A DNA stretch of 64,000 nucleotides from Ulota crispa. Its lineage: Eukaryota > Streptophyta > Bryopsida > Orthotrichales > Orthotrichaceae. A model generated the notes under the pieces. That model had not been told where the DNA came from. It saw only the letters and a program-made list of their open reading frames with translations, and made no database searches. Below are positions 1 through 64,000 of this stretch, piece after piece. The number at the start of each line of letters is the position of its first letter. Position 1 is the stretch's first letter. The stretch is from assembly GCA_963920765.1 (NCBI GenBank), contig OY987247.1, positions 7,722,471 through 7,786,470 on the forward strand, written 5' to 3'. The position numbers and the translations under genes were made by a program.

Positions 1-84
1 TGTCTAGATGTATGCAATTCTGATATTAGCCAAACTAATTTGAGCTCATTACTTCCTACCTCACTTTGGGACATGAGGCATGAC

Positions 85-632
85 TTAACCCCTAAACGTC
101 CAAGGGGGTAAGGGCAAAATATAAATGCATTATAAAATGATACTTATGTAACTTTGATGAAGTTTGCTTCCAAAAAGAAAACAAGAATCATGATGTTTAG
201 TAATTATCCATATAATCAAACATTCAAAAAAAGTTTTGGATTTTTATTTAATGAATTTAGAAGCATTTACCATTCAATATTCACCAAAATTACAAATTTT
301 ATTCATATATTTTGAAATTTGGTATGATTGGTTAAAAACAGACATTCTACTGTAAACTCCAAAAATGCAATGTTTTCAAAGGAGATAACATCATTAGTTT
401 CCCGAAATATTAAGTTTTACAACAATAGCAAATATTGAAGTGTTTGTCTTTGAAAAGTTCTCCTTGATGGAGTTTAACTTGGATTGACATGATTCAAGTT
501 GAGTTGGAAAGTAGACTTGGATATCTATTTAAAGGTTCTTTTAATAATTTCAAATAGTTTTTTTTCATTGCGGGTAGCTTGCAAAAAGCGAGCAATGACC
601 AAAAAATGGTCGATTGAGCGCTTAAGGGTTAA
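85..632. mobile_element. Candidate TTAA-flanked element, 548 bp
   Basis: The left end is TTAACCCCTAAACGTCC and the right end reads AGCGCTTAAGGGTTAA. Read inward from the right, the sequence is TTAACCCTTAAGCGC followed by a hairpin with stem GACCA/TGGTC. Both ends have the same layout as the better-supported TTAA elements farther along. The interior is AT-rich and not coding. The two ends could also belong to two different broken elements. Confidence 0.4.
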
Positions 633-734
633 GTAGCCCTAACCTTGAAAAAGTCAAAATAACGCATTCCAAAGCACCTATCCTTGCTCATGGTGGAAAT
701 AACACAACTTACTGATTGGGAATGGGGCACTATT

Positions 735-1135
735 GGCAATGGGTGCTTGCACCTTAGTGTACTTCAAGGTCTCAAAAAATTTAGGGAAAAAATCCGTAGG
801 GTTAGCATTTCAACAAGCTATCATGGAACTTAATTTTTGTGAAAAAAAATGTTGTAGATTATTTTATTTTAAAGGGCAAAGCTGCAGCTCATAAGGTCTA
901 TATTAGCAACTCTAAACTAACCTTGAAATTGCTTGGATGTGTTTTTATACATGCACTTGATCATGATTTGAATCCCGACCTTCCCAAACTAGCTCCTATG
1001 CTAACATTTGGCAAGATTTGCTTGTACAAGTGGAATTCACTGCTCCACTTTAGGTTCATAATGAGTGGTGAACACCTCAAAAGTAGGGTTCGACTTTGGG
1101 ACTGCTCATGTACGGGAATGGTTACCTTACTACAT
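735..1135 (-). repeat. Dispersed repeat, family G, copy 1
   Basis: This segment is the reverse complement of sequences at 43.70-44.11 kb and 47.26-47.65 kb. Shared blocks include TAGCAACTCTA, the stretch around TTTCAACAAGCTATCATGG, and a TTGTACAAGTGGAATTCACT-like block. The 124-codon open frame across it (839-1213) lies inside the repeat and resembles no protein I know, so it is not called as a gene. Confidence 0.45.
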
Positions 1136-1149
1136 GGTTGCTTGTACAC

Positions 1150-2294
1150 CAATTCACCAAGTAGTGCATGTAGGTTGCCCCATACTAATTTCTTGACATT
1201 TCACACTATTTAAATATTTATCAAGACTGCAATATTTTTTGTCAATGATAATTGTGCCAAACAACTAATGAAGCAATGAGACTTTGAACACAACAACAAG
1301 CTAGCGTCAAAGTAAGGGAGAAAAAAAGGTTGAACTTTACTCATAATTAGGAATTATTGTAGCATAAAGAGAGTTGCATATCCCTCCAAGTCGCCAAGAG
1401 TGAGTCATGATCAAGGTAACTTTGCCACAGTAAGGCAATCTAATTGTTAAGGCAACCTAAATGCACTATTTGGTGTAGAACATTATAGATCATCTGGAAA
1501 ACTAGGATTTTTCCATGGTTTGCACCAACTTTGATTTTGCCATGATTTACACTATCGTTGCTTTTGAAATATGTCACATTATTATGAAATTTGAAAAAAA
1601 ACAATCAAATCCCATGAATACTAAAGCTAACATAATTTGACTTTAAAAAGAGGAATTCTTTCTGAAAATGTAGTGTTTTTTTTTGGTTCTCTAGACTATT
1701 TGTGAGGACAATATACTACAAGATTTACAACACATGGACTTAATTTTCTTCAAAACCAAATTTTTATACTTTGGTTTTCATGAATGACACCATTTTTATT
1801 GAAATTCATTTTCATTATGTAAACTTTACACTGCAATTTTTGTCGCAATTACTATGGATTTGAATTAATTGTGTCTATTTGCAAATAGCATGAGTTGTTG
1901 GATTGGATAAGTGCCCCAAGGAATTGAAAATGTTCATCCAACAAGGGCGCATTGAGTGCCTTCTTAGTCTTATGCGCAGCAAAAAAAAAAAAAAATCTTG
2001 TACGTTAAACATTTGTTGTTTTTTGAAGGTTCCATATGTTACACATGAAGATTTGTTGTTGTGTGTGAGGTCTACGTTGTAATAAAAGTGGCTTCATAAA
2101 CCTCCTGTTTTATTGCTTCCACCTTTGCCACAATGACAAAAAAAGTGCACTTTTATGCCCCCTTCTACCTCGCCCACATTGAAGCTCCATGCATTTGAAT
2201 CAACTTGCCCAATTTTCAAGGGCTAATTCCAGTACAACAAAACACTGTATTTCAAATTCGCATTTGGTGTGTGCATTGAGGGTGCTCTAATATA
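1150..2294. other. Intergenic, nothing recognised
   Basis: AT-rich sequence with a short A-run near 1981-1994. No supported gene, repeat end or RNA gene was seen. Confidence 0.5.
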
Positions 2295-2716
2295 CTCCCT
2301 CTGTCCCTGTAAAAAGCTCCAAATCAGACACATTGCTTGTACAACTAAAAATTCCCTTTTGTTAATTTTAAATGTTGAGAAAGTCTTTGTCATGTTCAAT
2401 GATCACACTCGGGCAAGTTAAAATGATTAAGAAGCATTCCTCTCCTAACAAGCTAGACCTTGTTCATATGAAGTACCATTGTTGCTGCTAGTCTTTAAAC
2501 TATCAAAAATGAGGAGCAGGCCACATGCACAAATATGGTACATTTTGCATGAAATTTGGATGCCTAAACAGCAACATCTAAGCTGAAGATTTTGCATACA
2601 TTTGACATATGATATATTAATTCTAGAATGCATGTGTCACTAGCACAAAGACTAAAAATACAATTAATCCTTTGCAAGGAAACTTTTTTTTGACGATTTT
2701 AGAGAGACAAAGGGAG
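2295..2716. mobile_element. Stowaway-like Tc1/mariner MITE, 422 bp
   Basis: The element begins CTCCCTCTGTCCC directly after TA and ends GACAAAGGGAG directly before TA. Inverted ends of this sequence with TA target duplications are diagnostic of Stowaway MITEs (consensus CTCCCTCCGTCCC). The interior is AT-rich and encodes nothing recognisable, so the element is non-autonomous. Confidence 0.68.
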
Positions 2717-3952
2717 TAGTTTTTATCCTACACTTTCCCTTGCACTTACTATGGGTTTAAATTAGTTGTATTCAAGTATTAAAATAGTTTTTGGGGTGCA
2801 TCTTTTGAGCAATCATTTGTGCTTGAATTATTTGTATTTGACGGCATATTTTTATAGGTTATTTCAATTTTCTTTGTAACTCCTACGACTTTGGATTGAT
2901 TAGGTTTAATCATAGAGTAGGTTGATGTAGGATTGACTATAGAATAAACACTTTTCTTTGTTGAATTAGGTCTATTTTGTTTGTTGTGGATGATGATGAC
3001 CAATCAAATGATTTCATGTATGGCATTTTTGATTAAAAAATTGGTTATACTAGTTGGAATATTTACAAACTTTGTAAATATAAGTTCAAGAGAAGGTCTC
3101 CCAATCTTGATACATTACCATATTTATTGAGGTAAGAGAAGCACAAGTAAGGTACTTACACAAGTGTCTCTACCTTATTTGAAGTACTCAAATGTATCAT
3201 ACTACATGACAAAAGGATTTGATGATGACAAGCAATATTATAACATAACAATCACTAATGCAAAGACCTCTAGTGGGATACAAGAATAAACTACAATTAG
3301 AATTCCCAATCAAATAAGGACACTTATCAAACAAAGCGAATATGATACTGTAAAAAGAAAGAATCTTCATGAAGTACTACATTGTAGTAATAATTAAATG
3401 GCTAGCTTTGCAAAACACAAGGACAAGCTAACACCAAATTTGCTAAGGGAAAGTCTAAAATAGCTACGGTTTGTAAACTAAGGTCAAATATAAGGTAAAT
3501 AACACTGAATTTAGGAAAATCAAAGATAAGGTTATGACAAAGGGTTATCATTTTAGAAATTGCAATAATTAGACTTGTGCATATGTCCTGTGTGTGAGTT
3601 CCAGTAACTAATAATCAATCCATTAAATATGAATGCAATCCCATGCAAATGTTGTAGTTCTATCAAGAATTGAAAAAGGGGATTAGGGGAACTAACATTC
3701 ATCAACAAACACATGCAATTATCTTTGGCAATGGTCACAATCAGTAACCAAATAGTCTGAGGCAATTGTCATTTAATTAATGTTGTGTCCATTTGGCAAG
3801 GCTATGGTCTAGCAGTAAATTGTCTGTCAATAACCATGCATCAATACAATAAGTTAATTTGCATCTTTGAGTAGCCACATATAATCAATCTGATATATTC
3901 CATACTAGACCACAATTTGTAATGGCAAGTCTATGGCCTACCCAGAAGAGAT
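2717..3952. other. Intergenic, nothing recognised
   Basis: AT-rich sequence between two elements. Short open frames here have no visible domain or codon signal. Confidence 0.5.
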
Positions 3953-4861
3953 TTAACCCCTAAAAGCCCAAGGAACCCACTTTGAGCTCTATGAAAACTC
4001 GGGGAGGCTCTATTGACTCCATAATTTGGAAATTTTCATGAAACTTTTAGGATGGATGCTACTCATCATAATCTACATGTGAAGCTTTATTTCATGTCTA
4101 GTGCAAAAGTTATAAGGTTTTTTCAATTTCAATGTCAAACTAGGCATCAAAAATTGTATTCTAGTTTTTTTTTTAAATTTTTTTACATAATTTTATAGAT
4201 TGATACCTACTCAAAAAAAGTTGAATAACTGAATTCCAAATAATGAGGTAAGAGTTACAAGGAGTTTTCTTTTGCAGGCAATGAAGGTAGGAAGAGGGTA
4301 GAAATAACATATAAAGTTATCTTTTACTCTCAATTTTGAAAAATTACAAATGAAAATGAAATGGAAAGTCACTAATTGTCTGTTAGAGCATTCTCACCAT
4401 TGGGATTAACAAGTTTCAAATTCTTCCAAAACTTATTAGCATATTAGTTATATCTTTCATTCATCAATACCTTTCACTCTACAACTTTTGTAAAAATGAA
4501 TGAAAAAAAAATTTGGTTAAATTTTTTTATATATGCTTTCAACCCATTTTTTGACATATTGAAAAAAAATCACAAGAAATACAACATATGGGTTTTTTTC
4601 TAAAAAGTTTGAAAATCAAAACTTCACCTTTTGGAAGGACTAGAAAAACCTACATTTTGAAGTTTAGGCACATTGATCTTGCTATTGGTGGGGATGTTCA
4701 TTTTGAAATTTTGGGATAGTGTACTTGTGCAAGTCAACCAAAGAATCCTATGGTTGGATTTGTTAAAAAATAAGTTTCAGTGAAGATTTTGACCGTGGTT
4801 TGGGGACTAGTATTTTGAAACAGTTTTGGGCCTCTAAACACAAAAGAATTTTAGGGTTTAA
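3953..4861 (+). mobile_element. TTAA element, family A, copy 1
   Basis: It starts TTAACCCCTAAAAGCCC and ends near TTTTAGGGTTTAA. Other full copies lie at 9802-10711 (opposite strand), 12356-13278 and 52451-53364 (opposite strand). Just inside the left end a hairpin can form between CCCAAGG-type and CTTTGAG-type arms; the stem is cleaner in copy 3. TTAA flanks and CCC/GGG termini fit the piggyBac superfamily. No transposase frame is present, so this is a non-autonomous copy. Confidence 0.75.
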
Positions 4862-5892
4862 AAGATAGAATGAATTAAAAATTAATATTGACTATTAGAA
4901 GCTACTATCCTCAGCATTATGGGCAAACGTCATTATATCTCAAACTCATTTCTCAAAATTGACGACAATGTTATTGGAAAATTGGGTTTTCCAAGATAAT
5001 AAAGGAAAATAATTTTAATAAAAGAAATCAGAATTATGCTGACTAAAATTTACAGCAGTAAACTTGATATTTTGAATACAGCGTTGTTTGTAAAAAGCTC
5101 TACCATGCAATGTTTAGATGGCTTGGTGGCATTGATTCTAATGTTGCCTTCATATTAACTTTTGGTATTGAATGTCACAATTTGAATGTTATCATAAGGT
5201 TAGTTGTGGTAGGTTTCATTCATGTTGCAACTATTGTTACTACCAATGAACTTACTTTCTCTTGCTTGCATGCTCAATACTCAATGATGTTTCATTATTC
5301 TTTCAAATATAAACTTTGTAGATGTAAAAGTAAAAAAATACAAGGTGAGAAAATATGACTAGTAAAATAACATTGCTATATCCAGAAAAACATAAAAATG
5401 TATACATTGTCAAAGAAAAGTGCTAAATTTTGTTATAAACATGACTTATAGAAGTTTATACACTTGGGGAGTGCACTCCCCATTTTCTTTTGGTAGATGT
5501 GCAATCAAATGAAGGGTTGTTTTAGTTATCTTGATCCTAAATTTTTGATATGGATTGAAAATAAAGAAGCTACACTTTAATATGCTTTGGGTCTTTATAA
5601 GTAATGAAGGGTAGTGTTTATTAATGAGTATTACATAGTTTTTAGTTCTACAATAGAGTTGTTAAAATAAGAAATAAAAAACCAATACTTTTCTTAGCTA
5701 TAGGTTTAGGTTTTTTTTCATGGTTATTACTTTTGTAGGTATCCAAAGCATGATCCAAAGCCCTGAGTTAAGCACCTTCTTCATGGTTATTTATAGGCAA
5801 TCAGGACACGCCATGTGTTGTTCAAGCATGCGGTTTAGAGGTACAACATTAGGGTAAGATGGGAATTAATTCATGCAAGCTTTATTGTTCAT
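4862..5892. other. Intergenic, nothing recognised
   Basis: AT-rich. A short block at 5463-5515 (GGGAGTGCACTCCCC palindrome, then GTGCAATCAAA) partly resembles 9357-9400, so it may be a repeat fragment. The 82-codon frame at 5110-5358 has no recognisable features. Confidence 0.45.
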
Positions 5893-6142
5893 GGGTTAAG
5901 GTAGGAGGCTCTAATTCGGTCTAGGACTCTAATTTGGTTCAGCTCTTGGAAGGGCTGACATGTTGCTTCAAATATCTATTATTGTCATTGATGAGTTAGG
6001 TGGATTTAGCAAGTTAACCTAATTTGCTAAGCCCACTTAATTCATCAATGACAGTAATAGATATTTGAAGTAACATGTCAACCCTTCCTAGAGTTGAACC
6101 AAATTAGAGCCCTGGACCAAATTAGAGCCTCCTACCTTAGTT
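5893..6142. mobile_element. Foldback MITE, about 250 bp
   Basis: Two arms of about 115 bp are near-perfect inverted copies around a centre at about 6017. The outer ends are TAAGGTAGGAGGCTCTAATT and its complement. A fragment of the same end lies at 22396-22445 (AAGCCTCCTACCTTAA). No target duplication could be read with confidence, so the superfamily is open. Confidence 0.7.
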
Positions 6143-8026
6143 GACGTTATCTTCCTATGTGGGCACAATTATTACGTTTAGGTTATTTTTTTAGCCACAT
6201 TGCTCAATGGCTAATTGACAAGTGTTGTAAATGAGTTCATGATGAATCAAGGGAACTTTGTGTTTACAAGTGCAAGCCATAAGCTACTCTAAGTGCAAGG
6301 TTCAAATTTTGCATGCCTAAACCCTAACAATGAATGTCATTGATTTTACAACTAGTGGATGAATTTCTTCACATGTCATTATGTATTTATAATGAACGTA
6401 GGGTACAAAAAAGGATGAAAAGATTTTTTTAAAATGAAGTATAGGGTATATGAAATGTTTTCAATTTAGAAATTTAGGTAAAAATAACCCTATAAAAATC
6501 CAAATAATTTACATACATAGCCCCCTTCTTATAGAACCTTGCACGCATGTTACCCACAAAAACCCTATACAGTGCACTTCCCGAGTTTATACATTATAAT
6601 TATTTCTTTATTATATTTCCACACTTGCTATTACCTCTCAATACCAAATTCCAACCTACTATTGAGACTTAGCCAAGATATGCGACACTTCATCTTGAAC
6701 TCTTGTATATTTTTATACATCTTAGTTGATATCCTACAATAAGGTGTAAGCCATGCTGTATAACATGTAATGATTTATATTCTTGACTGTAACAATTGTA
6801 ATATATAGTACTTTTAACCCTTGAATCCGTAGATGTTGAGTTTTTGAAAATGTTAAAAAATTGCAATTTTTTTCCAAAGTTGAAAAAGAAAGTGTCAACT
6901 GCAAAGTCTAGACATCCTTTCAAGGAATTATATGTAGAGATGTGGACAAAAAGATTCATTCCTCACTCAAACTCTTTCCATGTAATAAATTCTTCACCAA
7001 ATCTAAAATCAATTACATATTTTAAAAGCCTATAAAGGGGGAAAGCATGCACTAAATTTTGAGAAGTAGAGTATTCCAACTCCATACCTTTAACTTGTAT
7101 CACATGCAATTTTGATTTATCAAATACGCTATATTCATCAACTTTTAGTCTTCTACCAACATCTTTTTTTAGCTTTTAACCACCTTTTAGAGCTTGAAAT
7201 TACCTCAACTCAAGCTAGCCACTTGTAGATAGAAAGAGGGACAAAATGCACTAAAATTTGACATGAATTAAATTGGGAGAAGTGTTAATTAAAACTCATT
7301 TAGAAAAAGCATCAAATTATGATTAAAACTCTTTTAAAATCATTACAAGTCCACCATCAGTTTAAAACCATTACTTTCTCTCCCCATTATTAGAGCTTGC
7401 AACACATGTCATTTTAAATTTTAGATTGAGTGATGTATTAATGATGTGAGAGGGATGTGATTGAAGAATGGATCTTTGTGTCCCCATCTCTATGAACCAT
7501 TTAATCATTAGGATGTTGAAATGAGAAATATCAAAAGCTTTGTTCACTTTTAAAGTGGGTTATATACAATAACTCCATTAGCATCAAAGGCGTTTTTTTT
7601 TAATATACTTTTCCAAAACTTCATAGCAGTATATACAAAAAGGCTCTCTATCAGAATGATATTCATATTTTCCAAGAAAAATCCAACTATGCAATAAATT
7701 ACATGCTTTCATCCTTTCCATGAGAACACATGTCGAAAACGTTTATATAAAACTCAAGGTTGTTGTGACATACAAAAGGTTGGGAATCATATTTTGAATC
7801 ACAAGCGCACGATTCTATCTTGAAAATTTGGTTTTATGTAAAACATCTTCAGACAGGATCCACCAAAGATGTAAAACGATGTAAGATATTACAAGATGGC
7901 CTCCTGTAAAATGACATTGATTGAGAAATCTGTTCAATGACAAATTTGTCAAATGTTGAATATTTTTGCAAGGGTTTTGTTGAGGTTTAGCTTCATTAAA
8001 AGTTATAATGTTTACACTTTCATTTA
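6143..8026. other. Intergenic, nothing recognised
   Basis: About 1.9 kb of AT-rich DNA. The open frames on both strands near 6.5-7.0 kb are low-complexity and overlap each other, so none is called. Confidence 0.5.
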
Positions 8027-8453
8027 GGGAATTGATGTGTACCACACCTTTTCAACTACTGTACCACATCCTTTCAACTACGTACCACACCCTCAGGTAA
8101 ATTTTAGATTTCTACAATCAAAAAGCTGAATTTGAGAATTTGGAATTCAGATTTGGACTTAGAGACCATGATTTAGTTTAGAATCACAAAAAAGTTGCAA
8201 TTCAACAACACCCAATGAAAAAGCTTATCTTTTTACAAACAAAAGCAAAAGTATCATTTTTTTCCTTAGCTAAACTTTCTCATTGGGTGTTGTTAAAATT
8301 GCAACTTTTTTTTATGGTTCTACACTAAATCATGGTCTCTAAGTCCAAATCTAAATTCCAAATCCTCAAATTCAGCTGTTTGATCGTAGAAATCTAAAAT
8401 TTACCCGGGTGTGGTACAGTAGTCGAAAGGGTGTGGTACACATATCAATTCCC
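8027..8453. mobile_element. MITE family D, copy 1
   Basis: Ends are GGGAATTGATGTGT and its complement at CATATCAATTCCC. Flanks TTTCATTTA and TTTCTTTTA look like a 9-bp target duplication with one mismatch. The interior is a second inverted repeat with the block TTTTAGATTTCTAC. Other copies are at 30111, 45864 and 59430, with a half copy at 51548. An 8-9 bp duplication suggests a Mutator or hAT origin. Confidence 0.7.
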
Positions 8454-9006
8454 TTTCTTTTATTTCTCGATCCATATTTCTCTTTTCCACATTAGATTTG
8501 CTACCTACATAGATTCTAAAAGTAATACCAAAACTCTGGAATGAGTTTTTCTTTTCTTTCAATTTATTTTTTCTATTGTATTGATAACTTTTTAGTTCTG
8601 GATCCCGCATATGTTGTACTTTGTAATGGAATCATCTACAGTCACAATTTCATTGTTCATAACATTGTCTAATCTGTTCACTACACATTATTCCCCAAAA
8701 AAATCTCACGATTGAATGCAAACAAATAATTGGAAGATCATATTTGTTAGTGGATTTTTGTTGAATTTAAATCCTCTGAAAGTCTGGATGCACCTTGAGA
8801 ACGTACATGTGTAATAATAATAAAATGCTATTTAGGCATGTTCTCAATGATAACGTTCAAAACAATTCACCATAGTCCTTATTATACAACTTGTATTTCA
8901 AAATTTTCCCAATAAGAGCTTGAAGTTATATCCTAATAAGAGCTTGAAGTCGTGTCCTAATCAGTGCTTGAATTACTAGTAAAAGCAAAGGCTTGTATTA
9001 AATATT

Positions 9007-9319
9007 GGGAAAATTTCATGGATACCCCTGAAGTTTGCAATATATTCATAGATACTCCTGCTTTCTCAGAAATATCACAAATACACTTGGACCAAAAAAA
9101 TTAGGCTTTTTATTTTGTTATGCATGTCACTTCATTTTCCCTTTGTGCGCACACTACTTCTTTTGTGTTTATGCATGCACACAAAGGAAGAAGGGAAGTG
9201 ACATGCACAACAAAACAAATGCCTAATTTTTTTGGTCCAAGGATATTTGTGATAGTTCTAAAAAAGCAAGGGTATCTATGAAAATATTGCAAACTTCAAG
9301 GGTATCCATAAAATTTTCT
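9007..9319. mobile_element. Mutator-type MITE, family E, copy 1
   Basis: Starts GGGAAAATTTCATGGATA and ends with its complement near 9319. Nearly the whole element is an inverted repeat centred on the GCGCACACTAC region. Flanks TTAAATATT and TTAAAAAAT match at 7 of 9 positions, as expected of an old 9-bp duplication. A second copy with a perfect 9-bp duplication is at 58717. The paired frames on the two strands (9035-9226 and 9110-9292) are mirror products of the palindrome, not genes. Confidence 0.7.
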
Positions 9320-9801
9320 CTTAAAAAATTAGGGTAATCTTTTTAAAACATAAGTTGCACGGGTGCACTCCCTTTTTTTTGGGTGCACTGTGCAATCAAA
9401 ATCTTTTACCTCTATCTTTATATTATAAGAAATCAATTAAATAGTTTGAAAATTTTATAGTGTGCTTTCTATATTTAAAGTTTACATTGTGAATTATTGA
9501 AAAGTGTCTTTATTCTAAATAACTACTTACAATTTTTGGAAGAAAGTAAATACATTGTATAGCTGGAAAAAAATCGACCCCCTACATAATATGGTAAAAA
9601 TCATTCTAACAAGTATTTTCAATTTGCCAATAAATGAAGGCTTGGTTATAGTTTGTGTATACCAAAAAACACAATTGTCATTCAAACACAATCTTGATAA
9701 ATATTTGAAGTGAGACTTAAACCATTGTAGTGCAAAATTTACTTGATCGCACATGACCTCCAAAGAGTACTTTGAGTGACCTTGGGATAAGTCGTTCCAA
9801 A
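9320..9801. other. Intergenic, nothing recognised
   Basis: AT-rich spacer. The 78-codon minus-strand frame at 9527-9763 has no visible domain. Confidence 0.45.
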
Positions 9802-10711
9802 TTAACCCCTAAAATTCTTTTGTGTTTAGAGGCCCAAAACTGTTTCAAAATACTAGTCCCCAAACCATAGTCAAAATCTTCATTGAAACTTGTTTTTTAA
9901 CAAATCCAACCATAGGATCCTTTGGTTGACTTGCACAAGTACACTATCCCAAAATTTCAAAATGAACATCCCCACCAATTGCAAGATCAATGTGCCTAAA
10001 CTTCAAAATGTAGGTTTTTCTAGTCCTTCCAAAAGGTGAAGTTTTGATTTTCAAACTTTTTAGAAAAAACCCATATGTTGTATTTCTTGTGATTTTTTTT
10101 CAATATGTCAAAAAATGGGTTGAAAGCATATATAAAAAAAATTTAACCAAATTTTTTTTTCATTCATTTTTACAAAAGTTGTAGAGTGAAAGGTATTGAT
10201 GAATGAAAGATATAACTAATATGCTAATAAGTTTTGGAAGAATTTGAAACTTGTTAATCCCAATGGTGAGAATGCTCTAACAGACAATTAGTGACTTTCC
10301 ATTTCATTTTCATTTGTAATTTTTCAAAATTGAGAGTAAAAGATAACTTTATATGTTATTTCTACCCTCTTCCTACCTTCATTGCCTGCAAAAGAAAACT
10401 CCTTGTAACTCTTACCTCATTATTTGGAATTCAGTTATTCAACTTTTTTTGAGTAGGTATCAATCTATAAAATTATGTAAAAAAATTTAAAAAAAAAACT
10501 AGAATACAATTTTTGATGCCTAGTTTGACATTGAAATTGAAAAAACCTTATAACTTTTGCACTAGACATGAAATAAAGCTTCACATGTAGATTATGATGA
10601 GTAGCATCCATCCTAAAAGTTTCATGAAAAATTTCCAAATTATGGAGTCAATAGAACCTCCCCGAGTTCTCATAAAGCCCAAAGTGGGTCCCTTGGGCCT
10701 TTGGGGGTTAA
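9802..10711 (-). mobile_element. TTAA element, family A, copy 2
   Basis: Reverse-complement copy of the 3953 element. It starts TTAACCCCTAAAATTC and ends TTTGGGGGTTAA. It shares with copy 1 the absence of a short ATTCCAATAAATA block that copies 3 and 4 hold, so copies 1 and 2 are the closest relatives. By eye they are almost identical through most of their length. Confidence 0.76.
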
Positions 10712-11329
10712 AATGAGATTGTTTGTTTTTTAATGTTATAACACTTCATTCGAAAAAAATATGCAGCATTTGAACTATTGTACTAATAGAGTTTTATTAT
10801 CATTCTAATCAACCAATCCAGTGGTTTTATTTTTTTCATTGATCAAGCAACAAGCACCTTAGAATGCATGTAAGTGAAAAAAAATGGGTATAATCATTCA
10901 TACATGCACTTTCTTCCATAAATCTTCCAACATCAATAACTCCCATCCAAATTTTGGCGCACCTAGTATTTCATTTAGATGAATTTGACAATTTTTGTGT
11001 ATTTTTCTTGGGCAAAAGTTTGTCCCAAACAACTTCCATGTACCAAGGAAAGGACATGAAGGTGGAAGTGGGGTGACGGAGGTAGAAAACAACACCTTTA
11101 TAAAACTTCATTTAGAGAGGACCTGATGTTGTTTTCATAAAAAAACTATAAAAAACAAGTCCCGTGTTTAAAAATAATACACATATTATAAATCATGATG
11201 GGAAATAAGAGCGGAACATTTGTTGTTACTTTTTGTTTTGTTCAATTCACAGTGAAAGCGTGAAAAGAGTATGATGAATATCGTCAAAACCATATTGAGC
11301 CATTTATATTAAATTCATTCAGAAAACCT

Positions 11330-11570
11330 GACTATACCCACGTGGCGTCGTCGGATTGGCTCGGACAGTCATGCTCCCGAAATCTACGACCCCCATCCCG
11401 GCTCGTGTTGAGGATAAAAGCAAATGACGATTACGTGCTTCCTTTGTGAATGGACGTGCTAGAGTGGCTGCACGCCATTGGTGGCATTACACAGAAACAT
11501 TGGATGGCCATTATGATTGGGTTACAATTATGGTTGCGTTAGTCTGCACTTAAAGGCAAGTGTTACCCAG
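11330..11570. promoter_or_regulatory. GC-richer, promoter-like island without a gene
   Basis: Base composition rises sharply here. The segment opens with CCCACGTGGC, a G-box/ABRE-type ACGT core, and looks single-copy inside the window. No start codon with a usable frame follows on either strand. It could be the promoter of a lost gene or a captured fragment. The function is inferred only from the motif and composition. Confidence 0.22.
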
Positions 11571-11948
11571 TTTCGCAGAAGGAAAAGTATGTGTGAATAT
11601 TTTTTTAGTTTTTTAAATTTTGATTGTTTATTTAATTAGTGTGGTGTCACTACTCACTAGTGTGTGGATTAAGTTAAATGTGAGGTGGAGAGAATTGCAA
11701 TGACTGCAAAGGGGATGGGGTGAGTCATGAAGTGTGGGTAAGAGTACCTTCCGTCAGACTGAAGTTGAGGGCAACAATTGTAAGTGAAGTAGGGGCAGGT
11801 GCTCGGTTTACTGCACGTAAGTTTGGATTTTCTACCTTCCAGGAAATGTAAGATTTTACTAATCCACCATTGAGATATTCATAACATTCAGTAGCCTGAA
11901 GAGAGGCTGCCTTTCCCTCTCTTCAGGTATCATCCACGAACTTCATCA

Positions 11949-11950
<2 letters not shown>

Positions 11951-11983
<33 letters not shown>
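11951..11983. repeat. (AT)n microsatellite
   Basis: An uninterrupted AT dinucleotide tract of about 33 bp. Confidence 0.95.
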
Positions 11984-11988
<5 letters not shown>

Positions 11989-11989
11989 A

Positions 11990-12355
11990 TTTTCTAACAT
12001 GTCTAGCCCCCACATCGACGTATGTGCACTACTCAGCCTCTCTTTCATAAATTCTTTGACAAATTCAACCAAGTGTCCTCTTAGCTACTGATGGGTGTGG
12101 AATATTCCACACTCTTCAGTTGGAGGGAGGGCACTGAGGCTGACTGCTACTCAATGTTATGTTGAGTTTGAGGATTCTAAATCCATGTTTGAATTTAGAG
12201 ACCCACATATAGTTTAGAATTGTAGAGGAGGATACAATTGAACAACGCCAAAACAAAGGGTAGTCTACCTTATCACTTGTGAAAAAAGATAAGATGTTTT
12301 TACCATGGCCTCACATCAATGTATGTGTAAGGTAGGCGCACCCATACATGCTCAT
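11990..12355. repeat. MITE fragments of families F and D
   Basis: CCCCCACATCGACGTATGTG at about 12013 and CCATGGCCTCACATCAATG at about 12306 match the two ends of the element at 24410-24802. They lie in the same direction, so they are not one intact inverted pair. The middle (12148-12260) resembles the interior of family D. This is a patchwork of broken elements. Confidence 0.4.
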
Positions 12356-13278
12356 TTAACCCCTAAAGGCCCAAAGAGCCCACTTTGGGCTTTATGAGAA
12401 CTTGGGCAGGCTCTATTGATTTCATAATTTGGAAATTTTTCATGAAATTTTTAGAATGGATGCTACTCATCATAATCTACATGTGAAGCTTTATTTCATG
12501 TCATTCCAATAAATAATGCAAAAGTTAGAAGGTTTTTTCAATTTCAATGTCAAACTGGGCATCAAAATTTTTTTTTATTTTTTTATTTTTTTATTTTTTT
12601 ATTTTTTTATAGAATTGTATAAATTGATACCTACTCAAAAAAGGTTGAATAACTCAATTCCAAATAAAGTTACAAGGAGCTTTACTTTGCAAGCAATGAA
12701 GGTAGGAAGAGTGTAGAAATAGCATATAAAGTTATCTTTTACTCTCAATTTTGAAAAATTACAAATGAAAATGAAATGGAAAGTCACTAATTGTCTGTTA
12801 GAGCATTCTCACCATTGGGATTAACAAGTTTCAAATTCTTCCAAAACTTATTAGCATATTAGTTATATCTTTCATTCATTAATACCTTTCACTTTACAAT
12901 TTTTGTAACAATGAATCCAATTTTTTTTGGTTAATTTTTTTTATATGCTTTTAACCCATTTTCCAACATATCACCAAAATTGCACAAGAAATACAACATA
13001 CATGTTTTTCTCTAAAATGTTTGAAAATCAAAACTTCACCTTCTTCAAAGGACTAGAAAAACCAACATTTTGAAGTTTAGGCACATTGATCTTGCAATTG
13101 GTGGGGATATTCATTCTGAAATTTTCGTACAATGTACAATACTTGTGCAAGCCAACCAAAGGATCCTACGGTTGGATTTGTTAACAAGTAAGTTTCAATG
13201 AAGATTTTGACCTTGGTTTGGGGATTAGTATTTTGAAGCAATTTGGGCCTCTAAAAGCAAAAGAATTTTAGGGGTTAA
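12356..13278 (+). mobile_element. TTAA element, family A, copy 3
   Basis: Begins TTAACCCCTAAAGGCCC and ends TTTTAGGGGTTAA, both flanked by intact TTAA. Directly inside the left end, arms CCCAAAG and CTTTGGG can pair around a six-base loop. It includes a TTTTTTA-type run at 12570-12610. It encodes no protein that I recognise. Confidence 0.78.
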
Positions 13279-15130
13279 GAATGCTGACCATATGTACCCA
13301 TGATGTTTGTTTTATTTTTGAAATGAACATGTCGGGTACATAAGGGTGGCATTAGGAGCTGAGCAGAGAAGGGTGCGTCTACCTTAATAATTCAATATGG
13401 AGGCAAGTGTTGCAACATCCTTATCACATTTTTGTTTTTAAATAAAAAATAAGGAATTGTTAAAGCAATGTCCCCATGTTTTTAACGCAACACCTCAAGG
13501 TAGACATGTGAGTTCCAAGAGTATTGCCACTATAGTGTGCACATCAACGTTCATCCTTTTAGCCAAAACAGCGCAAAATCCGCAAAGGAAAATAGAAGAC
13601 TATAGACAAATCATTGCCCTAAAGCAAAATTTGGCAAAAACCAAACGAGCAATACAATTCAGCTATAAAAAGTTTAGCATCTATATTTGGATTTTTTTGT
13701 TGACCATGTTGATTATAGATGTGTCCAAGATTGACTCTAGACTCTTGTTTCCTTTTCTAAATGTAAATTTTGAACAAGAATAAGGAGAGGTTAGTTTTAC
13801 AACCTGTAGCAATTAGGTCTAGTTGATATTTTTGTAGCCTTAAAATTGGTTCATCTAAAATCAATTCCAAAAAATAGCAAGAAGAGGGAAATGGGAAATT
13901 CATGATAATCATTGGAGTTGTGATGAAATGAAAATTGTATTAGAATTGTGCTAGAAGGTTGATAAAGTTTCAAATCTATGGTTGAAATGATTAAAAGGAA
14001 TTGCCATAATGCATAAGTATATCCCTTAAACGTCGTTGCAGCCATTTTGTGGCTTTTGGATGATGGAATCTTGGAGTGCTAGTGGGATAACAATGTTTTT
14101 CATCCAAGATTTCATCAAGATATGAATAATGCAATCTAGAGCATGTAGATAAATAGCCTTTGCATGCACAATGTGAGGCATAATGTTCACAAAAGGGTCG
14201 CACTTGCCAATTGAGTACTAAAGATGCACCACTGTGTAGTGTATTTTGAACTTTGAGGATCTTCTTACCAAAACTCATTTTGAGTTATTAAAATGACTTG
14301 TTTTTAGTTTGAGCATAATTAGCAATAGAAAGTTTACCAAATCTAGTTTCTCCTTGTACTTTAAGTTTTTGAAAAAATTTAAGTTTTGAAAATTTTATTA
14401 CTATCACAAGTTGAACACCTATTACCATGGAATGGTTACTTTTTCTAATTTTACCAACATGGGAAAAAAATTCCATCATGATGATCTCCATTGTGATTCA
14501 CTTCCATGATGAAAAAATTGACATAATTGAATACATTTTGTAATCAATATGATTTTCTTTAGCATTCGTTTCAAAAAATTACAATAATTTCAAATTTCAC
14601 CAAAATTTATAAATATTTTATATGCATATAGAATGCATATACCTTCTTCTACTAAAATTATAATATTAAATTTTGATGTTGATTACATTGTCAAAATAAT
14701 TCCTAAAAGATGATTGCAATTCCATAGAAAATCCATGGTTATAAGCCCGTCCTTTAAGGGATATTATTGGAACCTTGGTAATGGGTGAGGAGAATTAGAT
14801 GTACATTCATTGGTGAATCAATGATTATCAAGTGTTGAATGTCGTTGAATGTTTTCAAGTTGCTGTTTTGGAACAACGATTCTTAGGAAACTCAACAAGG
14901 TTGCATTGAGTTGTGTTTTGCACTATTTATAAGGAGTTTAAAAACAAGGGAACAAAATCACAAAAGACCATAAATAGGAACCCACTTCAAATGTATTCAC
15001 AAGTAAACTCAACCCCGCAATACTTCAGTTGCCCTTTGTATTACTCAAAATTGTCCTTTGTTCAGTGCTTGCTTGTTGAAACTTTTTGTTTGCCAATGCC
15101 ATTGCACTTTATTCATCACTTGTGGTTAGT
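13279..15130. other. Intergenic, nothing recognised
   Basis: About 1.85 kb of AT-rich DNA. The longest frame (13457-13783, 108 codons) starts at TTG, has biased low-complexity content and no domain, so it is left out. Confidence 0.5.
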
Positions 15131-15540
15131 TTAACCCTTAAACAATCACAAGGAATCGTAAATCTTGGTTGTATTGTAATTCTACATTGACATAAGTTTG
15201 ATTTTTGTTCTTTTTTTGGTGCGGATTGTGAATCGGAGCGGCTAGACAAGAGCACTTGCTCTTGGCACCCCGGCAGCGTGTTCATTTTGGGGATTCACCG
15301 CAGGGTTCCGTAAGTTGCAAATACGCTCCAGTTACGTATTCATAGCCCACCTCCAATACAAATGCTTTGCAAAATCAGAAAAACAATTGTAGAAACATGC
15401 CGAACATTGCAAAAGGTGGAAACGAACAACAATACACAACCCTCAAAAATCCAAGCAAAATCCAAAACAACGACATCGCTAAATACGGGATAAATACCCT
15501 ATTTTGACCGCAGCGGCACGCTAGGTTGTTTAAGGGTTAA
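15131..15540. mobile_element. TTAA element, 410 bp, GC-richer core
   Basis: The ends are TTAACCCTTAAACAATC and, read inward from the right, TTAACCCTTAAACAACC. That is 15 of 17 matching positions with TTAA on both sides. The core (about 15215-15360) is much richer in G and C than its surroundings and includes a hairpin AAGAGCACTTGCTCTT. The core may have been captured from elsewhere. No coding frame is seen. Confidence 0.66.
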
Positions 15541-15959
15541 CTTATTGCCCAACCTTTGAAACTGTCAAGAATCCCTTCTCCAACATTGTTGCTCCCATTT
15601 GCTTTCACTATGTCCTTATTTGTCACATAACGTGCTCAATTTTTGATTGCACTCTCTCCTTAGTTATGAAAGCAAACCTTTTGTGGTCTCCATGCTTGTC
15701 AAATTACATGGCATCTCATCACTTGTGGTTGTATCCCTATTTGTAATCACTTTTGAAGTGTGTCATTAATTGTAAAGGTTTAGTAATTTAATGTCATCAT
15801 GTGTAAAATCTTTGGTCGTTATTCTCCTTGGATATATTCAAATTCTAAAATATTACATTGTCATGTTTGATGCTAGGGCCACACATGCCAAAACAACCTC
15901 TTTGAAACATATGAAAAAAGAAATTGCACTTTTGGAAAATTGGGAGACAATCACTTTAC
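15541..15959. other. Intergenic, nothing recognised
   Basis: Short AT-rich spacer between two TTAA elements. Confidence 0.45.
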
Positions 15960-16898
15960 TTAACCCCTAAAGGCCCGTTGTCCTTTTGAGGATTGTTTGG
16001 GTTTTGGTCATGTACCTATGAGTAAACTACTTTATGTAATTTTCTAAAACTTTTATGGGAGATGGGGAATTCAAAGACCTACGTGGGCATCAAAAAAATT
16101 CTTCATTTTGACATTTATTGAAGAAGTTATGCATGTTTTTTCTGAAATTTTGGAGAGGGCTGCCCATTTGGGCAGCCCAAAAACTTCTTTAAAAATTGTA
16201 TATTTTTAAAATAAAATTTTGAAACTAGTTCTTTAGATTTTTTTCATACATGAGAAGTTTGAATCATTCAATTTCAATGAATGACATGAAAGTTATAAGG
16301 AGTTTTTGTTTGCGGGCAATTATGGATTCTCTACTCTAAAATAAACTTTGAAGTCCTTTACTATACTCAATTTTTGGTATTTTGGGAAAAAAACTAAAAA
16401 AAAGAAGTAGATTGTTTATTACAACATTATAACCGTTGGGATTTGCATTTTTCATTTCAATAATTAAATTCTTAACAATTTAGTGTTTTGACCATTCTCT
16501 ACTTCTTTTTACTTACTAATTTTTCCCATGTGTTGTATAGTTCCAATTGATTTGAAAATTCTCCTACACATACCTAACTTGGTCGTCTACATGGGGAAAA
16601 AAAAAACCTCAACTTTGCGTAGAGCAAATTTTTTGATATAGGAGTGGTCAATGGCATCTGAAATTTTTGGGCAGTATGAAAAAAAACTTTTTCCTTCACT
16701 TCATTTGTAAAAATCTCACTCCTTGTCATTTGGAATAAGCTCAATTTTTTTCCCAAGTACCTCATGCTATCTAGAGCAAGATCCTACAGTTGGATTTCAA
16801 ATATATATATATATATATATTCCATTACTCTCATTCCCTCAAAAGTGGCAGTTTTCATTGTTTTTCACAAAAAAATGGCTTGGGCCTTTAGGAGTTAA
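15960..16898 (+). mobile_element. TTAA element, family B, copy 1
   Basis: Begins TTAACCCCTAAAGGCCC and ends GGCCTTTAGGAGTTAA. A small hairpin (TCCT/AGGA) sits at the same place inside the left end as in families A and C. The interior differs from family A but matches the element at 18575 (shared GAAGTTATGCATG and CAACTTTGCGTAGAG blocks). It contains an (AT)n tract at about 16801. Non-autonomous. Confidence 0.72.
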
Positions 16899-17329
16899 GG
16901 TTCTATGTGTTGTTCCACCAAAAAACTCTTTCCACCATTCAAGAACAAGAGGTTGGAGATGACAATTTGTGAAGATTAAAAACTATTGATTTGAATCAAA
17001 ATGAAAATGTGAGTGTGAACATTCAAAAAAAACCTTTTTTACACAAAGAAATAAATGCAGCCAATTATTATTTGACAAAAGGTCAATTTATTTTGGTGTG
17101 GCTTGGCCTTGATACTCCTTTTCGTACATTGTTTGATTAGCTATCAACACTCAACCCCCATTTTTCTAATCCCAAGTGTCAAAATCAAGTACAAGTTTGT
17201 AGTACGGTGCAATCTTTGGCTTTGTTCCAATCTCTCTTGCCGACCTTTGTTGCTCTTCTTTGAAAATGCCATGGCCACTAGAAAAACTACACGCATCTTA
17301 TTTGAAATATGTTTTTAACCCACATGCCG

Positions 17330-17700
17330 TCCATTTTGTGATCTTTGTTGTCAAAGTTGTTTGTACAAGACTGCCACGTCAGCAGTGAAAGGACAACAAA
17401 ACGGTATCGGCCTTGTTGCACCAAATATCAAAGGTTCCATAAAATTTACATCCCACGTGGCACCGCTAAGTTCGCTGTATGAACAGATTGTTGTACATAC
17501 TATTTCTGTACCCCCAAATAAATTAATCAACCAAACAAACTTATTCAAGGGAATTGACTCCAGTACGGAGGGGTTTTTGTCTACCGTGCTTGTATGTGAG
17601 GTACTATTTTTTTTATTGCCAATGAAATACCAGGACAGTCCATTTGAATTGCCCCAAATAAAAAATACCAAGTGAATTTGGAATATTCACTTCATTTTCG
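17330..17700. promoter_or_regulatory. Promoter-like island with ACGT cores
   Basis: Two plant ACGT-type cores occur 80 bp apart: GCCACGTCAGCA at about 17371 and CCCACGTGGCACC at about 17454. Frames of just over 100 codons run on both strands (17361-17675 and 17351-17671) and are complementary shadows. Neither shows a domain. The segment may be a promoter without its gene, or a small unknown exon. Confidence 0.2.
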
Positions 17701-17824
17701 TACCAAGTCACGCAAGGAATCCTTTGAACCAATAGAAGAATCATTGTGCTTTCCGAGTACTTATTTGCCCTATTAGTGAGGTTTTAAAACTAGTATATCT
17801 ATAGTAAAGCCTCGAGTGGTTGTC

Positions 17825-18060
17825 TATAATGCGAAAGTCAAATTCTTTATTAAAACTTGAAATTCTCTACTGGAGAAGAGCAAAGGCAAGGGAGAGGACA
17901 AGGCACGGAGGGGAGGGTGAAAAGTCATTTGAAATTTAGGGCAAGGGAAAGGAAAAGGGAGAAGAAGGGAAAGTGAAAAAGGAATGTAAAAAGAGGAACA
18001 AATTGAATAAGATAAAAGTAAAAAGAAAGAAAGAAATAAGGTGAAATGATGCAAAGAGCA
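17825..18060. repeat. Polypurine repeat, family J, copy 1
   Basis: The plus strand is almost all purine from about 17870 to 18045. The reverse complement of 41.64-41.83 kb matches it (TTGAAATTCTCTA, then GAAAAGTCA), so this is a dispersed repeat. The 76-codon minus frame is low complexity. Confidence 0.45.
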
Positions 18061-18574
18061 AGTAAAGCATACTTATCAATACAAACATACAAATACAAAA
18101 ATAAAGGGAAATTTACAAATAAGAGCTCAAATCATAACATTTTTATAAATAGGGGCACAATCAACCATTGTCATAAGTAGAGATAATCTTATAATTTTGC
18201 GTGAAGTCTTGATATTTGATAAGACCGTCGACCTTTTGAAAAAAATGCAGTGAATGATCAAGTGCATTGTGGAAAGTGTGAAAATGAAGAGACACTACAC
18301 ACGCATTGTTGTATGTGTGTGAGGCTTTGGGTTTTTGGGACCATCAAAGGTTGAGAAATGAGCACAAAGTACTTGGTGTCCATTGGATTGGTGGCAAGTG
18401 GTGAATGGTGGTAGCAATGGTATGTGGATAACATTTGGGGAGGTTTTTGAGCTTCCTAAACAAACATCCTTCTTTGCTCATATTCAACTCATTTCTCAAG
18501 TTCCTATTTAGGATAATGCCTATACATGTACATGTTTTGAAAAAAAAAAATTATCATGAAGTCTCAAAATTGAA

Positions 18575-19339
18575 ATAACCCCTAAAGGCCCATTCTCCCT
18601 TCGGGGGATAAATGGGATTTTGGGCAGGTACCTATGGCTAAACTATTTTGCATGATTTTTTGAAACTTTTATTGAAAATGAGGAATTATAAGATCTGCAT
18701 GGGAGTCTAAATTCTCCTTCATTCTGACAATTATTGAAGAAGTTATGCATGAATAACTGAAAAACAGGGGAGAATCGGGCAGCAAAAACAAAAACAAAAA
18801 TTGCAAATATTTTCAATAAAATTTTGAAATTGGTTCTTTAAATTTTTATGTATTTGGGAAGCTTTGAATCATTCAATTTTGATAGATGAGATGAAAGTTA
18901 TGAGAAGTTTTAGTTTGCGGGTAGGTATGGGACTCCCGAACCTCCATTCCTTTTCCCCCTTGTAAAACTTGTTGCTTTACTTTTTTGAGCTCTTTGTGTA
19001 TTTGATTTTTGACTTTTTTTTTGCAAGTTGTAGTAGACTAAGATTCCTTGGTTTTCACCATTTGGATCAAAGTAATTTGGGTTTTTGAATTTTACATAAA
19101 TCCTCCAATTTTGCCTCGTGTATATGCAAATTTCATGACCTTATGGCATTGTAGGATTTTACAAAGTATGATCCACGCCTCCATTTCATTAGAAAATTCT
19201 TCCACAAAATAAACCTCAACTTTGCGTAGAGTAATTTATTTGCTATAGGAGCCGCCAAAGGCTTCTAAAATTTTTGGACAGCACAGAAAACAACTTTTGT
19301 TTTCACTCCCCCAAAAGTGGCAGTTTTGAGTGATTTTCA

Positions 19340-19372
<33 letters not shown>

Positions 19373-19390
19373 TGAGCCTTTAGGGGTTAA
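18575..19390 (+). mobile_element. TTAA element, family B, copy 2
   Basis: Starts ATAACCCCTAAAGGCCC (one base off TTAA) and ends GCCTTTAGGGGTTAA. The left end carries the hairpin TCCC-TTCG-GGGGA. Interior blocks are shared with the 15960 copy. It contains a 30-base A run at 19341-19370. Confidence 0.68.
19341..19370. repeat. Poly-A tract, 30 bp
   Basis: Thirty consecutive A residues inside a family B element near its right end. It is probably a slippage expansion, since copy 1 has a shorter run at the same place. Confidence 0.95.
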
Positions 19391-19855
19391 TTGGTTTTTT
19401 GCATTGGTTTTTTGCATTTTCACTACCTAATAAAAAAATAATTGTTAATTCTCCCCAAACAACGATTAATTGATGAGCCCTTCCAAGTGATCACTTCTCA
19501 ATGAAATTCTAGTTTGTATTTCTAGTTATATCGATGTGTCATTATTTGTAATTTCCTCAAAAACTTATTAAAACTGTAAAATTATTATCATGTAGTAACT
19601 TGGTAATCATACTATTAAAAAAGATTGCTTCCTGTAGTTTTTGTAAACTATTGTTGTCACGCGCAGTGATAGGGCCAATCAATGTGGTCAGCTTAGTACA
19701 ATCAGACTGGTCAAAGACTCAAAGCTGAGCCTACTCTAGTATTTGCCGTAATCTTAGTCCCAGTCTTCATCATTAAGGCTTGTTAGAACGATGACTTGGA
19801 CTAAATTTCTCATAATCATGGCTTCACTCAAATGATTAGCTCACGAGTTGCCAAC

Positions 19856-20770
19856 TTAACCCATTTTGTCAAAAGATACTCAAAACTGCTACCTCTAGGG
19901 CAAAGAGTAAAAAAGTTTGAAAATCAAGCATTTTGCATATCTGACCATAGGATCTTGTGCTAAATTATTATAAGAATGTGTCATATAAAACTCAAAAATT
20001 TTAACCGCACAAATTGGAAGATATTTGCATTTAAAAAGTAAAAAACAACTTTTTTTGCACCTTGCTTGATTAGATTTTTTAACTTTGAACATTTTTAACT
20101 TAAAATTTTTGCACCACAGAGTTTGGAATTCTATTTTTGCATGGTGGGAAGTTGAGTTGGTAATGTTGGGAAATAAAATAAAATAAAAATAATAATAAAT
20201 TTTCATTCTTAAAAAAAAACATTAGGTAGAAGAAGGTATGAGATTGAACATAAACTTAAATTGCTAATTACGCTGCAATGGAATTGAAACGCAATAATCC
20301 CAATGGTGAGATTGTTCAAGAAAGCAAAGTTCACCCTCTCCAACAATTTTTTTTGGAAAAATGTTAAGCTTGCACTCAAAAATGAAGTTTGTAAGTTATT
20401 TTTTCAAGAAGATGCTTGAGTTGCCCAAAAAACAAGATTGTCCATAACTTTCTCATAACTAGTCCAAATGGAATGAATCAAAGCTTCAGAAGTAGATAAA
20501 GATATAATCTATGAGAAAAAAAAATTAAATTTTTTTTTCAAGTTTAGATAAGGATTTTTTTTGCTGCCCCTAGACCCCAAATTTGTGCTTATTTGGGCAT
20601 AACTTTTGCTCCTTGGCATCAATTGGAATAAAAATTATATTCCCCAAAAGATAATGTGTTTTTCTATCTTCAAAAAAAGTTTCAAAAAATTAGGACAAAA
20701 ATTGAGGCCATAGGTACGTGCCTGAAATCCCATTTGTCCCCCGAAGGGACAATGGTCCTTTAGGGGTTAA
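19856..20770 (-). mobile_element. TTAA element, family C, copy 1
   Basis: Reverse orientation. The right end reads inward as TTAACCCCTAAAGGACC and then forms a seven-base stem TTGTCCC/GGGACAA around TTCGG. The left boundary is TTAACCCATTTTGTC. The element at 23377-24308 is a homologous copy on the other strand. A frame of about 100 codons (19895-20206, minus) is also present in the other copy but shows no sign of protein-level constraint. Confidence 0.77.
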
Positions 20771-20959
20771 CTCTTGAACGGCCCATCAATCATCTTTGGC
20801 CGTATATACAATCTTATTTGAGCTGTTCTGAGGGTTTTCCAAAAAAAAATTATGCATCCACCATCATACAACCCTTCAACATGTATGATTGTAATACTTA
20901 ATTTTCAACTAATTCAAACTTTTGAATATTGATTGTGACCGTATTTGGTACCGTATCTA

Positions 20960-21010
20960 GAGCCCAAGCCCAAGGGCCCTTTGGGGGTTAAAGCAAACAA
21001 AGAAATGTTA
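20960..21010. repeat. Solitary TTAACCCC-type end
   Basis: Read from the right, TTAACCCCCAAAGGGCCC is followed by TTGGGC. It has the layout of the hairpin end of the TTAA elements (perfect palindrome AAGGGCCCTT), but no partner end was found nearby. Confidence 0.4.
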
Positions 21011-21908
21011 TTGTGGGTCCTATAAACCCCTAAAATGCAAAGATATTTACATTTTTAGATTGAAAAAATCTGCCTACAAGCAAACTTAGTAATGGATTTG
21101 GTTTCATGAAGAAATTACATGTAAATATTAGGGACATTTAAAAATATATATCCCTATATTTTGCAGCATTCTTAAAAATCATTGTGTTTTTCAAAATTGT
21201 AAAACATCTTTTTAAGGGTTAGATAAATTTGCATTGCAGTAATACATCTAGCCGCATGCAAGTTCAAGGCAACGCTTCCACTGTCAATTTTGAAAACGCT
21301 CTGCTCATAAAAATAATCTTTTTCATTGTGAAAATGATTGCGCAAATATGTAAATATACAAACATGTAAGAGTATTACAGAACTCACATATCAAAATGAG
21401 AAAACAATTTAGTAGTGGAATACAAAAGTATAAGGAGATACAAATACAAATCATGTAAATGTGGTTGTAGGGTGGTTATATACTTTTTGCCAGCCACAAT
21501 ATGGTGTTGTGGAATCTCTACAAGGAGTATTTTGCAATTTCAAAAATTCCAATTTTTTTCAAAGTACGGCAAAGTAAAGGGGTATTTTTAAGATTTTCTC
21601 TAAATTTTAATCCTTTAGTAGTTTTGAGGCCTTTGGATTGCCATGCCGTTTAATGATTTTGTTTAATGTAGATTCCAAAATCAAAGATATAGTTGGACTA
21701 AATCCTCATTTTCTCCTTCCCAAAATCTTCATGCATCTAATAAGTTTTCATCTATTGTGAATGTCTTTTGTGGTTTTCTTTTGTCTATCCACTATTTAAT
21801 CATGTGTTGAATAGCTTCCAATGCATAGTAGTAATGCTAATTATTCTTTCATTATACATATGTCCTAAAAGCAACCACTACAAAGCTAAGAATGTTCCAA
21901 TAAGGCTC

Positions 21909-22142
21909 TTAACCCTCAAACGTCCATAGGGCATAGTATATACTTTGATGTATAATTGTTATTTGCTTCCAATAAGAAATTTTAATTTGGGATCTCAAGT
22001 AGCTCACTAGAACCGCATTGATATATTCTCCAACTTCTTTGTTGGTCTCAAATGTAATAGAGGTGTGGATCCATTACAAATACAAGGAAAGTACCCCATA
22101 TTGTATTGGTCGGAGAGGTGTGCTCAAACGTTTAGGGGTTAA
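21909..22142. mobile_element. TTAA element, 234 bp
   Basis: The ends are TTAACCCTCAAACGTCC and, read inward from the right, TTAACCCCTAAACGTTTG. Both have TTAA flanks. This is the shortest two-ended TTAA element here. The left end resembles the left end at position 85. Confidence 0.55.
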
Positions 22143-22399
22143 GGCGTGCAAGTATACATTCCATATTTTAATACTCAAATCATGATCGAGAACAAGTTTT
22201 CATTTATTTTAGTATGACATGTATCTATATTTTATTGAAATACAAATATGAACACAATTGTGACCAATAAGCACACACAACAATGCGCATGTCACTCTCG
22301 TAAGTTCCTAAAATGGTGCATACACAAGTACAATTTCTAAACATAAAAAAATGTGACCCATCTAAAAACCTATGTGCACTGTTTTTGTGACCCTACATA

Positions 22400-23275
22400 G
22401 TTGGTTCAAAATGCCTGGTCTGAATTAAAGCCTCCTACCTTAATAGCCAACTTACATGCAATGCTAAAACAACAAAGGAGTTATGGAGTCATGCATGAAA
22501 GTACATTGAAAAAGAACACAACCAAAAATTGGAAATGTTCTGACAAGTTTCTCACAAGAAGCATGAGAATTTTGCGAATTTCAATCTTCAAAAGTTGGAA
22601 AACAATGATCATTGTGGCCAATGCCGATGCGACATGGAAAGTTGCCCTAAATGTCCACAAAGCAATCACAGAGGAAGGCATGATCTCTTGCACACTTGTT
22701 GCCTGGGCTGGGAATATATAAAGGGCTGTGATAATAAAGAATTGGAAGGCATCTGCTGGTTCTCAGTAGGATTTTCATGCCGGCTTTGTAAAACGAGGCT
22801 TCTGAGTTCTGATGCTTCAGCAAAATAACAAGGGGGGCCCCAGTACCAGTACGAGCAGGGGCTTGGTCTGGCGTGGAAATATGCGCCAGGAAAACAATAA
22901 TTAAATGGGACAAATGATGGAAAATATGAGAGGAAGTGGGTGGGGCACTGGAGGGGGTGAGAGAGAATAATAAGAATGCCACTGGAGCACATGGAAGCCA
23001 GACGACTGAGAGGACTGTGAAGAGAGGAGTCACAAGGGCAAGATTCCTGTAATCAAGTTAGATCCATTCCACTTTGTCCTACACTTGGGGCTGCAATCCC
23101 AACCTCCAAGGGCTCCAACCCAACTTGACAGTGCCCCTACTCCAGGGCCCACACTACCACTACTGCCCCCCAAACTCCCCACAAATCCCTTGTTCAAATA
23201 TACAACAACTAAAAACACCCCCATCAGGGTCCCACAAGGCGCCCTCCTAGTGTACCCCTAGCCTAGGGTTCAATT
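22400..23275. other. GC-richer unassigned segment
   Basis: Composition is clearly richer in G and C than the flanks, and the sequence appears once in the window. Overlapping frames exist on both strands (22401-22721 plus, 22647-23033 minus, 23030-23224 minus glycine-rich), but none has a recognised domain or a good start. It could be the remains of a gene or an unknown exon. I do not assign a function. Confidence 0.25.
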
Positions 23276-24407
23276 TAGGGCCAGTTTCCATTGAGGGGCC
23301 GGAGGTCCAGGCTTCGGCTCAGTAAAACTTAACCAACATGCCTGGAGCACCTAGACTTTTGATTGGAGGTTGCTTTTTAACCCCTAAAGGACCATTGTCC
23401 CTTCGGGGGACAAATGGGATTTCGGGCAGGTACCTACAGTTTCAATTTTTGTCTTAATTTTTTGAAACTTTTTTTGAAGATAGAAAAACACATTAGCTTT
23501 TGGGGAATATAATTTTTATTCCAATTGATGCCAGGGAGTAAAAGTTATGCCCAAATAAGCACAAATTTGGGGACGAGGGGCAGCAAAAAAAATTCTTATA
23601 AAAACTTGAAAAAATAAATAAATTTTCTTTTCTCATAGATTATATCTTTATCTACTTCTGAAGCTTTGATTCATTCCATTTGGACTAGTTATGAGAAAGT
23701 TATGGACAATCTTGTTTTTTGGGCAACTCAAGCATCTTCTTGGAAAAATAACTTATAAACTTCATTTTTGAATGCAGATTTAACATTTTTTCAAAAAAAA
23801 ATGTTCGAGAGGGTGAAGTTTGCTTTCTAGAACAATCTCACTGTTGAGATTATTGTGTTTCAATTCTAGTGCAAGGTTATTAGCAATTTAAGTTTTTCTT
23901 CAATCTCATACCTTCTTCTACCTAATGTTTTTTTTTTAAGAATGAAAGTTAAGTATTCTCTTTTGAAATTTTTACCCAAGATTCCCAACTCAACTTCCCA
24001 CCATGCAAAAATAGAATTCCAAACTCTGTGGTGCAAAAATTTTAAGTTAAAAATGTTCAAAGTTAAAAAATCTAATCAAGCAAGGTGCAAAAAAAGTTGT
24101 TTTTTACTTTTTAAATGCAAATATCTTCCAATTTGTGTAATCAAAGTTCTTGAGTTTTGTATGACACATTCTTATAATAGTATAGCACAAGATCCTATGG
24201 TTAGATATGCAAAATGCCTGATTTTCAAACTTTTTTACTCTTTGCCATAGAGGTGGCAATTTTGAGTGACTTTTGACAAAATAAAGGCCATGGTCCTTTA
24301 GGGGTTAAAATGTACATGGTTTGGGAATTTTAAATTTTTTTGTTCCTCTACCCCGGTTAGGCCGGATGTCCAGTTCAATCCAGGCCCTCAATGGAAACTT
24401 AGCCTTA
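23275..24407. mobile_element. Inverted-repeat element H, split by a TTAA element
   Basis: The left end GGGCCAGTTTCCATTGAG and the complement of the right end (GGCTAAGTTTCCATTGAG) match closely and face inward. Between them lies the complete TTAA element 23377-24308, so that one inserted into this one. A matching end occurs at 47194-47220. The superfamily is not determined. Confidence 0.5.
23377..24308 (+). mobile_element. TTAA element, family C, copy 2
   Basis: Both ends are intact: TTAACCCCTAAAGGACC on the left, and GGTCCTTTAGGGGTTAA on the right, an exact inverted match over 17 bases. The stem TTGTCCC/GGGACAA follows the left end; no equivalent hairpin follows the right end. It is the cleanest TTAA element of the window and looks young. 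Confidence 0.82.
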
Positions 24408-24409
24408 CT

Positions 24410-24802
24410 ACACATACGCTGATGTGGGGCCATGGTGGAAAAATTTAGGTTTTTTTCCAAACAAGGGTAATAGTAAAAATCTACCCCCTATTTTTTGTTT
24501 GTTGATCAATTGTATCCACCCAATGATTTCTTGTCTAAAGTAGGGTCTCTGAATCTAAATATGAATTCAAAGTCCTCAAATTCAATCTCCAAGATAATAA
24601 ATATTGAAACTCGCACATTTTCAGGCTGGTGAAAAAACACTCAAATCCCATATTCAATCAATATGAGGTGTATGTTATATATGGAATATATTGGACCAAT
24701 ACAAATGTCCATAACACTCCACATATGCCATGCAACTCCATACTGATCGAATATGGGGTTACAGTGCTTATCCACCCTGGCCCCCACATCGACGTATATG
24801 CA
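24410..24802. mobile_element. MITE family F
   Basis: The left end ACATACGCTGATGTGGGGCC and the complement of the right end (ATACGTCGATGTGGGGGCC) form imperfect inverted repeats. The interior shares a block with family D (GGGTCTCTGAATCTAAAT). Fragments of the same ends lie at about 12.0 and 12.3 kb. Confidence 0.5.
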
Positions 24803-24879
24803 GTAAACAGGGCCTAGCCCTGGGCCCCCCTTAGTAGACCATCAGTGGACCCCACTCAACTCAACACATCCACCAGTTC

Positions 24880-26212
24880 AACCTCCCCTCCCCAGAATAT
24901 CCAACCCGCGGCCGCGGCCCGGCACGCTGCGGCAAACAAAAGGACGACGATCGAGTCCATCCATCCCTCTCCTCCAGACGAGATTGCGTGTGCCGCGACT
25001 TTGACTCCCGCGCGGTAGCGTCGGGGTATCAAGCGGCAGTTGCGGACCGGAAGGGGTGAGATTCCCAAAAGCAATGAGCACCGCGCGGCGGCGGCGGCGG
25101 CGACGTGCGTCAGCGGCGGGCTGGCCGGGAGTGTGGCGTGTTGGGGAGAGCGTGCTCCGACCCAGGAGACCTTGTTTGCTGCTCTTCCTGAAACAACAAT
25201 CGCTGTTGCCGCATCGTCCTGATCTCTCCGACTTGCATAAAATCGCACCGTCGTTGTCGCAGATTTCGCGCCTTGGCGTTAAGGAGCTCACGTCGTGCCT
25301 AAAGGCAAGGGACTGTTGAATGCCGTGTGTTTGTTGCGGAGCTCGGGAATGTTTGTCTCCTTTTCCGCGACTATTTTGGCTTTATATTCTCTGTACGCGA
25401 GGGTTTGCTTGCTTGCTGGTTGTTTACGGATTGTTGTGCGCACGAGTGAAGAGCGTCGTTTTCCCTCTCTACTTTTTTATATATTTTTTTGGTGTGAGTT
25501 GCCATCTCAATTGGTTCGTTGTTGCGAATCGCGTAGACACTCCTGTTGCTTTTCATGCTGTTGCGCCTCTTCTACTTCTACTTCTTCTTCCTTCCTCGAC
25601 AGCACTTTTGTTGTTGTCGAGATGAATTCTGCTTTTGTAAGTTTTTAAGGTTGTTGTTTGTTGTTGTTGCGTTTTTTGTGGTTTGCAGGACTCATGTTGA
25701 GGTGGCTGCGAAAGAGGAGCGGGATACAGGACTGGAGCTCTTCGACAAAGTGGTTAGCACGCTTGCTCGTCGTGAAACCGCGAAGGTTGCTTGCAATTGA
25801 AGGGAACGGACTTGTAAGTAACAATACTCGGCTTTTTTCGCTCTGGTCCTCGTTAGCAACAACTATTTAAGCAAGTGTCGTTTCTGGAGTCCAATTAACG
25901 CGTCTCTTGTTTCTCTGATAGTACATGTGCACACCGGTGTCGACGAGCGTTGATAGCATTCTCATGTGAACTAGTTATGATCGTCTCAAAAGACGGTCAT
26001 ATTAGGGTTTCAGTTTACTCGTTGGACGGATTTAAACGATTCTGCGATAGTAGGTTTCTCTGTTTTGTGGCAATCACGAGTAGTGACATGCCACTCCGTA
26101 AAAAAGAGTGCATTCTCTCAGAGTGTCGCGAGAGAGAGTGTTGTGTTGCTCGGGGTTGCGTTTCGTGACGTGGAGTATCGATTGTTGTGCAGGTGGACAG
26201 AGTGTGGTGTTT
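24880..26212 (+). promoter_or_regulatory. Promoter and 5' leader of the S40 gene
   Basis: Composition shifts abruptly from AT-rich repeats to a GC-rich, CG-containing stretch just upstream of the S40 coding region. The leader seems long and intron-bearing (see 25814-25921). A second acceptor TTGTTGTGCAG at 26182-26192 lies just before the start codon, with a possible donor GTAAAA at 26098. The transcription start cannot be placed from sequence alone. The open frames over 24.86-25.65 kb reflect base composition and are not called. Confidence 0.5.
25814..25921 (+). other. Probable 5'UTR intron of the S40 gene
   Basis: A consensus donor CTT|GTAAGTAAC and a pyrimidine-rich acceptor TTTCTCTGATAG bound 108 bp. 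Both are on the strand of the S40 gene and upstream of its start. Another possible short intron lies at about 25638-25689 (GTAAGTT to TTTGCAG). Confidence 0.5.
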
Positions 26213-26941
26213 ATGATGGCGAGATCCAGCTCTGATAGTGTTGGACAACACCGGTATACAGAGAGAGAGAGAGGGGGGAGTAGTAGTAGTAGCAGAGCGG
26301 GGAAGCTTTTGGGATACTCGTCGTACAATGCAGTCCACGACATAGATTCTGTGAGTGAATTGAACGAGGCAGACGTGTGGGACTTAGGAAACGATGGATC
26401 TGCGGAGGATGTGGCAAGCAACAGAGCTGAAAGCTCGGACACGTACGGGTACATGAACTCTGGTAGGAGGTGGGTGGGAGTTGAGAAGGAACCAGGTTTG
26501 TCCGCCGCTTTTGCTGAAAGCAGCCGACCTTATGGATTGTCACCGCATAAACTTGTGGGAGGATATGCGAACAACTACTCTGGACAGAGTTCGAGCCGAG
26601 ATGGCAGGTCTACAGCGGTGAGGATGATCCCTCCCATTGCACAAATACGGGAAAACAGTAGCTCCTCTCGTCCTGTGATGCATCAATCTGCTCCTGTGAA
26701 TGTACCTGACTGGTCGAAGATCTTGGGCGCGGAGAGGAAGAACAAGTGGGAGGATGATGTAGATAGTGACAAGGAAGACGCTGAGGAAGAGAGGCTGCCT
26801 CCACACTTGCAAATCCAACGGGAGTACGCTCAAAGCACAACGTTTTCTGTTTGTGAAGGCGCTGGGCGTACTCTGAAAGGAAGAGATTTGAGCCGAGTGC
26901 GTAACGCTGTGCTTCGGCAAACTGGCTTCTTCGACGGCTGA
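26213..26941 (+). CDS. Senescence regulator S40 family protein (DUF584), 242 aa
   Basis: The protein belongs to the plant-specific S40 family, small nuclear regulators linked to leaf senescence and stress signalling; the biochemical activity is unknown. Three family hallmarks are in order: ELNEADVW at residues 49-56, VPDWSKIL at 164-171, and the C-terminal block GRTLKGRDLSRVRNA at 218-232 followed by VLRQTGF. FSVCEG precedes the last block, and an acidic linker (about 178-193) separates the second and third. The middle is rich in Ser and Gly. I chose the ATG pair at 26213/26216 because the family starts just before the Ser-rich region and a splice acceptor lies at 26192. The frame stays open upstream to 26108, but that part is probably intron or leader. 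Coding composition is richer in GC than all neighbours. The frames on the opposite strand are shadows. Family assignment is firm; the exact start is less so. Confidence 0.9.
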   Translation: MMARSSSDSVGQHRYTERERGGSSSSSRAGKLLGYSSYNAVHDIDSVSELNEADVWDLGNDGSAEDVASNRAESSDTYGYMNSGRRWVGVEKEPGLSAAFAESSRPYGLSPHKLVGGYANNYSGQSSSRDGRSTAVRMIPPIAQIRENSSSSRPVMHQSAPVNVPDWSKILGAERKNKWEDDVDSDKEDAEEERLPPHLQIQREYAQSTTFSVCEGAGRTLKGRDLSRVRNAVLRQTGFFDG

Positions 26942-27430
26942 ACAAACAAAAAAAAAGGCGATGTTTTTCTTTGATCTTCTCCTTTTTGTAGCCGCTTAAC
27001 CATTTTTCAAGTGAATTTGCTGTCACCAGCTCAAGCTGGTGGTGGCTCTCGGTTGGAGGGGAAAAAATCTCGTTTGCTTTTTGGTTGGTTATACCTCCCT
27101 TCCGAAAAAAAACCAAAAAAAGATATAACCCAGGGGGCACCAGTTGGTTGGCTGGTTGGCTCAAACGTGGAGCTGATTTTATGTACATTGACATCGTCAG
27201 CATGCAAGCTACGTGCGTGACCATGTCCAGGGAAAAAGGCTTGAAAATTTGTTCCAGTGAACCAGCGCTGAGCAATTTTTTCTTCTTCATTATCTTTCTC
27301 GTTTTTTTTAGCCAACGGATGCATTTTGTGGTTGGTGAGGGTATGGGTTATTACTCTCACGCAGGAGTAGGGGCATCAAATTGGTTAACTTGTCCATATC
27401 CGCAGATTTGAAGACGCTATGTAGTATTCA
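26942..27430 (+). other. Probable 3'UTR of the S40 gene
   Basis: Composition stays intermediate for about 450 bp after the stop, with T-rich runs and TGTA motifs (27181), then drops to the AT-rich background. The minus-strand 226-codon frame at 26610-27290 overlaps the end of the S40 coding region and is judged a shadow. The polyadenylation site is not certain. Confidence 0.35.
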
Positions 27431-30110
27431 TCTGGACTGTAAATTTTTTTGGCTATTGAAATAGAATCCATACCAGGGATTTATTGAGAGAACAAGGGAG
27501 ACTTGTGGTTTGTATGAGAAAATGGCCTAATGCAGATGTTTGCATTTCGGAACTTGGAAACCTGGGAATGGGGTCACTCTGCTCTGGATTTTCTCTGATT
27601 CGTGAATTTTGTTAATTTATCTGTTTTTATAGTTTTATTTTTAGTGTTTTGAAATAGTTTGAGGGAGGAACTTTGGGAGTCAGTTTCATTTGGCTGGAGT
27701 GTCTGCGAGGTCACCTTGAAACTTCGACTGAAGTGTGTTATGAGAGAGATCTTTTTTTTACTCCAACCAATCTGATGTAAAAGAAGTTTGTCCAGTCCGA
27801 ACTTTTATTTGAAGATGAAAATTTTATCTTGGAAACGACGGAGTCTAGATTAGCCTAGTCAACTCCATGTTCTTCGCTTTGTGTTCACTATTTTTGTATA
27901 AGAAGATGAAATCATATGTCCTCCCTAAGTTTGTAATATTTTCAAACTTCTGTTTTTTGGGTGAAATTTTGAATTTAGTATTGTGAGATTTTCATTGAAA
28001 TATTGGAGCAAGAGTGGGTCTGGCTATTTTGTGGACTCATTCTCACACCAGTGGGTGAAGAGAGTACATATGAATTGCAAAAGAATTTTAGATATTTTTG
28101 AAAACTACTCCACATGGGTGGGTATGTTGTGGCAATGAACGTCAAAGTGTAAACCAGAGTTTTGTGCCACTCTATAACTAGAAAACGAATCTTTCTATGA
28201 TAGACTGCGGGTTTAAGTATAAAAGTAGAGTTAGCAATTAAATGATGTATTCTATGGTATTTTAAGGGTTTTGAACAAGAGTGCAAAGTACTTTTTGTGA
28301 GGTTTCACTAGATTAGCTGAGCTAGAACATGGGACAGTATCATTTTGGCTAAGTTTGGATAAATATAAAAAAGTTAGAAGTTGTTTAAGTGTGTTTTTAG
28401 CAAGTGGTGTTTGAAATCTATTCTTCATCTTCTATAAATGATTTGAAATCATCTAAAAATAGCCTACATGGCCCTACCATGTAGGGCCTATGTTAGTAAG
28501 GTAACAAAAAAAAAAGGGCTCATTGGAAGTAATAATCAATGTATCTAGTTGGTGGGCACACCAAATTAAAGGAAAGTTTTGAAGTGGTATTTTGCACCTG
28601 GTTATTGCACGAGAGCCTATTTGAGGCAAAAAAAGGAAGAACTAGGGGTCTCTCTTGAATCTTTGTGGAGTGGTCTCACCCTTGTGTCAAGAATCTTGTT
28701 AGCTTTTTGGTGCCAACAAGTTATGTCAACCCCATTGTATTGAGAATTGAGTCAAACCTAGTGAATTAGCCTGCCCCTTTATACCAACAAGTTACTCACA
28801 AGCAAACATGTTGATGGGTCCCTTTGCCCCAAACACAACACCATATCCACAAGAGCCCACTAAATCAACCCTTGAACCCTTTTACAACTCTCATATGTAG
28901 TCTTACCATTGAGGCTGCTCTAAATGCTAATCATCTAAACACTTGTCCAATTTTGGCATTCCAAGTAGTGCAAGATAAACCTTGTAAGGGCACCAAAGTT
29001 AAAAAATAAAAATTGGTTTATGATTTATGTATAATCAAATTATTTTCTTGTATGAAAAAATGGATGGTTTTTTTTGAGATAATACTTTGATATAAAAATG
29101 GTAATGGCAAATTTAGATCTTTAAGCATATAAGGTATAATTCAAAGTTACCTTACTTGGCCAAAGTGCGTTATACTTGAAAGATTAAAAAAGAAAATTGT
29201 TGGAAAATAATTTACCAATGAACATGATTATCTTTTTCATGCCATGCAATGGGTTTTCTCATTAGACTCTTCCAAGCGCTACCAGAGAGCTTTATGAGTA
29301 GATTGCACTGAATTTGTGATGCGTGTTTGAACAACATAACAAAAAAGTTAAAAATAAAGAAGCCCTATTCAAAAAAGAATACACACGTGCATGTAAAATT
29401 TGTAAGTACGTATTTATTGAAAATTGCTCTCTAAAAAATATGAAAGCTTGTACTTAGAACTATCAAAATGATGTTACTTTTGAATATTGTAAGAGAACCA
29501 AATTACTTTGATCTTAATTATAAACTCCTAGCACTTGGGACCTTCGTTTGTTCTTTATATAAGGTAGACAAATCCAATCCTGTTCATCTCCCCATTCCCG
29601 CTCAAATCTACAAGCATAGTTCTTTTTAGGGCTAAAATCTAAGTGCTTCATAAATGTCCTATTTTTTAGATCCACATTTATGATTTCAACCCTAAAAGGA
29701 ATTACAGATTCAAGCAAGATTGAGGAGACAAACGAAATTGGGTTTGTCTACCTTGATAATACCTTATATGATAATAGAATGTTTTTTCCTGTATATTTTG
29801 CATAAGGCACACGCACTGCTTTGAGCGTTCTACTTTTGGGGGTCAAAAAGTGATTTGCATGGATTTTGTATAAAAGGGTTCTTAACCATTTCATCTTGCA
29901 TAATAAAAAAAGATCCTTGACTTTTCAACAAAAATAAACAAACAATTAAGTTTTAATATTTAACTGAATTGAAAACAGTTCTTGGAAGTCAAAATCATTG
30001 CTAAATAATAAATTTTAAGTGAATAAATTATATGTTAGCATGGTCATTGAATTCAATCAAGATTTGAGACCATGTTTGACTTTTGCTATTGATTGTTAAC
30101 GATAAAAGTA
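27431..30110. other. Intergenic, nothing recognised
   Basis: About 2.7 kb of AT-rich DNA. The only structured site is a short hairpin at about 28466-28493 (CTACATGG...CCATGTAG). Open frames are short and lack domains. Confidence 0.5.
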
Positions 30111-30515
30111 GGGAATTGATATATGCACCTGGGGTTGATATTTGCACACCCCGGGTAAGTTTTAGATTTCTACCATCAAAAAGTTGAATTTGAGAATATT
30201 GAATTCAAATTTGGACTTAGAGGCAATGGTTTAGTCTAGAATCACAAAAAAGCGTTACAATTCAATAACAATTAATGAAAAATTTTAGCTAGGGGAAAAG
30301 TGTAACTTTTACTTTTGTTTGTAAAAGAAGATAAGTTTTTGTATTGGGTGTTGTTGAATTGCAACCATTTTAGTGGTTTTAGACTAAATCTTGGTCTCTT
30401 AGTCCAAATTTAAATTCAAGTTTCTCAAATTCAGCTTTACGATGATAGAAATCTAAAATTTACCCCAGGGGGTGTGTGCAAATATCAACCCCTTGATGTG
30501 CGTATATCAATTCTC
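30111..30515. mobile_element. MITE family D, copy 2
   Basis: Starts GGGAATTGATATATG and ends TATATCAATTCTC. Flanks TAAAAGTA and TAAAATTA match at 7 of 8 positions. The internal inverted repeat and the TTTTAGATTTCTAC block are as in the other copies. Confidence 0.7.
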
Positions 30516-31840
30516 TAAAATTATCTATACTTGATATTAGGATGTTTGGATGGATGTTTGTCACATTGAGATCTCCTGAACCGTGTGTCCCCTCGTTGCG
30601 TGCTTGGTACCATTGGGAAAGATTTTGGCAAGGAGGGGTGCACCGGCTTGGTTTTGTGGCATTTGGGCTTACAATGGGAAAGTTATTGAATTTCAAAGTT
30701 TTTTAGAAAATTATAAAAATTACTTTTATTTCTATTTTGGTTGCATGCTTGGTATCTTTTGAAAGTTCTTACTAAGGAGGGGTGTAAAATTAGACCAATG
30801 GCACAGGGCCACACTAGTTGTTTAGAAATCATCTTAGTTTCATTCTTTGGAAAAAACAACTTAAAACATTGTTGTATAGCTTTAGATTAATAGAAATAAT
30901 TTTGTGTTATGAATAGAAGCATCTTTGGTTCAAAGTTCATTTTAGGGGCACCAAACTCGTATTCAATTACACAGTTTGTAAATGTGTTGTCATTTTAATA
31001 TAAGAATCATCTAGTTTTTATATTTTAAGAAGGTTAATCAACACCAACTGAATTTCGTTTTTACTGAAAGTACACTTGATATTTCCAAACTGTTGGTGTC
31101 TTGGTGATACATATACATCCTTGCAAAAAACAATTGGCAATGCCAATTCTTTTATAGAATTTTGAGCCATTTTCTTTTGAAAATTGATTGACATTTGCCA
31201 ACACGCTTGTTACCTTACAAGTTAGAGTAGGAGTTTTATTTTAATAATATGCCTTGATTTAAAACAGAAAGAAAAAGAAATTTTATGCTAAATTTTGACA
31301 CATTTTAATTCTCTCACGATTCCACAAACATATAATTCACCCTTGTTAAAAAATCATCAATTTTGAATTTGAAAAATCATATGATTATGTGTAGTCTTGA
31401 ACTTGTCAACTTGGCATTGCTAAAATCAACTTGTTACTTGTCTTTTTGAGTTTTTTTTTTGTAGAAATGTAATCCTAAAAAAATGTATATATATAGTAAT
31501 ACAAACATGGGATTTGGTCAAGCATTAAAATGTTGAATCTTAAAAAAACAAATAAAGAAACTCAAATTAGGTTTCAACAAGGATACATACAAATTCTACA
31601 AAGTATCTTATCTGCTAATGTAGAAATTATTTTAGTCACTTTTTCTTGACTATTTTGTTGGCTTTTAGAAGCCTTAAGGAAAATGTTGGGTTCCAACAAC
31701 TTTATTTTTCTCAAAAACAATTAAACATAAAAAAGGCTAATTACATCAAATGATATTCTACAACCAACGATTAATATACATATCAAATGAACAACCCTTT
31801 TAACCTCAGAAAGAGAAATCTAATCAACAATAGGACTCTT

Positions 31841-34800
31841 TTATTCTCTTCCTTGGGCCCACATTAATTTTGCTTCAGACAATTGCCGTTGTGTTTGAAT
31901 TTCTTTTCTTGTTTGTAGTAATTGCCTTATTCTTTCTGTGGCTTTTTCAATATGACTCAATAATTGTCTTCTATGCATAGCCTGTCAAGACAAGTTTTTT
32001 TAATGAGTTAACAGCAAAACAAACTATATCCTCTTCACGTGTTTTCCATTAAAAGAATTACTCAAGTCTTACTAAATAGTAGTCATGCACATCCAAATAA
32101 AACCAATGTTTATAATTCTTAAGTGCAAGTATATTTCAAATTTGTGATTCACACAATTGCAAAAAGATGTGTCAATAAAAAAAAACCACACTTTTACATA
32201 AAGATTTTATTTTTTGGTTTTTTCAAGCTTTTATTTGCAACATCAACAGATAATACAAAATCATTTTAACAATAATTGTGTTCACTACAAGAAAAAAATG
32301 TTCTAAACAATTGGTCCACAGTGATTGCAAATATACACAACAATTACAATTGAGTTATCTAATAGTCATTATGGATATTTGTGGTTACTATGAACTCATT
32401 GGGTAGGACACGTTATTCTTGTGTTGATTATAGCTATTACTAAATTTTTCATGAAAATTATCAAAAAAGTATCAAATCACAACATAAAAAGAAAAACATG
32501 CCATAAACAACTGTCACAAATTGCCACGACTAAGTCACAATAATTGCCTTATAAGAGCACAAACAACTACACAACAATTGCATGACTAGATTATAGTTGT
32601 GCAAATGTTGTGCAGTTGTTTGTACAATCGTAAGACAATTATTGTGACCTAGTCATGACAATTTGTGACAACAATTTATCCTTGTTTTTTCTAGTGAATA
32701 TAGTTTGATTTTAATGCAATTACAAAATATACTCAAACTTGCATAGTTGCTTCAGATGTTTGAAAAGCTAATTATTTTATGGTAAAATGTTAGCAATAAC
32801 ATAGGAGAAGGAATATTTTCATAATTTTTTTAGAACCAATCTAACTTTGAGTTTGATAGTTCAGATTGTTTACTTGTTTTCGAGTGGTTTGATTAACTAT
32901 ATTCATTGCTTTTGAATATTCGAGATTAATTTGAACATTCCGTCGTCGACGTTCAGCTTCTTGTTTTGCTAAGTATTCTCTTAACAATTTATTTTTGTGA
33001 TTGGCCTTTGTTTGAATATCCTGTTTTCAAAGAACACACCCATATTCTTTAAAATTAAATATCATGAAACACAAGAAATGCTACAAAAGACACTTAGGTT
33101 TTGCAAAAAACACAAATTTAGAACATTACAATATATTCTACCGTAACATCATGAATAAGTGAATGATTGTTTTAAATTGTGAAGAAATTGATAAGTGTCG
33201 GGTAAGGGGGCATTTTCACATTTGTGCCATTAGGAAGAAGGGCAAAGCTTGAGTGACTAGTGGCATAAATGTGAGATTGCATGTGCATGAGGCCCTTACC
33301 TTGCATAAATGTTACTTGAACAAAATTTTGCCATGTGTCCTTTTGTGGCAAAAGTGATGTTACGTAACATGACACCACTTTGTTTTTTTTTGTCAATGCA
33401 TCCACAAGTACAAGGGCAATAAAAAATGCAAGAGAATTTGTTCAACTAATGTTTACGGCTCATATGAAGAAAAAGTTCAAGATTTTTACTTGGATCCGCT
33501 TTTCTCTCCTTGCATACGCTTGTTCCAATGTTTTAAGTCTATCTTGCTCTTTCTTTTCTTGTGTCATAATTTTTTCTTTAATTTGTTTATCTAATTCAAC
33601 TTGTTTCTCTGCTTGTCGAACTGCTACCGCCTATAAACACCAAATAATTCATCACACTTATAATAAACACATGTAATACCTTGGTAATGTAATAAATACA
33701 CACATACACATAAACATGTGCATGCACATAAACATGTGCATGCACATAAACATGTGCATGCACATAAACATGTGCATGCACATAAACATGTGCATGCACA
33801 TAAACATGTGCATGCACATAAACATGTGCATGCACATAAACATGTGCATGCACACAAACATATATATACAAATATATCTTGCACGGACTTTGTTTGATGT
33901 CTCTTAATTTTTGGTGTTTAAGTGACTCTTCAAGTGACGCTTCACCTTCCCTTTACTCATCTTTTCCTCACCCTCTCCTTGCCTTTTTCAATTTTTAAAC
34001 TTTAGGTGACAAAGAAACGTCCAATTATACTTGACACCTAGTGCTTTATGATTAATAATCTTAAACTTCTGGTGTTAATAGAGAATTTGAATATTGCGCT
34101 TTATAATACAAATAGATGTGCATGGGTGCATGCATACATGAGTGTGTGTTTTGTACTATTTTCTTTCTGAAATAAATACATTTTACAACGCACTTGAATA
34201 ATCATCCAACCGACGGATGAAAAATGCGTACCGCATTCTTAGCATCAAAATCATCCCTTTTCTTTTGAAGCGCATCATAATAAGCTTGTAAAGCAACAGC
34301 TTGACGTTTTTCAGCCTCCATCCGTGCTAATGCATTTGTTTTTTTAATTTCTTCATTTTTAATTTCTTGAATTCTCTTTCTTTCAGCATCTTTTGCTGCT
34401 AATTCTTTGTTTCTTTCTACAGCTTGCTATATTATCTCAACAGCACATAAATTATGTAACATATAAGGAGATTACAGCCGATTTTCAAAATGACAAGATT
34501 TAACATTTTGTGCATCTAAGCATATACCATGCAATATTCATTAATTTGGGAAAAACCCAATTTTGGGATATTTGAGTTTTACATCTTCAAAAAAAGATTA
34601 CTTAGTAAATACTTTTTCAAGAACGTAAAACTCAAAAGTCTCAAAATATAAAAAAATCCAAAATTAATGAGTATTGCATTATACATAAGTCCTTTTTTTT
34701 CAATTAAAAATCCCTTACTACAAAAGTAAAACAGAGTCTTAAATCATTAGTCCTCAATGATCACAATTGTCTATAACAGCCATTGGAGAACTCAATTGTA

Positions 34801-37800
34801 ATCATTGTGGACATTTGTAATCCTTATGAACTAATCGTTTAGGACAGATTTTTTTTGTGACGCTTTGTTATAAAAAATATATGTTTTTTTGAACTAGTGC
34901 ATTCACATATTGTTCAAGCATGAATTTTGCACTTTCAAATGATGCATTACAAGTAACAGCTCTGTTATAGAGCTTAATCAGAATATAAATAAATAAAACA
35001 AGTACCTGTAAAACAGCTTCTTGCATTTTTTCTATTTCTTTTCTAAATGCTTCTTGTTTTTCTGCCCTCTCTTTAGCAGCAGCAAGAGCTGCTTTTTTGG
35101 CTTTTTTCTAATTGAAATGAAGCACGTTTATAGTTATTATGTGTTTAATTGATTTTTCAAGTTAGATTTGAAAAATAAAATCGAAAGTGTGAAATTGTAC
35201 GTTAAAGTCACTAATACAAACTTTAAAGAAAAAGAAGCTTTACCGCAGTTATTTCTCTTTCTTTTTGTAACTTCAATTCCTCTTCATGTTGTTTCCTGAC
35301 TAATGCTTCTGCTCGTCTTTCCAATGCTTCTTCCTACTACGCAAAAATTTTAAAAAAGTATTTCTCATATATATACAAATATCCCTATATATGTATACAC
35401 ACATTTTTAGATTTATTACTATTATCATTTGTAAGCATTTATTTGATATGTTTTTCTGATTTTTTGCATTTCAATCACTAGAAGAAAAACAAATATAAAT
35501 AACTAATTTACAACAACTGTAAATGCCATAAACAATCGTAACTGAGTCATTTCATATTCATTGTATAGTTTTATAGAACATTTGCAATTGCTGTGAACTA
35601 GTCATTTAGGATCGTTTTTTCTCCAAGTGAACACCTAGTTTTAGTCACCTTGTAAATAACCCATTTCATTCCAAACGTTTAGCATAGTGTACCTCTTCAC
35701 GCTTTCTTGCTTCATTAGCAGCTTGTTGTGCAGCAAATTCTTTGTCTCTTTTCACTTTTTCTGCTTTCTGCAATCATAAATGTATTAAAAATGGGTATTA
35801 CACATTAATTTCTATACGTATTTGAAAACCAACATGGTCTTAAAAATACAAATGTCTTTTGCAAATTTGATCAATATTGGTTTTTATATGAATATATACA
35901 TGTATGTATGTACAATATTAAAAAATTATTACTTGTGCAGCTTCCTTTTTCATTTGCATTGCAGCAACTCTTGCCGCATCTTCTTGCATTTTCTGACACG
36001 TTTCTGATATTTAGAATTGCAAGTAAAATAAATTCTAGATTAGGATGCATCAAACTCCTTCTTTTGCCAACAAAAAATCATCAATTTTGACATGCATTCA
36101 TTTTTTAATCAATTTAGTGCATGACGCTGATAAGAGCAACTAAAATGCTGCAATAAGAAATACTAAAGCACAATACACATACTCATTGGCTCAAAAACAG
36201 TATCACTATGAAGAAAAAAAAACCCAAGTTTCATCCTAGTGATCTTAAATTTTTCATAACTCCTTTTTATGAAAAAGCACTATACTAGCCGCTCAAATTC
36301 GGTAGTTGTTGATTATTACAAGTGTCATGCACCATACAAACTTTCATGTATAAATTATCAAATGAATATTTAAGACGTACTTTAGTTGCTACTTCTGCTG
36401 CTGCTTTCTTTTCCCTTTCTTTTTCAACGCGCCTTCTAGCAGCATCAGCTGCTTGAAGAGCCTGTTCAAGTTTTCAAAGTTTTAAAATGTGACAAATTTT
36501 GAATACAATAATAGAGAAACTTGTCATTAATTATACTCGGAACTAAAAACACAAAAAAAAACGTTGATAGGTATATTTATAACGATAGCAAAATTCCACG
36601 TGCATTACAATTGATTATAATTTACAACATAGATTTTGATGAAATTTAATATAAAACTCGTTTCATCATGTCTAAATGGTGTATTGAACCATAACTTGGC
36701 TTACCCAAGGTTCAATAGTAACATTTCAAAAATTCAACTTCTAAAAACATATTCAAGAGATTTGGTAATGCTTAACCCCTAGCTAGAAGCCCATTGTCCC
36801 TATACGGGACATATTAGATTTTGGTCAGACTTGCTCTATAAGGATTTTTTATTAATTGATTTGAATTCTGATACAGATTTTTGCAAGGGCTATGGGGAAG
36901 TACATTTTTTGTTGAAATTGGATTCATAGTTCAAAAGTTATTGTGTTTTATGTGCTTTTTTTTTGTTCAAGAGCCAGGTTAGGCATGCCATTTTTTATGA
37001 ACTTTTCTCAAGGGCCACCAATGAAGGCATGATCCTTCACTAAAATGTACCCAAAGTAATAGTGTACTTGATAAATCCTTTTTTGTATTTGATAAATACA
37101 TTAACTTTTGAATTGCAATAACTACTAGAGACTTGATTTTTTTTCAAATTTTCTTTTTTTGTGGTTGTTTAAGAAATCAGAACCTTCCAATGTGCTATTG
37201 GGATTTTCAAGTTATCAAAATCAGACATTGGAAATTTGATTTACAAAAAACCTTAGTGTAGTGAGATATTCAAGAAGATGTTTGGAATGCATGCCATGAA
37301 GGGAGTGTTCCAAGTCTTTATTGGCCATGAAAACTTATGCATTACAAGGGATTTGGACCCCCAAAGAGGCCCCTTCCCCCAAATCCATGGGAGCTTTGGG
37401 AACACCTTCCACATGTACGTTGACCATGTCATCTTGTATTATTTTATTATTTATTATTTTATGACAAAAAAATTCAAAAAAAAAAGATTCAAAAAATTTC
37501 TTATTTTTTTCTAAGATTTTTTTTTTGATTTTTTAAAAATTAATTTTTTTGACGACTAGCAAGGGCTAGTTTCCAACATTGGGAACAGAAAAACTCACAT
37601 TCCCTATGGGGGTCCAAATCCCTTATAATGAAGACATGCCCAACATGGTTTAAAGCATGTTGGACAAATCTTCCTTGAATCTGTAGTGCAAAATGTGCAC
37701 AATATGTGGTCAAAGGGACTTGAAAATTTTGGGCAAAGGTCAAATTTTTTTTTTTGTATACTAACTTCAAGTATTCACATCTCTCAACTTGTGCAATCAA

Positions 37801-40641
37801 ACTTCATGAAAATTTCACCATGACTTCTTGCATATATCTAATGCAAGATCCTATGGTTAGATTTTAGAAAAGAAAGAAAAATAGTGTTTTTGGGATCAAA
37901 TGACTAAAAATGACAGTTTTCAATGATTTTTCAAAAAATATATGAGCTGGCCGTTTAGGGGTTAAAGCACCAACCTAGTCTAGAAATACACAAAGAGTTC
38001 ATAATTGGGTATACATATCATTTAGATGTTTTTTTAGTTGATTTTTTTCAATATAGTTTAAGAACATGAATCATTTGAAATGTGTGAGAGCATTTTTGGC
38101 GTTGCCTTGTGTAGATATGACACACTTTAAGTATGGATGATATGTGTTCTAAGACCTTCAAAATACTCTCATGGCTTTTCATCCTAACATGTCAAGCAAT
38201 GGTCCTTCAAAATACTATTCATCCTAAGTTTAGTGAGCTTTATCCTATATTATTTTTAATAAATGGTCAATTGACTAGTTATGGGACACATTTGAAGTGC
38301 AAGATAATGTTTAGTATTTTGGCATAAATTTGCCAAAATCTTCCTTCAATTTGTGACTAGTTGCTACAACACTAAAGAAATTAGGTAAAAAATAGATGAG
38401 GTTGCTAAACCCCTCCCCAAGCAAACAATAGGTTTGCTAGAATTTGGATGAGTAGATTTTATTAATAGATGAATATGCACATGTTGTTGGTTCAATCCAT
38501 TTCTATCCAATTTTTTCTTACCTACTTGCAAGAACAAAATTTAGAGGCTAATGCAAGCGTGGAGACAAAAAATTTGAGGACCCCTAACAATAGATGTAAT
38601 CTCTTGACGAGTCAAGTTTGAAATGCAACGCTAAATATGCACTAAGCTATAAATCAATAATTTTTAACCAAACATTTTTGTATAAAAATTTAAATGAAAC
38701 CTTAGCAGCAGAATCACTAGGCTTTCCAGCTTCACCAGATCTGGCAGCATCAGCCCCCATAACTTTTCCATCTGAAACTAAAATACTGCCCGTATCTTTT
38801 TCGGCTATAATTCGATTTCTTTCCACAATTAATCTATCTACTTTCTCTGCAAAATCATAAGAAAAATAAGAAAAGACTAAAAAGAAATAATTACAAATGC
38901 TTTTATTTGTCAGCTAATATAATTTTATATTGAATTATTTCTGAAAAATAATGGATTTTTATCACACATATCAAATCATTAATGGAATGTTATACAAATA
39001 GAAATCTTAGTTCTTTACATTATAACAAAAAAGTGTCCTAAACAACTGGTCTACAATGATTGCAATCGTCCATAACTACTATCAAATGATTCAATTTTAG
39101 TCATTTGCGGACATTTGCAGTCATTTGAACTTGTTGTTTAAGACATGTTTTTGTTGTAGTGTTAAAAAAATGAAATTTTGTAAAAGGACCTTTTCTTTCT
39201 TTTTCGTGGTATTGAAATTTCATTCCTTGAAATTCTTTTGACAACCCTCTTTCTGTAAAGTAGGTGAAGTCTCTAAAACAAAATTGACATATGTAAAAGA
39301 AGATTTAATTGCTATGTCCACATTGTAAATATCATAATTCGTATTAATACTTTTCCTTACCATGTGTTTGGTTGAATTACTTGTTGGTTTAGTTTCACTA
39401 ACATATTTTTTCATATATTGACTTTATTTTATTTTATTTTTCTTTATTATATATAACAAAGTGACTATGGTATAGAGAGAGGTTTGTTTTTACTAAAATC
39501 AATAATATCTGATTTTACCGGTATTGGATTTCTTCCGGATCGATGCCAAGGAGAAGACATGCTTGTAATGATCTTGGGGTATTTACAAGCTCACCAGGTT
39601 CTGCTTTATCTGATATATTCAAATATGTACAAAAATATTAAAATCTCAACTTTTTATGTAATGATTTTTCAAGTAAGTTAAATTTAAGCATGTGTAAGCT
39701 TATTCTAAACATTGGTAACATTAATTGTTGCCTTTTTGTTTGCCAAAAAATATCACAGAATGAATGGGTTGTTCAAATAATACAATGTGACTTATAAATA
39801 ATATTGTTACTTGATCACGAAAAAAAATTGCTTAATGACCACATACATTAGTCATTGCTAAAATTAACCTGTTCGTTATTTTAACCCTTTTGTATGTTTA
39901 CTATATATTTGAAACATTAAATTTCAATGGTGTTGAGCATTAGATGAGATTATAGCAAGTTTGTTTATATTATAAAGCATAAGTTGTGTGTTTATTAGAC
40001 AATATTCAAATTTCTCTTTTAACACCAAAAGTTTCAAATTCAATATTTTAAAGTTTGTTTAGGATTACATCATAGGATTAATACTCCCTTGATAAAGATC
40101 ATGAAATGGAAATCGAGAGAGACAACGCAAAGCTTGTACAAGACATATTTATTTTAATAATTAATGGCATACACAAGTTAATAGTATAATTAAGATACTT
40201 ACCAAGGTCGGTAATTGATAAATCTCTTTTTGCCACACCTACTCCTTTGTGGTATGTAGCAACCTAATAATAAAGACATACATAACAAAGAATTATTTGG
40301 AGTATCTAAATTCATTCAAAGCAAACTATTTTATTGTGTTTTTGTTTGGTACTATCTATTTAGAAATAAATATTGCAACTTGAGCACAATGACCTGATAG
40401 TTGGGTATTGAAGTAGTACTTGGTTTAAAAAGGTGGTTGCAACAAATATAGCATTTAGCTTGTAATAAGTGTTTTGCCAATTTAATTAGGTTTTGAAGTT
40501 GAAGTTTGAATGAAAATTAATTCTAAATGATTAAAATGAAAAATTTCAACTAACCTTCCAAGCTTTGAGCATTTGATCGGCCCATTTGTCCGGATGGACC
40601 GGCTCATGGGTCCATCCTCCGGGTGGAGCAACATGAACCAT
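31841..40641 (-). CDS. Coiled-coil, probably ciliary protein, 14 exons, 496 aa
   Basis: Exons, in order of translation: 40555-40641, 40203-40263, 39519-39600, 39190-39272, 38701-38846, 36381-36461, 35933-35992, 35693-35767, 35244-35333, 35006-35107, 34232-34426, 33490-33630, 32874-33020, 31841-31981. All introns are GT-AG and every phase agrees, giving one frame from ATG (context AACAATGG) to TAA. Exons 6-14 are all multiples of three with phase-0 borders. The N-terminus (MVHVAPPGGWTHEPVHPDKW) is compact. Residues about 56-73 read NTPRSLQACLLLGIDPEE, a motif I associate with coiled-coil proteins of ciliated eukaryotes such as the CCDC177-type family. From about residue 98 on, the protein is a Lys/Glu/Ala/Gln/Arg-rich helix typical of a long coiled coil, with a short Gly/Ser break at 124-150. 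I infer a role in the axoneme or basal apparatus of motile sperm. The gene model is strong; the function is inference. Intron 5 (2.2 kb) is the longest and holds a TTAA element. Confidence 0.85.
32283..32696. mobile_element. CACTA-ended MITE in intron 13
   Basis: Starts CACTACAAGAAAAAAATG and ends TTGTTTTTTCTAGTG. The interior holds a second, longer inverted repeat (arms around ATAATTGCCTTATAAG and CGTAAGACAATTAT), so it may be composite. The three-base flanks do not match, so the superfamily rests on the ends alone. Confidence 0.55.
33709..33856. repeat. 18-bp minisatellite in intron 11
   Basis: Eight nearly identical 18-bp units (ACATAAACATGTGCATGC). Each unit has palindromic ACATGT and TGCATGCA parts with alternating purine and pyrimidine. 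Because 18 is a multiple of three and no unit contains a stop in most frames, several open frames appear on both strands. They are artefacts of the repeat. Confidence 0.95.
33900..34200. repeat. Family J repeat, copy in intron 11
   Basis: The pyrimidine-rich stretch at 33945-33990 and the following GGTGACAAAGAAACGTCCAAT block match 41.7-42.0 kb (GGTGACAAACAAACATCCAAT). It is therefore a dispersed repeat inside the intron. Confidence 0.4.
34714..34863. mobile_element. CACTA-ended MITE in intron 10
   Basis: About 150 bp with degenerate ends (TTACTACAAAAG, and TTTTTTTGTGACG). The interior matches the 35476 and 39017 copies: TCCTCAATGATCACAATTG, then GGACATTTGTAATC. Confidence 0.5.
35476..35629. 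mobile_element. CACTA-ended MITE in intron 8
   Basis: Starts CACTAGAAGAAAAAC and ends GTTTTTTCTCCAAGTG. Flanks AAT and AAC are close to a three-base duplication. The interior is related to the intron 4 and intron 10 copies. Confidence 0.55.
36772..37965 (+). mobile_element. TTAA element, 1194 bp, in intron 5
   Basis: Begins TTAACCCCTAGCTAGAAGC and ends GCCGTTTAGGGGTTAA. The stem TGTCCC/GGGACA follows the left end around a TATAC loop. The interior is unlike families A-C, apart from right-hand blocks such as CAAGATCCTATGGTTAGATTT. A second inverted repeat lies inside (around TTTGGACCCCC at 37350 and GGGGGTCCAAA at 37610). It sits in the gene's longest intron. Confidence 0.72.
39017..39162. mobile_element. 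CACTA-ended MITE in intron 4
   Basis: Starts ACATTATAACAAAAAAGTG and ends CATGTTTTTGTTGTAGTGT, an inverted pair with four mismatches in about 20 bases. The interior matches the other three small elements of this gene. Confidence 0.55.
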
Positions 40642-41590
40642 TGTTTATACTTTACAAATGAATTAATAAGAGGGTATTCAATCTACATTCACGAATTATT
40701 TTAGAACTTCTTATCAATGGTTTTATGTACTTTATCAAATCCATATGTTTTAAATTACATAATAACAAATAATCATAACACTTGATGCAAAGTATTGTTT
40801 TCAGCATTTTTAATTAAGTAACTGATCAATTTACAAACGAAATGCCAAATTTGTTCAAGATTTATAAAACGAAGCAGATTTTATTATTTATTATTATTAT
40901 TTTTTTGTGAAAACCTATTTTTAAATTTTTTACATGTGTAATATTAAATATTTCATAATTTTTACTAAGATAGTATGAGCTTTTAAATTTAATTCTAAAA
41001 AAATTATAATTCTAAACAGATTCAATGCGTACAAGATTCTAAAACTAAATGAACTATGATTTTTTTGGTGAATTTACATAAAAATTTATAGTGTGATAAT
41101 ACGTATGCAATTGATTCTATTGAGCTACTTACCTATAACAACGCAATGCCAATGTTATGTTGATAGCGAGAATATGTTGTCATTGTTGATTTCAAAATAA
41201 CCAAATTTCAAGTTTTTGCTAGTCATTTTACATGTCGTTTTGAACATCTTTAACCTAAACCAAAATCTACATTTTTTTGATCATTAATAAAATGACAGGA
41301 TCATGAGATGTTCTTTTTGGAAAAGGATTTACTTTACATTCTTTCATGATTTTTTTGGATATGGACTTCAAATAATATAAGAAGCTGCATCTTATCAAAA
41401 CACAACCTTACAAGTCCTATGTTCCAATTGGAAATTGGTGATTTGTTGACCAATTTGTAAAAGTCAGGATAAACATGAATAGGTTTTATCATATTTTAGA
41501 ATTATGTATCATAAAAAATAAATGTTTATTTTAAAGTGAAAGGGATTGAAATTGGATGAAAATGGACAATTAAATGATTACTTGATGATT
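40642..41590. other. Upstream region of the coiled-coil gene
   Basis: AT-rich, with no further exon seen. The promoter must lie here or just upstream, but no distinctive TATA or other element stands out from the AT-rich background. Confidence 0.35.
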
Positions 41591-41593
41591 TGT

Positions 41594-42130
41594 TTAACCC
41601 CCAAATGCCCACAACATCATATGCTCTTTTTTTTTCAACTATTTACTGTATCTTCTCCAACTTGTTTCTCTCTTTGTCTTTTTTTTTCACCCTCCTTTTC
41701 CTCACCTTTTCCTCTCCCTCCTCCCAAATTTCTTGTGACTTTTCAACCTCCCTTTCTTGACCTTTTCTTCTCCCTTCCTCCTCTCTATTAGAGAATTTCA
41801 AATTTCTGGTATCAAAATAGAATTTCAAGTATCTTATGATTGAAATAGACTACACTTGATGCTTTATAATTGAGATTTTAAGAAAACTTTATAATATAGA
41901 ATTTAGACTTTATGGTAATATCGGAGAAGTTTGAGTTATGGTGAAATACTTCCAGGTGACAAACAAACATCCAATTTAACACTCTTTACTAATAGACGCG
42001 CACCCAACATTTCATAATAGAGAATTTTATATCTTTGGTGTTCATAGAGAAAATTTCAATCTATCTCCTATCGGCTATCTATATAACAAAATTCAAATTT
42101 CAAATTTACTACGTGGCGATCCTTTTACTG
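41594..42130. repeat. Family J repeat, copy 3, with a solitary TTAA-type end
   Basis: The left border TTAACCCCCAAATGCCC is a single TTAA-type end without a visible partner. A pyrimidine-rich tract (41640-41790) follows, matching 17.8-18.05 kb in reverse complement. The remainder matches intron 11 of the coiled-coil gene. Confidence 0.42.
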
Positions 42131-42154
42131 CAATCCATTTATGGTGTGGATAAA

Positions 42155-42510
42155 TAAACTCGCATGGGTAAAAAATTGCTTAGGAAAAAAACCTGTGTAA
42201 CAAATGTATGGGTAAAAAATTGTACATATAAAAAAATGCGTGAGTAAATACTAAAAAATATAACAAAACTACATGGGTAAAAAACAAAAACATATAAAAA
42301 AATTGCTTGAATAATTACCATGTGGGTAAAAAAATTGTGTAGATAAAAAAAACATGTTTTTTTTTGCATGAGTGAACAATGACGTTCCTTTTACTATGTG
42401 GGTAAAAAAATCTATGGGCATAGAACAAAAAATGTTTTATTGCAACTCTGCAAATGAATGCTTTGTGAACAAAGACATATATTTTACTGCATGGGTAGAG
42501 TTTGAAATTG
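42155..42510. repeat. Degenerate tandem repeats, ATGGGTAAAAAATTG type
   Basis: The motif ATGGGTAAAAAA or a close variant recurs at least seven times at irregular spacing of roughly 30-70 bp. This looks like an old, decayed tandem array. The minus-strand frames over it are low-complexity. Confidence 0.55.
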
Positions 42511-42944
42511 GAGTGCTCAAATAAAAATAATAATAATTTTCTTGGGGGTAAATGTTTTGAGTAATTGAGCCTAAAATTATTTTGCATCATGTGAGACTGA
42601 CAAGTGCCTATACTATTTCCCATAACACAAAAAAATTTGTAGCTTTATAATAGAGATTTACAAATTTGCAAATTTGTAATTATAAAATAGTTTTATCATT
42701 TCAATGAAGAATTTAAGCATTGATTTCTTGAAAACAGAATTGAACATAAAATTTTGACACAATGGCCCTCAAAATCATTAATTTTTCTAAGTTTAGTGAG
42801 CTTTATCCTATATTCTACTTGATGATTCGTCAATTGATTACTTGTGAAGCAGGTTGAAGAACAAAGGTGGGGGGGGGGCAAGATTCACTTTTGAGGATTT
42901 TTCAAAAGTAAATGTAAGCACCTTGCACTTAGTGGTTGCGTGTA

Positions 42945-43362
42945 AGAGCATTTGCACCCTTGTATGCTAAACATGCCCTCAATAGCACTTAGCATGGCTA
43001 CTCCGTTTAATGTGCCTCACCACAAACACGCCAACGTTGTATGCAAACCAAATTTTGCTCAATTGTATCTTGAACATTAGAATGTCTAGGGTTTGATAAA
43101 CTATTAGCATGCTCAAATTCTAGACAATCAAAACTTGTTGATTGGATGACACAAGAGGCCCGCAATTGAAGCTTGACACCTATCTTTTGTTATGATACGC
43201 TTTGAGTGCTTGCTTGTATATGCTTGAGGGCAAAGGTGGGGCACTGGAGATTTGAGCAAGCCCGTGGTTGTGAATGCACCTTAGATACCTGCTTTTGAGA
43301 GCTTCTGCCTGTAAGGGTACAGATACTCTAAGAGTGGTTGCGTGTAAGGGTGCAGATGTTCT
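42945..43362. mobile_element. Possible inverted-repeat element
   Basis: AGAGCATTTGCACCCTT on the left and AAGGGTGCAGATGTTCT on the right are inverted matches with two mismatches. Both are preceded by a GGTTGCGTGTAAG block, so the boundaries are unclear. Confidence 0.35.
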
Positions 43363-43370
43363 AAAAGTAA

Positions 43371-43625
43371 CACCATATTCGTTAAAATGAGAGATTGGGG
43401 CACCTCTCAAAATAACCATGTTGATCTCAACCTAAATCGGCAATTTCCATTAAAAATGGAGTTTTCATCTGAATTGATATAAAACCTTATAATTTTAGGT
43501 CAATGTTGAAAGGTTTTATTGCAATTTAGCTCAAATCAAGCTAAAATGCAGTAAAACCTTTCATCAAATTTCCTTTCAATTACCTCTTAATTCAGTGGAA
43601 ATCTCCCATTTTAATGAATATGGTG
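43371..43625. mobile_element. Foldback MITE, about 255 bp
   Basis: The ends are CACCATATTCGTTAAAATG and the complement of CATTTTAATGAATATGGTG, a 19-base pair of ends with one mismatch. Additional inner arms contain AAAACCTT and AAGGTTTT. No target duplication could be read. Confidence 0.58.
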
Positions 43626-43699
43626 TTGAGTGGAAAAAACTAGCAAGGCCTTTTGATACTACAAGTTCAGGAAAAGCATAGCTGAGAGCACACATATCT

Positions 43700-44108
43700 A
43701 AGGTACATAGACATACCCATTTCCAAGCGGCACACAAATCTACACCCTACTTTTGGGGGTTTCACCACACACAATTAAATCCGTAGTGGAGTAGTGAACT
43801 CTACTTGCACAAGCAAATCCTGCCACATGTTCAGTTGCTAAGCTAATTTGGGAGGGTTGAGATTGGGATGGTCAAGTGCCATTATAGGAACACTTTCAAG
43901 GTTAGTCTAGCTAGAGTTGCTAATATGGACCCAATGAGTTGCAACTTTACCCTTTGATATAAAATAACCTACAATACTCTTTTCCACAAAAATTAAGTTT
44001 CCATGATATCTTGTTGAAAGGCTAACCATACGGATTTTCTTCCTAAAATTTCCTAGACCTTGAGGTGCCCAAATCCTTAAACGGTTGGGTATGGGTCTCT
44101 CTACCTTA
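43700..44108 (+). repeat. Family G repeat, copy 2
   Basis: Ends AAGGTACATAGACATACCC and GGGTCTCTCTACCTT face each other as an imperfect inverted pair. The interior matches 735-1135 (reverse) and 47261-47650 (same direction). It is probably a DNA-type element, but no transposase or certain target duplication is seen. Confidence 0.5.
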
Positions 44109-44447
44109 AGACCACTTTCCATGGGTGATTGGAATTGGAGGCCCATTTAGGGTGACCACGGGCAGAACAAAGAATTTTTTTTGAAATCTTCATGACGTGT
44201 AGAGTTTAGAAAGCAACCTTCAATTTTGGATCCAAGCCCTCTAGGGATGTAGTTTTACTTTTGCAAAATTGGAGGCTAAACGTCTAGGCTGGACCCCTCC
44301 ACTAGTAGAAAACTCCTTCCAAAACAATAGAAAACCAACAGTTTCTTGTTGATTTGGGCACTTGCTCACGCTAATTCACTAATTTAATAGAATTCTGTAA
44401 AAAACTAAATACATTCTGTTGATTTGGACACCATTATCTAAATCAAC

Positions 44448-45010
44448 AGAAATTTTGGAATCTTTTGAAGATCTTTTGGGAATTTTTTGTGAATCTTTAA
44501 GAATCTTCAAGAATCTTTTGGAAATCATTGAGAATCTTTTCATGATTTTTAAGAATATTTAAGAATCTTTGAGAATCTTTTAGGAATCTTCATGAATCTT
44601 TGGAAATCTTTTGGAATCTTTTCAAGTTTTTTTGGAATCTTTGAGAATGTTTGAGAATAATTGAGAATCTTTGAGAATCTTTTAGGAATCTTTGCAAATC
44701 TTTTGAAATCTTTGGGAATCTTTTCAAGTTTTTTTGGAATGTTTGAGAATGTTTGAGAACAATTGAGAATCTTTGAGGATCTTTGAGGATCTTTGAGAAT
44801 CTTTTAGGAATCTTTGAGAATCATTTGGAATCTTTGGGAATCTTTTCAAGTATTTTGGAATCTTTGAGAATGTTTGAGAACAATTGAGAATCTTTGAGAA
44901 TCTTTGGAAATCTTTTGAGAATCTTTTTTGAAATTCAAAAAATCTTTGAAAATCTCTAAGAATTTTCAAGAGCCTTTTTGGAATCTTTGAGAATCTTTTT
45001 AAAATCTTTA
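44448..45010. repeat. GAATCTTTGA minirepeat array inside the CACTA element
   Basis: About 560 bp built almost wholly from variants of AATCTTTGAGAATCTTTT, with several dozen GAATCTTT cores. Higher-order units of about 100 bp recur, each with a TTTTCAAGTTTTTTTGGAAT-like step. The 81-codon minus frame here is an artefact of the repeat. Confidence 0.85.
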
Positions 45011-45863
45011 TGAAATTTGTTAAAGTACTTCAAAATACTTGTAGAAATAGAATCTCTTAGACTGAATTAGAGTCCTTTAGGAATCTTTTTGTAAATCATC
45101 AAAATACTTTCAAAAAAACTATCACAATAGTTTAGGTTTGTTTTTGAAATCTTTCTAAAATCTTTTTGGACCTCATTAAATTTTTTTGAAGTTTTAAAAA
45201 ATAAAAGAAGTTTTCAAAAAAAAAGAATCTTTTAGAAGTTTCAGTGTACATTGACTGGTTTTATATTCTTTACTTTTCACAATTTGGTAAGATTTAAACT
45301 TAGCAGCCTTTAAAGTCAAGTAAAAACATGACCATAATAACAAAAAACTCAACAATTTTTTGTTGATTTAGATACTTTTGGACACAACTTCACTAATTCA
45401 ACAAAATTTTATATATAAAGTACAACATTTTGTTGTTTTAAATACCAAAATTTCTTTACAAACAAATGTAAATGATGCTCCTCAATTCTTTGAAGAAATC
45501 ATATATGTCCCTTAAGGATTAAAAGTACCAAAAATATCTTTGTGTTACATGATAACCAAGTGTATAGTTTAATGCAAATTCTTACAAGAAACCAAAGGTG
45601 ATTTTTATATTTCAAATAACACAAGGATATATTTAACATTTCAAAATAGAAGAGTTTTTTTTATTAATTTTCCAAAATAATAGGAGTATAATTGATATTC
45701 CTACAAAAAATAAGGACTACTTTTTATGTTTTACATATTTTTGGCGTAAACTTGATATTTTGAAAGACTTAAAGGGTATTTTTAGTATTTTTCCTTCTAT
45801 TACTAACCAAATGAATTATAAAAAAAACAATCTTATAAAATATTTTTATAAGCTTTAAAAGAT

Positions 45864-46274
45864 GGGAATTGATATGTGTACCACATCCTTCCAATTACTA
45901 TACCACACCACGAGGTAAATTTTAGATTTCTACCATCAAAAAGCTGAATTTGAAAATTTTGAATTCAGATTTGGATTTAAAGACCATGGTATTGTCTAGA
46001 ACCATAAAAAAAGTTGCAATTCAATAACACCTAATGAAAAAGTTTAGTAGGGAGAAAATTGTTAATTTTACTTTTGTTTATAAAAAAAGATAAGCTTTTT
46101 CATTGGGTGTTGTTGAATTGCAACATTTTTTATGGTCCTAGACAATACCATGGTCTCTAAGTCCAAATTTGAATTCAAAATTCTCAAACTCAAATTTTTG
46201 ATGGTAGAAATTTAAAATTTACCCCAAGGGTGTGGTACAGTAGTTCAAAGGGTGTGGTTCACATATTAATGCCC
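45864..46274. mobile_element. MITE family D, copy 3, nested in the CACTA element
   Basis: Starts GGGAATTGATATGTG and ends CACATATTAATGCCC. Flanks TTAAAAGAT and TTAAAAAAT match at 8 of 9 positions. It lies inside the CACTA element, so it inserted after that element formed. Confidence 0.72.
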
Positions 46275-46799
46275 TTAAAAAATATCCAAAACTATTCAAA
46301 AGTCAATAGAATTTTGATTTTATAATTGCAAGGTTTTAATTCCGTAACTTTTCACAATATCATGTTATTTGAAGCTATCAAACTATGGAGGCTATTTTAA
46401 CAAAATAAGGTTTTTTTTACAAAAAAACTAGTACTAAATAATAATTATTAATGAATCCAATCTTTGCCTGCAATAATCCTTATGAGATTTGTGAATTCCA
46501 AAAAAAATTTATAAACAAAATCAAAAGGTTGGAAATAAACAATTTATTTAAAATTTCTAAACACCTTCTCTGATTTTAGCTCATAACTTTTGATAAAAAG
46601 ATTGAAATCCAAAAAAAATTGTTGGAGGTGAAAGTAAAATACATTTACCAACTTTTTTTAATTCTAAGTTTTTTGAAAAAAAATCCTTTAATGGGCGGAA
46701 ATAGCCTCCAAAGTCTACTAGATTACTAAAGACATGAACATATAATGTACAAATAGAATCAAGATACCAATGTGTGCATGTGCATTTGCACATTTTCTA

Positions 46800-46940
46800 G
46801 TGGTTTTGAGAATGTGCTAAAGTTGTGGAGTGTGAGAGGAGAGGTGGAGGGTTCAAATCCCGCTACCAGCAGCTGCCCGGGGGTTCGGGCAGCTGCCTGG
46901 GGGTTTGGGCAGCTGCCTAGGGGTTTGAGCAGCTGCCCAT
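46800..46940 (+). repeat. tRNA-like B-box block and 20-bp tandem repeat
   Basis: GGTTCAAATCCCGC matches the internal B-box of tRNA genes and tRNA-derived SINEs, and GTGCTAAAGTTGTGG about 35 bp upstream is a weak A-box. Next comes a tandem of three to four 20-bp units (CAGCTGCCTGGGGGTTTGGG type) to 46935. No full cloverleaf can be drawn, so this is at most a SINE or tRNA fragment. Confidence 0.32.
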
Positions 46941-47260
46941 CTCCTAAAAAGTTCACATTTTTGTAAAATAAAAACAACTTCTATGAAAAAAAAATTTTAA
47001 AAATGAAAAGAAATAGAATTGAACAACATAAAATACGTAATAGAAATCAATAACAAATTAACAAAAATTTGTAAATAATCAACAGAAAATCAACAAAAAA
47101 GTATCCAAATCAACTTGACTAAATTCATAGAAAAAATCAACAGATTTTGGTTGAAATTCTGTTGATTTTGTGCTGAATTTTCTACTAGTGCTCGAGCCCC
47201 CCATGGAAACTGGCCCTTACAAAGATGGGACTTGATCCACTACTCCATGTCCCTCCTTTC

Positions 47261-48103
47261 TCTTGTAAAGTAGACACACCCATTCTCGACCTCTCCCCAA
47301 TCCTGCACCCTAGATTTGAAACTTTCACCACACAATGTTGAACTTGTAGTGGAGTAATGAATATCACTTGCACAAGCAAATTTTGCCACATGTTAGTTGG
47401 TGAGTTGCTATAAGACGGTTGGGATTGGGACCATCTAGTGCCACTATGGGAACATATCCAAGCAGTTTCAAGGTTAGTGTAGAGTTGCTAATAGGGATCC
47501 TATGAGTTGCATTTTTGCCCTTTAATATAAAATAACCTACAAATATGTTTTTTCACAAAAATTATATTCCATGATAGCTTGTTGAAAGGCTAACCCTATG
47601 GAATTTTTCTAGAATTTTCCAAAACCTTGAGGTACCTCAAACCCAAATGCCTAAGCAAACCAAAATAGTCCCGATTTCCGTTTTATTTGGAAACCCTAGG
47701 CGCTTAGGGGTTAATCCTTAAAGGAAGGATGGGTCACCGTGGTATGCACTGCTTGTAGCAGTCTATAGTGTTTTTGCACATTGATACCAGTAGTATTGCT
47801 TCAAAAAGTTGGAAAAGTTGACAATGCAAGCTGATCCCATGAAAATTGCAATAAGGGCAGTTTGGGACCTAACATCGTGATTTTGAATATTTTCACACTT
47901 TGGGGTACCTAAAAATATGAGTATATTTGATGAATTTTGTTTTTGCCTTCCATGATGTACTACGTGTTTATGATCACTTCTGGAAAAAAATTAGATGAGA
48001 ACAATTCTTTTCTAAGCTACAAAATTTTTTTTCAGAGCCAAAGGACAATTTTTTTGTCCTTTTGGATGTTTAGGTTTAAATGGTCGGGTATGGGTTTGTC
48101 TAC
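47261..48103 (+). repeat. Family G repeat, copy 3
   Basis: Left end AAAGTAGACACACCCATTC and right end GGGTATGGGTTTGTCTACCTT are inverted matches of about 24 bases, so this is probably a complete DNA element of about 845 bp. The first 400 bp match copies at 43700 and 735. A solitary TTAA-type end lies inside at 47690-47714 (reading inward TTAACCCCTAAGCGCC). Confidence 0.5.
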
Positions 48104-48154
48104 CTTAATCTTTCCTTGCAAGTTGCAACCCCTCTGGACAAAGACTTCTCTCAT

Positions 48155-48962
48155 GCCTCATTCTCATTGGGACGTTCACCAGCCGTTGAGTCAGCCGTGA
48201 TCACTGTTCTACATGAGTCACACGGATTCTCATTCTCATAGGCAAGGTGCGTGAGAGGAATATATATGAATAAAAACACACAAGCATAAACTAAATACAT
48301 AAGCAAAAACTAAAAGTACAAGAAAGTTTCAAATCCCCAATACTAAGAAGGTTCCACATCATTATTGCCACCTTTTGAGGTCATACATGGAACCTTCTCA
48401 ATAGTTGCTTGAAATGGGGAAATGCATCATATGAGAGAACTTGTTTTATTGACACATTCTAAATACTGTACGTTTGAAGGCCCATTCCCATTGCACAATT
48501 GGACGTGTTTGGGTGAGAATCTTTTTGTCTTCTTCCCTGACATGGGTTCACCAACATGGGTTTGAAATGAGTCTCTTAAACATATTTAGAATGCATGAGT
48601 AAAACAAGTTCTTTCATATGACGCATTCCCCCATTTCAAGCAACTAATGAGAAGGTTCCATGTATGACCTCAAAAGGTGGTAGTATTGATGTGGGACCTT
48701 CTTGGTGGTGGAATTTTGAAACTTCCTTGTGCTTTTAGTCTTTGCTTGTATATTTTTGTTCATGCACATTCCTCTCAAACATTTTGCCAATGATGTGACT
48801 CATCTTAGAACAGTGATCACAACTGACGAATTGTTGGTGGACGTCCCAATGAGAATGGGGCATGAAAGACTCATTTCAAACCCATGTTGGTGGACCTACA
48901 CCAAGAAGAAGACAAAAAGATTCTCACCCAAACACGTCCAATTGTCCAATGGAAATGGGCCT
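48155..48962. repeat. Long imperfect palindrome with a 100-bp terminal inverted repeat
   Basis: The arm at about 48155-48465 is repeated in inverse orientation at about 48590-48865. Separately, 48477-48585 recurs inverted at 48870-48962 (ends AAGGCCCATTCCCATTG and GGAAATGGGCCTT). The part 48477-48962 therefore resembles a Mutator-type element with long terminal repeats. The left arm is a rearranged piece of another copy. No frame of note. Confidence 0.62.
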
Positions 48963-49744
48963 TAACCCTTGAGCGTCTCAGCGCCCCATATATTGCCTCC
49001 TACTATTTTCAATTCTTGTTTTGAGGGACTAGATCTAACTTTTTGGTCTTACTTTACACTACAACTATGAAGGCATTCAAGTTGTCCATGCCAATGGAGT
49101 AATGGCAAGGAAAGCCAAATGTTGTACAAGTGCTACAAGAGATTTGATTGGGTGAAAACATCATATGGGGAGTGGTGGCACCGTATAAGGCGTGTTAGCA
49201 AGTAGTGTTTTACAAACTACAACCGATCAATATCCCTTGCAAGCTTCCTTGTTTAAGCTTTGTGGTAGCGGGAAAGTTCTCAGCAAGGGTTCAAACATGT
49301 TCTGGACCCTTATTATGGCAACCGTCACCAATTGTGCCGGTCATTGTTTTCTGTGCAATAGCGATTTGAAACCCTAAAACTTGACATAAAAAGAAGTGCA
49401 ATCTTCAATAATTTACAAGTGTGTGCGTTCACATCTAATCTTGCTACTCACAAAATTTGAGATGAATCCGAGGCTTATAGAATTTTGTAAAAATCATCAA
49501 ATCGCAACGACCTACCAAAAAATGAGGTTTTGTCATCACATGTTGTTTGATCAAATGTTATAATCTCCCATCTCCTGCGGTAAATTGTTCCCAAAATTTT
49601 CAAACCATTTTCTAAGTAAGTGCTCTACTACTTTCAATGGCCACTTTTTGTGGATCATCCGATTGATCGAGATACAATACATTAAAGTGGTCGGTCTCCA
49701 AAAACCTTGATTTTTGTGAAAACAGCCTCGGCGCTCAGTCATGT
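48963..49744. other. Intergenic, solitary TTAA-type end at left
   Basis: TTAACCCTTGAGCGTCTC at 48962 has the layout of a TTAA-element end, but no partner was found. The rest is intermediate in composition, with no recognised gene. Confidence 0.35.
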
Positions 49745-51410
49745 GCCTCTAGAGTCTAGTTCCTTCTCCAGTGCTCTTGCATGCTTGCGATCTCTCTGGA
49801 GTCTGGACGATGTCTAGTGGATCGATCCGAGACGGGGTGTTCCATTACAGCAAACACCCCGTTTGTGTCCCGGTTATGTGCGCCCATGCTCTCATTATTT
49901 GCTTTCGTCTTACGCGCAACTATCGCGCGTGCATCACAAGTGAGTTGCTTTGACCTTCTGCTGACTTTGGCGGAGCATTGCTTTGGCTTTGGATTGCATC
50001 TAGTTGGTGCAGGGGCCTTTTGAAGTGTATTCAAGGCCTATCAATCAGGTACATGCTTCTCTTTCATCTCCGTTGGTGTTCTTTTCCGATTCCTTCACGA
50101 ATTATTCCCATTGCTTGCTTTCTCAACCATCACGCTAGAATTGTAGCGCTTGCTTGCTTCACCGACCATCACACTTGAACTGTAGCGCTTGCTTGCTTTA
50201 CCGACTGTCATGTAGAGCTTGCTTGCTTTACCGACCTGTCATGCTTGTACTGAAGTGTTTGCTGACATTACCGACCATCACGCTTGAAGTGTAGCGCTTG
50301 CTGGCTAGCTTTACCGACCGTCACTTGCTTTAGCTAAGTTACTGCCATGTGTAGATTGTAATGCTTGAGAAATTTCAGTTCCTCTGAAAGTGATCTGGAG
50401 TTCTAATTCTAGGGTTTAGGCTGTTGATGTGAGCGGCATGTAGGCTGCAAGTGGCCACATTGTTGAGTCCAGTCATCGCTTGTAAGGTAGCCCTAATCTG
50501 TAGAGTACAGCATTCTTCACTTAATGCGTGCCGTCCAAAATAGATAATTTCTACGAGACAATGTGTTTGGAATCGTTATGTCCAAAGTTTGCTTGTAGCA
50601 TCTTGTTATGGAGTACTTTAATCAAGTGTCCACCTTCAAGGCGACCAGTTCTCCCATCCAAGATGTAAGTTCTCCGACTATGAGATTTGAGGCAGTTATA
50701 CAAAGATCTCTCCCCATGTATCGAATCTTTAAGTTACAGGCATGGAAATAAACAGATCGACCAGGTGAACCGTGTGTGTGTTTGTGGATTTCAGCTGATC
50801 TGGCATCCGGCTTTTTTTATGCCACGATGAACCTTGTAAATGATCATTGCTACTCATATGTGCCTCCGCTTTGCTTAGGGGCATATGGGATAGACGCTTG
50901 CTTGCTCTACACCAAGCAAGCAAGCTCTAAGCAGAATACTGCTGTTGCTGATGATTGCTGTTTGACTTAGTATGAGATGCACTGGCTGCACAAAGTCATG
51001 ATGCACTTTATGCACTTAGGTCTGTGGTTGTTAAATTACTGGCATTGACATAATTTAGGGTGCAAAAATGACGACATTGAAGTCATATAAAGTAGGACAG
51101 TATAAGTTTGAACTTTAGAGCGCCGTCCTTGAGAAGTGCTTTTGTGCTGAACATCCGCAAATCCGAAGAAATTGGCGTTCCTGGTGTTTCGAAGTCTCAA
51201 TCATAACATGAACACCCACGGCAGGTTGTGGACCGTTTGGCCAGCAACTGCTTCCTGAGTGTATGTTTTATGTTTTTTGGGACCCAAATGCTGGGTTGCA
51301 CAAATGGTTTGAAAGCTTCTTGGTGATCCGGCAACAGGGTGACTGATGAACATATATGCACGCATGAACTGGAACTACTTCTGCAATCTAGGAATGACGA
51401 GCAATGTTTT
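49745..51410 (+). repeat. Duplicated segment, copy A
   Basis: Collinear with 57125-60175 over its full length, with high similarity (for example CAAACACC, GTTTGTGTCCC, and GATGCACTTTATGCACTTAG). Composition is GC-richer than most of the window. A donor-like CAATCAG|GTACATGC is kept in both copies. It may be the leader region of a gene family whose body follows (53.5 kb for this copy). No coding frame is shared in an intact form, so it is called a duplication, not a gene. Confidence 0.75.
50111..50330 (+). repeat. Minisatellite, about 36-40 bp unit
   Basis: About five diverged units of the type GCTTGCTTTACCGACCATCA plus CTTGAACTGTAGC. Copy B of the duplication has only two or three units at 57560-57670, so unit number changed after the duplication. 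Confidence 0.72.
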
Positions 51411-52450
51411 TGTCATGACAGAACTTGCAAAGGCAAGGTGTGTGGTGTAAGCTAATATTTTTGTAGTTAATCTAATGCGTAATTGGTAAGTTCACCTCTT
51501 GCTTCGTTTGCGGAGTCCTCTACAGAGACACTGTTCATAGAACCCTTGTTTGTAAAAAAAAATTAAGCTTTATCATTGGATGTAGTTCAAATGTAACCTT
51601 CATTGTGATTCTAAATTAAATCAAGGTCTCCAAATCCAAATTTGAATTTGAAATTTCCATATTCAGCTTGTTGATGGTAAATATCTAAAATTTACTCCTC
51701 TCCTTGTGTGCAAATATCAAACCTTGGGTGTGCTCATATCAATTTCCATAAATAAACATGCACAAAATTTTGGTCACCTTAGTTGCAATGCCTACTTTTG
51801 ATATAATATGAGGTGGTCCGGAAAAAACCAAAAGCTAGTTCAAAGCTAACCGATTGAAATGGGAAAAAACCATTTGCGATTGTAAACATTGGCTGAAAAG
51901 TCGGTTGAAAATCTAATCATTCAATATTTGTAAAATTTAATAGAAAAATAATGTAAAAATTTCCTTCATAAATCGATTCGAAAATTGAAAGAAATGAACC
52001 ATAGAAATTCAGGACCCAGATGAGGCCTATTTTTGATATTTCTAAATTGTGAGGACTGTTTTCAAAATATGGCCAATTGTCAGGCCTATTTTTGATATTT
52101 TTCCATTAAACAATGGGGTGTTTATCCTTTGTTGAATGTGCATTGATTTCTTCAAAACTCTATAGTTATCATTGTTGTTTTTTAAAAGATTAATGTTTTT
52201 TTTGTTTTGTTGTGAGCAATTAGATGAGAAATTATGGTTTTTTTAAAGTATTTGAAATTTGACCTATGACTATGAGAGGTGGGCAACAAAATCAATAGTA
52301 AGATATGGAATCAGTTTTGTGACAAAATGATGCTTGTTTTGTGAAAGATTTAACGCAAGTTAGTCAAGAATATTTGAAGTAAGGCATTGCCATTTGAAAC
52401 ATCATCATAAACTAGAGTACTTGTATTTGCTCTTTTGAGTATGTTATAAC
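51411..52450. other. Intergenic with a half copy of MITE family D
   Basis: From 51548 to 51747 the right half of a family D element is present (ends CTCATATCAATTTCC); the left half is missing. The rest is AT-rich with nothing recognised. Confidence 0.5.
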
Positions 52451-53364
52451 TCAACCCCTAAAATTCTTTCATGTTTAGAGGTCCAAAATTGCTTCAAAAT
52501 ACTAGTCCCCAAATTAGGGCCAAAATCTTCATTGAAACTTACTTTTTAACAAATCCAACCATAGAATCTATTGGTTGACTTGCACAAGTACATTGTTCCA
52601 AAATTTCAGAATGAATATCCCCACTAGTTGCAAGATCAATGTGCTTAAACTTCTAAATGTAGACTTTTCTATTCCTTTCTAGAAGGTGAAGTTTTGTTTT
52701 TCAAACATTATAGAGAAAAACACGTATGTTGTATTTCTTGTGCAATTTTGGCAATATGTTGGAAAATGGGTTGAAAGCATATATAAAAAAATTAACCAAA
52801 AAAATTTTGGATTCATTTTTACAAAAATTGTAAAGTGAAAGGTATTGATGAATGAAAGATATAACTAATATGCTAATAAGTTTTGGAAGAATTTGAAAAT
52901 TGTTAATCCCAATGATAAAAATGCTCTAATAGACAATTAGTAACTTTAATTTTAATTTGAAAATTTTCAAAATTGAGAGTAAAAGATAACTTTATATGTT
53001 TTTTCTACCCTCTTCCTACCTTCATTGCCCGCAAAATGAAAGTCCTTTTAACTCTTACCTCATTATTTGGAATTGAGTGATTTAATTTTTTTTGGCTAGG
53101 TATCAATTTATAAAATTCTATTATATATATATATATATATATGTATATATTTTTTGCTGCTTGGTTTGACATTGAAATTGAAAAAACCTTCTAACTTTTG
53201 CATTACTTATTGGAATGACATGAAATAAAGCTTCACATGTAGATTATGATGAATAGCATCTATCCTAAAAAAATTCATGAAAAATTTCCAAGTTATGAAT
53301 CCAATAGAGCCTGCCCGAGTTCTCATAAAGCCCAAAGTGGGCTCTTTGGTCCTTTAGGGGTTAA
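52451..53364 (-). mobile_element. TTAA element, family A, copy 4
   Basis: Reverse orientation. The right end reads inward as TTAACCCCTAAAGGACC and then the CCCAAAG-type hairpin arms. The left end has TCAA instead of TTAA. It includes a (TA)n tract near 53125. It lies about 85 bp upstream of the helical-domain locus. Confidence 0.74.
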
Positions 53365-53499
53365 AAGACAATGCTAGAAATCCTTGAAGTTGCATCTAGT
53401 GTTGATACTTGGTGCATTCTCATTCATTGGTAGTTATGAATTGATGGCTTGTGCGTGATAACATGTTGTCAATGCTTTGCAGCAATTCACTTAGTAGAT

Positions 53500-56400
53500 A
53501 TGGATGCTCTTTCATTGGTGTTAGAGTTTGGGAAAGGGTTGTGGAGTTTGAAGACCATGTACGAGCAACATGGTGACAACAAAAAGGGTATGAAGGAGCT
53601 CGTGAGTTTCATTGAAGATTATGAGCAACAGATTCCAAAGTTAAGAGACCGTTTCAAGGGAAGTGGGGGTAATGACCTTAGTAATTTTGCCTTGAAACAG
53701 TTGGAAAGGGATATCTTAGAGGCCAACAATGAGCTTGGAAAGTTGTCACAAAAGAAGAGATTCTTTCAAATATTCAACTCAAATGAGAGGAAGGAGAGTA
53801 TTGCAAAGTTACACATGAAGGTGATGGCATTTGTGCAAAAGGCTTTGGGACTTGCAAGCCTGTCCATGCTCTTAGATATAAAAGCAAGTGCTTTGGAGTC
53901 ACATGAAGAGTTGAAAGCACTTATAATTTCTTGCATTGGGAGCATGCAAGGGCCAAAACTTTTGGAAGTGAGAAATGAGGTGGTGCAAGCATGCGCTTCT
54001 ACCCATGTAGAAGAAAAGTTTTGGCAAGACATTTTGGCAGCGGTGGACAATCAATGTGATGCACTTATGTCACAAGAGACATTGGATTTGTATCATGATA
54101 CCATAACAACAAAGTTGATGATTGATCCAATTACAGCCATAGATGGAAACACGTAGTGTTGATGGACAATCATTGACAACAACTTGACAAAGGATCCTAG
54201 TAATCCTAATGTGGCCTTGTCCATTATGATAGATAATTTGACTATCCAGAGAAGTTTGTTTGAGAGATTTCCAAATCAAGCCAAGAAGTTCCGTTCCTGT
54301 CGCAATGAGTACCGAAGACAGTCATTGTCATTGGCACGGGAAGGATTTTGGGGTGATGCAGCCTTGGGTTTGCAACACGTTCTTGAATGGGATAAAAATG
54401 ATGGAGAGTGTGATGCCACTTTACAACAAGTGCAAGAAGCTCTAAAACAAGCAAGAGAAGTTTTTGTTGAACTTTCAGCAATGACATCAAATGTGGTATG
54501 TTGATTCCTTGGACTTGTGATTTTGTTGTACATTTGAAAAACCTTGGAGAAGTGCCATATGTTTGAAAGTGAAATGAAAATTTGGTGAGAGGAAGTGGTG
54601 CATTTGAAGGATTAGAGAGAAACCATTTGGCTCTAGGTGCAATTGTGAAAATCTTGTCAAAGAGATAGTTTCAATGAAGGTCTATAATGGAGTTGATGAA
54701 GATGGTGATATTCATTATATGGTTGTTGTGCTTTAAAGTCTAGTTGATTATTCCTTGAGAGTAGGTGATGATTATCTTGCAAAGTTGAAGTTGTCATCTT
54801 TATTATCCTATTTTGAGTACTTTTTGAGTTGTCTATTACAAGATGAATATGGAAGACTCACAAGTAGTCTTTGAAAATAGAGTACTTCATAGTGGCACAA
54901 ACAACTTGTATTGAATGGTTAAATTGCATGTTCTATTGAGGAGCTTGAAGTCCCTAGGTTCTTTTAGGCTTGTATCAAAATGGGATGTTTTGCACATTTG
55001 TTTCAATTTCAATGATTGCGATTAGAATACTATTTATTCAATTACCTTGATATAGGAGATTCTTTGAAAAGGCAAGCAATGGAGGATCAATAGATTCTTG
55101 TAAGAGAAGAAAGCACATTTAAAAGTACCATTTAGCAAGGCACATATACTTAACCCTTTAAGAACCTCGCAACCATATTTTGGTCGCTAGGAGTAGTTTT
55201 TGGCTTGTAGGTTGAAATCGCTCAATAATTTGCAATTTGATCTTGAATTACGCATGTGATCTCAAGAATTTTGCATCTATTTCAAAAAATAACAATGCAG
55301 TCGAATATGTGAGTTGACAAATAATGATGTTTATATGGCATGGCTTCAAAATACGTATCCATATTTGGTCAAAGATGGATCAAAGCAACAACACAATACA
55401 TCAAACATCTAAGAAGAATGTCAAATTTCAATTGCACAATTCTAAAAAAAATCAAATTGCTTAAGAAATATGCTTGTATGGTTTTCTTATACGGTAGTAG
55501 TATAATTGTAGTATTTGAAGATCTACTTAAATGGTGTTGTCATTTTGGCTTTAGAATACATCATCCTACATCTAAGGCCAATTCTTGATTGCTTTTACCA
55601 ATCGGATTCTCCATAACAATTATCAAATTTCTTGAAGAAATGTTTTAGGGTAGCAAAGAAAATGGGATTTTTGACCCTTTTTGTCCACTTAGCTACACCT
55701 TGTAATTGCTATTTTTGTTTATTTTATGTGAAACTAGTCTTGTTGGAAAGGTGGGAAACCTTGCTTTCTAGAAATGTAAGGCTCTTTTCAATCAAAGCTT
55801 GCATGAAGCGGTAACAATCAAAACCACACAAGCATGAAACACTAGAGATTTTTTGCATACAGCTCACTCAATCATTATTATGTTTCACCTCCAGCAGTAG
55901 ATCTAGCTAAAATTTTGGTGCTTTAAAGTGAACAACTTGTACTTCCCATTTGTACGGTTGGATTACTGAAAATGGGTCCATATTTGAGTTAATTGCACAT
56001 CTAAGCTTTCAGCCCTTGTTTTTAGTGGGTTTTGTGAAAATGAGTGTGGTCCTTAAAGGGTTAAATTGCACAAAACATTGACATTGAAGATGTGTGTTAA
56101 TTTTTAGGTATTGGGTAAATGTGCAAATGCCTTGCAATTTGCAAAGAAGGTAGATGAATCTAAAGATAATAATCCTTTGGTATTGAGCAATAGATGGAAA
56201 GAGAGCCTAATCAAGTGGTCCTAACCAACTTGTGTATACCAATTAATTCAACTTTATTTAAAATGTTCTAGTCAAGGCACTCAACATAATTATGTTGATA
56301 GGAGTCTTGTATCCTAATAATGATAGCATTCATGTAATGAATGATGTACGTGTTTGAGGATGGAGGGCAAATTTCTATATATGCTACGTAAAGATTGAGC

Positions 56401-56785
56401 TTGAATCTAATAATGCTTTCATGTTTTAAGATCATGGTGCAAGTTAAGATTAATCAACAAGCGCAAAGTTGGATTTGGGAACTTGAAGGAGTTGAGTGTC
56501 ATCAAATCTAGTAATGCGATTACATTGAAGAGGAATGGTGCTGCTAAAAGATTGTCTGGGAAGTATGGAGAAGCATTGGAGGACTTGGACAAGGCCAATA
56601 GCCTTGAATCAAATGATCCTTTCACATTGTATGAGCGCGGTTTGGTCAAGAGATTGTTGGGGAAGTATAGGGAAGCATTGGAGGACTTGAACAAGGCCAA
56701 TAGCCTTGAACCAAATGATCCTTTCATATTGAAGGAGCTTGGTGTGGTCAAGAGAGAGTTGAGAAAGTTCAAGGGGGCATTTTAG
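53500..56785 (+). pseudogene. Helical-domain / U-box / TPR gene, decayed
   Basis: Exon 1 (about 53482-54495) starts at ATG 53500 after a TTTGCAG acceptor-like site. Residues 1-170 are an all-helical domain resembling the four-helix N-terminal domains of MLKL/RPW8-type proteins (LERDILEANNELGKLSQKKR helix, then KLHMKVMAFVQKALGL). Residues about 197-250 resemble a U-box: TITTKLMIDPITAIDGNT, where the family has a CPIT...LM.DPVT..DGHTY pattern. Two in-frame stops (54154-54156 and 54160-54162) fall where the conserved Tyr and Arg would be, and the same frame continues after them. A TPR-like helix pair follows. The donor GTATGT (54496) and acceptor TTTTTAG (56107) join in phase to a TPR-like exon (LGKCANALQF). 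After a frame break, 56414-56785 holds two clear 34-residue TPRs (GKYREALEDLNKANSLEPND) plus partial ones. The intron holds a TTAA element. U-box E3 and TPR signalling functions are family knowledge only; the locus is probably dead. Confidence 0.6.
55150..56064 (+). mobile_element. TTAA element, 915 bp, in the pseudogene intron
   Basis: Begins TTAACCCTTTAAGAACC and ends GGTCCTTAAAGGGTTAA; read inward, the ends share TTAACCCTTTAAG then ACC. The stem ACCA/TGGT lies just inside the left end. The interior is unrelated to families A-C. It lies wholly within the intron 54496-56107. Confidence 0.68.
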
Positions 56786-57124
56786 GTTTTAGACAAAACC
56801 AATTTACTTTGTATCTAATGATTTGTTGAATTTGCATTTGAGGAACTTATTACTATACATGAATAGTTGGTAATGTATGCAATAATATTAGACAATTCAA
56901 GTAAACAATTGTTCTAGAATGTAATGGTGTTGAAAAAATGATGTGCAAGTAGGCAAGAATGTTAAAATATTGGAGTCAAATTTGTGTTTTTGAACCTAGT
57001 GAAGTATTTCTAGTGTAACTAATAAATGGATTGATTAATAGATTGAAGCACTATGAAACCTAAATTAAACAAACAACATTGAGTGTAATGGTGCTCTTAT
57101 ATTGTGGGAGTCTCTTGTCTTGTT
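56786..57124. other. Spacer after the TPR block
   Basis: AT-rich, no gene recognised. It may include the former 3' end of the TPR locus. Confidence 0.35.
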
Positions 57125-57896
57125 TTGGACAACGACCTCTCTGCCTCAAACCCCTTTTCTAGTGCTCTTGCATGCTTGCGCTCCTTGCATGCTTGAGCTC
57201 CTTGCATGTCTGCGCTTCTTGCATGCTTGCGCTCCTTGTCAACAATGTCTGGTGGATTGAGACGGTGTGTTCCATTGCAGCAAACACCCATTTGTGTCCC
57301 TATTATGTGCACCCACGCTCTCATTCTTTGCTTCCATCTTACGGGAGCTTTATTTACAACAACCGTCGCGCGTGCATCACCGGTGAGCTGCTTCAACCTT
57401 CTGCCGACTTTGGCGGAGCTTTGCTTTGGCTTTGGCTTGCATTTGGTTGGTGCAAGGGCCTTCTGAAGTGTATTCAAGGCCTATCAATCAGGTACATGCT
57501 TTTCTTTCATCTCCTTAGGTGTTCTTTTCTAATTTCTTCATGGATTATTCCCATTGCTTGCTTTCCCAACCATCATGCTTATACTGTAGCGCTTGCATGC
57601 TTGCTTTACCAATCATAATGCTTGAATTGTAGCGCTTACTTGTTTGCTTTACCAACCGTCGCTTGCTAATGCTACCGTCATGCGTGGATTGTGGCGCTTG
57701 AAAATTTTTAGTTCCTCGGAAAGTGATCGGGAGTTCAAATTCTAGGGTTTGGGTCGTTGATTCGAGCGGCATGTAGATAGGCTGCCGCAAGTGGTCATAC
57801 TGTTGAATTTTGGTCATCATCTGTGAGGTAGCCCTTATCTATAGAGTACATTCTTCACTTACTGCGCGCTGTCAGAACTAGATAATTTCTACGAGA

Positions 57897-58525
57897 GGGT
57901 GGATGCATGGTGGGGTGGACCAAAATGCGTGTCCCATTCAATTTTCAAGAACATATTTGATTGCATGGCCTATTTCTTATAGAAGAAAGAGCTTGGAAGC
58001 ATCATAAATTAGTGAATCTATTCTATACTTGTTTATAAAACAAAATATGTAATCAGTGTTTGTTAAAATTAATAATATAAGAAATAAGGGACTTTTCAAT
58101 GCATATATTTGGACTGTCCCATTCACAACATCCTATGAAAATGATAGACATAATGTATCAAGTTAGCTATAATGCATACATAGGGACTACATATGTGATT
58201 TAGCATCTTTTAAGTATTTCAAAAACATGCTATAATTTTAGAGAAGTGATATACAATAAAAGCTATGGACTTTTTAGTGCCCAAATTAAGGCTGAATGTT
58301 TAAGCAGCAATATCTTAATGATTTTAACATTTTTTTAGTTTATTTATTTTTCTTTTGCAAAAACCTTCCTAATGGCTACATGGGCTTGGTCCTATTTTTA
58401 TAATGCACATATTTTTATAAAAGAAAGCAAACACTTTCTAATCCATACTCACAGAAATCTCAGAATTATGGACTTTTTATGAGGTTTTATCCGCCGTTTT
58501 TGGTCCACTCAACCATGCAAATGCC
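57897..58525. mobile_element. Inverted-repeat element, 629 bp, filled site in copy B
   Basis: Ends GGGTGGATGCATGGTGGGG and, read inward, GGCATTTGCATGGTTGAG both run on into GTGGACCAAAA. The flank CGAGA occurs on both sides, while copy A has it once at the empty site. The interior is AT-rich without a transposase. A 5-bp duplication does not decide the superfamily. Confidence 0.7.
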
Positions 58526-58716
58526 CGAGACGATGTGTATGTAGTTGTTATGTCCAAAGCCAAAGTCTGCTTGTAGCATCTTGTTACGGAGTACTTTAAT
58601 CAAGTGTCCACCTTCAGGGCAACTAGCATTTAGTTTTTCTCCCTTCCAAGGTTTAAGTTCTCAAGTTATGAAATTGGAGGCAATATGCAAAGATCTCTTC
58701 CCATGTGTTGAATCTT

Positions 58717-59002
58717 GGGAAAACTTCATGGATACCCTTGAAGTTTGCAATATTTTTATAGATACCCTTGCTTTTTCATAAATATCACAAATACCCTTTG
58801 GGCCAAAAAATTTAGACATTTGTTTTGATGTGCATGTCACTTCCCTTCTTCCTTTGTGCGCATGCAAAGCAAGAAAGAAGTAGTGTGCGCACAAAAAGAG
58901 AAATAAGTAACATGCATAACAAAGATATTTATGATCTTTCTGAAAAAGTAGGGGTATCTATGAAATTATTGCAAACTTCAGGAGTATCCATGAAATTTTC
59001 CC
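58717..59002. mobile_element. Mutator-type MITE, family E, copy 2
   Basis: Begins GGGAAAACTTCATGGATA and ends ATCCATGAAATTTTCCC. The 9-bp flank TTGAATCTT is perfect on both sides; copy A of the duplication carries a single, slightly different site at the same place. Relative of 9007-9319. Confidence 0.82.
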
Positions 59003-59429
59003 TTGAATCTTTAAGTTATAGGCCTAGGAGTAAATAGATTGACAAGTTGAACGGAAATGTGTGCGCTCGTGGATTTCAGCTGAACTGACATCCGGCTTTT
59101 GTTATGCCGTGATGAACCTCATTAATGATCATTGGTGCTCAGAGGTGCCTTTGGGGGCGTATGAGGTAGAAGCTTGCTTGCCCTGCACCAAGCGAGCAAG
59201 CTTTAAGTAGATTACTGCTGTTGCTCTTTTTGTCGGTGGTTGTGATGTACAATGCGTTCGGCTACAATTTTTGGTTGGTGTACATGACCAGATGATTGAT
59301 GTTTCACTTAATGGGGAATGCAATGGCTGCACGATTCATGATGCACTTTATGCACTTAGGTCTGTGGTTGTAGATTACTTTGCATTGACGTAATTTAGGG
59401 TGCCAAAATGACAACGCTGAAATCATATA

Positions 59430-59839
59430 GGGAATTGATATGTGCACACCGGGGGTTGATATTTGCATACCCTAGGGTAAATTATGGATTTCTACCATCA
59501 AAAAGTTGAACTTGAGAAATTTTGAATCCAGATTTGGACTCAAAGATCATGATTTAATTTAGAACCATAAAAAAGGTTGCAACTGAACAACACCTAGTGA
59601 AAAAGCTTAGCTAGGGAAAAAAATGTTACTTTTACTTTTGTTTGTAAGAAAAGATAAGCTTTTTCATTGGGTGTTGTTTAATTGCAACCTTTTTATGGTT
59701 CTAGACTAAATCATGGTCTCTAAGTCCAAATCTGAATTCAAAATTTTCAAAATTAGCTTTTTGATGGTAGAAATCTATAATTTACCTCCGAGGGGGAGTG
59801 TGCAAATATCAACACCCCGGTGTGCACATATCAATTCCC
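59430..59839. mobile_element. MITE family D, copy 4
   Basis: Begins GGGAATTGATATGTGC and ends GCACATATCAATTCCC. The 8-bp flank ATCATATA is present on both sides; the empty site in copy A reads GTCATATAAAG. The ends are nearly perfect, so the copy looks young. Confidence 0.82.
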
Positions 59840-60175
59840 ATCATATAAAGTAGGACAATATAAGTTTGGATTTTAGGGCGCCCTCCTTGAGAAGTGCTTT
59901 TGTGGTTAACATCCGCAAATTTGAAGAAATTGGCGTTCATGGAGTTGCGTTCCTGTGGTTTCTGAAGTCTCATTCTTAACATAAACACCCATGGCAGGTT
60001 GTGGACTGCCTATCTAGGAATTGCTTCTTGAATGTATGCTTTCTGTTTTTTGGGACTCAAATGTTGGGTTGCACAAACGATTTGAAAGCTTCTTGGTGAT
60101 TTGGCAAAGGAGTGACTGACGAATATATGTGCACGCATGATGTGGAAATGCTTTTGTAACTTAGGAATGACCCTG

Positions 60176-61720
60176 CTGGGTTGCTTGCTTGGTTGCTCGC
60201 TTGGTTGCTCGCTTGGGTTGGCATGAAGAAGCCTTCAACTTACTTATGTTTCCCCGCCTTTGCTCACCTCTAACACCTCTCACAGATAGTTTATGGACTG
60301 ATTGTTGATAGAGTGTAGGGTTGAGTTGAGTTGATTAGATTTGAAGGTATAGATTTGGAGGGCACACCTCCTTAGCATAAGGGTGCACATGCTGAAGCTT
60401 GTCGTGAGTGCAGTTAATATTAAAAATATAAAAGTGAAGGATATGTACACTTGTTTGTGAGAAAGGAAAGCGTATAGAGCCATGACCAATTCTCTTTATG
60501 AAGATTGTCCATTACTGGAGTGCTTATAGGAATTTTGCAGTTAGACAAAGACGTCTATTATGCATTGTTTCATGCACAAAGCAGTTGTTGTGTAGTTGTT
60601 TTGAATGATTTGGAGGAGTTTAAGTGTAGAGTAGTTTGTTCAATTTTGCAGTGGATTGTCATTGGTCATTTAAGTTTTGCAAAGTTCCATCTAATCCAAG
60701 CTATTTTGGATTGTGATTTTTATTTCGATAAGCATTGCAAGGATGTGATCTTGAGTGGAGTGATAAAGCTGCTTGCAAGGGACATGTAGGATATGGATGA
60801 ATGGTTTTTTGATCATCCAATGGCATGCATGGAAGCATGGACACTTGACAAAATGTAGTGATCTTTCCTAAAAGAGTTGAGAATATGTAGCATTTTCATA
60901 TTTATTCTACAATGTGTAATTTCATGACAGTCATCTCTTCATAGAAGTTTGTCACTAATAAAGGAATGATCCTTAAGTAGAAAACTCCAATTATGTTTTG
61001 TAATGACATGAAATAATATTGATCAGGTTTTGATTAAATAAAATGATGTAATTACAAAATTGAATATTCTAAAGAATTAGGGCATGATGTTAACCATCAA
61101 GAAGAATGTGATTTTTGAGTGAGTTCTTAAAAACACAAGGGTTCTTGTTGCTTGGTTCAAATGGATATTTGAACTATGGTTTGAAGAGTGTTAAGCTATT
61201 GTGGTTGTGCAAAGTAAAACTTATTGTTGGAGGCTTGATATTCTTTGTTTGGTTTTAGACATGAGTTTTTGTCAAGGGTTGATTGTGAGGTTGTTATTCA
61301 GCTAAAGTTATTGACAATGTATTTCCAATCACATGGTCAACATCTTTAAAGTGGATGATGTTTGTTCATCATATTTGGGACCTTATCATATTTATTTGAA
61401 ATGGTGGATTTGATTGGAATTGGAGTGGTTTGCATTCATGTATTCTTGGTGCTTTTATATAGATCACTTAAATGAGATGGCCAATGGTAGTCATGTTAAA
61501 ATTGAAAATTATTAAAAAGTGGGTGGGTAGTCTTGAGTTGTTTGAGTAGAGCTTGAGATCTATCTTGGTACTAGTATTTGAAGGTTTGTGAGATTGTTTG
61601 AAGTCAACTTGGGTTTTGTTGAAACATGTTGCAATAACTATGAACTTTATTTTTTGGATTTAATGTTTGCATTTGAATTTTGAGTGTGAATAGTTATAAA
61701 ATGCATTCTAGTTTAGAAAT
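60176..61720. other. Unassigned region after copy B
   Basis: Begins with a GGTTGCTCGCTT microsatellite (60178-60220). A frame at 60505-60789 (94 codons) has no ATG before its last codon and no known domain. It could be an internal exon of a second, diverged gene following copy B, by analogy with the locus after copy A, but its sequence shows no similarity to that locus. The rest is AT-rich. Confidence 0.25.
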
Positions 61721-61739
61721 ATAGTGCAATGTGTAAGTG

Positions 61740-63180
61740 ATTATATGAGTAGCCGGATAATAGGCTCTAGGCGGTTGGGAAGTTACATAGCTAAGAAGGT
61801 AGTTACAGAAATGGAGAGCTTTCTTTTAGCATATAAGGCTATGAACTTGTTGTTTTCTTTTGGAGTAGAATTTTGGAATCTGACTTCCCTTGTAGCGTTT
61901 TCTTAGTTTTTTTCCTTGTTTTGTTTTTCCATGATTTTAATATGAATACGCCCAATCATAAAGATTGAGGACGGCAATTTTCTGTGTGCATGTGTGTTTG
62001 TTGTTTTAATATTTGTAGAGAAGTAGGTTTGATGTGTTAATGGACTGAGATTAATTACGTGTATGATTTGTGTGTTTGATCGAGGCAATAGCCAATTGTA
62101 TACTCAGTGAATGACTGGAAATTAATAGAATATAGCCAGAGAGAGTTACACAAGTTTATTAGTGAGAGATAAAACTATAATCTATAATGAATGTTCATGT
62201 TGCAGAATTGAGACTATTGCCATTAACAATGTCTCAGTGATTGAGAGTGTAAGGCTATAGTTAGATATTATTTGTAAGTGTATTCCTTGCTGTAGCAAGA
62301 TGTAAATTTTAATTGAATTATAGCCAAGCCATCTAGCAGGAAAGGCTATACTCAAGAAAAGTATTCAGATCATTGCTGTGAAATTAACAGAGATCATGTG
62401 AGCGATCCAAATGAGAAAAAATGCTGAAGGCAATTGACATGACTATAATGGTAACTTTCAATGCATAGGATAATCTGATGGAGTGAGATGCTCTTGAGAG
62501 ACTATCTGGATGGTATTAGGATGGATATTGATCCTAATTAAAATAGGCAAGAATATAGCCTAAGTAGTCAGACTTAATAAAAGGCTATGATCTGATTATG
62601 TTAATAATAATAAACTAATGGAATGCATAAGTAAAAGCAAATGATGGCCATGAGAAGAGGGTGAATCTTTGCGTGAAACCATCTGCATCGGAACATGAGG
62701 AAATCTATAGCCAGAAAAGAAGAGCAAGACCAAAGTATATGTTCATTGGAATACAAGATACTTTTATAAAAGCAACGGATTGTAAATAGAATAATTTGTG
62801 ATAGAATTGATCTAGCTATTGACTGAATGAAATGCTCATTGATTGAGTGATAGAACTATCTTGTTTATGAATATGAAAAAACATGGATCTTTTAACCATG
62901 CAAATGATTAATTCTTTTTTGAATTCTTTTGGAACTAGGCCATAGAGGTGCTGAAAGCAAAAAAAGGTAAGGATGGAAATTAATTGAATCGGCTATGAAT
63001 GGTTATTGATTACAAAAGACTAATGCGTGGTTACTGACAGACAATCACTGCCAGACTATTGCCACATTGTGTTGTTGGTAACACTAAAAAAGGATGACTA
63101 TAGCCTCAAATTATTTGGTGACTGATTGAAAGATTATTGCCAAAGACTATAGCCATTGTTTTTTAATAGAGAGTGATGTT
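61740..63180. repeat. Region with clustered ATAGCC / GGCTAT motifs
   Basis: ATAGCC or GGCTAT occurs about fifteen times in 1.4 kb (for example near 61836, 62086, 62132, 62252, 62320, 62343, 62553, 62581, 62708, 62990, 63098 and 63150), in both orientations at irregular spacing. In random sequence of this composition fewer than one or two would be expected. Clustered short motifs of this kind occur in subterminal regions of DNA transposons, but no terminal repeats were found. No frame of note. Confidence 0.45.
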
Positions 63181-63711
63181 TATCCAACCCCCTTTTGATA
63201 TTCTTTGATAGTATTATAGCATATTAATGGGATTGCATTCATGTTAATGGACTGAATTTTAGTTATTGGAATTCACATGCAGGAGGTATGCATGAGTCAA
63301 ATCATCCCAATTTTTGAATTGATAAACCTTTGTCATAACTTTTTCATCATACTTCCTAAAACAAATATTACTTACCTTACATTTGACCTTAGATCATATA
63401 ACTTTAGCTATTTCAGACTTTCCTTAAACAAATTTGGCATTAGTTTGCTTTTGTGTTTTGCGAAGCTAGTCAATATTTATTTACTACAATAACTTATGTA
63501 TTTGAGCATTCATTGAGGTTGAAATCCTTCCACAATGGTTATTGAGAGAAATGTATCCTAATTATGATCCTAATTGCAAAGTTGGTAGCCTTTGATATTA
63601 TGCAATTGGTTGTTTTGAATTGTGTTTATCATTATTGACAACATTTGAAGTGAGCATGAGTCATATGGTCAAATCAATGTGGAACAACATTTATGACATG
63701 GAATCTGCAAG

Positions 63712-63990
63712 ATGCTAGATTGCTGTAGGTGTGACCAAAATAGAAGTAGAAAAGTATACATAGAGAAGGACATGGTTTGCATGCCTTGTTCGTGTGTACA
63801 AATCCATAACTCTTGTATGAAGTTAGCATTTTGTTACTTGGTGTGTAAACACTCAAAGCTTTTTATTGCTAAGGACAATATGGGTTTGTCTTGTCTTTGG
63901 TGCACACATTCAACGCGTTATTCATTAAATTGGGAAAAACTGACATTTAGGGACTTTTGGATTTTACTTTTTTCAAAGAGTTTTCATTGA
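63712..63990 (+). CDS. Hypothetical cysteine-rich frame, 92 aa
   Basis: Not recognised. The ATG at 63712 opens a frame with eleven cysteines, several as CxxC pairs (CCRCD, VCMPCSC, SCLWC), which could bind zinc. There is no visible homologue, leader or neighbour to support it, and the cysteine codons TGT and TGC are common in this T-rich stretch. It may be an exon of a gene that continues past the window, or chance. Confidence 0.18.
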   Translation: MLDCCRCDQNRSRKVYIEKDMVCMPCSCVQIHNSCMKLAFCYLVCKHSKLFIAKDNMGLSCLWCTHSTRYSLNWEKLTFRDFWILLFSKSFH

Positions 63991-64000
63991 ATACTCTCTA

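Follow-up and report, generated by a model that had tools for sequence, protein, structure and literature searches.

Miniature TTAA-flanked elements in the moss Ulota crispa as probable piggyBac-superfamily transposons

Introduction

PiggyBac is a type of transposon known above all from insects, and the systems nearest to the elements reported here include the piggyBac of Trichoplusia ni (structures 6x67 and 6x68) and piggyBat (9c0f). In the excerpted text of PMC10813416 a well-defined piggyBac measures ~2472 bp, and long animal piggyBac elements measure 5.60-9.51 kb, have CCCTT as their commonest end and are said to hold single ORFs. PiggyBac-derived MITEs are known in corals (excerpt of PMC2872659), and PiggyBac is named among the angiosperm MITE superfamilies in the extract of a review (PMC10004981). 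The fern Ceratopteris has 1230 PiggyBac fragments that total 122 kb and 0.00% of the genome (PMC6890710, in part), and a table for grasses has one PiggyBac entry, of 75 bp (PMC8319324, in part). The view of the initial annotation that piggyBac-type elements are poorly documented in land plants is thus a fair one, provided that it is not taken to mean absence, given the fern, grass and angiosperm entries in these excerpts. In PMC5505980 and PMC5253467 piggyBac features solely as a tool, and PMC10619864 was discarded as it matched through the word "piggybacking" only. No report of native piggyBac in a moss was found among the literature matches listed, a set whose scope mostly leaves aside subscription papers and repeat libraries (Repbase).

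Here a window of Ulota crispa, i.e., the whole 64-kb stretch of DNA that was analysed, is compared with these systems. The elements within it are almost certainly miniature non-autonomous cut-and-paste transposons (MITEs) of the piggyBac superfamily, presumably mobilised by the DDD transposase of larger relatives. The Ulota elements resemble T. ni piggyBac and piggyBat in their transposase match, TTAA duplication and ends that start with CCC; unlike these, the larger ones are 5.0 and 8.3-8.8 kb in length, and a long distance separates their putative 5′ exons from the main exon downstream. They are similar to the long animal elements, as described in part in PMC10813416, in size, TTAA duplication and CCC-type ends, and differ in having a plant host and many MITEs beside the parents. 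In being short, non-autonomous and assigned to piggyBac they are like the coral and angiosperm MITEs; parents with both termini in the same genome set them apart, a distinction drawn from the descriptions in the excerpts of PMC2872659 and PMC10004981 and not from sequence.

Results and Discussion

TTAA-ended elements in the window

Twelve two-ended copies had been proposed from the sequence, and all 12 are indeed bounded on both sides by inverted TTAA-type ends in the expected places, with the qualification that four have one worn end and a fifth has lost 19 bp. Together with two additional pairings described below, there are 14 elements spanning 10,780 bases, or 17% of the window. BLAST comparison sorts the 14 into seven components, in agreement with an earlier estimate of at least six unrelated groups; the largest component consists of two groups of four, joined by nothing but one 202-bp internal stretch of 67% identity between the elements at 15960 and 52451.

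Group 1 comprises positions 3953-4861 (forward strand, 909 bp, right TTAA end worn to TTAAACCC), 9802-10711 (reverse strand, 910 bp), 12356-13278 (forward, 923 bp, with the exact 12-mer at both ends) and 52451-53364 (reverse, 914 bp, left TTAA now TCAA). The first two, inverted relative to each other, are 98% identical over the full length, and the first is 88.5% identical to genomic locus L008. The copies at 12356 and 52451 show 86-87% and 85-86% identity, respectively, to other members of the group. Group 2 comprises 15960-16898 (forward, 939 bp, right end worn to TTAACTCC), which is 82% identical over its full length to L006; 18575-19390 (forward, 816 bp, left TTAA now ATAA); 19856-20770 (reverse, 915 bp); and 23377-24308 (forward, 932 bp). 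The last two are 92% identical in inverted orientation, and 19856-20770 has one terminus shortened by 19 bp, missing just inside the left TTAACCC relative to 23377.

The other six components are singletons. The element at 36772-37965 (forward, 1194 bp) is discussed below with its relative. That at 55150-56064 (forward, 915 bp, TTAACCCTTTAAG ends) is 82% identical over its full length to a copy beside L024, and 84% and 80% identical to parts of L043 and L003, each truncated at the edge of its locus. At 15131-15540 (forward, 410 bp) the TTAACCCTTAAACAA ends agree in 16 of 20 positions, and no second copy was present among the window elements and genomic loci compared. The element at 21909-22142 (forward, 234 bp) sits within another repeat and has a second copy beside L028 (79%, full length).

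The two additional pairings concern what had been listed as single ends. That near 20990 closes a 225-bp element, 20767-20991 (reverse), which has one TTAA in common with 19856-20770 and is 77% identical to a two-ended 232-bp element at L005:1501-1732. That at 632 can pair with 85 to give a possible element of 548 bp (85-632, forward), recognised by its ends, TTAACCCCTAAACGTCC and TTAACCCTTAAGCGC; it has no homology to the other elements compared, and no second copy backs the pairing. The remaining three do stand as single ends: TTAACCCCCAAATGCCC at 41594-41619 (forward), which matches one of the ends in L039 with 92% identity across 26 nt and resembles the L012 end; TTAACCCCTAAGCGCC at 47700-47714 (reverse), identified by motif; and TTAACCCTTGAGCG at 48962-48985 (forward), which resembles one in L050.

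Abundance of the end motif

The window has 13 exact occurrences of TTAACCCCTAAA and 24 with at most one mismatch, against 0.82 expected from shuffled sequences. Across the whole genome there are 30,972 occurrences versus 77 for the reversed motif, i.e., ~31,000 exact ends per 275 Mb, from which we infer a copy number of ~15,000 or more. PiggyBac-type elements make up a rough 5% of the genome, as compared with the 0.00% given for Ceratopteris, also a land plant, in the excerpt of PMC6890710.

The end contains the heptamer CCCTAAA, which is also the plant telomere repeat, and a telomere-like satellite or a composition artefact could in principle yield such a motif. This explanation has next to no probability and is refuted by ends that are paired, inverted and interspersed and that have empty sites. 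Of eight ends taken in sequential order on one contig (C1), every one is paired with an inverted counterpart at a spacing of 232-1452 bp, and the reversed motif had no matches in the same loci. In addition, altering one base of the TTAA lowers the genome-wide count 70-fold, the TTAT variant occurring 440 times.

Empty sites and target-site duplication

Empty sites, here empty paralogues within one genome, were sought for 12 window junctions, with 85-632 omitted for want of a left flank. Forty of 2529 candidates were scored, and 41 rows were returned, all for two junctions (five for 23377 and 36 for 21909); these empty sites thus cover two of the 12 junctions among the scored candidates, the other 10 being outside the scored data. 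The element at 23377-24308 has one TTAA in five of five empty sites, and that at 21909-22142 one tetranucleotide in all 14 fetched from its 36 rows. A single tetranucleotide is the best fit in 19 of 19 fetched sites for the two MITEs (18 TTAA and one TTTA), while filled sites display it on each side of the element.

Among the large elements, described below, junctions of A, C and E were searched; D was excluded, its flank containing another MITE end. The 8.8-kb, transposase-bearing element E gave one empty site, 76% identical, with TTTA at that place, and no empty site was found for A and C in this search. Window position 47267 was considered as an empty site for the left flank of copy B and was dropped as ambiguous. 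The empty-site comparison that the initial annotation had proposed thus revealed the TTAA target-site duplication expected of piggyBac, on the evidence of paralogues in one genome.

Transposase genes within the same ends

The piggyBac transposase domain, PF13843, has 120 match rows in the genome (best E 1.3e-73), 10 of which lack stops inside the match, and the transposase matches the solved structures of piggyBac (6x67, E 1.6e-25) and piggyBat (9c0f, E 2.7e-21). Elements C, D and E (8.3-8.8 kb) have TTAACCCCTAAA at both ends and a PF13843 transposase inside; the piggyBac transposase flanked by TTAACCC ends, which had been suggested as a search target, is thus present in the same genome. Copies A and B also have the transposase inside their ends. 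They are 90% identical over 5 kb, the homology stops at the CCC ends and the flanks are unrelated; the left border of B shows TTCA where TTAA is expected. A terminal inverted repeat that starts with CCC is found in the window elements and the large transposase elements alike.

These observations support the assignment to piggyBac, together with the single-tetranucleotide empty sites. TTAA target sites by themselves would also fit Kolobok, which uses them too, and the ends could belong to that or another TTAA-using superfamily. However, the very ends in question enclose PF13843 transposases, and MITEs match the elements concerned at both termini; Kolobok is refuted for group 2, and the alternative is very improbable overall.

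Ends were difficult to locate at short range. No TTAACCC was found within 1.5 kb of the transposase in 25 of 30 loci, because the elements are longer, and larger flanks gave ends for some loci. In the 3′ flanks of 12 transposase loci, a fitting end is present in six (L010, L012, L013, L016, L023 and L027), doubtful in L028, and was not found in L015, L019, L020, L022 and L024. Foldback repeats of ~420 bp upstream of several transposases were rejected as 5′ ends; the copies inspected end around GATTGATA with no TTAA border, and they seem to be another family.

Upstream of the main domain, C, D and E have a conserved ORF (37-49% aa identity) that has no Pfam match and, in a rough hand-joined version used as query, no PDB match. 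It was considered as a second gene; the simpler reading is that it represents putative 5′ exons of the transposase, since a GTGAGT...TTACAG intron follows an ATG exon in this region. Downstream of the main domain, element C also encodes a Cys-rich segment, a candidate for the C-terminal cysteine-rich domain of piggyBac; its only match in Pfam, to B-box, lies below threshold (17.5 bits vs 27).

At the positions that we take to be those of the three catalytic aspartates, 31 aligned domains have the first D in 28, the second in 23 and the third in 26; the eight departures at the second position are N in seven and E in one. Such departures are compatible with decay. In L043 the transposase frame runs out and continues in another frame, and in L044 the transposase is split; no complete intact gene was found in these copies, whose frames were followed. 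PiggyBac activity is probably past rather than present.

Relation of the MITEs to the large elements

The element at 15960-16898 is an internal-deletion derivative of the 8.3-8.8 kb transposase elements. It consists of the 5′ ~190 bp and the 3′ ~370 bp of C, D and E; relative to C, positions 1-197 are 85% and 572-939 are 80% identical, both reaching the exact ends. Sharing of both ends with an autonomous element, with the interior deleted, is clear for 15960 and weaker for 18575 and 23377. The element at 18575-19390 resembles C, D and E over ~200 bp at the 5′ end and ~300 bp in the 3′ region, and 19856-20770 has 143-161 bp of the 5′ end in common with D and E. The element at 36772-37965 shares its 3′ end only: positions 858-1194 are 74% identical to 7305-7637 of transposase element G (L011), with the same terminal TTAA. 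No matched parent for group 1 or for 55150, 15131, 21909, 20767 and 85 was found among the transposase loci compared, and group 1 has only ~20 terminal bases in common with CCCCTAAA ends. For elements that have no matched parent, helpers are presumed.

In the mechanism envisaged, a DDD transposase is, or once was, encoded by the larger relatives of 5.0 and 8.3-8.8 kb; it would bind short ends starting CCC(C/T)T, excise the element at TTAA and insert it into another TTAA, leaving TTAA on both sides. The cutting chemistry would presumably be that of known piggyBac. Internal deletion of large elements would produce MITEs that the transposase still recognises, unrelated sequence captured between two ends that match may be a second source, and the MITEs would then have spread to their present copy number.

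One transposase or several

A set of families with one shared terminus had suggested a single transposase mobilising all, a proposal that the data do not support in this form. Among 31 transposase domains placed in a tree, five with 3′ ends CCCCTAAA(G/A)G (L011, L025, L026, L034 and L038) form one clade with support 1.0. Others have 3′ ends such as CCCTTTARYGACC, CCCTTCATTGCC and CCCCTAAATGCC, and there are eight clades of at least two loci with support of at least 0.99. The CCCCTAAA-G clade accounts for five window elements, judged by shared termini, and those whose inner ends differ may depend on other helpers.

It is unlikely that a single lineage, the CCCCTAAA-G clade, mobilised every family in the window by way of nothing more than the first ~12 bp. 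Mostly unrelated interiors do carry the common TTAACCCCTAAA, and group 1 has the same outer ends, no matched parent and the weak internal link to group 2. Against this, other transposase clades have their own inner ends, the inner ends of 55150, 15131 and 41594 differ from those of the clade, and group 2 and 36772 have hundreds of bases in common with their parents, not merely 12.

Implications

A broader, tentative reading is that mosses may host a deep plant-resident piggyBac radiation of 8-9 kb intron-bearing elements, in which the enzyme of one clade would also move MITE families that are for the most part unrelated, with hardly more than the CCCCTAAA core to recognise, and that this could have made piggyBac, not the usual plant superfamilies, one of the main DNA-transposon loads here. 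Animal genetics relies heavily on piggyBac, of which little has been described in plants. With ~15,000 or more copies, several clades of transposase and empty sites that can be dated, this genome allows one to ask how piggyBac entered plants, what became of it in the face of DNA methylation there, and whether a single enzyme can mobilise many MITE families by the short ends that they have in common.

Element ends in the window

The 12-mer terminal motif TTAACCCCTAAA, of the TTAA plus CCC type, occurs 13 times exactly in the window and 24 times with one mismatch or fewer, against 0.82 in shuffled sequence (0 of 100 shuffles attained 24). The element ends include CCCTAAA, which is the plant telomere heptamer, either by chance or through a possible link to telobox-binding proteins. 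An inverted second end is present in all 12 copies that the initial annotation had called two-ended, with one end worn or shortened in five. Among the ends it had listed as single, those at 41594, 47714 and 48962 remain so; that at 20990 is the second end of a 225-bp element (20767-20991), a two-ended copy of which is known in locus L005 of the same genome. The ends at 85-632 possibly pair. The 14 elements form seven BLAST components, in agreement with the six or more unrelated interior groups previously claimed; group 1 (3953, 9802, 12356, 52451) and group 2 (15960, 18575, 19856, 23377) are joined in one component solely via a 202-bp internal stretch of 67% identity.

Genome-wide abundance

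The window lies at C6:7722471-7786470 of a genome of 274.8 Mb in 157 contigs, in which TTAACCCCTAAA is found exactly 30,972 times on both strands, compared with 77 for the motif read backward. With one TTAA base altered (TTAT) there are 440 occurrences, and 100 for the backward control of this variant. Each of the first eight forward-strand sites in order on contig C1 has an inverted partner downstream, at one mismatch or fewer and at a distance of 232-1452 bp (mean 877 bp); the reversed control motif has no hits in the same eight loci. Assuming at most two exact ends per element, extrapolation from the eight loci gives approximately 15,000 elements or more and a total of roughly 13-14 Mb, or ~5% of the genome. 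A second end type, TTAACCCTTTA, is found 4,325 times genome-wide versus 636 for its control.

Target site

Flanks of the 12 window elements, joined with one TTAA between them, were used to search the genome for empty paralogues, i.e., related sites without the insertion. Among 40 of 2529 candidates scored, these were found for two of the 12 junctions, 23377 and 21909, both elements being inserted inside other repeats. All five empty paralogues returned for 23377, and all 14 fetched for 21909 (36 returned), fit best with exactly one tetranucleotide, TTAA in 18 of the 19 and TTTA in one. The earlier expectation of one TTAA at empty sites therefore holds, as one tetranucleotide, for these 19 sites and for the 8.8-kb transposase-bearing element E, which has one empty paralogue, on contig C9 (76% identity), with a single TTTA. 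A genome search with the junctions of elements A and C gave no match spanning the join.

Transposases and large elements

A genome search with the piggyBac transposase profile PF13843 gave at least 120 matches (a lower bound, from 116 of 528 candidates scored), all above the curated cut-off and with a best E of 1.3e-73. Stops are present within 110 of these, and no intact transposase gene was found among the transposase loci read. Matches at C8:19570986-19572215 and C2:36765124-36766008 have no stops in the matched part; these copies are possibly intact or domesticated. An ORF in element A matches two transposases of solved structure, those of piggyBac (6x67, E 1.6e-25) and piggyBat (9c0f, E 2.7e-21). 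At the positions known from piggyBac, the three catalytic aspartates are retained in 28, 23 and 26 of 31 aligned domains, respectively, and the second is N in seven.

The two copies A and B (L009, L018) share 90% identity across 5,029 aligned bases and have unrelated flanks. Their homology stops at TTAA-CCCCTCATCGCC and GGCAATGAAGGG-TTAA, the left TTAA of B now being TTCA. In five other loci, C, D, E, F and G (L026, L038, L025, L034, L011), the transposase is followed downstream by a TTTAGGGG-TTAA end. A search for the opposite end in three of these succeeded, giving full lengths of 8,530 bp for C, 8,255 bp for D and 8,829 bp for E, with TTAACCCCTAAA at either terminus. Thus a piggyBac-type transposase between TTAACCC ends, which the initial annotation had proposed to look for, is present in the same genome. 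Some 3-4 kb upstream of the transposase exon, elements C, D and E (L054/L041, L053/L045, L055/L047) also have a conserved, apparently spliced coding region with no Pfam or PDB match, which may be a second gene or else belong to the transposase gene as its 5′ exons.

Relation of MITEs to large elements

Bases 1-197 (85%) and 572-939 (80%) of MITE 15960-16898 align with C, both alignments running to the very end of the element, and D and E align likewise at 74-79%. This match to both termini marks the MITE as an internal-deletion derivative of C/D/E-type elements. MITEs 18575, 19856 and 23377 have 104-207 bp of the 5′ end in common with these parents, as well as ~300 bp of the 3′ region in 18575 and 56-133 bp of the 3′ end in 23377. 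The 3′ 337 bp of 36772 are common to element G. Group 1 has just some 20 terminal bases in common with CCCCTAAA ends, and its parent was not met among the loci read; it is possibly cross-mobilised.

Two foldback repeats were also observed. A 726-bp element (L039:1530-2255) has TTAACCCCTAAAGG at one end and consists of two left ends, back to back: its halves are 96% inverted copies, each resembling the 5′ end of MITEs 15960 and 18575. The second, of ~420 bp with GATTGATATGTGTACCACACCC-like ends, is found at window 8038-8093, L047:2534-2949 and L045:1469-1846, with several copies near piggyBac transposases; no TTAA border was seen.

End motifs and transposase lineages

Ends downstream of other transposases diverge past the first few bases. 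For CCCTTTAGTGTCC (L023), CCCCTAAATGCC (L012) and CCCTTCATTGCC (L009, L018), the end lies within two bases of the point where similarity to a sister copy stops. The nearest fitting ends are CCCTTTARYGACCATGG in L013 and L043 (a variant in L027), CCCTATACTGCC in L016, CCCCTAAGCACC in L010 and a variant of CCCTTCATTGCC in L014; in one set extended by 3′ flanks, a fitting 3′ end was seen at six of 12 loci. In a tree of 31 transposase domains, the five CCCCTAAA(G/A)G loci group together as a single clade (support 1.0). As far as seen, the inner end motif tracks the transposase lineage, which argues for several helpers that would share the outer TTAACCC. The initial suggestion of a single transposase moving all elements is disfavoured, since inner ends differ among transposases and the CCCCTAAA(G/A)G loci are a separate clade.

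Age and decay

Elements 3953 and 9802 are 98.1% identical, and the remaining window pairs 67-92%; for that one pair, the similarity indicates recent movement or conversion. Among stops in the PF13843 matches, TGA and TAG appear by eye commoner than TAA. This bias, together with the frequent N at the second aspartate, would fit C-to-T decay of methylated DNA.

Other features of the window

The window also has a Senescence_reg (PF04520) ORF at 26108-26941 (E 9.9e-45), a degenerate GAATCTTTGAGAATC-type tandem array at 44453-44927 and an 18-bp CATGCACATAAACATGTG array at 33703-33861.

Relation to known piggyBac elements

The plastid contig C157 encodes a PsaB with 7ksq, 6l35 and 8htu as its top solved matches (1681 bits, followed by 9lut at 1643); these three are from Physcomitrium patens, and the host is thus most probably a moss. 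A full-text literature search gave no report of native piggyBac in moss among the matches listed; two moss papers mention piggyBac as a tool only (PMC5505980, PMC5253467). Other papers record 1230 PiggyBac fragments in a fern (PMC6890710), one PiggyBac entry of 75 bp in a grass (PMC8319324) and PiggyBac among angiosperm MITE superfamilies (PMC10004981). In animals, a mining paper (PMC10813416) gives CCCTT as the most frequent motif at the 5′ end and TTAA as the usual duplication, and TTAA plus CCC ends are likewise found here. The size of the large elements is not new in itself, because animal piggyBac elements of 5.60-9.51 kb are known (PMC10813416). Thus this kind of element is already known from fern, grass, angiosperm MITEs and animals, and the new part is the host and the scale.
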